From positions 614,192 through 678,191 of the forward strand of contig JBAIAA010000255.1 in assembly GCA_037893245.1 (NCBI GenBank): a DNA stretch of 64,000 bases, read 5' to 3'. This document shows positions 1 to 64,000 of this stretch, one piece after another (the first letter of the stretch is position 1; every line of letters begins with the position of its first letter). This DNA comes from Crossaster papposus (Eukaryota; Echinodermata; Asteroidea; Velatida; Solasteridae). The notes below the pieces were generated by a model that had not been told where the DNA came from, did not search any database, and saw nothing but the letters and a program-made list of their open reading frames with translations. The position numbers and the translations under genes were made by a program.

Positions 1-848
1 CTTTGTCACTCCGAGTCGAGTACCTCATGTCATACCAAAAACTTGTTAGCAGAGCGAGGTTTCGATCCTCGGACCTCTGGGTTATGGGCCCAGCACGCTT
101 CAACTGCGCCACAATGGCTCATGTAAATTTAGAAAATGCAAACAAAATGAAAGCAGACATTCTAAAAACATTCTACAATATTTATTAAATGTGAATAGCA
201 GTGAAGCAAAAATACCTAGTTAGCAAAGCGAGGTTTTGGTCCTCGGACCTCTGGGCTATGGGCCCATCACGCTCCCGCTGCACTACTCTGCGTAACTATT
301 TTTAATGAAAATGAAATCCCTATCAAATACAAAATTATCCTGAGCAGACCGAGGTTGTGATCATCCGAACTCTCGGTTACTGACCAAGAAAGGGTCTACT
401 TTGTCACTCTGAGTCGAGTACTTCAAGTCATACCAAAAACTTATTAGCAGCAGAACGAGGTTTTGATCCTCGGCACTCTGGGTTGTAGGCCCAGCAAGCT
501 TCCACTGCGCCACCATGCCTCATGTAAATTTAGAAAAACAACAAACAAAATAAAAGCAGACATTCTAAAAACATTCTAAAATAATTATTAAATTGAAATA
601 ACAGTGAAGCAAAAATACCCCTTTAGCAGAGCGAGGTTTCGGTCCTCGGGCCTCTGGGTTATGGGCCAATCACGATCCCACTGCACCACTCTGCGTAACT
701 ATTTGTAATGAAAATGAAATCACTTTCAAGGAAATAATTATCCTGAGCAGACCGAGGTTGTGGTCAACCAAACTCTCGGGTACTGACCAAGAAAGTGTCT
801 ACTTTGTCACTCCGAGTCGAGTACCTCATGTCATACCAAAAACTTGTT

Positions 849-912
849 AGCAGAGCGAGGTTTTGATCCTCTGGGTTATGGGCCCAGCACGCTTCAACTG
901 CGCCACTATGCC
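849..912 (-). pseudogene. t1 copy with 7-bp T-arm/variable-region deletion
   Basis: The plus strand runs GATCCTCTGGG at 866-875 where other t1 copies read GATCCTCGGACCTCTGGG, so 7 bp are missing after 870. The segment is 64 bp and has lost the 5' strand of its T stem. The deletion lies between direct CCT repeats, consistent with slippage. This makes the containing unit 794 bp. Confidence 0.85.
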
Positions 913-1631
913 TCATGTAAATTTAGAAAATGCAAACAAAATGAAAGCAGACATTCTAAAAATATTCTACAATATTTATTAAATCTGAATAGCAGTGAAG
1001 CAAAAATACCTAGTTAGCAAAGCGAGGTTTTGGTCCTCGGACCTCTGCGCTATGGGCCCATCACGCTCCCGCTGCACTACTCTGCGTAACTATTTTTAAT
1101 GAAAATGAAATCCCTATCAAATACAAAATTATCCTGAGCAGACCGAGGTTGTGATCATCCGAACTCTCGGTTACTGACCAAGAAAGGGTCTACTTTGTCA
1201 CTCTGAGTCGAGTAGTTCAAGTCATACCAAAAACTTATTAGCAGCAGAACGAGGTTTTGATCCTCGGCACTCTGGGTTATAGGCCCAGCAAGCTTCCACT
1301 GCGCCACCATGCCTCATGTAAATTTAGAAAAACAACAAACAAAATAAAAGCAGACATTCTAAAAACATTCTAAAATAATTATTAAATTTGAATAACAGTG
1401 AAGCAAAAATACCTCTTTAGCAGAGCGAGGTTTCGGTCCTCGGGCCTCTGGGTTATGGGCCCATCACGATCCCACTGCACCACTCTGCGTAACTATTTGT
1501 AATGAAAATGAAATCACTTTCAAGGAAATAATTATCCTGAGCAGACCGAGGTTGTGGTCAACCAAACTCTCGGGTACTGACCAAGAAAGTGTCTACTTTG
1601 TCACTCCGAGTCGAGTACCTCATGTCATACC

Positions 1632-1636
1632 AAAAA
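1632..1636 (-). terminator. Oligo-T (T5) Pol III terminator-like run after t1
   Basis: Five A residues on the plus strand are TTTTT on the minus strand, beginning 5 nt after the discriminator base of t1. RNA polymerase III stops at runs of four or more T, and tRNA genes normally have one within about 20 nt. The same run at the same distance is seen after t1 in essentially all units read. Confidence 0.6.
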
Positions 1637-1641
1637 CTTGT

Positions 1642-1713
1642 TAGCAGAGCGAGGTTTCGATCCTCGGACCTCTGGGTTATGGGCCCAGCACGCTTCAACT
1701 GCGCCACTATGCC
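1642..1713 (-). tRNA. t1: initiator tRNA-Met-like (CAU), probably a pseudogene
   Basis: Minus-strand reading gives a 71-nt body plus discriminator A, the length of a eukaryotic initiator tRNA without CCA. D stem (GCGC/GCGT), anticodon stem (CTGGG/CCCAG) and T stem (CGAGG/CCTCG) are all paired. The anticodon loop is CCCATAA with CAU. The T loop ATCGAAA keeps the initiator form with A54 and A60, and the B-box GGATCGAAACC looks intact. Defects: the invariant G18 of the D loop is T (AGTTGAA instead of AGTGGAA), which also damages the A-box, and acceptor pair 5:68 is a T-C mismatch, with G1-U72 at the end. An oligo-T run follows on the minus strand at 1636-1632. The best-folding copy class, recurring in almost every unit. 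Expression cannot be judged from sequence. Confidence 0.6.
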
Positions 1714-1802
1714 TCATGTAAATTTAGAAAATGCAAACAAAATGAAAGCAGACATTCTAAAAACATTCTACAATATTTATTAAATGTGAATAGCAGTGAA
1801 GC

Positions 1803-1807
1803 AAAAA
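1803..1807 (-). terminator. Oligo-T (T5) Pol III terminator-like run after t2
   Basis: TTTTT on the minus strand, starting 8 nt after the discriminator of t2. It sits in the block A tail (GCAAAAATACC on plus), a sequence also used after t5. Confidence 0.55.
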
Positions 1808-1815
1808 TACCTAGT

Positions 1816-1887
1816 TAGCAAAGCGAGGTTTTGGTCCTCGGACCTCTGGGCTATGGGCCCATCACGCTCCCGCTGCACTACTCTGCG
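1816..1887 (-). pseudogene. t2: initiator tRNA-Met-like segment (CAU)
   Basis: Body 1887-1817 plus A73. The acceptor strands CGCAGAG and CTTTGCT pair at six of seven positions counting one G-U; C1-U72 is mismatched. The D stem is GTGC/GCGT with G-U pairs, and the D loop keeps GG. The anticodon arm is ATGGG-CCCATAG-CCCAG, so pair 27:43 is lost and A38 has become G. The T loop reads ACCAAAA, with U55 to C and G57 to A, which weakens the B-box. Oligo-T follows on the minus strand at 1807-1803. In many units between 12.0 and 47.4 kb this copy carries a 7-bp anticodon-arm duplication. Confidence 0.85.
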
Positions 1888-1937
1888 TAACTATTTTTAA
1901 TGAAAATGAAATCCCTATCAAATACAACATTATCCTG

Positions 1938-2008
1938 AGCAGTCCGAGGTTGTGATCATCCGAACTCTCGGTTACTGACCAAGAAAGGGTCTACTTTGTC
2001 ACTCTGAG
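1938..2008 (-). pseudogene. t3: strongly diverged tRNA-iMet-like segment
   Basis: Minus strand, exactly 71 bp, ungapped against t1. My hand comparison with an initiator tRNA consensus matches about 50 of 71 positions. Matches cluster at CAGAGTG (end of the acceptor and positions 8-9), AGTAGA (D loop), TAACC and AGAG (3' anticodon arm), GATCACAACCTCG (T arm) and CTGCT (3' acceptor). The anticodon is no longer CAU and the T stem is broken. It is best described as an older third member of the half-unit rather than a usable tRNA. Most copies at 49 kb and beyond have CATTAT just left of it where others have AAATTAT, so the minus-strand T4 run is present in some units and absent in others. Confidence 0.75.
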
Positions 2009-2029
2009 TCGAGTACTTCAAGTCATACC

Positions 2030-2034
2030 AAAAA
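2030..2034 (-). terminator. Oligo-T (T5) Pol III terminator-like run after t4
   Basis: TTTTT on the minus strand within CATACCAAAAACTTATT, about 6 nt after the 3' end of t4. It is homologous to the run after t1. The copies at 8445 and 10445 read AAAAAATT (T6). Confidence 0.55.
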
Positions 2035-2040
2035 CTTATT

Positions 2041-2114
2041 AGCAACAGAATGAGGTTTTGATCCTCGGCACTCTGGGTTATAGGCCCAGCAAGCTTCCAC
2101 TGCGCCACCATGCC
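2041..2114 (-). pseudogene. t4: tRNA-iMet-like segment with UAU anticodon
   Basis: Homologous to t1 but 74 bp, because the 3' acceptor strand carries an extra GCA-type triplet (AGCAGCAGAACG on the plus strand where t1 has AGCAGAGCG). The A-box region TGGCGCAGTGGAAGC is intact, unlike t1. The anticodon loop is CCTATAA, so the anticodon reads UAU instead of CAU. The T loop is ATCAAAA (G57 to A, still a purine). The copy in this unit also has AATG for AACG near the 3' end. An oligo-T run follows on the minus strand at 2034-2030. The insertion should disrupt the acceptor stem, so it is a pseudogene. Confidence 0.85.
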
Positions 2115-2205
2115 TCATGTAAATTTAGAAAAACAACAAACAAAATAAAAGCAGACATTCTAAAAACATTCTAAAATAATTATTAAATTTAAATAACAGT
2201 GAAGC

Positions 2206-2210
2206 AAAAA
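2206..2210 (-). terminator. Oligo-T (T5) Pol III terminator-like run after t5
   Basis: TTTTT on the minus strand, 8 nt after the discriminator of t5, in the tail of block C. It has the same context as the run after t2. Confidence 0.55.
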
Positions 2211-2218
2211 TACCTCTT

Positions 2219-2290
2219 TAGCAGAGCGAGGTTTCGGTCCTCGGGCCTCTGGGTTATGGGCCCATCACGATCCCACTGCACCACTCTGCG
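2219..2290 (-). pseudogene. t5: initiator tRNA-Met-like segment (CAU)
   Basis: Body 2290-2220 plus A73. Acceptor strands CGCAGAG and CTCTGCT pair at six of seven positions; only C1-U72 fails, where real eukaryotic initiators have A1-U72. The A-box region is TGGTGCAGTGGG. The anticodon loop is the perfect CCCATAA with CAU, flanked by GGG and CCC. The D stem is weakened by GATC in place of GAGC, and pair 27:43 is lost. The T loop reads ACCGAAA (U55 to C). Oligo-T follows on the minus strand at 2210-2206. By acceptor stem this is the copy nearest to a real initiator tRNA. Confidence 0.85.
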
Positions 2291-2340
2291 TAACTATTTG
2301 TAATGAAAATGAAATCACTTTCAAGGAAATAATTATCCTG

Positions 2341-2411
2341 AGCAGACCGAGGTTGTGGTCAACCAAACTCTCGGGTACTGACCAAGAAAGTGTCTACTTT
2401 GTCACTCCGAG
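2341..2411 (-). pseudogene. t6: strongly diverged tRNA-iMet-like segment
   Basis: Counterpart of t3 in the second half-unit, straddling the D to A block boundary. It is exactly 71 bp with the same end motifs (GAGTG near the 5' end; ACCTCGGTCTGCT at the 3' end) but more substitutions in the T arm (ACCACAA loop). About 46 of 71 positions match the initiator consensus by hand. There is no T4 run immediately downstream on the minus strand. Its identity rests mainly on alignment with t3 and on constant length. Confidence 0.65.
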
Positions 2412-3190
2412 TCGAGTACCTCATGTCATACCAAAAACTTGTTAGCAGAGCGAGGTTTCGATCCTCGGACCTCTGGGTTATGGGCCCAGCACGCTTCAAC
2501 TGCGCCACTATGCCTCATGTAAATTTAGAAAATGCAAACAAAATGAAAGCAGACATTCTAAAAACATTCTACAATATTTATTAAATGTGAATAGCAGTGA
2601 AGCAAAAATACCTAGTTAGCAAAGCGAGGTTTTGGTCCTCGGACCTCTGGGCTATGGGCCCATCACGCTCCCGCTGCACTACTCTGCGTAACTATTTTTA
2701 ATGAAAATGAAATCCCTATCAAATACAAAATTATCCTGAGCAGACCGAGGTTGTGATCATCCGAACTCTCGGTTACTGACCAAGAAAGGGTCTACTTTGT
2801 CACTCTGAGTCGAGTACTTCAAGTCATACCAAAAACTTATTAGCAACAGAACGATGTTTTGATCCTCGGCACTCTGGGTTATAGGCCCAGCAAGCTTCCA
2901 CTGCGCCACCATGCCTCATGTAAATTTAGAAAAACAACAAACAAAATAAAAGCAGACATTCTAAAAACATTCTAAAATAATTATTAAATTTGAATAACAG
3001 TGAAGCAAAAATACTTCTTTAGCAGAGCGAGGTTTCGGTCCTCGGGCCTCTGGGTTATGGGCCCATCACGATCCCACTGCACCACTCTGCGTAACTATTT
3101 GTAATGAAAATGAAATCACTTTCAAGGAAATAATTATCCTGAGCAGACCGAGGTTGTGGTCAACCAAACTCTCGGGTACTGACCAAGAAA

Positions 3191-6100
3191 GTGTCTACTT
3201 TGTCACTCCGAGTCGAGTACCTCATGTCATACCAAAAACTTGTTAGCAGAGCGAGGTTTCGATTCTCGGACCTCTGGGTTATGGGCCCAGCACGCTTCAA
3301 CTGCGCCACTATGCCTCATGTAAATTTAGAAAATGCAAACAAAATGAAAGCAGACATTCTAAAAACATTCTACAATATTTATTAAATGTGAATAGCAGTG
3401 AAGCAAAAATACCTAGTTAGCAAAGCGAGGTTTTGGTCCTCGGACCTTTGGGCTATGGGCCCATCACGCTCCCGCTGCACTACTCTGCGTAACTATTTTT
3501 AATGAAAATGAAATCCCTATCAAATACAAAATTATCCTGAGCAGACCGAGGTTGTGATCATCCGAACTCTCGGTTACTGACCAAGAAAGGGTCTACTTTG
3601 TCACACTGAGTCGAGTACTTCAAGTCATACCAAAAACTTATTAGCAGCAGAACAAGGTTTTGATCCTCGGCACTCTGGGTTATAGGCCCAGCAAGCTTCC
3701 ACTGCGCCACCATGCCTCATGTAAATTTAGAAAAACAACAAACAAAATAAAAGCAGACATTCTAAAAACATTGTAAAATAATTATTAAATTTGAATAACA
3801 GTGAAGCAAAAATACCTCTTTAGCAGAGCGAGGTTTCGGTCCTCGGGCCTCTTGGTTATGGGCCCATCACGATCCCACTGCACCACTCTGCGTAACTATT
3901 TGTAATGAAAATGAAATCACTTTCAAGGAAATAATTATCCTGAGCAGACCGAGGTTGTGGTCAACCAAACTCTCGGTTACTGACCAAGAAAGGGTCTACT
4001 TTGTCACTCTGAGTCGAGTACTTCAAGTCATACCAAAAACTTATTAGCAGCAGAACGAGGTTTTGATCCTCGGCACTCTGGGTTATAGGCCCAGCAAGCT
4101 TCCACTGCGCCACCATGCCTCATGTAAATTTAGAAAAACAACAAACAAAATGAAAGCAGACATTCTAAAAACATTCTACAATATTTATTAAATGTGAATA
4201 GCAGTGAAGCAAAAATACCTAGTTAGCAAAGCGAGGTTTTGGTCCTCGGACCTCTGGGCTATGGGCCCATCACGCTCCCGCTGCACTACTCTGCGTAACT
4301 ATTTTTAATGAAAATGAAATCCCTATCAAATACAACATTATCCTGAGCAGACCGAGGTTGTGATCATCCGAACTCTCGGTTACTGACCAAGAAAGGGTCT
4401 ACTTTGTCACTCTGAGTCGAGTACTTCAAGTCATACCAAAAACTTATTAGCAGCAGAACGAGGTTTTGATCCTCGGCACTCTGGGTTATAGGCCCAGCAA
4501 GCTTCCACTGCGCCACCATGCCTCATGTAAATTTTGAAAAACAACAAACAAAATAAAAGCAGACATTCTAAAAACATTCTAAAATAATTATTAAATTTGA
4601 ATAACAGTGAAGCAAAAATACCTCTTTAGCAGAGCGAGGTTTCGGTCCTCGGGCCTCTGGGTTATGGGCCCATCACGATCCCACTGCACCACTCTGCGTA
4701 ACTATTTGTAATGAAAATGAAATCACTTTCAAGGAAATAATTATCCTGAGCAGACCGAGGTTGTGGTCAACCAAACTCTCGGGTACTGACCAAGAAAGTG
4801 TCTACTTTGTCACTCCGAGTCGAGTACCTCATGTCATACCAAAAACTTGTTAGCAGAGCGAGGTTTCGATCCTCGGACCTCTGGGTTATGGGCCCAGCAC
4901 GCTTCAACTGCGCCACTATGCCTCATGTAAATTTAGAAAATGCAAACAAAATGAAAGCAGACATTCTAAAAACATTCTACAATATTTATTAAATGTGAAT
5001 AGCAGTGAAGCAAAAATACCTAGTTAGCAAAGCGAGGTTTTGGTCCTCGGACCTCTGGGCTATGGGCCCATCACGCTCCCGCTGCACTACTCTGCGTAAC
5101 TATTTTTAATGAAAATGAAATCCCTATCAAATACAACATTATCCTGAGCAGACCGAGGTTGTGATCATCCGAACTCTCGGTTACTGACCAAGAAAGGGTC
5201 TACTTTGTCACACTGAGTCGAGTACTTCAAGTCATACCAAAAACTTATTAGCAGCAGAACAAGGTTTTGATCCTCGGCACTCTGGGTTATAGGCCCAGCA
5301 AGCTTCCACTGCGCCACCATGCCTCATGTAAATTTAGAAAAACAACAAACAAAATAAAAGCAGACATTCTAAAAACATTCTAAAATAATTATTAAATTTG
5401 AATAACAGTGAAGCAAAAATACCTCTTTAGCAGAGCGAGGTTTCGGTCCTCGGGCCTCTTGGTTATGGGCCCATCACGATCCCACTGCACCACTCTGCGT
5501 AACTATTTGTAATGAAAATGAAATCACTTTCAAGGAAATAATTATCCTGAGCAGACCGAGGTTGTGGTCAACCAAACTCTCGGTTACTGACCAAGAAAGG
5601 GTCTACTTTGTCACTCTGAGTCGAGTACTTCAAGTCATACCAAAAACTTATTAGCAGCAGAACGAGGTTTTGATCCTCGGCACTCTGGGTTATAGGCCCA
5701 GCAAGCTTCCACTGCGCCACCATGCCTCATGTAAATTTAGAAAAACAACAAACAAAATGAAAGCAGACATTCTAAAAACATTCTACAATATTTATTAAAT
5801 GTGAATAGCAGTGAAGCAAAAATACCTAGTTAGCAAAGCGAGGTTTTGGTCCTTGGACCTCTGGGCTATGGGCCCATCACGCTCCCGCTGCACTACTCTG
5901 CGTAACTATTTTTAATGAAAATGAAATCCCTATCAAATACAACATTATCCTGAGCAGACCGAGGTTGTGATCATCCGAACTCTCGGTTACTGACCAAGAA
6001 AGGGTCTACTTTGTCACTCTGAGTCGAGTACTTCAAGTCATACCAAAAACTTATTAGCAGCAGAACGAGGTTTTGATCCTCGGCACTCTGGGTTATAGGC

Positions 6101-6404
6101 CCAGCAAGCTTCCACTGCGCCACCATGCCTCATGTAAATTTTGAAAAACAACAAACAAAATAAAAGCAGACATTCTAAAAACATTCTAAAATAATTATTA
6201 AATTTGAATAACAGTGAAGCAAAAATACCTCTTTAGCAGAGCGAGGTTTCGGTCCTCGGGCCTCTGGGTTATGGGCCCATCACGATCCCACTGCACCACT
6301 CTGCGTAACTATTTGTAATGAAAATGAAATCACTTTCAAGGAAATAATTATCCTGAGCAGACCGAGGTTGTGGTCAACCAAACTCTCGGGTACTGACCAA
6401 GAAA
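3191..6404 (-). repeat. 1607-bp higher-order repeat, two copies
   Basis: Copies are 3191-4797 and 4798-6404. Each is an 801-bp A-B-C-D unit followed by an 806-bp unit whose first block is a C/A hybrid. Shared private markers at a constant 1607-bp offset include CACACTGAG in the first block C (near 3602 and 5209), AACAAGG in t4 (near 3652 and 5259) and CTCTTGG in t5 (near 3849 and 5456). Confidence 0.88.
3992..4217 (-). repeat. C/A hybrid block
   Basis: It starts as block C (CTCTGAG, TACTTCAAG, t4 with its triplet insertion) but ends with the block A tail (AAAATGAAAGC, TACAATATTTATTAAATG), followed by block B. The switch lies in the shared AAACAAAAT(A/G)AAAGC stretch near 4145-4155. The same hybrid recurs at 5599-5824, so it was amplified as part of the 1607-bp repeat. 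This looks like unequal exchange or conversion between half-units in the spacer. Confidence 0.8.
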
Positions 6405-7035
6405 GTGTCTACTTTGTCACTCCGAGTCGAGTACCTCATGTCATACCAAAAACTTGTTAGCAGAGCGAGGTTTTGATCCTCGGACCTCTGGGTTATGGGC
6501 CCAGCACGCTTCAACTGCGCCACTATGCCTCATGTAAATTTAGAAAATGCAAACAAAATGAAAGCAGACATTCTAAAAACATTCTACAATATTTATTAAA
6601 TGTGAATAGCAGTGAAGCAAAAATACCTAGTTAGCAAAGCGAGGTTTTGGTCCTCGGACCTCTGGGCTATGGGCCCATCACGCTCCCGCTGCACTACTCT
6701 GCGTAACTATTTTTAATGAAAATGAAATCCCTATCAAATACAACATTATCCTGAGCAGACCGAGGTTGTGATCATCCGGACTCTCGGTTACTGACCAAGA
6801 AAGGGTCTACTTTGTCACTCTGAGTCGAGTACTTCAAGTCATACCAAAAACTTATTAGCGGCAGAACGAGGTTTTGATCCTTGGCACTCTGGGTTATAGG
6901 CCCAGCAAGCTTCCACTGCGCCACCATGCCTCGTGTAAATTTAGAAAAACAACAAACAAAATAAAAGCAGACATTCTAAAAACATTCTAAAATAATTATT
7001 AAATTTGAATAACAGTGAAGCAAAAATACCTCTTT

Positions 7036-7099
7036 AGCAGAGCGAGGTTTCGGTCCTCGGGCCTCTGGGCCCATCACGATCCCACTGCACCACTCTGCG
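7036..7099 (-). pseudogene. t5 copy lacking exactly the anticodon loop
   Basis: The plus strand reads CCTCTGGGCCCATCACG where other t5 copies read CCTCTGGGTTATGGGCCC, a loss of TTATGGG. On the minus strand this removes a 7-nt CCCATAA-type segment, so GGGCCC is left as a bare palindrome with no loop. The flanking GGG repeats make slippage the likely cause. The unit is 794 bp (6405-7198). Confidence 0.88.
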
Positions 7100-7198
7100 T
7101 AACTATTTGTAATGAAAATGAAATCACTTTCAAGGAAATAATTATCCTGAGCAGACCGAGGTTGTGGTCAACCAAACTCTCGGGTACTGACCAAGAAA

Positions 7199-10100
7199 GT
7201 GTCTACTTTGTCACTCCGAGTCGAGTACCTCATGTCATACCAAAAACTTGTTAGCAGAGCGAGGTTTCGATCCTCGGACCTCTGGGTTATGGGCCCAGCA
7301 CGCTTCAACTGCGCCACTATGCCTCATGTAAATTTAGAAAATGCAAACAAAATGAAAGCAGACATTCTAAAAACATTCTACAATATTTATTAAATGTGAA
7401 TAGCAGTGAAGCAAAAATACCTAGTTAGCAAAGCGAGGTTTGGGTCCTCGGACCTCTGGGCTATGGGCCCATCACGCTCCCGCTGCACTACTCTGCGTAA
7501 CTATTTTTAATGAAAATGAAATCCCTATCAAATACAAAATTATCCTGAGCAGACCGAGGTTGTGATCATCCGAACTCTCGGTTAGTGACCAAGAAAGGGT
7601 CTACTTTGTCACTCTGAGTCGAGTACTTCAAGTCATACCAAAAACTTATTAGCAGCAGAACGAGGTTTTGATCCTCGGCACTCTGGGTTATAGGCCCAGC
7701 AAGCTTCCACTGCGCCACCATGCCTCATGTAAATTTAGAAAAACAACAAACAAAATAAAAGCAGACATTCTAAAAACATTCTAAAATAATTATTAAATTT
7801 GAATAACAGTGAAGCAAAAATACCTCTTTAGCAGAGCGAGGTTTCGGTCCTCGGGCCTCTGGGTTATGGGCCCATCACGATCCCACTGCACCACTCTGCG
7901 TAACTATTTGTAATGAAAATAAAATCACTTTCAAGGAAATAATTATCCTGAGCAGACCGAGGTTGTGGTCAACCAAACTCTCGGGTACTGACCAAGAAAG
8001 TGTCTACTTTGTCACTCCGAGTCGAGTACCTCATGTCATATCAAAAACTTGTTAGCAGAGCGAGGTTTCGATCCTCGGACCTCTGAGTTATGGGCCCAGC
8101 ACGCTTCAACTGCGCCACTATGCCTCATGTAAATTTAGAAAATGCAAACAAAATGAAAGCAGACATTCTAAAAACATTCTACAATATTTATTAAATGTGA
8201 ATAGCAGTGAAGCAAAAATACCTAGTTAGCAAAGCGAGGTTTTGGTCCTCGGACCTCTGGGCTATGGGCCCATCACGCTCCCGCTGCACTACTCTGCGTA
8301 ACTATTTTTAATGAAAATGAAATCCCTATCAAATACAAAATTATCCTGAGCAGACCGAGGTTGTGATCATCCGAACTCTCGGTTACTGACCAAAAAAGGG
8401 TCTACTTTGTCACTCTGAGTCGAGTACTTCAAGTCATACCAAAAAATTATTAGCAGCAGAACGAGGTTTTGATCCTTGGCACTCTGGGTTATAGGCCCAG
8501 CAAGCTTCCACTGCGCCACCATGCCTCATGTAAATTTAGAAAAACAACAAACAAAATAAAAGCAGACATTCTAAAAACATTCTAAAATATTTATTAAATG
8601 TGAATAGCAGTGAAGCAAAAATACCTCTTTAGCAGAGCGAGGTTTCGGTCCTCGGGCCTCTGGGTTATGGGCCCATCACGATCCCACTGCACCACTCTGC
8701 GTAACTATTTGTAATGAAAATGAAATCACTTTCAAGGAAATAATTATCCTGAGCAGACCGAGGTTGTGGTCAACCAAACTCTCGGGTACTGACCAAGAAA
8801 GTGTCTACTTTGTCACTCCGAGTCGAGTACCTCATGTCATACCAAAAACTTGTTAGCAGAGCGAGGTTTCGATCCTCGGACCTCTGGGTTATGGGCCCAG
8901 CACGCTTCAACTGCGCCACTATGCCTCATGTAAATTTAGAAAATGCAAACAAAATGAAAGCAGACATTCTAAAAACATTCTACAATATTTATTAAATGTG
9001 AATAGCAGTGAAGCAAAAATACCTAGTTAGCAAAGCGAGGTTTTGGTCCTCGGACCTCTGGGTTATGGGCCCATCACGATCCCACTGCACCACTCTGCGT
9101 AACTATTTGTAATGAAAATGAAATCACTTTCAAGGAAATAATTATCCTGAGCAGACCGAGGTTGTGGTCAACCAAACTCTCGGGTACTGACCAAGAAAGT
9201 GTCTACTTTGTCACTCCGAGTCGAGTACCTCATGTCATACCAAAAACTTGTTAGCAGAGCGAGGTTTCGATCCTCGGACCTCTGGGTTATGGGCCCAGCA
9301 CGCTTCAACTGCGCCACTATGCCTCATGTAAATTTAGAAAATGCAAACAAAATGAAAGCAGACATTCTAAAAACATTCTACAATATTTATTAAATGTGAA
9401 TAGCAGTGAAGCAAAAATACCTAGTTAGCAAAGCGAGGTTTGGGTCCTCGGACCTCTGGGCTATGGGCCCATCACGCTCCCGCTGCACTACTCTGCGTAA
9501 CTATTTTTAATGAAAATGAAATCCCTATCAAATACAAAATTATCCTGAGCAGACCGAGGTTGTGATCATCCGAACTCTCGGTTAGTGACCAAGAAAGGGT
9601 CTACTTTGTCACTCTGAGTCGAGTACTTCAAGTCATACCAAAAACTTATTAGCAGCAGAACGAGGTTTTGATCCTCGGCACTCTGGGTTATAGGCCCAGC
9701 AAGCTTCCACTGCGCCACCATGCCTCATGTAAATTTAGAAAAACAACAAACAAAATAAAAGCAGACATTCTAAAAACATTCTAAAATAATTATTAAATTT
9801 GAATAACAGTGAAGCAAAAATACCTCTTTAGCAGAGCGAGGTTTCGGTCCTCGGGCCTCTGGGTTATGGGCCCATCACGATCCCACTGCACCACTCTGCG
9901 TAACTATTTGTAATGAAAATAAAATCACTTTCAAGGAAATAATTATCCTGAGCAGACCGAGGTTGTGGTCAACCAAACTCTCGGGTACTGACCAAGAAAG
10001 TGTCTACTTTGTCACTCCGAGTCGAGTACCTCATGTCATATCAAAAACTTGTTAGCAGAGCGAGGTTTCGATCCTCGGACCTCTGAGTTATGGGCCCAGC

Positions 10101-11198
10101 ACGCTTCAACTGCGCCACTATGCCTCATGTAAATTTAGAAAATGCAAACAAAATGAAAGCAGACATTCTAAAAACATTCTACAATATTTATTAAATGTGA
10201 ATAGCAGTGAAGCAAAAATACCTAGTTAGCAAAGCGAGGTTTTGGTCCTCGGACCTCTGGGCTATGGGCCCATCACGCTCCCGCTGCACTACTCTGCGTA
10301 ACTATTTTTAATGAAAATGAAATCCCTATCAAATACAAAATTATCCTGAGCAGACCGAGGTTGTGATCATCCGAACTCTCGGTTACTGACCAAAAAAGGG
10401 TCTACTTTGTCACTCTGAGTCGAGTACTTCAAGTCATACCAAAAAATTATTAGCAGCAGAACGAGGTTTTGATCCTTGGCACTCTGGGTTATAGGCCCAG
10501 CAAGCTTCCACTGCGCCACCATGCCTCATGTAAATTTAGAAAAACAACAAACAAAATAAAAGCAGACATTCTAAAAACATTCTAAAATATTTATTAAATG
10601 TGAATAGCAGTGAAGCAAAAATACCTCTTTAGCAGAGCGAGGTTTCGGTCCTCGGGCCTCTGGGTTATGGGCCCATCACGATCCCACTGCACCACTCTGC
10701 GTAACTATTTGTAATGAAAATGAAATCACTTTCAAGGAAATAATTATCCTGAGCAGACCGAGGTTGTGGTCAACCAAACTCTCGGGTACTGACCAAGAAA
10801 GTGTCTACTTTGTCACTCCGAGTCGAGTACCTCATGTCATACCAAAAACTTGTTAGCAGAGCGAGGTTTCGATCCTCGGACCTCTGGGTTATGGGCCCAG
10901 CACGCTTCAACTGCGCCACTATGCCTCATGTAAATTTAGAAAATGCAAACAAAATGAAAGCAGACATTCTAAAAACATTCTACAATATTTATTAAATGTG
11001 AATAGCAGTGAAGCAAAAATACCTAGTTAGCAAAGCGAGGTTTTGGTCCTCGGACCTCTGGGTTATGGGCCCATCACGATCCCACTGCACCACTCTGCGT
11101 AACTATTTGTAATGAAAATAAAATCACTTTCAAGGAAATAATTATCCTGAGCAGACCGAGGTTGTGGTCAACCAAACTCTCGGGTACTGACCAAGAAA
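7199..11198 (-). repeat. 2000-bp higher-order repeat, two copies
   Basis: Copies are 7199-9198 and 9199-11198, each two 801-bp units plus one 398-bp half-unit. Shared markers 2000 bp apart include GGTTTGGGTCC in t2 (near 7438 and 9438), GGTTAGTGACC (near 7581 and 9581), CATATCAAAAAC (near 8037 and 10037), CTCTGAGTTATG in t1 and ACCAAAAAATTATTAG (near 8438 and 10438). One AATGAAAATGAAAT site near 9111 against AATGAAAATAAAAT near 11111 separates the half-units. Confidence 0.92.
9022..9198 (-). repeat. B/D hybrid block with junction inside the tRNA-like segment
   Basis: The left part is block B (CCTAGTTAGCAAAGCG, TTTTGGTCCTCGGAC) and the right part is block D (TTATGGGCCCATCACGATCC). The switch is confined to the 8-bp CCTCTGGG between diagnostic bases, in the minus-strand anticodon arm. 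Equivalent junctions occur in half-units 10801, 15218, 16424, 17630, 21253, 26492, 29307 and 34943, nine in all. Confidence 0.88.
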
Positions 11199-14100
11199 GT
11201 GTCTACTTTGTCACTCCGAGTCGAGTACCTCATGTCATACCAAAAACTTGTTAGCAGAGCGAGGTTTCGATCCTCGGACCTCTGAGTTATGGGCCCAGCA
11301 CGCTTCAACTGCGCCACTATGCCTCATGTAATTTTAGAAAATGCAAACAAAATGAAAGCAGACATTCTAAAAACATTCTACAATATTTATTAAATGTGAA
11401 TAGCAGTGAAGCAAAAATACCTAGTTAGCAAAGCGAGGTTTTGGTCCTCGGACCTCTGGGCTATGGGCCCATCACGCTCCCGCTGCACTACTCTGCGTAA
11501 CTATTTTTAATGAAAATGAAATCCCTATCAAATACAAAATTATCCTGAGCAGACCGAGGTTGTGATCATCCGAACTCTCGGTTACTGACCAAAAAAGGGT
11601 CTACTTTGTCACTCTGAGTCGAGTACTTCAAGTCATACCAAAAACTTATTAGCAGCAGAACGAGGTTTTGATCCTCGGCACTCTGGGTTATAGGCCCAGC
11701 AAGCTTCCACTGCGCCACCATGCCTCATGTAAATTTAGAAAAACAACAAACAAAATAAAAGCAGACATTCTAAAAACATTCTAAAATATTTATTAAATGT
11801 GAATAGCAGTGAAGCAAAAATACCTCTTTAGCAGAGCGAGGTTTCGGTCCTCGGGCCTCTGGGTTATGGGCCCATCACGATCCCACTGCACCACTCTGCG
11901 TAACTATTTGTAATGAAAATGAAATCACTTTCAAGGAAATAATTATCCTGAGCAGACCGAGGTTGTGGTCAACCAAACTCTCGGGTACTGACCAAGAAAG
12001 TGTCTACTTTGTCACTCCGAGTCGAGTACCTCATGTCATACCAAAAACTTGTTAGCAGAGCGAGGTTTCGATCCTCGGACCTCTGGGTTATGGGCCCAGC
12101 ACGCTTCAACTGCGCCACTATGCCTCATGTAAATTTAGAAAATGCAAACAAAATGAAAGCAGACATTCTAAAAACATTCTACAATATTTATTAAATGTGA
12201 ATAGCAGTGAAGCAAAAATACCTAGTTAGCAAAGCGAGGTTTTGGTCCTCGGACCTCTGGGCTATGGGCTATGGGCCCATCACGCTCCCGCTGCACTACT
12301 CTGCGTAACTATTTTTAATAAAAATGTAATCCCTATCAAATACAAAATTATCCTGAGCAGACCGAGGTTGTGATCATCCGAACTCTCGGTTACTGACCAA
12401 AAAAGGGTCTACTTTGTCACTCTGAGTCGAGTACTTCAAGTCATACCAAAAACTTATTAGCAGCAGAACGAGGTTTTGATCCTTGGCACTCTGGGTTATA
12501 GGCCCAGCAAGCTTCCACTGCGCCACCATGCCTCATGTAAATTTAGAAAAACAACAAACAAAATAAAAGCAGACATTCTAAAAACATTCTAAAATATTTA
12601 TTAAATGTGAATAGCAGTGAAGCAAAAATACCTCTTTAGCAGAGCGAGGTTTCGGTCCTCGGGCCTCTGGGTTATGGGCCCATCACGATCCCACTGCACC
12701 ACTCTGCGTAACTATTTGTAATGAAAATGAAATCACTTTCAAGGAAATAATTATCCTGAGCAGACCGAGGTTGTGGTCAACCAAACTCTCGGGTACTGAC
12801 CAAGAAAGTGTCTACTTTGTCACTCCGAGTCGAGTACCTCATGTCATACCAAAAACTTGTTAGCAGAGCGAGGTTTCGATCCTCGGACCTCTGGGTTATG
12901 GGCCCAGCACGCTTCAACTGCGCCACTATGCCTCATGTAAATTTAGAAAATGCAAACAAAATGAAAGCAGACATTCTAAAAACATTCTACAATATTTATT
13001 AAATGTGAATAGCAGTGAAGCAAAAATACCTAGTTAGCAAAGCGAGGTTTTGGTCCTCGGACCTCTGGGCTATGGGCCCATCACGCTCCCGCTGCACTAC
13101 TCTGCGTAACTATTTTTAATAAAAATGTAATCCCTATCAAATACAAAATTATCCTGAGCAGACCGAGGTTGTGATCATCCGAACTCTCGGTTACTGACCA
13201 AGAAAGGGTCTACTTTGTCACTCTGAGTCGAGTACTTCAAGTCATACCAAAAACTTATTAGCAGCAGAACGAGGTTTTGATCCTCGGCACTCTGGGTTAT
13301 AGGCCCAGCAAGCTTCCACTGCGCCACCATGCCTCATGTAAATTTAGAAAAACAACAAACAAAATAAAAGCAGACATTCTAAAAACATTCTAAAATAATT
13401 ATTAAATTTGAATAACAGTGAAGCAAAAATACCTCTTTAGCAGAGAGAGGTTTCGGTCCTCGGGCCTCTGGGTTATGGGCCCATCACGATCCCACTGCAC
13501 CACTCTGCGTAACTATTTGTAATGAAAATAAAATCACTTTCAAGGAAATAATTATCCTGAGCAGACCGAGGTTGTGGTCAACCAAACTCTCGGGTACTGA
13601 CCAAGAAAGTGTCTACTTTGTCACTCCGAGTCGAGTACCTCATGTCATATCAAAAACTTGTTAGCAGAGCGAGGTTTCGATCCTCGGACCTCTGAGTTAT
13701 GGGCCCAGCACGCTTCAACTGCGCCACTATGCCTCATGTAAATTTAGAAAATGCAAACAAAATGAAAGCAGACATTCTAAAAACATTCTACAATATTTAT
13801 TAAATGTGAATAGCAGTGAAGCAAAAATACCTAGTTAGCAAAGCGAGGTTTTGGTCCTCGGACCTCTGGGCTATGGGCCCATCACGCTCCCGCTGCACTA
13901 CTCTGCGTAACTATTTTTAATGAAAATGAAATCCCTATCAAATACAAAATTATCCTGAGCAGACCGAGGTTGTGATCATCCGAACTCTCGGTTACTGACC
14001 AAAAAAGGGTCTACTTTGTCACTCTGAGTCGAGTACTTCAAGTCATACCAAAAACTTATTAGCAGCAGAACGAGGTTTTGATCCTTGGCACTCTGGGTTA

Positions 14101-15217
14101 TAGGCCCAGCAAGCTTCCACTGCGCCACCATGCCTCATGTAAATTTAGAAAAACAACAAACAAAATAAAAGCAGACATTCTAAAAACATTCTAAAATATT
14201 TATTAAATGTGAATAGCAGTGAAGCAAAAATACCTCTTTAGCAGAGCGAGGTTTCGGTCCTCGGGCCTCTGGGTTATGGGCCCATCACGATCCCACTGCA
14301 CCACTCTGCGTAACTATTTGTAATGAAAATGAAATCACTTTCAAGGAAATAATTATCCTGAGCAGACCGAGGTTGTGGTCAACCAAACTCTCGGGTACTG
14401 ACCAAGAAAGTGTCTACTTTGTCACTCCGAGTCGAGTACCTCATGTCATACCAAAAACTTGTTAGCAGAGCGAGGTTTCGATCCTCGGACCTCTGGGTTA
14501 TGGGCCCAGCACGCTTCAACTGCGCCACTATGCCTCATGTAAATTTAGAAAATGCAAACAAAATGAAAGCAGACATTCTAAAAACATTCTACAATATTTA
14601 TTAAATGTGAATAGCAGTGAAGCAAAAATACCTAGTTAGCAAAGCGAGGTTTTGGTCCTCGGACCTCTGGGCTATGGGCTATGGGCCCATCACGCTCCCG
14701 CTGCACTACTCTGCGTAACTATTTTTAATAAAAATGTAATCCCTATCAAATACAAAATTATCCTGAGCAGACCGAGGTTGTGATCATCCGAACTCTCGGT
14801 TACTGACCAAGAAAGGGTCTACTTTGTCACTCTGAGTCGAGTACTTCAAGTCATACCAAAAACTTATTAGCAGCAGAACGAGGTTTTGATCCTCGGCACT
14901 CTGGGTTATAGGCCCAGCAAGCTTCCACTGCGCCACCATGCCTCATGTAAATTTAGAAAAACAACAAACAAAATAAAAGCAGACATTCTAAAAACATTCT
15001 AAAATAATTATTAAATTTGAATAACAGTGAAGCAAAAATACCTCTTTAGCAGAGCGAGGTTTCGGTCCTTGGGCCTCTGGGTTATGGGCCCATCACGATC
15101 CCACTGCACCACTCTGCGTAACTATTTGTAATGAAAATAAAATCACTTTCAAGGAAATAATTATCCTGAGCAGACCGAGGTTGTGGTCAACCAAACTCTC
15201 GGGTACTGACCAAGAAA
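11199..15217 (-). repeat. Mixed 801/808-bp units
   Basis: Units start at 11199, 12000, 12808, 13609 and 14410. Two (12000, 14410) are 808 bp because of a 7-bp duplication in t2. The 12808 unit has the linked spacer variant AATAAAAATGTAATCC without the duplication, so it is intermediate between the 801 and 808 types. The 13609 unit resembles the 8000 and 10000 units (CATATCAAAAAC, CTCTGAGTTATG). Confidence 0.85.
12262..12275 (-). repeat. 7-bp tandem duplication in the t2 anticodon arm (first copy)
   Basis: CTATGGG is present twice in a row (12262-12268, 12269-12275) inside t2. On the minus strand this gives CCCATAGCCCATAGCCC, with two CAT triplets in an enlarged arm. By unit length it recurs in units starting 12000, 14410, 15616, 16822, 18028, 19637, 20445, 22452, 23260, 24068, 24876, 25684, 27691, 28499, 30506, 31712, 33327, 34135, 36142, 37348, 38560, 39368, 40574, 41382, 42190, 43801 and 46609, and nowhere before 12.0 kb or after 47.4 kb. 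It accounts for 808 against 801 bp. Confidence 0.93.
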
Positions 15218-18200
15218 GTGTCTACTTTGTCACTCCGAGTCGAGTACCTCATGTCATACCAAAAACTTGTTATAAGAGCGAGGTTTCGATCCTCGGACCT
15301 CTGGGTTATGGGCCCAGCACGCTTCAACTGCGCCACTATGCCTCATGTAAATTTAGAAAATGCAAACAAAATGAAAGCAGACATTCTAAAAACATTCTAC
15401 AATATTTATTAAATGTGAATAGCAGTGAAGCAAAAATACCTAGTTAGCAAAGCGAGGTTTTGGTCCTCGGACCTCTGGGTTATGGGCCCATCACGATCCC
15501 ACTGCACCACTCTGCGTAACTATTTGTAATGAAAATAAAATCACTTTCAAGGAAATAATTATCCTGAGCAGACCGAGGTTGTGGTCAACCAAACTCTCGG
15601 GTACTGACTAAGAAAGTGTCTACTTTGTCACTCCGAGTCGAGTACCTCATGTCATACCAAAAACTTGTTAGCAGAGCGAGGTTTCGATCCTCGGACCTCT
15701 GAGTTATGGGCCCAGCACGCTTCAACTGCGCCACTATGCCTCATGTAAATTTAGAAAATGCAAACAAAATGAAAGCAGACATTCTAAAAACATTCTACAA
15801 TATTTATTAAATGTGAATAGCAGTGAAGCAAAAATACCTAGTTAGCAAAGCGAGGTTTTGGTCCTCGGACCTCTGGGCTATGGGCTATGGGCCCATCACG
15901 CTCCCGCTGCACTACTCTGCGTAACTATTTTTAATAAAAATGTAATCCCTATCAAATACAAAATTATCCTGAGCAGACCGAGGTTGTGATCATCCGAACT
16001 CTCGGTTACTGACCAAGAAAGGGTCTACTTTGTCACTCTGAGTCGAGTACTTCAAGTCATACCAAAAACTTATTAGCAGCAGAACGAGGTTTTGATCCTC
16101 GGCACTCTGGGTTATAGGCCCAGCAAGCTTCCACTGCGCCACCATGCCTCATGTAAATTTAGAAAAACAACAAACAAAATAAAAGCAGACATTCTAAAAA
16201 CATTCTAAAATAATTATTAAATTTGAATAACAGTGAAGCAAAAATACCTCTTTAGCAGAGCGAGGTTTCGGTCCTTGGGCCTCTGGGTTATGGGCCCATC
16301 ACGATCCCACTGCACCACTCTGCGTAACTATTTGTAATGAAAATAAAATCACTTTCAAGGAAATAATTATCCTGAGCAGACCGAGGTTGTGGTCAACCAA
16401 ACTCTCGGGTACTGACCAAGAAAGTGTCTACTTTGTCACTCCGAGTCGAGTACCTCATGTCATACCAAAAACTTGTTATAAGAGCGAGGTTTCGATCCTC
16501 GGACCTCTGGGTTATGGGCCCAGCACGCTTCAACTGCGCCACTATGCCTCATGTAAATTTAGAAAATGCAAACAAAATGAAAGCAGACATTCTAAAAACA
16601 TTCTACAATATTTATTAAATGTGAATAGCAGTGAAGCAAAAATACCTAGTTAGCAAAGCGAGGTTTTGGTCCTCGGACCTCTGGGTTATGGGCCCATCAC
16701 GATCCCACTGCACCACTCTGCGTAACTATTTGTAATGAAAATAAAATCACTTTCAAGGAAATAATTATCCTGAGCAGACCGAGGTTGTGGTCAACCAAAC
16801 TCTCGGGTACTGACCAAGAAAGTGTCTACTTTGTCACTCCGAGTCGAGTACCTCATGTCATACCAAAAACTTGTTAGCAGAGCGAGGTTTCGATCCTCGG
16901 ACCTCTGGGTTATGGGCCCAGCAGGCTTCAACTGCGCCACTATGCCTCATGTAAATTTAGAAAATGCAAACAAAATGAAAGCAGACATTCTAAAAACATT
17001 CTACAATATTTATTAAATGTGAATAGCAGTGAAGCAAAAATACCTAGTTAGCAAAGCGAGGTTTTGGTCCTCGGACCTCTGGGCTATGGGCTATGGGCCC
17101 ATCACGCTCCCGCTGCACTACTCTGCGTAACTATTTTTAATAAAAATGTAATCCCTATCAAATACAAAATTATCCTGAGCAGACCGAGGTTGTGATCATC
17201 CGAACTCTCGGTTACTGACCAAGAAAGGGTCTACTTTGTCACTCTGAGTCGAGTACTTCAAGTCATACCAAAAACTTATTAGCAGCAGAACGAGGTTTTG
17301 ATCCTCGGCACTCTGGGTTATAGGCCCAGCAAGCTTCCACTGCGCCACCATGCCTCATGTAAATTTAGAAAAACAACAAACAAAATAAAAGCAGACATTC
17401 TAAAAACATTCTAAAATAATTATTAAATTTGAATAACAGTGAAGCAAAAATACCTCTTTAGCAGAGCGAGGTTTCGGTCCTTGGGCCTCTGGGTTATGGG
17501 CCCATCACGATCCCACTGCACCACTCTGCGTAACTATTTGTAATGAAAATAAAATCACTTTCAAGGAAATAATTATCCTGAGCAGACCGAGGTTGTGGTC
17601 AACCAAACTCTCGGGTACTGACCAAGAAAGTGTCTACTTTGTCACTCCGAGTTGAGTACCTCATGTCATACCAAAAACTTGTTATAAGAGCGAGGTTTCG
17701 ATCCTCGAACCTCTGGGTTATGGGCCCAGCACGCTTCAACTGCGCCACTATGCCTCATGTAAATTTAGAAAATGCAAACAAAATGAAAGCAGACATTCTA
17801 AAAACATTCTACAATATTTATTAAATGTGAATAGCAGTGAAGCAAAAATACCTAGTTAGCAAAGCGAGGTTTTGGTCCTCGGACCTCTGGGTTATGGGCC
17901 CATCACGATCCCACTGCACCACTCTGCGTAACTATTTGTAATGAAAATAAAATCACTTTCAAGGAAATAATTATCCTGAGCAGACCGAGGTTGTGGTCAA
18001 CCAAACTCTCGGGTACTGACCAAGAAAGTGTCTACTTTGTCACTCCGAGTCGAGTACCTCATGTCATACCAAAAACTTGTTAGCAGAGCGAGGTTTCGAT
18101 CCTCGGACCTCTGGGTTATGGGCCCAGCACGCTTCAACTGCGCCACTATGCCTCATGTAAATTTAGAAAATGCAAACAAAATGAAAGCAGACATTCTAAA

Positions 18201-18835
18201 AACATTCTACAATATTTATTAAATGTGAATAGCAGTGAAGCAAAAATACCTAGTTAGCAAAGCGAGGTTTTGGTCCTCGGACCTCTGGGCTATGGGCTAT
18301 GGGCCCATCACGCTCCCGCTGCACTACTCTGCGTAACTATTTTTAATAAAAATGTAATCCCTATCAAATACAAAATTATCCTGAGCAGACCGAGGTTGTG
18401 ATCATCCGAACTCTCGGTTACTGACCAAGAAAGGGTCTACTTTGTCACTCTGAGTCGAGTACTTCAAGTCATACCAAAAACTTATTAGCAGCAGAACGAG
18501 GTTTTGATTCTCGGCACTCTGGGTTATAGGCCCAGCAAGCTTCCACTGCGCCACCATGCCTCATGTAAATTTAGAAAAACAACAAACAAAATAAAAGCAG
18601 ACATTCTAAAAACATTCTAAAATAATTATTAAATTTGAATAACAGTGAAGCAAAAATACCTCTTTAGCAGAGCGAGGTTTTGGTCCTCGGGCCTCTCGGT
18701 TATGGGCCCATCACGATCCCACTGCACCACTCTGCGTAACTATTTGTAATGAAAATAAAATCACTTTCAAGGAAATAATTATCCTGAGCAGACCGAGGTT
18801 GTGGTCAACCAAACTCTCGGGTACTGACCAAGAAA
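15218..18835 (-). repeat. 1206-bp higher-order repeat, three copies
   Basis: Copies start at 15218, 16424 and 17630; each is a 398-bp half-unit followed by an 808-bp unit. All three half-units carry the t1 variant TTATAAGAGCG (plus strand) and a B/D hybrid. The third copy has private changes, such as GAGTTGAG near 17650 and CCTCGAACC near 17703. Confidence 0.9.
15271..15342 (-). pseudogene. t1 subtype 'A2' with altered 3' acceptor strand
   Basis: The plus strand reads GTTATAAGAGCGAGG instead of GTTAGCAGAGCGAGG, so the 3' acceptor strand becomes CTCTTAT and no longer pairs with GGCATAG beyond a few positions. First seen here; then in units starting 16424, 17630, 21253, 24068, 24876, 26492, 29307, 31314, 31712, 32526, 34943, 36950, 37348, 38162, 40176 and 42190. 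Every half-unit between 15 and 42 kb has it, while the half-units at 8801, 10801, 46211 and 51059 do not. Confidence 0.88.
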
Positions 18836-21800
18836 GTGTCTACTTTGTCACTCCGAGTCGAGTACCTCATGTCATACCAAAAACTTGTTAGCAGAGCGAG
18901 GTTTCGATCCTCGGACCTCTGAGTTATGGGCCCAGCACGCTTCAACTGCGCCACTATGCCTCATGTAATTTTAGAAAATGCAAACAAAATGAAAGCAGAC
19001 ATTCTAAAAACATTCTACAATATTTATTAAATGTGAATAGCAGTGAAGCAAAAATACCTAGTTAGCAAAGCGAGGTTTTGGTCCTCGGACCTCTGGGCTA
19101 TGGGCCCATCACGCTCCCGCTGCACTACTCTGCGTAACTATTTTTAATGAAAATGAAATCCCTATCAAATACAAAATTATCCTGAGCAGACCGAGGTTGT
19201 GATCATCCGAACTCTCGGTTACTGACCAAAAAAGGGTCTACTTTGTCACTCTGAGTCGAGTACTTCAAGTCATACCAAAAACTTATTAGCAGCAGAACGA
19301 GGTTTTGATCCTCGGCACTCTGGGTTATAGGCCCAGCAAGCTTCCACTGCGCCACCATGCCTCATGTAAATTTAGAAAAACAACAAACAAAATAAAAGCA
19401 GACATTCTAAAAACATTCTAAAATATTTATTAAATGTGAATAGCAGTGAAGCAAAAATACCTCTTTAGCAGAGCGAGGTTGCGGTCCTCGGGCCTCTGGG
19501 TTATGGGCCCATCACGATCCCACTGCACCACTCTGCGTAACTATTTGTAATGAAAATGAAATCACTTTCAAGGAAATAATTATCCTGAGCAGACCGAGGT
19601 TGTGGTCAACCAAACTCTCGGGTACTGACCAAGAAAGTGTCTACTTTGTCACTCCGAGTCGAGTACCTCATGTCATACCAAAAACTTGTTAGCAGAGCGA
19701 GGTTTCGATCCTCGGACCTCTGGGTTATGGGCCCAGCACGCTTCAACTGCGCCACTATGCCTCATGTAAATTTAGAAAATGCAAACAAAATGAAAGCAGA
19801 CATTCTAAAAACATTCTACAATATTTATTAAATGTGAATAGCAGTGAAGCAAAAATACCTAGTTAGCAAAGCGAGGTTTTGGTCCTCGGACCTCTGGGCT
19901 ATGGGCTATGGGCCCATCACGCTCCCGCTGCACTACTCTGCGTAACTATTTTTAATAAAAATGTAATCCCTATCAAATACAAAATTATCCTGAGCAGACC
20001 GAGGTTGTGATCATCCGAACTCTCGGTTACTGACCAAGAAAGGGTCTACTTTGTCACTCTGAGTCGAGTACTTCAAGTCATACCAAAAACTTATTAGCAG
20101 CAGAACGAGGTTTTGATCCTCGGCACTCTGGGTTATAGGCCCAGCAAGCTTCCACTGCGCCACCATGCCTCATGTAAATTTAGAAAAACAACAAACAAAA
20201 TAAAAGCAGACATTCTAAAAACATTCTAAAATAATTATTAAATTTGAATAACAGTGAAGCAAAAATACCTCTTTAGCAGAGCGAGGTTTCGGTCCATGGG
20301 CCTCTGGGTTATGGGCCCATCACGATCCCACTGCACCACTCTGCGTAACTATTTGTAATGAAAATAAAATCACTTTCAAGGAAATAATTATCCTGAGCAG
20401 ACCGAGGTTGTGGTCAACCAAACTCTCGGGTACTGACCAAGAAAGTGTCTACTTTGTCACTCCGAGTCGAGTACCTCATGTCATACCAAAAACTTGTTAG
20501 CAGAGCGAGGTTTCGATCCTCGGACCTCTGGGTTATGGGCCCAGCACGCTTCAACTGCGCCACTATGCCTCATGTAAATTTAGAAAATGCAAACAAAATG
20601 AAAGCAGACATTCTAAAAACATTCTACAATATTTATTAAATGTGAATAGCAGTGAAGCAAAAATACCTAGTTAGCAAAGCGAGGTTTTGGTCCTTGGACC
20701 TCTGGGCTATGGGCTATGGGCCCATCACGCTCCCGCTGCACTACTCTGCGTAACTATTTTTAATAAAAATGTAATCCCTATCAAATACAAAATTATCCTG
20801 AGCAGACCGAGGTTGTGATCATCCGAACTCTCGGTTACTGACCAAGAAAGGGTCTACTTTGTCACTCTGAGTCGAGTACTTCAAGTCATACCAAAAACTT
20901 ATTAGCAGCAGAACGAGGTTTTGATCCTCGGCACTCTGGGTTATAGGCCCAGCAAGCTTCCACTGCGCCACCATGCCTCATGTAAATTTAGAAAAACAAC
21001 AAACAAAATAAAAGCAGACATTCTAAAAACATTCTAAAATAATTATTAAATTTGAATAACAGTGAAGCAAAAATACCTCTTTAGCAGAGCGAGGTTTCGG
21101 TCCTTGGGCCTCTGGGTTATGGGCCCATCACGATCCCACTGCACCACTCTGCGTAACTATTTGTAATGAAAATAAAATCACTTTCAAGGAAATAATTATC
21201 CTGAGCAGACCGAAGTTGTGGTCAACCAAACTCTCGGGTACTGACCAAGAAAGTGTCTACTTTGTCACTCCGAGTCGAGTACCTCATGTCATACCAAAAA
21301 CTTGTTATAAGAGCGAGGTTTCGATCCTCGGACCTCTGGGTTATGGGCCCAGCACGCTTCAACTGCGCCACTATGCCTCATGTAAATTTAGAAAATGCAA
21401 ACAAAATGAAAGCAGACATTCTAAAAACATTCTACAATATTTATTAAATGTGAATAGCAGTGAAGCAAAAATACCTAGTTAGCAAAGCGAGGTTTTGGTC
21501 CTCGGACCTCTGGGTTATGGGCCCATCACGATCCCACTGCACCACTCTGCGTAACTATTTGTAATGAAAATAAAATCACTTTCAAGGAAATAATTATCCT
21601 GAGCAGACCGAGGTTGTGGTCAACCAAACTCTCGGGTACTGACCAAGAAAGTGTCTACTTTGTCACTCCGAGTCGAGTACCTCATGTCATACCAAAAACT
21701 TGTTAGCAGAGCGAGGTTTCGATCCTCGTACCTCTGAGTTATGGGCCCAGCACGCTTCAACTGCGCCACTATGCCTCATGTAATTTTAGAAAATGCAAAC

Positions 21801-24800
21801 AAAATGAAAGCAGACATTCTAAAAACATTCTACAATATTTATTAAATGTGAATAGCAGTGAAGCAAAAATACCTAGTTAGCAAAGCGAGGTTTTGGTCCT
21901 CGGACCTCTGGGCTATGGGCCCATCACGCTCCCGCTGCACTACTCTGCGTAACTATTTTTAATGAAAATGAAATCCCTATCAAATACAAAATTATCCTGA
22001 GCAGACCGAGGTTGTGATCATCCGAACTCTCGGTTACTGACCAAAAAAGGGTCTACTTTGTCACTCTGAGTCGAGTACTTCAAGTCATACCAAAAACTTA
22101 TTAGCAGCAGAACGAGGTTTTGATCCTCGGCACTCTGGGTTATAGGCCCAGCAAGCTTCCACTGCGCCACCATGCCTCATGTAAATTTAGAAAAACAACA
22201 AACAAAATAAAAGCAGACATTCTAAAAACATTCTAAAATATTTATTAAATGTGAATAGCAGTGAAGCAAAAATACCTCTTTAGCAGAGCGAGGTTGCGGT
22301 CCTCGGGCCTCTGGGTTATGGGCCCATCACGATCCCACTGCACCACTCTGCGTAACTATTTGTAATGAAAATGAAATCACTTTCAAGGAAATAATTATCC
22401 TGAGCAGACCGAGGTTGTGGTCAACCAAACTCTCGGGTACTGACCAAGAAAGTGTCTACTTTGTCACTCCGAGTCGAGTACCTCATGTCATACCAAAAAC
22501 TTGTTAGCAGAGCGAGGGTTCGATCCTCGGATCTCTGGGTTATGGGCCCAGCACGCTTCAACTGCGCCACTATGCCTCATGTAAATTTAGAAAATGCAAA
22601 CAAAATGAAAGCAGAAATTCTAAAAACATTCTACAATATTTATTAAATGTGAATAGCAGTGAAGCAAAAATACCTAGTTAGCAAAGCGAGGTTTTGGTCC
22701 TCGGACCTCTGGGCTATGGGCTATGGGCCCATCACGCTCCCGCTGCACTACTCTGCGTAACTATTTTTAATAAAAATGTAATCCCTATCAAATACAAAAT
22801 TATCCTGAGCAGACCGAGGTTGTGATCATCCGAACTCTCGGTTACTGACCAAGAAAGGGTCTACTTTGTCACTCTGAGTCGAGTACTTCAAGTCATACCA
22901 AAAACTTATTAGCAGCAGAACGAGGTTTTGATCCTCGGCACTCTGGGTTATAGGCCCAGCAAGCTTCCACTGCGCCACCATGCCTCATGTAAATTTAGAA
23001 AAACAACAAACAAAATAAAAGCAGACATTCTAAAAACATTCTAAAATAATTATTAAATTTGAATAACAGTGAAGCAAAAATACCTCTTTAGCAGAGCGAG
23101 GTTTCGGTCCTTGGGCCTCTGGGTTATGGGCCCATCACGATCCCACTGCACCACTCTGCGTAACTATTTGTAATGAAAATAAAATCACTTTCAAGGAAAT
23201 AATTATCCTGAGCAGACCGAGGTTGTGGTCAACCAAACTCTCGGGTACTGACCAAGAAAGTGTCTACTTTGTCACTCCGAGTCGAGTACCTCATGTCATA
23301 CCAAAAACTTGTTAGCAGAGCGAGGTTTCGATCCTCGGACCTCTGGGTTATGGGCCCAGCACGCTTCAACTGCGCCACTATGCCTCATGTAAATTTAGAA
23401 AATGCAAACAAAATGAAAGCAGAAATTCTAAAAACATTCTACAATATTTATTAAATGTGAATAGCAGTGAAGCAAAAATACCTAGTTAGCAAAGCGAGGT
23501 TTTGGTCCTCGGACCTCTGGGCTATGGGCTATGGGCCCATCACGCTCCCGCTGCACTACTCTGCGTAACTATTTTTAATAAAAATGTAATCCCTATCAAA
23601 TACAAAATTATCCTGAGCAGACCGAGGTTGTGATCATCCGAACTTTCGGTTACTGACCAAAAAAGGGTCTACTTTGTCACTCTGAGTCGAGTACTTCAAG
23701 TCATACCAAAAACTTATTAGCAGCAGAACGAGGTTTTGATCCTTGGCACTCTGGGTTATAGGCCCAGCAAGCTTCCACTGCGCCACCATGCCTCATGTAA
23801 ATTTAGAAAAACAACAAACAAAATAAAAGCAGACATTCTAAAAACATTCTAAAATATTTATTAAATGTGAATAGCAGTGAAGCAAAAATACCTCTTTAGC
23901 AGAGCGAGGTTTCGGTCCTCGGGCCTCTGGGTTATGGGCCCATCACGATCCCACTGCACCACTCTGCGTAACTATTTGTAATGAAAATGAAATCACTTTC
24001 AAGGAAATAATTATCCTGAGCAGACCGAGGTTGTGGTCAACCAAACTCTCGGGTACTGACCAAGAAAGTGTCTACTTTGTCACTCCGAGTCGAGTACCTC
24101 ATGTCATACCAAAAACTTGTTATAAGAGCGAGGTTTCGATCCTCGGACCTCTGGGTTATGGGCCCAGCACGCTTCAACTGCGCCACTATGCCTCATGTAA
24201 ATTTAGAAAATGCAAACAAAATGAAAGCAGACATTCTAAAAACATTCTACAATATTTATTAAATGTGAATAGCAGTGAAGCAAAAATACCTAGTTAGCAA
24301 AGCGAGGTTTTGGTCCTCGGACCTCTGGGCTATGGGCTATGGGCCCATCACGCTCCCGCTGCACTACTCTGCGTAACTATTTTTAATAAAAATGTAATCC
24401 CTATCAAATACAAAATTATCCTGAGCAGACCGAGGTTGTGATCATCCGAACTCTCGGTTACTGACCAAAAAAGGGTCTACTTTGTCACTCTGAGTCGAGT
24501 ACTTCAAGTCATACCAAAAACTTATTAGCAGCAGAACGAGGTTTTGATCCTTGGCACTCTGGGTTATAGGCCCAGCAAGCTTCCACTGCGCCACCATGCC
24601 TCATGTAAATTTAGAAAAACAACAAACAAAATAAAAGCAGACATTCTAAAAACATTCTAAAATATTTATTAAATGTGAATAGCAGTGAAGCAAAAATACC
24701 TCTTTAGCAGAGCGAGGTTTCGGTCCTCGGGCCTCTGGGTTATGGGCCCATCACGATCCCACTGCACCACTCTGCGTAACTATTTGTAATGAAAATGAAA

Positions 24801-27800
24801 TCACTTTCAAGGAAATAATTATCCTGAGCAGACCGAGGTTGTGGTCAACCAAACTCTCGGGTACTGACCAAGAAAGTGTCTACTTTGTCACTCCGAGTCG
24901 AGTACCTCATGTCATACCAAAAACTTGTTATAAGAGCGAGGTTTCGATCCTCGGACCTCTGGGTTATGGGCCCAGCACGCTTCAACTGCGCCACTATGCC
25001 TCATGTAAATTTAGAAAATGCAAACAAAATGAAAGCAGACATTCTAAAAACATTCTACAATATTTATTAAATGTGAATAGCAGTGAAGCAAAAATACCTA
25101 GTTAGCAAAGCGAGGTTTTGGTCCTCGGACCTCTGGGCTATGGGCTATGGGCCCATCACGCTCCCGCTGCACTACTCTGCGTAACTATTTTTAATAAAAA
25201 TGTAATCCCTATCAAATACAAAATTATCCTGAGCAGACCGAGGTTGTGATCATCCGAACTCTCGGTTACTGACCAAGAAAGGGTCTACTTTGTCACTCTG
25301 AGTCGAGTACTTCAAGTCATACCAAAAACTTATTAGCAGCAGAACGAGGTTTTGATCCTCGGCACTCTGGGTTATAGGCCCAGCAAGCTTCCACTGCGCC
25401 ACCATGCCTCATGTAAATTTAGAAAAACAACAAACAAAATAAAAGCAGACATTCTAAAAACATTCTAAAATAATTATTAAATTTGAATAACAGTGAAGCA
25501 AAAATACCTCTTTAGCAGAGCGAGGTTTCGGTCCTTGGGCCTCTGGGTTATGGGCCCATCACGATCCCACTGCACCACTCTGCGTAACTATTTGTAATGA
25601 AAATAAAATCACTTTCAAGGAAATAATTATCCTGAGCAGACCGAGGTTGTGGTCAACCAAACTCTCGGGTACTGACCAAGAAAGTGTCTACTTTGTCACT
25701 CCGAGTCGAGTACCTCATGTCATACCAAAAACTTGTTAGCAGAGCGAGGTTTCGATCCTCGGACCTCTGGGTTATGGGCCCAGCACGCTTCAACTGCGCC
25801 ACTATGCCTCATGTAAATTTAGAAAATGCAAACAAAATGAAAGCAGACATTCTAAAAACATTCTACAATATTTATTAAATGTGAATAGCAGTGAAGCAAA
25901 AATACCTAGTTAGCAAAGCGAGGTTTTGGTCCTCGGACCTCTGGGCTATGGGCTATGGGCCCATCACGCTCCCGCTGCACTACTCTGCGTAACTATTTTT
26001 AATAAAAATGTAATCCCTATCAAATACAAAATTATCCTGAGCAGACCGAGGTTGTGATCATCCGAACTCTCGGTTACTGACCAAGAAAGGGTCTACTTTG
26101 TCACTCTGAGTCGAGTACTTCAAGTCATACCAAAAACTTATTAGCAGCAGAACGAGGTTTTGATCCTCGGCACTCTGGGTTATAGGCCCAGCAAGCTTCC
26201 ACTGCGCCACCATGCCTCATGTAAATTTAGAAAAACAACAAACAAAATAAAAGCAGACATTCTAAAAACATTCTAAAATAATTATTAAATTTGAATAACA
26301 GTGAAGCAAAAATACCTCTTTAGCAGAGCGAGGTTTCGGTCCTTGGGCCTCTGGGTTATGGGCCCATCACGATCCCACTGCACCACTCTGCGTAACTATT
26401 TGTAATGAAAATAAAATCACTTTCAAGGAAATAATTATCCTGAGCAGACCGAGGTTGTGGTCAACCAAACTCTCGGGTACTGACCAAGAAAGTGTCTACT
26501 TTGTCACTCCGAGTCGAGTACCTCATGTCATACCAAAAACTTGTTATAAGAGCGAGGTTTCGATCCTCGGACCTCTGGGTTATGGGCCCAGCACGCTTCA
26601 ACTGCGCCACTATGCCTCATGTAAATTTAGAAAATGCAAACAAAATGAAAGCAGACATTCTAAAAACATTCTACAATATTTATTAAATGTGAATAGCAGT
26701 GAAGCAAAAATACCTAGTTAGCAAAGCGAGGTTTTGGTCCTCGGACCTCTGGGTTATGGGCCCATCACGATCCCACTGCACCACTCTGCGTAACTATTTG
26801 TAATGAAAATAAAATCACTTTCAAGGAAATAATTATCCTGAGCAGACCGAGGTTGTGGTCAACCAAACTCTCGGGTACTGACCAAGAAAGTGTCTACTTT
26901 GTCACTCCGAGTCGAGTACCTCATGTCATACCAAAAACTTGTTAGCAGAGCGAGGTTTCGATCCTCGGACCTCTGAGTTATGGGCCCAGCACGCTTCAAC
27001 TGCGCCACTATGCCTCATGTAATTTTAGAAAATGCAAACAAAATGAAAGCAGACATTCTAAAAACATTCTACAATATTTATTAAATGTGAATAGCAGTGA
27101 AGCAAAAATACCTAGTTAGCAAAGCGAGGTTTTGGTCCTCGGACCTCTGGGCTATGGGCCCATCACGCTCCCGCTGCACTACTCTGCGTAACTATTTTTA
27201 ATGAAAATGAAATCCCTATCAAATACAAAATTATCCTGAGCAGACCGAGGTTGTGATCATCCGAACTCTCGGTTACTGACCAAAAAAGGGTCTACTTTGT
27301 CACTCTGAGTCGAGTACTTCAAGTCATACCAAAAACTTATTAGCAGCAGAACGAGGTTTTGATCCTCGGCACTCTGGGTTATAGGCCCAGCAAGCTTCCA
27401 CTGCGCCACCATGCCTCATGTAAATTTAGAAAAACAACAAACAAAATAAAAGCAGACATTCTAAAAACATTCTAAAATATTTATTAAATGTGAATAGCAG
27501 TGAAGCAAAAATACCTCTTTAGCAGAGCGAGGTTGCGGTCCTCGGGCCTCTGGGTTATGGGCCCATCACGATCCCACTGCACCACTCTGCGTAACTAATT
27601 GTAATGAAAATGAAATCACTTTCAAGGAAATAATTATCCTGAGCAGACCGAGGTTGTGGTCAACCAAACTCTCGGGTACTGACCAAGAAAGTGTCTACTT
27701 TGTCACTCCGAGTCGAGTACCTCATGTCATACCAAAAACTTGTTAGCAGAGCGAGGTTTCGATCCTCGGATCTCTGGGTTATGGGCCCAGCACGCTTCAA

Positions 27801-29704
27801 CTGCGCCACTATGCCTCATGTAAATTTAGAAAATGCAAACAAAATGAAAGCAGAAATTCTAAAAACATTCTACAATATTTATTAAATGTGAATAGCAGTG
27901 AAGCAAAAATACCTAGTTAGCAAAGCGAGGTTTTGGTCCTCGGACCTCTGGGCTATGGGCTATGGGCCCATCACGCTCCCGCTGCACTACTCTGCGTAAC
28001 TATTTTTAATAAAAATGTAATCCCTATCAAATACAAAATTATCCTGAGCAGACCGAGGTTGTGATCATCCGAACTCTCGGTTACTGACCAAGAAAGGGTC
28101 TACTTTGTCACTCTGAGTCGAGTACTTCAAGTCATACCAAAAACTTATTAGCAGCAGAACGAGGTTTTGATCCTCGGCACTCTGGGTTATAGGCCCAGCA
28201 AGCTTCCACTGCGCCACCATGCCTCATGTAAATTTAGAAAAACAACAAACAAAATAAAAGCAGACATTCTAAAAACATTCTAAAATAATTATTAAATTTG
28301 AATAACAGTGAAGCAAAAATACCTCTTTAGCAGAGCGAGGTTTCGGTCCTTGGGCCTCTGGGTTATGGGCCCATCACGATCCCACTGCACCACTCTGCGT
28401 AACTATTTGTAATGAAAATAAAATCACTTTCAAGGAAATAATTATCCTGAGCAGACCGAGGTTGTGGTCAACCAAACTCTCGGGTACTGACCAAGAAAGT
28501 GTCTACTTTGTCACTCCGAGTCGAGTACCTCATGTCATACCAAAAACTTGTTAGCAGAGCGAGGTTTCGATCCTCGGACCTCTGGGTTATGGGCCCAGCA
28601 CGCTTCAACTGCGCCACTATGCCTCATGTAAATTTAGAAAATGCAAACAAAATGAAAGCAGACATTCTAAAAACATTCTACAATATTTATTAAATGTGAA
28701 TAGCAGTGAAGCAAAAATACCTAGTTAGCAAAGCGAGGTTTTGGTCCTCGGACCTCTGGGCTATGGGCTATGGGCCCATCACGCTCCCGCTGCACTACTC
28801 TGCGTAACTATTTTTAATAAAAATGTAATCCCTATCAAATACAAAATTATCCTGAGCAGACCGAGGTTGTGATCATCCGAACTCTCGGTTACTGACCAAG
28901 AAAGGGTCTACTTTGTCACTCTGAGTCGAGTACTTCAAGTCATACCAAAAACTTATTAGCAGCAGAACGAGGTTTTGATCCTCGGCACTCTGGGTTATAG
29001 GCCCAGCAAGCTTCCACTGCGCCACCATGCCTCATGTAAATTTAGAAAAACAACAAACAAAATAAAAGCAGACATTCTAAAAACATTCTAAAATAATTAT
29101 TAAATTTGAATAACAGTGAAGCAAAAATACCTCTTTAGCAGAGCGAGGTTTCGGTCCTTGGGCCTCTGGGTTATGGGCCCATCACGATCCCACTGCACCA
29201 CTCTGCGTAACTATTTGTAATGAAAATAAAATCACTTTCAAGGAAATAATTATCCTGAGCAGACCGAGGTTGTGGTCAACCAAACTCTCGGGTACTGACC
29301 AAGAAAGTGTCTACTTTGTCACTCCGAGTCGAGTACCTCATGTCATACCAAAAACTTGTTATAAGAGCGAGGTTTCGATCCTCGGACCTCTGGGTTATGG
29401 GCCCAGCACGCTTCAACTGCGCCACTATGCCTCATGTAAATTTAGAAAATGCAAACAAAATGAAAGCAGACATTCTAAAAACATTCTACAATATTTATTA
29501 AATGTGAATAGCAGTGAAGCAAAAATACCTAGTTAGCAAAGCGAGGTTTTGGTCCTCGGACCTCTGGGTTATGGGCCCATCACGATCCCACTGCACCACT
29601 CTGCGTAACTATTTGTAATGAAAATAAAATCACTTTCAAGGAAATAATTATCCTGAGCAGACCGAGGTTGTGGTCAACCAAACTCTCGGGTACTGACCAA
29701 GAAA
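18836..29704 (-). repeat. ~2.8-kb higher-order repeat family
   Basis: The unit pattern 801-808-808-398 (2815 bp) occupies 18836-21650 and 26890-29704. The stretch 21651-26889 (5239 bp) is the same pattern with three extra 808-bp units. Each period opens with a t1 reading CTCTGAGTTATG and TGTAATTTTAG, and its first t5 has the marker GAGGTTGCGGTCC (near 19486, 22301, 27540). Confidence 0.85.
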
Positions 29705-31313
29705 GTGTCTACTTTGTCACTCCGAGTCGAGTACCTCATGTCATACCAAAAACTTGTTAGCAGAGCGAGGTTTCGATCCTCGGACCTCTGAGTTATGGGC
29801 CCAGCACGCTTCAACTGCGCCACTATGCCTCATGTAATTTTAGAAAATGCAAACAAAATGAAAGCAGACATTCTAAAAACATTCTACAATATTTATTAAA
29901 TGTGAATAGCAGTGAAGCAAAAATACCTAGTTAGCAAAGCGAGGTTTTGGTCCTCGGACCTCTGGGCTATGGGCCCATCACGCTCCCGCTGCACTACTCT
30001 GCGTAACTATTTTTAATGAAAATGAAATCCCTATCAAATACAAAATTATCCTGAGCAGACCGAGGTTGTGATCATCCGAACTCTCGGTTACTGACCAAAA
30101 AAGGGTCTACTTTGTCACTCTGAGTCGAGTACTTCAAGTCATACCAAAAACTTATTAGCAGCAGAACGAGGTTTTGATCCTCGGCACTCTGGGTTATAGG
30201 CCCAGCAAGCTTCCACTGCGCCACCATGCCTCATGTAAATTTAGAAAAACAACAAACAAAATAAAAGCAGACATTCTAAAAACATTCTAAAATATTTATT
30301 AAATGTGAATAGCAGTGAAGCAAAAATACCTCTTTAGCAGAGCGAGGTTGCGGTCCTCGGGCCTCTGGGTTATGGGCCCATCACGATCCCACTGCACCAC
30401 TCTGCGTAACTAATTGTAATGAAAATGAAATCACTTTCAAGGAAATAATTATCCTGAGCAGACCGAGGTTGTGGTCAACCAAACTCTCGGGTACTGACCA
30501 AGAAAGTGTCTACTTTGTCACTCCGAGTCGAGTACCTCATGTCATACCAAAAACTTGTTAGCAGAGCGAGGTTTCGATCCTCGGATCTCTGGGTTATGGG
30601 CCCAGCACGCTTCAACTGCGCCACTATGCCTCATGTAAATTTAGAAAATGCAAACAAAATGAAAGCAGAAATTCTAAAAACATTCTACAATATTTATTAA
30701 ATGTGAATAGCAGTGAAGCAAAAATACCTAGTTAGCAAAGCGAGGTTTTGGTCCTCGGACCTCTGGGCTATGGGCTATGGGCCCATCACGCTCCCGCTGC
30801 ACTACTCTGCGTAACTATTTTTAATAAAAATGTAATCCCTATCAAATACAAAATTATCCTGAGCAGACCGAGGTTGTGATCATCCGAACTCTCGGTTACT
30901 GACCAAGAAAGGGTCTACTTTGTCACTCTGAGTCGAGTACTTCAAGTCATACCAAAAACTTATTAGCAGCAGAACGAGGTTTTGATCCTCGGCACTCTGG
31001 GTTATAGGCCCAGCAAGCTTCCACTGCGCCACCATGCCTCATGTAAATTTAGAAAAACAACAAACAAAATAAAAGCAGACATTCTAAAAACATTCTAAAA
31101 TAATTATTAAATTTGAATAACAGTGAAGCAAAAATACCTCTTTAGCAGAGCGAGGTTTCGGTCCTTGGGCCTCTGGGTTATGGGCCCATCACGATCCCAC
31201 TGCACCACTCTGCGTAACTATTTGTAATGAAAATAAAATCACTTTCAAGGAAATAATTATCCTGAGCAGACCGAGGTTGTGGTCAACCAAACTCTCGGGT
31301 ACTGACCAAGAAA

Positions 31314-31711
31314 GTGTCTACTTTGTCACTCCGAGTCGAGTACCTCATGTCATACCAAAAACTTGTTATAAGAGCGAGGTTTCGATCCTCGGACCTCTGG
31401 GTTATGGGCCCAGCACGCTTCAACTGCGCCACTATGCCTCATGTAATTTTAGAAAATGCAAACAAAATGAAAGCAGACATTCTAAAAACATTCTACAATA
31501 TTTATTAAATGTGAATAGCAGTGAAGCAAAAATACCTCTTTAGCAGAGCGAGGTTTCGGTCCTCGGGCCTCTGGGTTATGGGCCCATCACGATCCCACTG
31601 CACCACTCTGCGTAACTATTTGTAATGAAAATGAAATCACTTTCAAGGAAATAATTATCCTGAGCAGACCGAGGTTGTGGTCAACCAAACTCTCGGGTAC
31701 TGACCAAGAAA
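31314..31711 (-). repeat. 398-bp half-unit of the A-tail/D class
   Basis: Block A runs through its own tail and then joins a complete block D (CCTCTTTAGCAGAGCG), so the exchange lies in the spacer before t5 rather than inside a tRNA-like segment. The same class recurs at 36950-37347. The half-units at 46211-46608 and 51059-51456 are similar but switch to block C spacer slightly earlier (AAAATAAAAGC, ACATTTTAAAAAC). Confidence 0.85.
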
Positions 31712-32420
31712 GTGTCTACTTTGTCACTCCGAGTCGAGTACCTCATGTCATACCAAAAACTTGTTATAAGAGCGAGGTTTCGATCCTCGGACCTCTGGGT
31801 TATGGGCCCAGCACGCTTCAACTGCGCCACTATGCCTCATGTAAATTTAGAAAATGCAAACAAAATGAAAGCAGACATTCTAAAAACATTCTACAATATT
31901 TATTAAATGTGAATAGCAGTGAAGCAAAAATACCTAGTTAGCAAAGCGAGGTTTTGGTCCTCGGACCTCTGGGCTATGGGCTATGGGCCCATCACGCTCC
32001 CGCTGCACTACTCTGCGTAACTATTTTTAATAAAAATGTAATCCCTATCAAATACAAAATTATCCTGAGCAGACCGAGGTTGTGATCATCCGAACTCTCG
32101 GTTACTGACCAAGAAAGGGTCTACTTTGTCACTCTGAGTCGAGTACTTCAAGTCATACCAAAAACTTATTAGCAGCAGAACGAGGTTTTGATCCTCGGCA
32201 CTCTGGGTTATAGGCCCAGCAAGCTTCCACTGCGCCACCATGCCTCATGTAAATTTAGAAAAACAACAAACAAAATAAAAGCAGACATTCTAAAAACATT
32301 CTAAAATAATTATTAAATTTGAATAACAGTGAAGCAAAAATACCTCTTTAGCAGAGCGAGGTTTCGGTCCTTGGGCCTCTGGGTTATGGGCCCATCACGA
32401 TCCCACTGCACCACTCTGCG

Positions 32421-32430
32421 TAATGAAAAC
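32421..32430 (-). repeat. 6-bp insertion beside t5 (814-bp unit)
   Basis: The plus strand reads TGCGTAATGAAAACTATTT where other units read TGCGTAACTATTT, adding six bases (TGAAAA-type). The inserted string matches TAATGAAAA found some 15 bp further on, so it looks like a short templated duplication. It recurs near 38057-38066, 5636 bp away, and nowhere else that I found. Confidence 0.85.
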
Positions 32431-35400
32431 TATTTGTAATGAAAATAAAATCACTTTCAAGGAAATAATTATCCTGAGCAGACCGAGGTTGTGGTCAACC
32501 AAACTCTCGGGTACTGACCAAGAAAGTGTCTACTTTGTCACTCCGAGTCGAGTACCTCATGTCATACCAAAAACTTGTTATAAGAGCGAGGTTTCGATCC
32601 TCGGACCTCTGGGTTATGGGCCCAGCACGCTTCAACTGCGCCACTATGCCTCATGTAATTTTAGAAAATGCAAACAAAATGAAAGCAGACATTCTAAAAA
32701 CATTCTACAATATTTATTAAATGTGAATAGCAGTGAAGCAAAAATACCTAGTTAGCAAAGCGAGGTTTTGGTCCTCGGACCTCTGGGCTATGGGCCCATC
32801 ACGCTCCCGCTGCACTACTCTGCGTAACTATTTTTAATGAAAATGAAATCCCTATCAAATACAAAATTATCCTGAGCAGACCGAGGTTGTGATCATCCGA
32901 ACTCTCGGTTACTGACCAAAAAAGGGTCTACTTTGTCACTCTGAGTCGAGTACTTCAAGTCATACCAAAAACTTATTAGCAGCAGAACGAGGTTTTGATC
33001 CTCGGCACTCTGGGTTATAGGCCCAGCAAGCTTCCACTGCGCCACCATGCCTCATGTAAATTTAGAAAAACAACAAACAAAATAAAAGCAGACATTCTAA
33101 AAACATTCTAAAATATTTATTAAATGTGAATAGCAGTGAAGCAAAAATACCTCTTTAGCAGAGCGAGGTTGCGGTCCTCGGGCCTCTGGGTTATGGGCCC
33201 ATCACGATCCCACTGCACCACTCTGCGTAACTAATTGTAATGAAAATGAAATCACTTTCAAGGAAATAATTATCCTGAGCAGACCGAGGTTGTGGTCAAC
33301 CAAACTCTCGGGTACTGACCAAGAAAGTGTCTACTTTGTCACTCCGAGTCGAGTACCTCATGTCATACCAAAAACTTGTTAGCAGAGCGAGGTTTCGATC
33401 CTCGGATCTCTGGGTTATGGGCCCAGCACGCTTCAACTGCGCCACTATGCCTCATGTAAATTTAGAAAATGCAAACAAAATGAAAGCAGAAATTCTAAAA
33501 ACATTCTACAATATTTATTAAATGTGAATAGCAGTGAAGCAAAAATACCTAGTTAGCAAAGCGAGGTTTTGGTCCTCGGACCTCTGGGCTATGGGCTATG
33601 GGCCCATCACGCTCCCGCTGCACTACTCTGCGTAACTATTTTTAATAAAAATGTAATCCCTATCAAATACAAAATTATCCTGAGCAGACCGAGGTTGTGA
33701 TCATCCGAACTCTCGGTTACTGACCAAGAAAGGGTCTACTTTGTCACTCTGAGTCGAGTACTTCAAGTCATACCAAAAACTTATTAGCAGCAGAACGAGG
33801 TTTTGATCCTCGGCACTCTGGGTTATAGGCCCAGCAAGCTTCCACTGCGCCACCATGCCTCATGTAAATTTAGAAAAACAACAAACAAAATAAAAGCAGA
33901 CATTCTAAAAACATTCTAAAATAATTATTAAATTTGAATAACAGTGAAGCAAAAATACCTCTTTAGCAGAGCGAGGTTTCGGTCCTTGGGCCTCTGGGTT
34001 ATGGGCCCATCACGATCCCACTGCACCACTCTGCGTAACTATTTGTAATGAAAATAAAATCACTTTCAAGGAAATAATTATCCTGAGCAGACCGAGGTTG
34101 TGGTCAACCAAACTCTCGGGTACTGACCAAGAAAGTGTCTACTTTGTCACTCCGAGTCGAGTACCTCATGTCATACCAAAAACTTGTTAGCAGAGCGAGG
34201 TTTCGATCCTCGGACCTCTGGGTTATGGGCCCAGCACGCTTCAACTGCGCCACTATGCCTCATGTAAATTTAGAAAATGCAAACAAAATGAAAGCAGACA
34301 TTCTAAAAACATTCTACAATATTTATTAAATGTGAATAGCAGTGAAGCAAAAATACCTAGTTAGCAAAGCGAGGTTTTGGTCCTCGGACCTCTGGGCTAT
34401 GGGCTATGGGCCCATCACGCTCCCGCTGCACTACTCTGCGTAACTATTTTTAATAAAAATGTAATCCCTATCAAATACAAAATTATCCTGAGCAGACCGA
34501 GGTTGTGATCATCCGAACTCTCGGTTACTGACCAAGAAAGGGTCTACTTTGTCACTCTGAGTCGAGTACTTCAAGTCATACCAAAAACTTATTAGCAGCA
34601 GAACGAGGTTTTGATCCTCGGCACTCTGGGTTATAGGCCCAGCAAGCTTCCACTGCGCCACCATGCCTCATGTAAATTTAGAAAAACAACAAACAAAATA
34701 AAAGCAGACATTCTAAAAACATTCTAAAATAATTATTAAATTTGAATAACAGTGAAGCAAAAATACCTCTTTAGCAGAGCGAGGTTTCGGTCCTTGGGCC
34801 TCTGGGTTATGGGCCCATCACGATCCCACTGCACCACTCTGCGTAACTATTTGTAATGAAAATAAAATCACTTTCAAGGAAATAATTATCCTGAGCAGAC
34901 CGAGGTTGTGGTCAACCAAACTCTCGGGTACTGACCAAGAAAGTGTCTACTTTGTCACTCCGAGTCGAGTACCTCATGTCATACCAAAAACTTGTTATAA
35001 GAGCGAGGTTTCGATCCTCGGACCTCTGGGTTATGGGCCCAGCACGCTTCAACTGCGCCACTATGCCTCATGTAAATTTAGAAAATGCAAACAAAATGAA
35101 AGCAGACATTCTAAAAACATTCTACAATATTTATTAAATGTGAATAGCAGTGAAGCAAAAATACCTAGTTAGCAAAGCGAGGTTTTGGTCCTCGGACCTC
35201 TGGGTTATGGGCCCATCACGATCCCACTGCACCACTCTGCGTAACTATTTGTAATGAAAATAAAATCACTTTCAAGGAAATAATTATCCTGAGCAGACCG
35301 AGGTTGTGGTCAACCAAACTCTCGGGTACTGACCAAGAAAGTGTCTACTTTGTCACTCCGAGTCGAGTACCTCATGTCATACCAAAAACTTGTTAGCAGA

Positions 35401-38161
35401 GCGAGGTTTCGATCCTCGGACCTCTGAGTTATGGGCCCAGCACGCTTCAACTGCGCCACTATGCCTCATGTAATTTTAGAAAATGCAAACAAAATGAAAG
35501 CAGACATTCTAAAAACATTCTACAATATTTATTAAATGTGAATAGCAGTGAAGCAAAAATACCTAGTTAGCAAAGCGAGGTTTTGGTCCTCGGACCTCTG
35601 GGCTATGGGCCCATCACGCTCCCGCTGCACTACTCTGCGTAACTATTTTTAATGAAAATGAAATCCCTATCAAATACAAAATTATCCTGAGCAGACCGAG
35701 GTTGTGATCATCCGAACTCTCGGTTACTGACCAAAAAAGGGTCTACTTTGTCACTCTGAGTCGAGTACTTCAAGTCATACCAAAAACTTATTAGCAGCAG
35801 AACGAGGTTTTGATCCTCGGCACTCTGGGTTATAGGCCCAGCAAGCTTCCACTGCGCCACCATGCCTCATGTAAATTTAGAAAAACAACAAACAAAATAA
35901 AAGCAGACATTCTAAAAACATTCTAAAATATTTATTAAATGTGAATAGCAGTGAAGCAAAAATACCTCTTTAGCAGAGCGAGGTTGCGGTCCTCGGGCCT
36001 CTGGGTTATGGGCCCATCACGATCCCACTGCACCACTCTGCGTAACTAATTGTAATGAAAATGAAATCACTTTCAAGGAAATAATTATCCTGAGCAGACC
36101 GAGGTTGTGGTCAACCAAACTCTCGGGTACTGACCAAGAAAGTGTCTACTTTGTCACTCCGAGTCGAGTACCTCATGTCATACCAAAAACTTGTTAGCAG
36201 AGCGAGGTTTCGATCCTCGGATCTCTGGGTTATGGGCCCAGCACGCTTCAACTGCGCCACTATGCCTCATGTAAATTTAGAAAATGCAAACAAAATGAAA
36301 GCAGAAATTCTAAAAACATTCTACAATATTTATTAAATGTGAATAGCAGTGAAGCAAAAATACCTAGTTAGCAAAGCGAGGTTTTGGTCCTCGGACCTCT
36401 GGGCTATGGGCTATGGGCCCATCACGCTCCCGCTGCACTACTCTGCGTAACTATTTTTAATAAAAATGTAATCCCTATCAAATACAAAATTATCCTGAGC
36501 AGACCGAGGTTGTGATCATCCGAACTCTCGGTTACTGACCAAGAAAGGGTCTACTTTGTCACTCTGAGTCGAGTACTTCAAGTCATACCAAAAACTTATT
36601 AGCAGCAGAACGAGGTTTTGATCCTCGGCACTCTGGGTTATAGGCCCAGCAAGCTTCCACTGCGCCACCATGCCTCATGTAAATTTAGAAAAACAACAAA
36701 CAAAATAAAAGCAGACATTCTAAAAACATTCTAAAATAATTATTAAATTTGAATAACAGTGAAGCAAAAATACCTCTTTAGCAGAGCGAGGTTTCGGTCC
36801 TTGGGCCTCTGGGTTATGGGCCCATCACGATCCCACTGCACCACTCTGCGTAACTATTTGTAATGAAAATAAAATCACTTTCAAGGAAATAATTATCCTG
36901 AGCAGACCGAGGTTGTGGTCAACCAAACTCTCGGGTACTGACCAAGAAAGTGTCTACTTTGTCACTCCGAGTCGAGTACCTCATGTCATACCAAAAACTT
37001 GTTATAAGAGCGAGGTTTCGATCCTCGGACCTCTGGGTTATGGGCCCAGCACGCTTCAACTGCGCCACTATGCCTCATGTAATTTTAGAAAATGCAAACA
37101 AAATGAAAGCAGACATTCTAAAAACATTCTACAATATTTATTAAATGTGAATAGCAGTGAAGCAAAAATACCTCTTTAGCAGAGCGAGGTTTCGGTCCTC
37201 GGGCCTCTGGGTTATGGGCCCATCACGATCCCACTGCACCACTCTGCGTAACTATTTGTAATGAAAATGAAATCACTTTCAAGGAAATAATTATCCTGAG
37301 CAGACCGAGGTTGTGGTCAACCAAACTCTCGGGTACTGACCAAGAAAGTGTCTACTTTGTCACTCCGAGTCGAGTACCTCATGTCATACCAAAAACTTGT
37401 TATAAGAGCGAGGTTTCGATCCTCGGACCTCTGGGTTATGGGCCCAGCACGCTTCAACTGCGCCACTATGCCTCATGTAAATTTAGAAAATGCAAACAAA
37501 ATGAAAGCAGACATTCTAAAAACATTCTACAATATTTATTAAATGTGAATAGCAGTGAAGCAAAAATACCTAGTTAGCAAAGCGAGGTTTTGGTCCTCGG
37601 ACCTCTGGGCTATGGGCTATGGGCCCATCACGCTCCCGCTGCACTACTCTGCGTAACTATTTTTAATAAAAATGTAATCCCTATCAAATACAAAATTATC
37701 CTGAGCAGACCGAGGTTGTGATCATCCGAACTCTCGGTTACTGACCAAGAAAGGGTCTACTTTGTCACTCTGAGTCGAGTACTTCAAGTCATACCAAAAA
37801 CTTATTAGCAGCAGAACGAGGTTTTGATCCTCGGCACTCTGGGTTATAGGCCCAGCAAGCTTCCACTGCGCCACCATGCCTCATGTAAATTTAGAAAAAC
37901 AACAAACAAAATAAAAGCAGACATTCTAAAAACATTCTAAAATAATTATTAAATTTGAATAACAGTGAAGCAAAAATACCTCTTTAGCAGAGCGAGGTTT
38001 CGGTCCTTGGGCCTCTGGGTTATGGGCCCATCACGATCCCACTGCACCACTCTGCGTAATGAAAACTATTTGTAATGAAAATAAAATCACTTTCAAGGAA
38101 ATAATTATCCTGAGCAGACCGAGGTTGTGGTCAACCAAACTCTCGGGTACTGACCAAGAAA

Positions 38162-41100
38162 GTGTCTACTTTGTCACTCCGAGTCGAGTACCTCATGTCA
38201 TACCAAAAACTTGTTATAAGAGCGAGGTTTCGATCCTCGGACCTCTGGGTTATGGGCCCAGCACGCTTCAACTGCGCCACTATGCCTCATGTAATTTTAG
38301 AAAATGCAAACAAAATGAAAGCAGACATTCTAAAAACATTCTACAATATTTATTAAATGTGAATAGCAGTGAAGCAAAAATACCTAGTTAGCAAAGCGAG
38401 GTTTTGGTCCTCGGACCTCTGGGCTATGGGCCCATCACGCTCCCGCTGCACTACTCTGCGTAACTATTTTTAATGAAAATGAAATCCCTATCAAATACAA
38501 AATTATCCTGAGCAGACCGAGGTTGTGATCATCCGAACTCTCGGTTACTGACCAAAAAAGGGTCTACTTTGTCACTCCGAGTCGAGTACCTCATGTCATA
38601 CCAAAAACTTGTTAGCAGAGCGAGGTTTCGATCCTCGGACCTCTGGGTTATGGGCCCAGCACGCTTCAACTGCGCCACTATGCCTCATGTAAATTTAGAA
38701 AATGCAAACAAAATGAAAGCAGACATTCTAAAAACATTCTACAATATTTATTAAATGTGAATAGCAGTGAAGCAAAAATACCTAGTTAGCAAAGCGAGGT
38801 TTTGGTCCTCGGACCTCTGGGCTATGGGCTATGGGCCCATCACGCTCCCGCTGCACTACTCTGCGTAACTATTTTTAATAAAAATGTAATCCCTATCAAA
38901 TACAAAATTATCCTGAGCAGACCGAGGTTGTGATCATCCGAACTCTCGGTTACTGACCAAGAAAGGGTCTACTTTGTCACTCTGAGTCGAGTACTTCAAG
39001 TCATACCAAAAACTTATTAGCAGCAGAACGAGGTTTTGATCCTCGGCACTCTGGGTTATAGGCCCAGCAAGCTTCCACTGCGCCACCATGCCTCATGTAA
39101 ATTTAGAAAAACAACAAACAAAATAAAAGCAGACATTCTAAAAACATTCTAAAATAATTATTAAATTTGAATAACAGTGAAGCAAAAATACCTTTTTAGC
39201 AGAGCGAGGTTTCGGTCCTTGGGCCTCTGGGTTATGGGCCCATCACGATCCCACTGCACCACTCTGCGTAACTATTTGTAATGAAAATAAAATCACTTTC
39301 AAGGAAATAATTATCCTGAGCAGACCGAGGTTGTGGTCAACCAAACTCTCGGGTACTGACCAAGAAAGTGTCTACTTTGTCACTCCGAGTCGAGTACCTC
39401 ATGTCATACCAAAAACTTGTTAGCAGAGCGAGGTTTCGATCCTCGGACCTCTGGGTTATGGGCCCAGCACGCTTCAACTGCGCCACTATGCCTCATGTAA
39501 ATTTAGAAAATGCAAACAAAATGAAAGCAGACATTCTAAAAACATTCTACAATATTTATTAAATGTGAATAGCAGTGAAGCAAAAATACCTAGTTAGCAA
39601 AGCGAGGTTTTGGTCCTCGGACCTCTGGGCTATGGGCTATGGGCCCATCACGCTCCCGCTGCACTACTCTGCGTAACTATTTTTAATAAAAATGTAATCC
39701 CTATCAAATACAAAATTATCCTGAGCAGACCGAGGTTGTGATCATCCGAACTCTCGGTTACTGACCAAGAAAGGGTCTACTTTGTCACTCTGAGTCGAGT
39801 ACTTCAAGTCATACCAAAAACTTATTAGCAGCAGAACGAGGTTTTGATCCTCGGCACTCTGGGTTATAGGCCCAGCAAGCTTCCACTGCGCCACCATGCC
39901 TCATGTAAATTTAGAAAAACAACAAACAAAATAAAAGCAGACATTCTAAAAACATTCTAAAATAATTATTAAATTTGAATAACAGTGAAGCAAAAATACC
40001 TCTTTAGCAGAGCGAGGTTTCGGTCCTTGGGCCTCTGGGTTATGGGCCCATCACGATCCCACTGCACCACTCTGCGTAACTATTTGTAATGAAAATAAAA
40101 TCACTTTCAAGGAAATAATTATCCTGAGCAGACCGAGGTTGTGGTCAACCAAACTCTCGGGTACTGACCAAGAAAGTGTCTACTTTGTCACTCCGAGTCG
40201 AGTACCTCATGTCATACCAAAAACTTGTTATAAGAGCGAGGTTTCGATCCTCGGACCTCTGGGTTATGGGCCCAGCACGCTTCAACTGCGCCACTATGCC
40301 TCATGTAATTTTAGAAAATGCAAACAAAATGAAAGCAGACATTCTAAAAACATTCTACAATATTTATTAAATGTGAATAGCAGTGAAGCAAAAATACCTA
40401 GTTAGCAAAGCGAGGTTTTGGTCCTCGGACCTCTGGGCTATGGGCCCATCACGCTCCCGCTGCACTACTCTGCGTAACTATTTTTAATGAAAATGAAATC
40501 CCTATCAAATACAAAATTATCCTGAGCAGACCGAGGTTGTGATCATCCGAACTCTCGGTTACTGACCAAAAAAGGGTCTACTTTGTCACTCCGAGTCGAG
40601 TACCTCATGTCATACCAAAAACTTGTTAGCAGAGCGAGGTTTCGATCCTCGGACCTCTGGGTTATGGGCCCAGCACGCTTCAACTGCGCCACTATGCCTC
40701 ATGTAAATTTAGAAAATGCAAACAAAATGAAAGCAGACATTCTAAAAACATTCTACAATATTTATTAAATGTGAATAGCAGTGAAGCAAAAATACCTAGT
40801 TAGCAAAGCGAGGTTTTGGTCCTCGGACCTCTGGGCTATGGGCTATGGGCCCATCACGCTCCCGCTGCACTACTCTGCGTAACTATTTTTAATAAAAATG
40901 TAATCCCTATCAAATACAAAATTATCCTGAGCAGACCGAGGTTGTGATCATCCGAACTCTCGGTTACTGACCAAGAAAGGGTCTACTTTGTCACTCTGAG
41001 TCGAGTACTTCAAGTCATACCAAAAACTTATTAGCAGCAGAACGAGGTTTTGATCCTCGGCACTCTGGGTTATAGGCCCAGCAAGCTTCCACTGCGCCAC

Positions 41101-42189
41101 CATGCCTCATGTAAATTTAGAAAAACAACAAACAAAATAAAAGCAGACATTCTAAAAACATTCTAAAATAATTATTAAATTTGAATAACAGTGAAGCAAA
41201 AATACCTTTTTAGCAGAGCGAGGTTTCGGTCCTTGGGCCTCTGGGTTATGGGCCCATCACGATCCCACTGCACCACTCTGCGTAACTATTTGTAATGAAA
41301 ATAAAATCACTTTCAAGGAAATAATTATCCTGAGCAGACCGAGGTTGTGGTCAACCAAACTCTCGGGTACTGACCAAGAAAGTGTCTACTTTGTCACTCC
41401 GAGTCGAGTACCTCATGTCATACCAAAAACTTGTTAGCAGAGCGAGGTTTCGATCCTCGGAACTCTGGGTTATGGGCCCAGCACGCTTCAACTGCGCCAC
41501 TATGCCTCATGTAAATTTAGAAAATGCAAACAAAATGAAAGCAGACATTCTAAAAACATTCTACAATATTTATTAAATGTGAATAGCAGTGAAGCAAAAA
41601 TACCTAGTTAGCAAAGCGAGGTTTTGGTCCTCGGACCTCTGGGCTATGGGCTATGGGCCCATCACGCTCCCGCTGCACTACTCTGCGTAACTATTTTTAA
41701 TAAAAATGTAATCCCTATCAAATACAAAATTATCCTGAGCAGACCGAGGTTGTGATCATCCGAACTCTCGGTTACTGACCAAGAAAGGGTCTACTTTGTC
41801 ACTCTGAGTCGAGTACTTCAAGTCATACCAAAAACTTATTAGCAGCAGAACGAGGTTTTGATCCTCGGCACTCTGGGTTATAGGCCCAGCAAGCTTCCAC
41901 TGCGCCACCATGCCTCATGTAAATTTAGAAAAACAACAAACAAAATAAAAGCAGACATTCTAAAAACATTCTAAAATAATTATTAAATTTGAATAACAGT
42001 GAAGCAAAAATACCTCTTTAGCAGAGCGAGGTTTCGGTCCTTGGGCCTCTGGGTTATGGGCCCATCACGATCCCACTGCACCACTCTGCGTAACTATTTG
42101 TAATGAAAATAAAATCACTTTCAAGGAAATAATTATCCTGAGCAGACCGAGGTTGTGGTCAACCAAACTCTCGGGTACTGACCAAGAAA
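38162..42189 (-). repeat. 2014-bp higher-order repeat, two copies
   Basis: Copies are 38162-40175 and 40176-42189, each a 398-bp half-unit plus two 808-bp units. The half-unit is of a third class: block B (ACCAAAAAAGGGTCTACTTTG) runs directly into block A (CACTCCGAG). A shared marker is ATACCTTTTTAGCAG near 39187 and 41201. The first copy has lost the 6-bp insertion relationship in its second half; the second has a private CGGAACTCTGG near 41459. Confidence 0.87.
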
Positions 42190-43800
42190 GTGTCTACTTT
42201 GTCACTCCGAGTCGAGTACCTCATGTCATACCAAAAACTTGTTATAAGAGCGAGGTTTCGATCCTCGGACCTCTGGGTTATGGGCCCAGCACGCTTCAAC
42301 TGCGCCACTATGCCTCATGTAATTTTAGAAAATGCAAACAAAATGAAAGCAGACATTCTAAAAACATTCTACAATATTTATTAAATGTGAATAGCAGTGA
42401 AGCAAAAATACCTAGTTAGCAAAGCGAGGTTTTGGTCCTCGGACCTCTGGGCTATGGGCTATGGGCCCATCACGCTCCCGCTGCACTACTCTGCGTAACT
42501 ATTTTTAATAAAAATGTAATCCCTATCAAATACAAAATTATCCTGAGCAGACCGAGGTTGTGATCATCCGAACTCTCGGTTACTGACCAAGAAAGGGTCT
42601 ACTTTGTCACTCTGAGTCGAGTACTTCAAGTCATACCAAAAACTTATTAGCAGCAGAACGAGGTTTTGATCCTCGGCACTCTGGGTTATAGGCCCAGCAA
42701 GCTTCCACTGCGCCACCATGCCTCATGTAAATTTAGAAAAACAACAAACAAAATAAAAGCAGACATTCTAAAAACATTCTAAAATAATTATTAAATTTGA
42801 ATAACAGGGAAGCAAAAATACCTCTTTAGCAGAGCGAGGTTTCGGTCCTTGGGCCTCTGGGTTATGGGCCCATCACGATCCCACTGCACCACTCTGCGTA
42901 ACTATTTGTAATGAAAATAAAATCACTTTCAAGGAAATAATTATCCTGAGCAGACCGAGGTTGTGGTCAACCAAACTCTCGGGTACTGACCAAGAAAGTG
43001 TCTACTTTGTCACTCCGAGTCGAGTACCTCATGTCATACCAAAAACTTGTTAGCAGAGCGAGGTTTCGATCCTCGGACCTCTGAGTTATGGGCCCAGCAC
43101 GCTTCAACTGCGCCACTATGCCTCATGTAATTTTAGAAAATGCAAACAAAATGAAAGCAGACATTCTAAAAACATTCTACAATATTTATTAAATGTGAAT
43201 AGCAGTGAAGCAAAAATACCTAGTTAGCAAAGCGAGGATTTGGTCCTCGGACCTCTGGGCTATGGGCCCATCACGCTCCCGCTGCACTACTCTGCGTAAC
43301 TATTTTTAATGAAAATGAAATCCCTATCAAATACAACATTATCCTGAGCAGACCGAGGTTGTGATCATCCGAACTCTCGGTTACTGACCAAGAAAGGGTC
43401 TACTTTGTCACTCTGAGTCGAGTACTTCAAGTCATACCAAAAACTTATTAGCAGCAGAACGAGGTTTTGATCCTCGGCACTCTGGGTTATAGGCCCAGCA
43501 AGCTTCCACTGCGCCACCATGCCTCATGTAAATTTAGAAAAACAACAAACAAAATAAAAGCAGACATTCTAAAAACATTCTAAAATATATTTATTAAATG
43601 TGAATAGCAGTGAAGCAAAAATACCTCTTTAGCAGAGCGAGGTTTCGGTCCTCGGGCCTCTGGGTTATGGGCCCATCACGATCCCACTGCACCACTCTGC
43701 GTAACTATTTGTAATGAAAATGAAATCACTTTCAAGGAAATAATTATCCTGAGCAGACCGAGGTTGTGGTCAACCAAACTCTCGGGTACTGACCAAGAAA
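42190..43800 (-). repeat. Transitional units (808 and 803 bp)
   Basis: The 42190 unit is the last with A2-type t1. The 42998 unit carries CTCTGAGTTATG and TGTAATTTTAG in t1, a private GAGGATTTGG in t2 near 43237, and a 2-bp AT insertion near 43586 (AAAATATATTTATT), which explains 803 bp. From here rightward block B mostly reads ACAACATTATCC. Confidence 0.8.
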
Positions 43801-46800
43801 GTGTCTACTTTGTCACTCCGAGTCGAGTACCTCATGTCATACCAAAAACTTGTTAGCAGAGCGAGGTTTCGATCCTCGGACCTCTGGGTTATGGGCCCAG
43901 CACGCTTCAACTGCGCCACTATGCCTCATGTAAATTTAGAAAATGCAAACAAAATGAAAGCAGACATTCTAAAAACATTCTACAATATTTATTAAATGTG
44001 AATAGCAGTGAAGCAAAAATACCTAGTTAGCAAAGCGAGGTTTTGGTCCTCGGACCTCTGGGCTATGGGCTATGGGCCCATCACGCTCCCGCTGCACTAC
44101 TCTGCGTAACTATTTTTAATAAAAATGTAATCCCTATCAAATACAAAATTATCCTGAGCAGACCGAGGTTGTGATCATCCGAACTCTCGGTTACTGACCA
44201 AGAAAGGGTATACTTTGTCACTCTGAGTCGAGTACTTCAAGTCATACCAAAAACTTATTAGCAGCAGAACAAGGTTTTGATCCTCGGCACTCTGGGTTAT
44301 AGGCCCAGCAAGCTTCCACTGCGCCACCATGCCTCATGTAAATTTAGAAAAACAACAAACAAAATAAAAGCAGACATTTTAAAAACATTCTAAAATAATT
44401 ATTAAATTTGAATAACAGTGAAGCAAAAATACCTCTTTAGCAGAGCGAGGTTTCGGTCCTTGGGTCTCTGGGTTATGGGCCCATCACGATCCCACTGCAC
44501 CACTCTGCGTAACTATTTGTAATGAAAATAAAATCACTTTCAAGGAAATAATTATCCTGAGCAGACCGAGGTTGTGGTCAACCAAACTCTCGGGTACTGA
44601 CCAAGAAAGTGTCTACTTTGTCACTCCGAGTCGAGTACCTCATGTCATACCAAAAACTTGTTAGCAGAGCGAGGTTTCGATCCTCGGACCTCTGGGTTAT
44701 GGGCCCAGCACGCTTCAACTGCGCCACTATGCCTCATGTAAATTTAGAAAATGCAAACAAAATGAAAGCAGACATTCTAAAAACATTCTGCAATATTTAT
44801 TAAATGTGAATAGCAGTGAAGCAAAAATACCTAGTTAGCAAAGCGAGGTTTTGGTCCTCGGACCTCTGGGCTATGGGCCCATCACGCTCCCGCTGCACTA
44901 CTCTGCGTAACTATTTTTAATGAAAATGGAATCCCTATCAAATACAACATTATCCTGAGCAGACCGAGGTTGTGATCATCCGAACTCTCGGTTACTGACC
45001 AAGAAAGGGTCTACTTTGTCACTCTGAGTCGAGTACTTCAAGTCATACCAAAAACTTATTAGCAGCAGAACGAGGTTTTGATCCTCGGCACTCTGGGTTA
45101 TAGGCCCAGCAAGCTTCCACTGCGCCACCATGCCTCATGTAAATTTAGAAAAACAACAAACAAAATAAAAGCAGACATTTTAAAAACATTCTAAAATATT
45201 TATTAAATGTGAATAGCAGTGAAGCAAAAATACCTCTTTAGCAGAGCGAGGTTTCGGTCCTCGGGCCTCTGGGTTATGGGACCATCACGATCCCACTGCA
45301 CCACTCTGCGTAACTATTTGTAATGAAAATGAAATCACTTTCAAGGAAATAATTATCCTGAGCAGACCGAGGTTGTGGTCAACTAAACTCTCGGGTACTG
45401 ACCAAGAAAGTGTCTACTTTGTCACTCCGAGTCGAGTACCTCATGTCATACCAAAAACTTGTTAGCAGAGCGAGGTTTCGATCCTCGGACCTCTGGGTTA
45501 TGGGCCCAGCACGCTTCAACTGCGCCACTATGCCTCATGTAAATTTAGAAAATGCAAACAAAATGAAAGCAGACATTCTAAAAACATTCTACAATATTTA
45601 TTAAATGTGAATAGCAGTGAAGCAAAAATACCTAGTTAGCAAAGCGAGGTTTTGGTCCTCGGACCTCTGGGCTATGGGCCCATCACGCTCCCGCTGCACT
45701 ACTCTGCGTAACTATTTTTAATGAAAATGAAATCCCTATCAAATACAAAATTATCCTGAGCAGACCGAGGTTGTGATCATCCGAACTCTCGGTTACTGAC
45801 CAAGAAAGGGTCTACTTTGTCACTCTGAGTCGAGTACTTCAAGTCATACCAAAAACTTATGAGCAGCAGAACGAGGTTTTGATCCTCGGCACTCTGGGTT
45901 ATAGGCCCAGCAAGCTTCCACTGCGCCACCATGCCTCATGTAAATTTAGAAAAACAACAAACAAAATAAAAGCAGACATTTTAAAAACATTCTAAAATAT
46001 TTATTAAATGTGAATAGCAGTGAAGCAAAAATACCTCTTTAGCAGAGCGAGGTTTCGGTCCTCAGGCCTCTGGGTTATGGGCCCATCACGATCCCACTGC
46101 ACCACTCTGCGTAACTATTTGTAATGAAAATGAAATCACTTTCAAGGAAATAATTATCCTGAGCAGACCGAGGTTGTGGACAACCAAACTCTCGGGTACT
46201 GACCAAGAAAGTGTCTACTTTGTCACTCCGAGTCGAGTACCTCATGTCATACCAAAAACTTGTTAGCAGAGCGAGGTTTCGATCCTCGGACCTCTGGGTT
46301 ATGGGCCCAGCACGCTTCAACTGCGCCACTATGCCTCATGTAAATTTAGAAAATGCAAACAAAATAAAAGCAGACATTTTAAAAACATTCTAAAATATTT
46401 ATTAAATGTGAATAGCAGTGAAGCAAAAATACCTCTTTAGCAGAGCGAGGTTTCGGTCCTCGGGCCTCTGGGTTATGGGCCCATCACGATCCCACTGCAC
46501 CACTCTGCGTAACTATTTGTAATGAAAATGAAATCACTTTCAAGGAAATAATTATCCTGAGCAGACCGAGGTTGTGGTCAACCAAACTCTCGGGTACTGA
46601 CCAAGAAAGTGTCTACTTTGTCACTCCGAGTCGAGTACCTCATGTCATACCAAAAACTTGTTAGCAGAGCGAGGTTTCGATCCTCGGACCTCTGGGTTAT
46701 GGGCCCAGCACGCTTCAACTGCGCCACTATGCCTCATGTAAATTTAGAAAATGCAAACAAAATGAAAGCAGACATTCTAAAAACATTCTACAATATTTAT

Positions 46801-48500
46801 TAAATGTGAATAGCAGTGAAGCAAAAATACCTAGTTAGCAAAGCGAGGTTTTGGTCCTCGGACCTCTGGGCTATGGGCTATGGGCCCATCACGCTCCCGC
46901 TGCACTACTCTGCGTAACTATTTTTAATAAAAATGTAATCCCTATCAAATACAAAATTATCCTGAGCAGACCGAAGTTGTGATCATCCGAACTCTCGGTT
47001 ACTGACCAAGAAAGGGTATACTTTGTCACTCTGAGTCGAGTACTTCAAGTCATACCAAAAACTTATTAGCAGCAGAACAAGGTTTTGATCCTCGGCACTC
47101 TGGGTTATAGGCCCAGCAAGCTTCCACTGCGCCACCATGCCTCATGTAAATTTAGAAAAACAACAAACAAAATAAAAGCAGACATTTTAAAAACATTCTA
47201 AAATAATTATTAAATTTGAATAACAGTGAAGCAAAAATACCTCTTTAGCAGAGCGAGGTTTCGGTCCTTGGGTCTCTGGGTTATGGGCCCATCACGATCC
47301 CACTGCACCACTCTGCGTAACTATTTGTAATGAAAATAAAATCACTTTCAAGGAAATAATTATCCTGAGCAGACCGAGGTTGTGGTCAACCAAACTCTCG
47401 GGTACTGACCAAGAAAGTGTCTACTTTGTCACTCCGAGTCGAGTACCTCATGTCATACCAAAAACTTGTTAGCAGAGCGAGGTTTCGATCCTCGGACCTC
47501 TGGGTTATGGGCCCAGCACGCTTCAACTGCGCCACTATGCCTCATGTAAATTTAGAAAATGCAAACAAAATGAAAGCAGACATTCTAAAAACATTCTGCA
47601 ATATTTATTAAATGTGAATAGCAGTGAAGCAAAAATACCTAGTTAGCAAAGCGAGGTTTTGGTCCTCGGACCTCTGGGCTATGGGCCCATCACGCTCCCG
47701 CTGCACTACTCTGCGTAACTATTTTTAATGAAAATGGAATCCCTATCAAATACAACATTATCCTGAGCAGACCGAGGTTGTGATCATCCGAACTCTCGGT
47801 TACTGACCAAGAAAGGGTCTACTTTGTCACTCTGAGTCGAGTACTTCAAGTCATACCAAAAACTTATTAGCAGCAGAACGAGGTTTTGATCCTCGGCACT
47901 CTGGGTTATAGGCCCAGCAAGCTTCCACTGCGCCACCATGCCTCATGTAAATTTAGAAAAACAACAAACAAAATAAAAGCAGACATTTTAAAAACATTCT
48001 AAAATATTTATTAAATGTGAATAGCAGTGAAGCAAAAATACCTCTTTAGCAGAGCGAGGTTTCGGTCCTCGGGCCTCTGGGTTATGGGACCATCACGATC
48101 CCACTGCACCACTCTGCGTAACTATTTGTAATGAAAATGAAATCACTTTCAAGGAAATAATTATCCTGAGCAGACCGAGGTTGTGGTCAACCAAACTCTC
48201 GGGTACTGACCAAGAAAGTGTCTACTTTGTCACTCCGAGTCGAGTACCTCATGTCATACCAAAAACTTGTTAGCAGAGCGAGGTTTCGATCCTCGGACCT
48301 CTGGGTTATGGGCCCAGCACGCTTCAACTGCGCCACTATGCCTCATGTAAATTTAGAAAATGCAAACAAAATGAAAGCAGACATTCTAAAAACATTCTAC
48401 AATATTTATTAAATGTGAATAGCAGTGAAGCAAAAATACCTAGTTAGCAAAGCGAGGTTTTGGTCCTCGGACCTCTGGGCTATGGGCCCATCACGCTCCC
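43801..48500 (-). repeat. 2808-bp higher-order repeat, about 1.7 copies
   Basis: 43801-46608 is matched from 46609 to about 48500. Markers 2808 bp apart are AAGGGTATACTTTG (44205 and 47013), TTGGGTCTCTGGG (44460 and 47268), ATTCTGCAATA (44785 and 47593), AAAATGGAATCCC (44923 and 47731) and TTATGGGACCATC (45273 and 48081). The pattern is 808-801-801-398. The match fades after about 48.5 kb, where another block was joined. Confidence 0.87.
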
Positions 48501-51500
48501 GCTGCACTACTCTGCGTAACTATTTTTAATGAAAATGGAATCCCTATCAAATACAACATTATCCTGAGCAGACCGAGGTTGTGATCATCCGAACTCTCGG
48601 TTACTGACCGAGAAAGGGTCTACTTTGTCACTCTGAGTCGAGTACTTCAAGTCATACCAAAAACTTATTAGCAGCAGAACGAGGTTTTGATCCTCGGCAC
48701 TCTGGGTTATAGGCCCAGCAAGCTTCCACTGCGCCACCATGCCTCATGTAAATTTAGAAAAACAACAAACAAAATAAAAGCAGACATTCTAAAAACATTC
48801 TAAAATAATTATTATATTTGAATAACAGTGAAGCAAAAATACCTCTTTAGCAGAGCGAGGTTTCGGTCCTCGGGCCTCTGGGTTATGGGCCCATCACGAT
48901 CCCACTGCACCACTCTGCGTAACTATTTGTAATGAAAATAAAATCACTTTCAAGGAAATAATTATCCTGAGCAGACCGAGGTTGTGGTCAACCAAACTCT
49001 CGGGTACTGACAAGAAAGTGTCTACTTTGTCACTACGAGTCGAGTACCGCATGTCATACCAAAAACTTGTTAGCAGAGCGAGGTTTCGATCCTCGGACCT
49101 CTGGGTTATGGGCCCAGCACGCTTCAACTGCGCCACTATGCCTCATGTAAATTTAGAAAATGCAAACAAAATGAAAGCAGACATTCTAAAAACATTCTAC
49201 AATATTTATTAAATGTGAATAGCAGTGAAGCAAAAATACCTAGTTAGCAAAGCGAGGTTTTGGTCCTCGGACCTCTGGGCTATGGGCCCATCACGCTCCC
49301 GCTGCACTACTCTGCGTAACTATTTTTAATGAAAATGAAATCCCTATCAAATACAAAATTATCCTGAGCAGACCGAGGTTGTGATCATCCGAACTCTCGG
49401 GTACTTACCAAGAAAGGGTCTACTTTGTCACTTTGAGTCGAGTACTTCAAGTCATACCAAAAACTTATTAGCAGCAGAACGAGGTTTTGATCCTCGGCAC
49501 TCTGGGTTATAGCAGAGCGAGGTTTCGATCCTCGGACCTCTGGGTTATGGGCCCAGCACGCTTCAACTGCGCCACTATGCCTCATGTAAATTTAGAAAAT
49601 GCAAACAAAATGAAAGCAGACATTCTAAAAACATTCTACAATATTTATTAAATGTGAATAGCAGTGAAGCAAAAATACCTAGTTAGCAAAGCGAGGTTTT
49701 GGTCCTCGGACCTCTGGGCTATGGGCCCATCACGCTCCCGCTGCACTACTCTGCGTAACTATTTTTAATGAAAATGAAATCCCCATCAAATACAACATTA
49801 TCCTGAGCAGACCGAGGTTGTGATCATCCGAACTCTCGGTTACTGACCAAGAAAGGGTCTACTTTGTCACTCTGAGTCGAGTACTTCAAGTCATACCAAA
49901 AACTTATTAGCAGCAGAACAAGGTTTTGATCCTCGGCACTCTGGGTTATAGGCCCAGCAAGCTTCCACTGCGCCACCATGCCTCATGTAAATTTAGAAAA
50001 ACAACAAACAAAATAAAAGCAGACATTTTAAAAACATTCTAAAATAATTATTAAATGTGAATAGCAGTGAAGCAAAAATACCTCTTTAGCAGAGCGAGGT
50101 TTCGGTCCTCGGGCCTCTGGGTTATGGGACCATCACGATCCCACTGCACCACTCTGCGTAACTATTTGTAATGAAAATGAAATCACTTTCAAGGAAATAA
50201 TTATCCTGAGCAGACCGAGGTTGTGGTCAACCAAACTCTCGGGTACTGACCAAGAAAGTGTCTACTTTGTCACTCCGAGTCGAGTACCTCATGTCATACC
50301 AAAAACTTGTTAGCAGAGCGAGGTTTCGATCCTCGGACCTCTGGGTTATGGGCCCAGCACGCTTCAACTGCGCCACTATGCCTCATGTAAATTTAGAAAA
50401 TGCAAACAAAATGAAAGCAGACATTCTAAAAACATTCTACAATATTTATTAAATGTGAATAGCAGTGAAGCAAAAATACCTAGTTAGCAAAGCGAGGTTT
50501 TGGTCCTCGGACCTCTGGGCTATGGGCCCATCACGCTCCCGCTGCACTACTCTGCGTAACTATTTTTAATGAAAATGAAATCCCTATCAAATACAAAATT
50601 ATCCTGAGCAGACCGAGGTTGTGATCATCCGAACTCTCGGTTACTGACCAAGAAAGGGTCTACTTTGTCACTCTGAGTCGAGTACTTCAAGTCATACCAA
50701 AAACTTATTAGCAGCAGAACGAGGTTTTGATCCTCGGCACTCTGGGTTATAGGCCCAGCAAGCTTCCACTGCGCCACCATGCCTCATGTAAATTTAGAAA
50801 AACAACAAACAAAATAAAAGCAGACATTTTAAAAACATTCTAAAATATTTATTAAATGTGAATAGCAGTGAAGCAAAAATACCTCTTTAGCAGAGCGAGG
50901 TTTCGGTCCTCGGGCCTCTGGGTTATGGGCCCATCACGATCCCACTGCACCACTCTGCGTAACTATTTGTAATGAAAATGAAATCACTTTCAAGGAAATA
51001 ATTATCCTGAGCAGACCGAGGTTGTGGACAACCAAACTCTCGGGTACTGACCAAGAAAGTGTCTACTTTGTCACTCCGAGTCGAGTACCTCATGTCATAC
51101 CAAAAACTTGTTAGCAGAGCGAGGTTTCGATCCTCGGACCTCTGGGTTATGGGCCCAGCACGCTTCAACTGCGCCACTATGCCTCATGTAAATTTAGAAA
51201 ATGCAAACAAAATAAAAGCAGACATTTTAAAAACATTCTAAAATATTTATTAAATGTGAATAGCAGTGAAGCAAAAATACCTCTTTAGCAGAGCGAGGTT
51301 TCGGTCCTCGGGCCTCTGGGTTATGGGCCCATCACGATCCCACTGCACCACTCTGCGTAACTATTTGTAATGAAAATGAAATCACTTTCAAGGAAATAAT
51401 TATCCTGAGCAGACCGAGGTTGTGGTCAACCAAACTCTCGGGTACTGACCAAGAAAGTGTCTACTTTGTCACTCCGAGTCGAGTACCTCATGTCATACCA

Positions 51501-53059
51501 AAAACTTGTTAGCAGAGCGAGGTTTCGATCCTCGGACCTCTGGGTTATGGGCCCAGCACGCTTCAACTGCGCCACTATGCCTCATGTAAATTTAGAAAAT
51601 GCAAACAAAATGAAAGCAGACATTCTAAAAACATTCTACAATATTTATTAAATGTGAATAGCAGTGAAGCAAAAATACCTAGTTAGCAAAGCGAGGTTTT
51701 GGTCCTCGGACCTCTGGGCTATGGGCCCATCACGCTCCCGCTGCACTACTCTGCGTAACTATTTTTAATGAAAATGAAATCCCTATCAAATACAACATTA
51801 TCCTGAGCAGACCGAGGTTGTGATCATCCGAACTCTCGGTTACTGACCAAGAAAGGGTCTACTTTGTCACTCTGAGTCGAGTACTTCAAGTCATACCAAA
51901 AACTTATTAGCAGCAGAACGAGGTTTTGATCCTCGGCACTCTGGGTTATAGGCCCAGCAAGCTTCCACTGCGCCACCATGCCTCATGTAAATTTAGAAAA
52001 ACAACAAACAAAATAAAAGCAGACATTCTAAAAACATTCTAAAATAATTATTAAATTTGAATAACAGTGAAGCAAAAATACCTCTTTAGCAGAGCGAGGT
52101 TTCGGTCCCTCGGGCCTCTGGGTTATGGGCCCATCACAATCCCACTGCACCACTCTGCGTAACTATTTGTAATGAAAATGAAATCACTTTCAAGGAAATA
52201 ATTATCCTGAGCAGACCGAGGTTGTGGTCAACCAAACTCTCGGGTACTGACCAAGAAAGTGTCTACTTTGTCACTCCGAGTCGAGTACCTCATGTCATAC
52301 CAAAAACTTGTTAGCAGAGCGAGGTTTCGATCCTTGGACCTCTGGGTTATGGGCCCAGCACGCTTCAACTGCGCCACTATGCCTCATGTAAATTTAGAAA
52401 ATGCAAACAAAATGAAAGCAGACATTCTAAAAACATTCTACAATATTTATTAAATGTGAATAGCAGTGAAGCAAAAATACCTAGTTAGCAAAGCGAGGTT
52501 TTGGTCCTCGGACCTCTGGGCTATGGGCCCATCACGCTCCCGCTGCACTACTCTGCGTAACTATTTTTAATGAAAATGGAATCCCTATCAAATACAACAT
52601 TATCCTGAGCAGACCGAGGTTGTGATCATCCGAACTCTCGGTTACTGACCGAGAAAGGGTCTACTTTGTCACTCTGAGTCGAGTACTTCAAGTCATACCA
52701 AAAACTTATTAGCAGCAGAACGAGGTTTTGATCCTCGGCACTCTGGGTTATAGGCCCAGCAAGCTTCCACTGCGCCACCATGCCTCATGTAAATTTAGAA
52801 AAACAACAAACAAAATAAAAGCAGACATTCTAAAAACATTCTAAAATAATTATTATATTTGAATAACAGTGAAGCAAAAATACCTCTTTAGCAGAGCGAG
52901 GTTTCGGTCCTCGGGCCTCTGGGTTATGGGCCCATCACGATCCCACTGCACCACTCTGCGTAACTATTTGTAATGAAAATGAAATCACTTTCAAGGAAAT
53001 AATTATCCTGAGCAGACCGAGGTTGTGGTCAACCAAACTCTCGGGTACTGACCAAGAAA
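48218..53059 (-). repeat. Patchwork block with 4042- and 4848-bp offset duplications
   Basis: Sequence from 50258 to about 51650 matches 45410 onward at a 4848-bp offset (shared GTGGACAACCAAAC near 46176 and 51024; same half-unit at 46211 and 51059). Sequence from about 48.5 to 50.0 kb matches 52.5 to 54.0 kb at 4042 bp (shared GACCGAGAAAGG near 48606 and 52648; same fused dimer at 49470 and 53512). The 49018 unit follows a private 1-bp loss (TGACAAGAAAG near 49008). Unit 51457 is 802 bp because of an extra C near 52107. Confidence 0.82.
49470..49581 (-). pseudogene. Fused tRNA-like dimer (complete t1 + 3' half of t4)
   Basis: On the minus strand a complete t1 (49581-49511) runs directly, through CTCTGCTATAACCC, into t4 from its anticodon loop onward (about 49510-49470), followed by a T5 run. 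The junction shares TAG between the two parents. Relative to two normal units 362 bp are missing, which accounts for the 1240-bp unit length (2 x 801 - 362). The t1 body stays whole but loses its own terminator-like run, so any Pol III transcript would carry an extra half tRNA. Confidence 0.88.
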
Positions 53060-53511
53060 GTGTCTACTTTGTCACTCCGAGTCGAGTACCTCATGTCATA
53101 CCAAAAACTTGTTAGCAGAGCGAGGTTTCGATCCTCGGACCTCTGGGTTATGGGCCCAGCACGCTTCAACTGCGCCACTATGCCTCATGTAAATTTAGAA
53201 AATGCAAACAAAATGAAAGCAGACATTCTAAAAACATTCTACAATATTTATTAAATGTGAATAGCAGTGAAGCAAAAATACCTAGTTAGCAAAGCGAGGT
53301 TTTGGTCCTCGGACCTCTGGGCTATGGGCCCATCACGCTCCCGCTGCACTACTCTGCGTAACTATTTTTAATGAAAATGAAATCCCTATCAAATACAAAA
53401 TTATCCTGAGCAGACCGAGGTTGTGATCATCCGAACTCTCGGGTACTGACCAAGAAAGGGTCTACTTTGTCACTTTGAGTCGAGTACTTCAAGTCATACC
53501 AAAAACTTATT

Positions 53512-53623
53512 AGCAGCAGAACGAGGTTTTGATCCTCGGCACTCTGGGTTATAGCAGAGCGAGGTTTCGATCCTCGGACCTCTGGGTTATGGGCCCAGCA
53601 CGCTTCAACTGCGCCACTATGCC
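53512..53623 (-). pseudogene. Fused tRNA-like dimer, second copy
   Basis: The same TTATAGCAGAG junction lies 4042 bp from the first. It sits in the 53060 unit of the 6485-bp super-repeat. Matching breakpoints show this is a duplicate of one event. Confidence 0.88.
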
Positions 53624-56600
53624 TCATGTAAATTTAGAAAATGCAAACAAAATGAAAGCAGACATTCTAAAAACATTCTACAATATTTATTAAATGTGAA
53701 TAGCAGTGAAGCAAAAATACCTAGTTAGCAAAGCGAGGTTTTGGTCCTCGGACCTCTGGGCTATGGGCCCATCACGCTCCCGCTGCACTACTCTGCGTAA
53801 CTATTTTTAATGAAAATGAAATCCCCATCAAATACAACATTATCCTGAGCAGACCGAGGTTGTGATCATCCGAACTCTCGGTTACTGACCAAGAAAGGGT
53901 CTACTTTGTCACTCTGAGTCGAGTACTTCAAGTCATACCAAAAACTTATTAGCAGCAGAACGAGGTTTTGATCCTCGGCACTCTGGGTTATAGGCCCAGC
54001 AAGCTTCCACTGCGCCACCATGCCTCATGTAAATTTAGAAAAACAATAAACAAAATAAAAGCAGACATTCTAAAAACATTCTAAAATAATTATTAAATTT
54101 GAATAACAGTGAAGCAAAAATACCTCTTTAGCAGAGCGAGGTTTCGGTCCTCGGGCCTCTGGGTTATGGGCCCATCACGATCCCACTGCACCACTCTGCG
54201 TAACTATTTGTAATGAAAATGAAATCACTTTCAAGGAAATAATTATCCTGAGCAGACCGAGGTTGTGGTCAACCAAACTCTCGGGTACTGACCAAGAAAG
54301 TGTCTACTTTGTCACTCCGAGTCGAGTACCTCATGTCATACCAAAAACTTGTTAGCAGAGCGAGGTTTCGATCCTCGGACCTCTGGGTTATGGGCCCAGC
54401 ACGCTTCAACTGCGCCACTATGCCTCATGTAAATTTAGAAAATGCAAACAAAATGAAAGCAGACATTCTAAAAACATTCTACAATATTTATTAAATGTGA
54501 ATAGCAGTAAAGCAAAAATACCTAGTTAGCAAAGCGAGGTTTTGGTCCTCGGACCTCTGGGCTATGGGCCCATCACGCTCCCGCTGCACTACTCTGCGTA
54601 ACTATTTTTAATGAAAATGAAATCCCCATCAAATACAACATTATCCTGAGCAGACCGAGGTTGTGATCATCCGAACTCTCGGTTACTGACCAAGAAAGGG
54701 TCTACTTTGTCACTCTGAGTCGAGTACTTCAAGTCATACCAAAAACTTATTAGCAGCAGAACGAGGTTTTGATCCTCGGCACTCTGGGTTATAGGCCCAG
54801 CAAGCTTCCACTGCGCCACCATGCCTCATGTAAATTTAGAAAAACAATAAACAAAATAAAAGCAGACATTCTAAAAACATTCTAAAATAATTATTAAATT
54901 TGAATAACAGTGAAGCAAAAATACCTCTTTAGCAGAGCGAGGTTTCGGTCCTCGGGCCTCTGGGTTATGGGCCCATCACGATCCCACTGCACCACTCTGC
55001 GTAACTATTTGTAATGAAAATGAAATCACTTTCAAGGAAATAATTATCCTGAGCAGACCGAGGTTGTGGTCAACCAAACTCTCGGGTACTGACCAAGAAA
55101 GTGTCTACTTTGTCACTCCGAGTCGAGTACCTCATGTCATACCAAAAACTTGTTAGCAGAGCGAGGTTTCGATCCTCGGACCTCTGGGTTATGGGCCCAG
55201 CACGCTTCAACTGCGCCACTATGCCTCATGTAAATTTAGAAAATGCAAACAAAATGAAAGCAGACATTCTAAAAACATTCTACAATATTTATTAAATGTG
55301 AATAGCAGTGAAGCAAAAATACCTAGTTAGCAAAGCGAGGTTTTGGTCCTCGGACCTCTGGGCTATGGGCCCATCACGCTCCCGCTGCACTACTCTGCGT
55401 AACTATTTTTAATGAAAATGAAATCCCTATCAAATACAACATTATCCTGAGCAGACCGAGGTTGTGATCATCCGAACTCTCGGTTACTGACCGAGAAAGG
55501 GTCTACTTTGTCACTCTGAGTCGAGTACTTCAAGTCATACCAAAAACTTATTAGCAGCAGAACGAGGTTTTGATCCTCGGCACTCTGGGTTATAGGCCCA
55601 GCAAGCTTCCACTGCGCCACCATGCCTCATGTAAATTTAGAAAAACAACAAACAAAATAAAAGCAGACATTCTAAAAACATTCTAAAATAATTATTATAT
55701 TTGAATAACAGTGAAGCAAAAATACCTCTTTAGCAGAGCGAGGTTTCGGTCCTCGGGCCTCTGGGTTATGGGCCCATCACGATCCCACTGCACCACTCTG
55801 CGTAACTATTTGTAATGAAAATGAAATCACTTTCAAGGAAATAATTATCCTGAGCAGACCGAGGTTGTGGTCAACCAAATTCTCGGGTACTGACCAAGAA
55901 AGTGTCTACTTTGTCACTCCGAGTCGAGTACCTCATGTCATACCAAAAACTTGTTAGCAGAGCGAGGTTTCGATCCTCGGACCTCTAGGTTATGGGCCCA
56001 GCACGCTTCAACTGCGCCACTATGCCTCATGTAAATTTAGAAAATGCAAACAAAATGAAAGCAGACATTCTAAAAACATTCTACAATATTTATTAAATGT
56101 GAATAGCAGTGAAGCAAAAATACCTAGTTAGCAAAGCGAGGTTTTGGTCCTCGGACCTCTGGGCTATGGGCCCATCACGCTCCCGCTGCACTACTCTGCG
56201 TAACTATTTTTAATGAAAATGGAATCCCTATCAAATACAACATTATCCTGAGCAGACCGAGGTTGTGATCATCCGAACTCTCGGTTACTGACCGAGAAAG
56301 GGTCTACTTTGTCACTCTGAGTCGAGTACTTCAAGTCATACCAAAAACTTATTAGCAGCAGAACGAGGTTTTGATCCTCGGCACTCTGGGTTATAGGCCC
56401 AGCAAGCTTCCACTGCGCCACCATGCCTCATGTAAATTTAGAAAAACAACAAACAAAATAAAAGCAGACATTCTAAAAACATTCTAAAATAATTATTATA
56501 TTTGAATAACAGTGAAGCAAAAATACCTCTTTAGCAGAGCGAGGTTTCGGTCCTCGGGCCTCTGGGTTATGGGCCCATCACGATCCCACTGCACCACTCT

Positions 56601-57154
56601 GCGTAACTATTTGTAATGAAAATGAAATCACTTTCAAGGAAATAATTATCCTGAGCAGACCGAGGTTGTGGTCAACCAAACTCTCGGGTACTGACCAAGA
56701 AAGTGTCTACTTTGTCACTCCGAGTCGAGTACCTCATGTCATACCAAAAACTTGTTAGCAGAGCGAGGTTTCGATCCTCGGACCTCTGGGTTATGGGCCC
56801 AGCACGCTTCAACTGCGCCACTATGCCTCATGTAAATTTAGAAAATGCAAACAAAATGAAAGCAGACATTCTAAAAACATTCTACAATATTTATTAAATG
56901 TGAATAGCAGTGAAGCAAAAATACCTAGTTAGCAAAGCGAGGTTTTGGTCCTCGGACCTCTGGGCTATGGGCCCATCACGCTCCCGCTGCACTACTCTGC
57001 GTAACTATTTTTAATGAAAATGAAATCCCTATCAAATACAAAATTATCCTGAGCAGACCGAGGTTGTGATCATCCGAACTCTCGGGTACTGACCAAGAAA
57101 GGGTCTACTTTGTCACTTTGAGTCGAGTACTTCAAGTCATACCAAAAACTTATT

Positions 57155-57266
57155 AGCAGCAGAACGAGGTTTTGATCCTCGGCACTCTGGGTTATAGCAG
57201 AGCGAGGTTTCGATCCTCGGACCTCTGGGTTATGGGCCCAGCACGCTTCAACTGCGCCACTATGCC
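57155..57266 (-). pseudogene. Fused tRNA-like dimer, third copy
   Basis: Same junction, 3643 bp after the second copy, in the 56703 unit. Confidence 0.88.
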
Positions 57267-59996
57267 TCATGTAAATTTAGAAAATGCAAACAAAATGAAA
57301 GCAGACATTCTAAAAACATTCTACAATATTTATTAAATGTGAATAGCAGTGAAGCAAAAATACCTAGTTAGCAAAGCGAGGTTTTGGTCCTCGGACCTCT
57401 GGGCTATGGGCCCATCACGCTCCCGCTGCACTACTCTGCGTAACTATTTTTAATGAAAATGAAATCCCCATCAAATACAACATTATCCTGAGCAGACCGA
57501 GGTTGTGATCATCCGAACTCTCGGTTACTGACCAAGAAAGGGTCTACTTTGTCACTCTGAGTCGAGTACTTCAAGTCATACCAAAAACTTATTAGCAGCA
57601 GAACGAGGTTTTGATCCTCGGCACTCTGGGTTATAGGCCCAGCAAGCTTCCACTGCGCCACCATGCCTCATGTAAATTTAGAAAAACAATAAACAAAATA
57701 AAAGCAGACATTCTAAAAACATTCTAAAATAATTATTAAATTTGAATAACAGTGAAGCAAAAATACCTCTTTAGCAGAGCGAGGTTTCGGTCCTCGGGCC
57801 TCTGGGTTATGGGCCCATCACGATCCCACTGCACCACTCTGCGTAACTATTTGTAATGAAAATGAAATCACTTTCAAGGAAATAATTATCCTGAGCAGAC
57901 CGAGGTTGTGGTCAACCAAACTCTCGGGTACTGACCAAGAAAGTGTCTACTTTGTCACTCCGAGTCGAGTACCTCATGTCATACCAAAAACTTGTTAGCA
58001 GAGCGAGGTTTCGATCCTCGGACCTCTGGGTTATGGGCCCAGCACGCTTCAACTGCGCCACTATGCCTCATGTAAATTTAGAAAATGCAAACAAAATGAA
58101 AGCAGACATTCTAAAAACATTCTACAATATTTATTAAATGTGAATAGCAGTGAAGCAAAAATACCTAGTTAGCAAAGCGAGGTTTTGGTCCTCGGACCTC
58201 TGGGCTATGGGCCCATCACGCTCCCGCTGCACTACTCTGCGTAACTATTTTTAATGAAAATGAAATCCCTATCAAATACAACATTATCCTGAGCAGACCG
58301 AGGTTGTGATCATCCGAACTCTCGGTTACTGACCGAGAAAGGGTCTACTTTGTCACTCTGAGTCGAGTACTTCAAGTCATACCAAAAACTTATTAGCAGC
58401 AGAACGAGGTTTTGATCCTCGGCACTCTGGGTTATAGGCCCAGCAAGCTTCCACTGCGCCACCATGCCTCATGTAAATTTAGAAAAACAACAAACAAAAT
58501 AAAAGCAGACATTCTAAAAACATTCTAAAATAATTATTATATTTGAATAACAGTGAAGCAAAAATACCTCTTTAGCAGAGCGAGGTTTCGGTCCTCGGGC
58601 CTCTGGGTTATGGGCCCATCACGATCCCACTGCACCACTCTGCGTAACTATTTGTAATGAAAATGAAATCACTTTCAAGGAAATAATTATCCTGAGCAGA
58701 CCGAGGTTGTGGTCAACCAAATTCTCGGGTACTGACCAAGAAAGTGTCTACTTTGTCACTCCGAGTCGAGTACCTCATGTCATACCAAAAACTTGTTAGC
58801 AGAGCGAGGTTTCGATCCTCGGACCTCTAGGTTATGGGCCCAGCACGCTTCAACTGCGCCACTATGCCTCATGTAAATTTAGAAAATGCAAACAAAATGA
58901 AAGCAGACATTCTAAAAACATTCTACAATATTTATTAAATGTGAATAGCAGTGAAGCAAAAATACCTAGTTAGCAAAGCGAGGTTTTGGTCCTCGGACCT
59001 CTGGGCTATGGGCCCATCACGCTCCCGCTGCACTACTCTGCGTAACTATTTTTAATGAAAATGGAATCCCTATCAAATACAACATTATCCTGAGCAGACC
59101 GAGGTTGTGATCATCCGAACTCTCGGTTACTGACCGAGAAAGGGTCTACTTTGTCACTCTGAGTCGAGTACTTCAAGTCATACCAAAAACTTATTAGCAG
59201 CAGAACGAGGTTTTGATCCTCGGCACTCTGGGTTATAGGCCCAGCAAGCTTCCACTGCGCCACCATGCCTCATGTAAATTTAGAAAAACAACAAACAAAA
59301 TAAAAGCAGACATTCTAAAAACATTCTAAAATAATTATTATATTTGAATAACAGTGAAGCAAAAATACCTCTTTAGCAGAGCGAGGTTTCGGTCCTCGGG
59401 CCTCTGGGTTATGGGCCCATCACGATCCCACTGCACCACTCTGCGTAACTATTTGTAATGAAAATGAAATCACTTTCAAGGAAATAATTATCCTGAGCAG
59501 ACCGAGGTTGTGGTCAACCAAACTCTCGGGTACTGACCAAGAAAGTGTCTACTTTGTCACTCCGAGTCGAGTACCTCATGTCATACCAAAAACTTGTTAG
59601 CAGAGCGAGGTTTCGATCCTCGGACCTCTGGGTTATGGGCCCAGCACGCTTCAACTGCGCCACTATGCCTCATGTAAATTTAGAAAATGCAAACAAAATG
59701 AAAGCAGACATTCTAAAAACATTCTACAATATTTATTAAATGTGAATAGCAGTGAAGCAAAAATACCTAGTTAGCAAAGCGAGGTTTTGGTCCTCGGACC
59801 TCTGGGCTATGGGCCCATCACGCTCCCGCTGCACTACTCTGCGTAACTATTTTTAATGAAAATGAAATCCCTATCAAATACAAAATTATCCTGAGCAGAC
59901 CGAGGTTGTGATCATCCGAACTCTCGGGTACTGACCAAGAAAGGGTCTACTTTGTCACTTTGAGTCGAGTACTTCAAGTCATACCAAAAACTTATT

Positions 59997-60108
59997 AGCA
60001 GCAGAACGAGGTTTTGATCCTCGGCACTCTGGGTTATAGCAGAGCGAGGTTTCGATCCTCGGACCTCTGGGTTATGGGCCCAGCACGCTTCAACTGCGCC
60101 ACTATGCC
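59997..60108 (-). pseudogene. Fused tRNA-like dimer, fourth copy
   Basis: Same junction, 2842 bp after the third and 6485 bp after the second, in the 59545 unit. Confidence 0.88.
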
Positions 60109-63100
60109 TCATGTAAATTTAGAAAATGCAAACAAAATGAAAGCAGACATTCTAAAAACATTCTACAATATTTATTAAATGTGAATAGCAGTGAAGCAAA
60201 AATACCTAGTTAGCAAAGCGAGGTTTTGGTCCTCGGACCTCTGGGCTATGGGCCCATCACGCTCCCGCTGCACTACTCTGCGTAACTATTTTTAATGAAA
60301 ATGAAATCCCCATCAAATACAACATTATCCTGAGCAGACCGAGGTTGTGATCATCCGAACTCTCGGTTACTGACCAAGAAAGGGTCTACTTTGTCACTCT
60401 GAGTCGAGTACTTCAAGTCATACCAAAAACTTATTAGCAGCAGAACGAGGTTTTGATCCTCGGCACTCTGGGTTATAGGCCCAGCAAGCTTCCACTGCGC
60501 CACCATGCCTCATGTAAATTTAGAAAAACAATAAACAAAATAAAAGCAGACATTCTAAAAACATTCTAAAATAATTATTAAATTTGAATAACAGTGAAGC
60601 AAAAATACCTCTTTAGCAGAGCGAGGTTTCGGTCCTCGGGCCTCTGGGTTATGGGCCCATCACGATCCCACTGCACCACTCTGCGTAACTATTTGTAATG
60701 AAAATGAAATCACTTTCAAGGAAATAATTATCCTGAGCAGACCGAGGTTGTGGTCAACCAAACTCTCGGGTACTGACCAAGAAAGTGTCTACTTTGTCAC
60801 TCCGAGTCGAGTACCTCATGTCATACCAAAAACTTGTTAGCAGAGCGAGGTTTCGATCCTCGGACCTCTGGGTTATGGGCCCAGCACGCTTCAACTGCGC
60901 CACTATGCCTCATGTAAATTTAGAAAATGCAAACAAAATGAAAGCAGACATTCTAAAAACATTCTACAATATTTATTAAATGTGAATAGCAGTAAAGCAA
61001 AAATACCTAGTTAGCAAAGCGAGGTTTTGGTCCTCGGACCTCTGGGCTATGGGCCCATCACGCTCCCGCTGCACTACTCTGCGTAACTATTTTTAATGAA
61101 AATGAAATCCCCATCAAATACAACATTATCCTGAGCAGACCGAGGTTGTGATCATCCGAACTCTCGGTTACTGACCAAGAAAGGGTCTACTTTGTCACTC
61201 TGAGTCGAGTACTTCAAGTCATACCAAAAACTTATTAGCAGCAGAACGAGGTTTTGATCCTCGGCACTCTGGGTTATAGGCCCAGCAAGCTTCCACTGCG
61301 CCACCATGCCTCATGTAAATTTAGAAAAACAATAAACAAAATAAAAGCAGACATTCTAAAAACATTCTAAAATAATTATTAAATTTGAATAACAGTGAAG
61401 CAAAAATACCTCTTTAGCAGAGCGAGGTTTCGGTCCTCGGGCCTCTGGGTTATGGGCCCATCACGATCCCACTGCACCACTCTGCGTAACTATTTGTAAT
61501 GAAAATGAAATCACTTTCAAGGAAATAATTATCCTGAGCAGACCGAGGTTGTGGTCAACCAAACTCTCGGGTACTGACCAAGAAAGTGTCTACTTTGTCA
61601 CTCCGAGTCGAGTACCTCATGTCATACCAAAAACTTGTTAGCAGAGCGAGGTTTCGATCCTCGGACCTCTGGGTTATGGGCCCAGCACGCTTCAACTGCG
61701 CCACTATGCCTCATGTAAATTTAGAAAATGCAAACAAAATGAAAGCAGACATTCTAAAAACATTCTACAATATTTATTAAATGTGAATAGCAGTGAAGCA
61801 AAAATACCTAGTTAGCAAAGCGAGGTTTTGGTCCTCGGACCTCTGGGCTATGGGCCCATCACGCTCCCGCTGCACTACTCTGCGTAACTATTTTTAATGA
61901 AAATGAAATCCCTATCAAATACAACATTATCCTGAGCAGACCGAGGTTGTGATCATCCGAACTCTCGGTTACTGACCGAGAAAGGGTCTACTTTGTCACT
62001 CTGAGTCGAGTACTTCAAGTCATACCAAAAACTTATTAGCAGCAGAACGAGGTTTTGATCCTCGGCACTCTGGGTTATAGGCCCAGCAAGCTTCCACTGC
62101 GCCACCATGCCTCATGTAAATTTAGAAAAACAACAAACAAAATAAAAGCAGACATTCTAAAAACATTCTAAAATAATTATTATATTTGAATAACAGTGAA
62201 GCAAAAATACCTCTTTAGCAGAGCGAGGTTTCGGTCCTCGGGCCTCTGGGTTATGGGCCCATCACGATCCCACTGCACCACTCTGCGTAACTATTTGTAA
62301 TGAAAATGAAATCACTTTCAAGGAAATAATTATCCTGAGCAGACCGAGGTTGTGGTCAACCAAATTCTCGGGTACTGACCAAGAAAGTGTCTACTTTGTC
62401 ACTCCGAGTCGAGTACCTCATGTCATACCAAAAACTTGTTAGCAGAGCGAGGTTTCGATCCTCGGACCTCTAGGTTATGGGCCCAGCACGCTTCAACTGC
62501 GCCACTATGCCTCATGTAAATTTAGAAAATGCAAACAAAATGAAAGCAGACATTCTAAAAACATTCTACAATATTTATTAAATGTGAATAGCAGTGAAGC
62601 AAAAATACCTAGTTAGCAAAGCGAGGTTTTGGTCCTCGGACCTCTGGGCTATGGGCCCATCACGCTCCCGCTGCACTACTCTGCGTAACTATTTTTAATG
62701 AAAATGGAATCCCTATCAAATACAACATTATCCTGAGCAGACCGAGGTTGTGATCATCCGAACTCTCGGTTACTGACCGAGAAAGGGTCTACTTTGTCAC
62801 TCTGAGTCGAGTACTTCAAGTCATACCAAAAACTTATTAGCAGCAGAACGAGGTTTTGATCCTCGGCACTCTGGGTTATAGGCCCAGCAAGCTTCCACTG
62901 CGCCACCATGCCTCATGTAAATTTAGAAAAACAACAAACAAAATAAAAGCAGACATTCTAAAAACATTCTAAAATAATTATTATATTTGAATAACAGTGA
63001 AGCAAAAATACCTCTTTAGCAGAGCGAGGTTTCGGTCCTCGGGCCTCTGGGTTATGGGCCCATCACGATCCCACTGCACCACTCTGCGTAACTATTTGTA

Positions 63101-64000
63101 ATGAAAATGAAATCACTTTCAAGGAAATAATTATCCTGAGCAGACCGAGGTTGTGGTCAACCAAACTCTCGGGTACTGACCAAGAAAGTGTCTACTTTGT
63201 CACTCCGAGTCGAGTACCTCATGTCATACCAAAAACTTGTTAGCAGAGCGAGGTTTCGATCCTCGGACCTCTGGGTTATGGGCCCAGCACGCTTCAACTG
63301 CGCCACTATGCCTCATGTAAATTTAGAAAATGCAAACAAAATGAAAGCAGACATTCTAAAAACATTCTACAATATTTATTAAATGTGAATAGCAGTGAAG
63401 CAAAAATACCTAGTTAGCAAAGCGAGGTTTTGGTCCTCGGACCTCTGGGCTATGGGCCCATCACGCTCCCGCTGCACTACTCTGCGTAACTATTTTTAAT
63501 GAAAATGAAATCCCTATCAAATACAACATTATCCTGAGCAGACCGAGGTTGTGATCATCCGAACTCTCGGTTACTGACCGAGAAAGGGTCTACTTTGTCA
63601 CTCTGAGTCGAGTACTTCAAGTCATACCAAAAATTTATTAGCAGCAGAACGAGGTTTTGATCCTCGGCACTCTGGGTTATAGGCCCAGCAAGCTTCCACT
63701 GCGCCACCATGCCTCATGTAAATTTAGAAAAACAACAAACAAAATAAAAGCAGACATTCTAAAAACATTCTAAAATAATTATTATATTTGAATAACAGTG
63801 AAGCAAAAATACCTCTTTAGCAGAGCGAGGTTTCGGTCCTCGGGCCTCTGGGTTATGGGCCCATCACGATCCCACTGCACCACTCTGCGTAACTATTTGT
63901 AATGAAAATGAAATCACTTTCAAGGAAATAATTATCCTGAGCAGACCGAGGTTGTGGTCAACCAAACTCTCGGGTACTGACCAAGAAAGTGTCTACTTTG

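Follow-up and report, generated by a model that had tools for sequence, protein, structure and literature searches.

The window, i.e., the whole 64-kb stretch of starfish DNA that was analysed (1..64000, at the end of contig C255), is a single tandem array whose higher-order unit of ~801 bp is formed by two half-units of ~400 bp and which carries, on the minus strand, 479 modules derived from the initiator tRNA. Tandem Repeats Finder (TRF) describes it as a 398-bp unit repeated 159 times, and the anchor spacings, chiefly 403, 398 and 405, point to the ~801-bp dimer. The representative unit (1613..2413, minus strand) has full-length matches elsewhere with 97–100% identity, and the main unit classes in the window are 98–99% identical to their own consensus. 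Each half-unit is a trimer with the order C-B-A on the tRNA strand, and module spacings fit throughout the simplest form (n = 0) of the grammar C-121-B-174-(hybrid-174)n-A-103-C. Between the two half-units, modules are identical at 195 of 216 positions and spacers at 163 of 182 (gaps left out); modules and spacers differ equally. The array shares with satellite DNA the long head-to-tail succession, over 64 kb here, of one uniform non-coding unit, and with the tRNA-derived satellites of the amphibian kind the tRNA-derived segment in the tandem unit, with six such modules per 801 bp.

Modules of the array and their parent gene

The ungapped comparison of the window with the intact initiator tRNA of the same genome gave 506 peaks with at least 42 of 72 matching positions, which correspond to 479 modules because a 7-bp duplication divides 27 of them into two peaks each; a rough flank-and-score rule assigns 157 of them to class A, 158 to class B and 164 to class C. 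All are located on the minus strand, the top plus-strand match being 31/72 and the highest match in 50 Markov-shuffled copies of the window 36/72. Over 79.9 units this corresponds to 6.0 modules per unit, in full agreement with the first-pass annotation, which had proposed six tRNA-iMet-like segments per 801 bp, all on the minus strand, in about 480 copies. Rfam found 203 matches over the gathering score in the window, the best 150 of the 203 being all RF00005 on the minus strand, and ARAGORN made 51 tRNA-Met calls, all minus.

When a covariance model trained on initiator tRNAs from the rest of the genome was run on an 8-kb stretch, it recovered 60 modules, the expected number, and no other matches up to E = 1. 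Scores above background, on which the first-pass reading had been made to depend, were obtained for the A and B modules, 39 of which score 64–94 bits and one, at the stretch edge, 32.9 bits; the 20 C modules are weak (14–26.5 bits; 8 at E 8e-6 to 8e-5 and 12 at E 0.02) but regularly placed.

In the representative unit, all on the minus strand, module A1 (1642..1713) is the best preserved, with 69/72 positions identical to the intact gene and an Rfam score of 49.8 bits, its losses being the A1 nucleotide, the pair 5:68 and one D-loop G. It is followed by B1 (1816..1887; 62/72; 32.1 bits) and by C1 (1937..2008), apparently the oldest relic, which was missed by Rfam, matches the gene at 49/72 positions in this copy and 50 in the consensus, and has TCAGTAA as anticodon loop. 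The second half-unit contains A2 (2043..2114; 60/72 in this copy and 62 in the consensus; 27.1 bits here and 35.5 in many other copies), B2 (2219..2290; 65/72; 32.4 bits) and C2 (2340..2411; 45/72). A chimeric A1/A2 module (49473..49548, minus strand) is present in a 439-bp unit and recurs at 53515, 57158 and 60000, all four of these 439-bp units having the same sequence, and the chimera looks like the product of an unequal exchange inside module A.

The consensus A and B modules match the intact initiator gene at 62–69 of 72 positions and those of class C at 45–50, so that, judged by similarity, A and B would be recent relics and C an old one. Module C gives z values of 8.8–10 against the initiator and of 1.8 or less against the Lys, Thr, Cys and Asn tRNAs of the genome, and its derivation from another isotype was rejected with respect to these four; the initiator model applied to four other tRNAs matched elsewhere in the genome scores at most 45.5 bits. 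These values, together with the covariance scores, bear out the earlier claim that the parent is specifically the initiator and not a generic tRNA. The anticodon arm GGGCCCATAACCC, indicated with its three G-C pairs as the initiator signature, is indeed present in 148 exact copies, but it is not carried by every module. The picture for the stem pairs and the CAT anticodon is mixed: of the 452 unsplit modules, 86 A, 81 B and 2 C have the anticodon loop CCCATAA and 49 B have CCCATAG; A2 reads CCTATAA (TAT) and C reads TCAGTAA or TCAGTAC (AGT). The modules are all of one isotype, the 479 tracing to one gene present in the same genome.

Decay in the window and related arrays elsewhere in the genome

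The A1:U72 pair is a hallmark of initiator tRNA; it occurs in 0 of the 452 unsplit modules of the window, and none of them has all 21 standard stem pairs, the best retaining 20 of 21 (65 modules). Substitutions over the six consensus modules affect the Pol III boxes (24/132) as much as the other positions (55/300; Fisher p = 1), so that no signal of selection on the promoter boxes was detected by this test, which is weak because the six consensus modules are related. Runs of T are found behind 153/157 A and 158/158 B modules, more often than in 20-nt windows placed at random in the spacers (69%), and those behind A and B could represent transcription competence. The loss of A1:U72, the lack of a full stem set and boxes kept no better than the rest argue for the window array being a decayed satellite and not a gene array, and its dead modules presumably have no present function.

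The satellite is found on at least seven contigs, the window's and six others, and by extrapolation totals ~6 Mb. Exact 72-nt initiator copies, absent from the window, number 1281 in the genome, the 100 listed being all on contig C146. In addition, four full-length exact genes (72/72) with unrelated flanks were read on contig C885, where they form a small separate cluster; the flanks of three of them differ among themselves and the gene is identical, a likeness that could be due to gene conversion rather than selection. On the mitochondrial contig of this genome, COX1 employs TGA as a sense codon, stays open under genetic codes 5 and 9 and, judged by eye, agrees better with the expected residues under code 9, and 16S is encoded on the opposite strand to COX1; this arrangement suggests a starfish, and a mollusc, initially considered from the appearance of a mobile element, was discarded.

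The C146 arrays follow the grammar of the window with n = 0 to 3 and are interleaved with 217-bp and 86-bp tandem repeats; their hybrid modules carry the 5' flank of A and the 3' flank of B, which suggests that these arrays grow and shrink through unequal exchange within the tRNA segments. One array also contains an insert that resembles a mobile element and has an apparent target-site repeat. In a midpoint-rooted tree of 61 units, whose topology was taken without support values, the sampled live-type units are separated from the sampled dead ones (four contigs), which form two half-unit groups. Nucleotide diversity (pi) in live-type arrays was calculated for seven loci, on the 57 A-C pairs whose modules are exactly 103 bases apart and to the exclusion of all others; these loci are not a random sample because they were picked around intact matches. 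Module A shows a pi of 0.10, partly due to chimeric copies counted as A, versus 0.043 for C and 0.027 for the spacer; since diversity in live-type A is no lower than in C or the spacer, and in fact exceeds that of C, selection on module A and constraint on the live-type copies are unsupported.

Origin of the satellite and alternative explanations

Very probably, the satellite goes back to an initiator tRNA gene that was turned first into a trimer block, then into amplified arrays and finally into the dead 801-bp unit, whose modules serve as homology for exchange. In this scheme the gene would have become a three-module block, consisting of gene A and relics B and C, and tandem amplification of this block would have produced the large arrays; some of these still hold many A copies as exact tRNA genes, and in the lineage of the window A would have decayed as well and the block doubled to form the 801-bp unit. 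The dead version would then have multiplied across several contigs like any other satellite, its modules now acting as short homology stretches at which unequal exchange lengthens or shortens the array. This order of events, and unequal exchange as the process, is a reconstruction.

A functional gene array serving to increase the amount of initiator tRNA (e.g., in the oocyte) could be envisaged from the anticodon CAT and T-loop kept by module A1, the T-runs behind A and B and the 1281 exact copies elsewhere in the genome; this reading may apply to those arrays that contain exact genes, but it is very improbable for the window, where it was rejected since the complete initiator cloverleaf, with A1:U72 or full stem pairs, is found in none of the 452 unsplit modules and modules are conserved no better than spacers. 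The tandemisation of a SINE with an initiator-tRNA head is quite unlikely: tRNA heads are common in SINEs, and the conversion of SINEs to satellites has been described in squamates, according to the account in PMC10702118, but every module is here a whole tRNA, with three per half-unit at fixed spacing, and exact tRNA genes occur in the related arrays. Among the best matches listed by the genome searches, dispersed SINE copies were not observed.

The satellite might also be retained for its Pol III boxes, if TFIIIC or Pol III binds to them and transcripts, boundaries or centromere-like chromatin result. Most box positions are intact in the A and B consensus modules (0–3 changes of 11 per box), the C146 arrays sit among the 217-bp satellite and, as reported in PMC4041453, a human tRNA tandem repeat has been implicated as a boundary; the boxes, however, are not preferentially conserved (24/132 vs 55/300, as above), and this kind of retention is unlikely. 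It is likewise unlikely that the thousands of Pol III-like modules in the dead satellite continue to be occupied or transcribed, and that the animal employs its exact and dead arrays as a pair to set the supply of initiator tRNA or to organise germ-line heterochromatin. Finally, the array reaches the end of the contig, a frequent site of assembly failure, but an assembly artefact or chance similarity is hardly conceivable, given an 801-bp unit with distinct variants on several contigs, the insert interrupting one array and a chance maximum of 36/72 against the 42–69 seen. The derivation from an amplified tRNA block remains the preferred reading.

Comparison with known systems and significance

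Tandem repeats related to tRNAs have been described in amphibians. The newt PolIII/TAN (Hirt) repeat, originally derived from tRNA-Glu and transcribed in vitro, resembles the starfish array in being built from tandem units of a few hundred bp that include a tRNA-derived segment, but the account in PMC10702118 mentions one segment per ~360-nt unit, whereas the window has three initiator modules per half-unit. Xenopus OAX/satellite I, Rana/polIII and Hydromantes Hy/polIII are, in the same account, abundant tandem repeats with a tRNA-like part that is a segment or doubtful, unlike the 479 modules referable to one gene of the same genome; the squamate satellites are likewise built from a Pol III unit, but from SINE parts (PMC10702118), and the starfish modules are entire tRNAs, with related arrays of tRNA genes in the same genome.

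Amplified and clustered tRNA genes or pseudogenes with varying copy number are reported from Entamoeba, zebrafish, Nematostella (over 17000 tRNA genes and pseudogenes, 89% clustered) and human 1q23.3 (PMC2888827, PMC4041453). As described there, the human repeat contains several isotypes and the zebrafish and Nematostella pairs are mostly mixed; in contrast, the window contains one isotype, whose decayed modules form a homogeneous satellite. A survey in a sea cucumber counts 1032 tRNA genes, 90 of them Met, and the words 'tandem' and 'cluster' do not occur in it (PMC8580430). In the openly licensed literature, by title and abstract start, a description of the present satellite was not found; tRNA-like satellites are known in amphibians, of which the all-initiator trimeric satellite is a new form.

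Several stages from gene to satellite coexist in this genome, namely exact genes in a small cluster, large arrays where exact genes stand beside relics, and megabases (extrapolated) of decayed units, so that the way in which a tRNA gene becomes a satellite can be traced, with the module hybrids as a record of exchange. The tRNA counts of such genomes may be inflated by satellites; the 6779 tRNAs reported in PMC11090083 for the starfish Asterias amurensis may be linked to such repeats. If the 1281 exact copies are used, they would represent an extreme initiator gene dosage.

Initiator tRNA modules of the array

The genome under study comprises 1.02 Gb in 1841 contigs, and the window, which is the final 64 kb of contig C255, consists entirely of one tandem array that continues into the 5 kb upstream. 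The 801-bp unit is formed by half-units of ~398 and ~403 bp, mostly alternating, accompanied by 405-bp, 439-bp, and other half-unit variants; the 398, 403, and 405 classes show 98–99% identity to their own consensus. Each half-unit carries three modules, ordered on the tRNA strand as C, B, and A at steps of 121 bases from C to B, 174–176 from B to A, and 103–106 from A to the next C, and 34,541 of the 64,000 bases of the window lie within modules.

The first-pass annotation had proposed roughly 480 initiator tRNA-like segments, all on the minus strand, and the count bears this out. At a cut-off of at least 42/72 in ungapped comparison to the intact initiator tRNA, 506 peaks were obtained, corresponding to 479 modules once 27 pairs, being single modules split by a 7-bp duplication, were joined; all 479 are located on the minus strand and none on the plus strand, where the maximum is 31/72, while the maximum in 50 Markov shuffles is 36/72. 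Rfam gave 203 matches above threshold, and the 150 listed of these are all tRNA on the minus strand. The 7-bp duplication in the anticodon arm (GGGCCCATAGCCCATAGCCC) is carried by 27 copies of module B1, confined to the middle of the window (about 12278 to 46887), and is a marker of the local spread of a variant.

Covariance scoring, with an initiator model built from seven sequences all outside the window, upheld the assignment for A and B but only weakly for C. With filters off, 60 modules were recovered in one 8-kb stretch of the window: 39 A/B modules at 64–94 bits, one module at the edge of the stretch at 32.9 bits, and 20 C modules at 14–26.5 bits, 12 of which appeared only at E 0.02. 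In 21 other genome pieces (26 kb, default filters), the same model matched four tRNAs of other kinds at 37–45.5 bits and, beyond these, nothing up to E = 1.

The consensus modules differ from the intact gene at 3 (A1), 10 (A2), 10 (B1), 7 (B2), 22 (C1), and 27 (C2) of 72 positions. C modules resemble the initiator tRNA with z of 10 and 8.8 (500 shuffles) and show no likeness to the four other tRNAs tried (Lys, Thr, Cys, and Asn; z 1.8 or less); one isotype is therefore the ancestor of all six modules. The proposed single-isotype origin is thus retained, although the CAT anticodon has been lost in A2 and C.

Tandem or clustered tRNA genes are described in Entamoeba, fish, sea anemone (Nematostella has more than 17000 tRNA genes, pseudogenes included), and human (PMC2888827, PMC4041453), and both tRNA-like satellites of newts and frogs and SINE-derived satellites of reptiles are described (PMC10702118). 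Among titles and abstract openings searched, none describes a satellite built solely of initiator modules, three to each half-unit.

Decay of the modules and the intact genes

The A1:U72 pair is a hallmark of initiator tRNA; none of the 452 unsplit window modules retains it or the full set of 21 stem pairs, the best-paired (65 modules) having 20/21. Substitutions across the six consensus modules (not independent, as these share ancestry) occur at the same rate in the Pol III boxes (24/132) and elsewhere (55/300), and the half-units have diverged equally in modules (identity 195/216) and spacers (163/182, gaps excluded). T-runs of at least 4 lie within 20 nt 3' of 153/157 A, 158/158 B, and 58/164 C modules, against a background in which 69% of 20-nt spacer windows hold one; those after A and B may be a remnant of old terminators. 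Judged by their sequence, the window modules are dead.

The contrast case is provided by contig C885, where an exact 72/72 initiator gene (Rfam 58.7 bits) is set in flanks that do not resemble the satellite and is followed directly by a long T-run. Three further exact initiator genes, spaced about 0.85 kb, lie a few kb away; compared with one another, these genes are identical, their 100-base upstream flanks match at 87–91 positions, and their 60-base downstream flanks at 48–54. Identical genes within differing flanks would be expected under selection on a working gene, and gene conversion could also explain them. A decayed initiator relic (L063:573-644, minus strand; 28.3 bits) is located ~0.9 kb from the first exact gene.

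Genomic distribution and surroundings

With at most 1 mismatch, a 40-base tag of module A1 has 8524 matches across the genome, 86 of them in the window, and the reversed tag used as control has none; scaling by this ratio in simple proportion extrapolates to about 6 Mb of satellite and some 47,000 modules. Among the matches listed, the unit or tag is on at least seven contigs (C13, C60, C79, C146, C255, C784, and C833). The intact 5' half of the gene (at most 2 mismatches) has 5393 genome places and the exact 72-mer 1281, neither with any in the window; the 100 listed of the 1281 are all on C146. A half-gene pattern with a changed upstream base has 84 places, 36 on C146, 44 on C262, and 4 on C885.

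Eleven 900-base samples from 3.0–6.9 Mb of C146 contained the tRNA satellite (4), a 217-bp satellite (5), an 86-bp tandem repeat (1), and short repeats (1), while five samples before 2.77 Mb contained no modules. The 217-bp satellite (L073-L077, C146:3.9-5.2 Mb), interleaved with the tRNA satellite arrays, has no match to the initiator model. A mobile element-like insert of ~900 bp within the satellite (L051:3763-4668, corresponding to C146:2768263-2769168) begins with GTGAG repeats, and the 12-base word TACTGACCAAGA, which belongs to the satellite, occurs at either end of it, resembling a target-site repeat. One of four C255 samples, at 560 kb, holds the same kind of tRNA satellite array as the window in opposite orientation.

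tRNA-Lys(TTT) genes, most at 71–79 bits, occupy C479:24360-485726 (L001, L004-L008), with a tandem spacing of 572–577 bp where read and best-scored matches spanning about 460 kb; BLAST of one 3-kb Lys locus against 900 window bases gave no match (E up to 1). C424 carries a smaller tRNA-Lys array with units of 654–776 bp. The 5.3-Mb contig C8 (L002, L054), where Lys and Asn tRNAs are tightly clustered and a stop-free 682-aa open frame contains a COX1 domain, may represent a bacterial associate or an assembly contaminant. The mitochondrial contig is 16.3 kb long; its COX1 (Pfam) contains TGA in frame 13 times, translation with code 9 (echinoderm) yields the expected residues at conserved COX1 places by eye, and 16S (Rfam) is on the opposite strand; the order read by eye from reading frames, ND2 and ND1 (minus), COX1, ND4L, COX2, ATP6, COX3, ND3, ND4, ND5, ND6 (minus), and CYTB, is what we take to be the starfish layout.

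Live-type arrays and the history of the satellite

In the C146 arrays near 4.34, 5.44, and 6.00 Mb, the C-B-A order is mostly kept and extra modules often lie between B and A in 174-bp steps, up to three together. By simple flank motifs, which left some module types undecided, the extra modules are hybrids with the 5' flank of A and the 3' flank of B, and such hybrids would be the expected residue of exchange between B and A modules. The spacings of all window modules revealed no such inserts; the window instead contains four identical 439-bp units, each with an A1/A2 chimera. The modules would provide homology for unequal exchange.

A midpoint-rooted tree (support values not read) was built from 61 units, no more than 4 from any locus, with 8 of the window's 62 distinct types represented. 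In it, the window-type units of C146, C255, C784, and C833 cluster as two half-unit groups, and live-type units, which all come from C146, lie on the opposite side, a split that points most likely to a single origin of the dead satellite and its later spread. Variability in the live-type arrays (57 modules) gave no signal of selection, A (pi 0.10, due in part to chimeric copies counted as A) being not less variable than C (0.043) or spacer (0.027). The live-type arrays may be undergoing the same decay at a younger stage.
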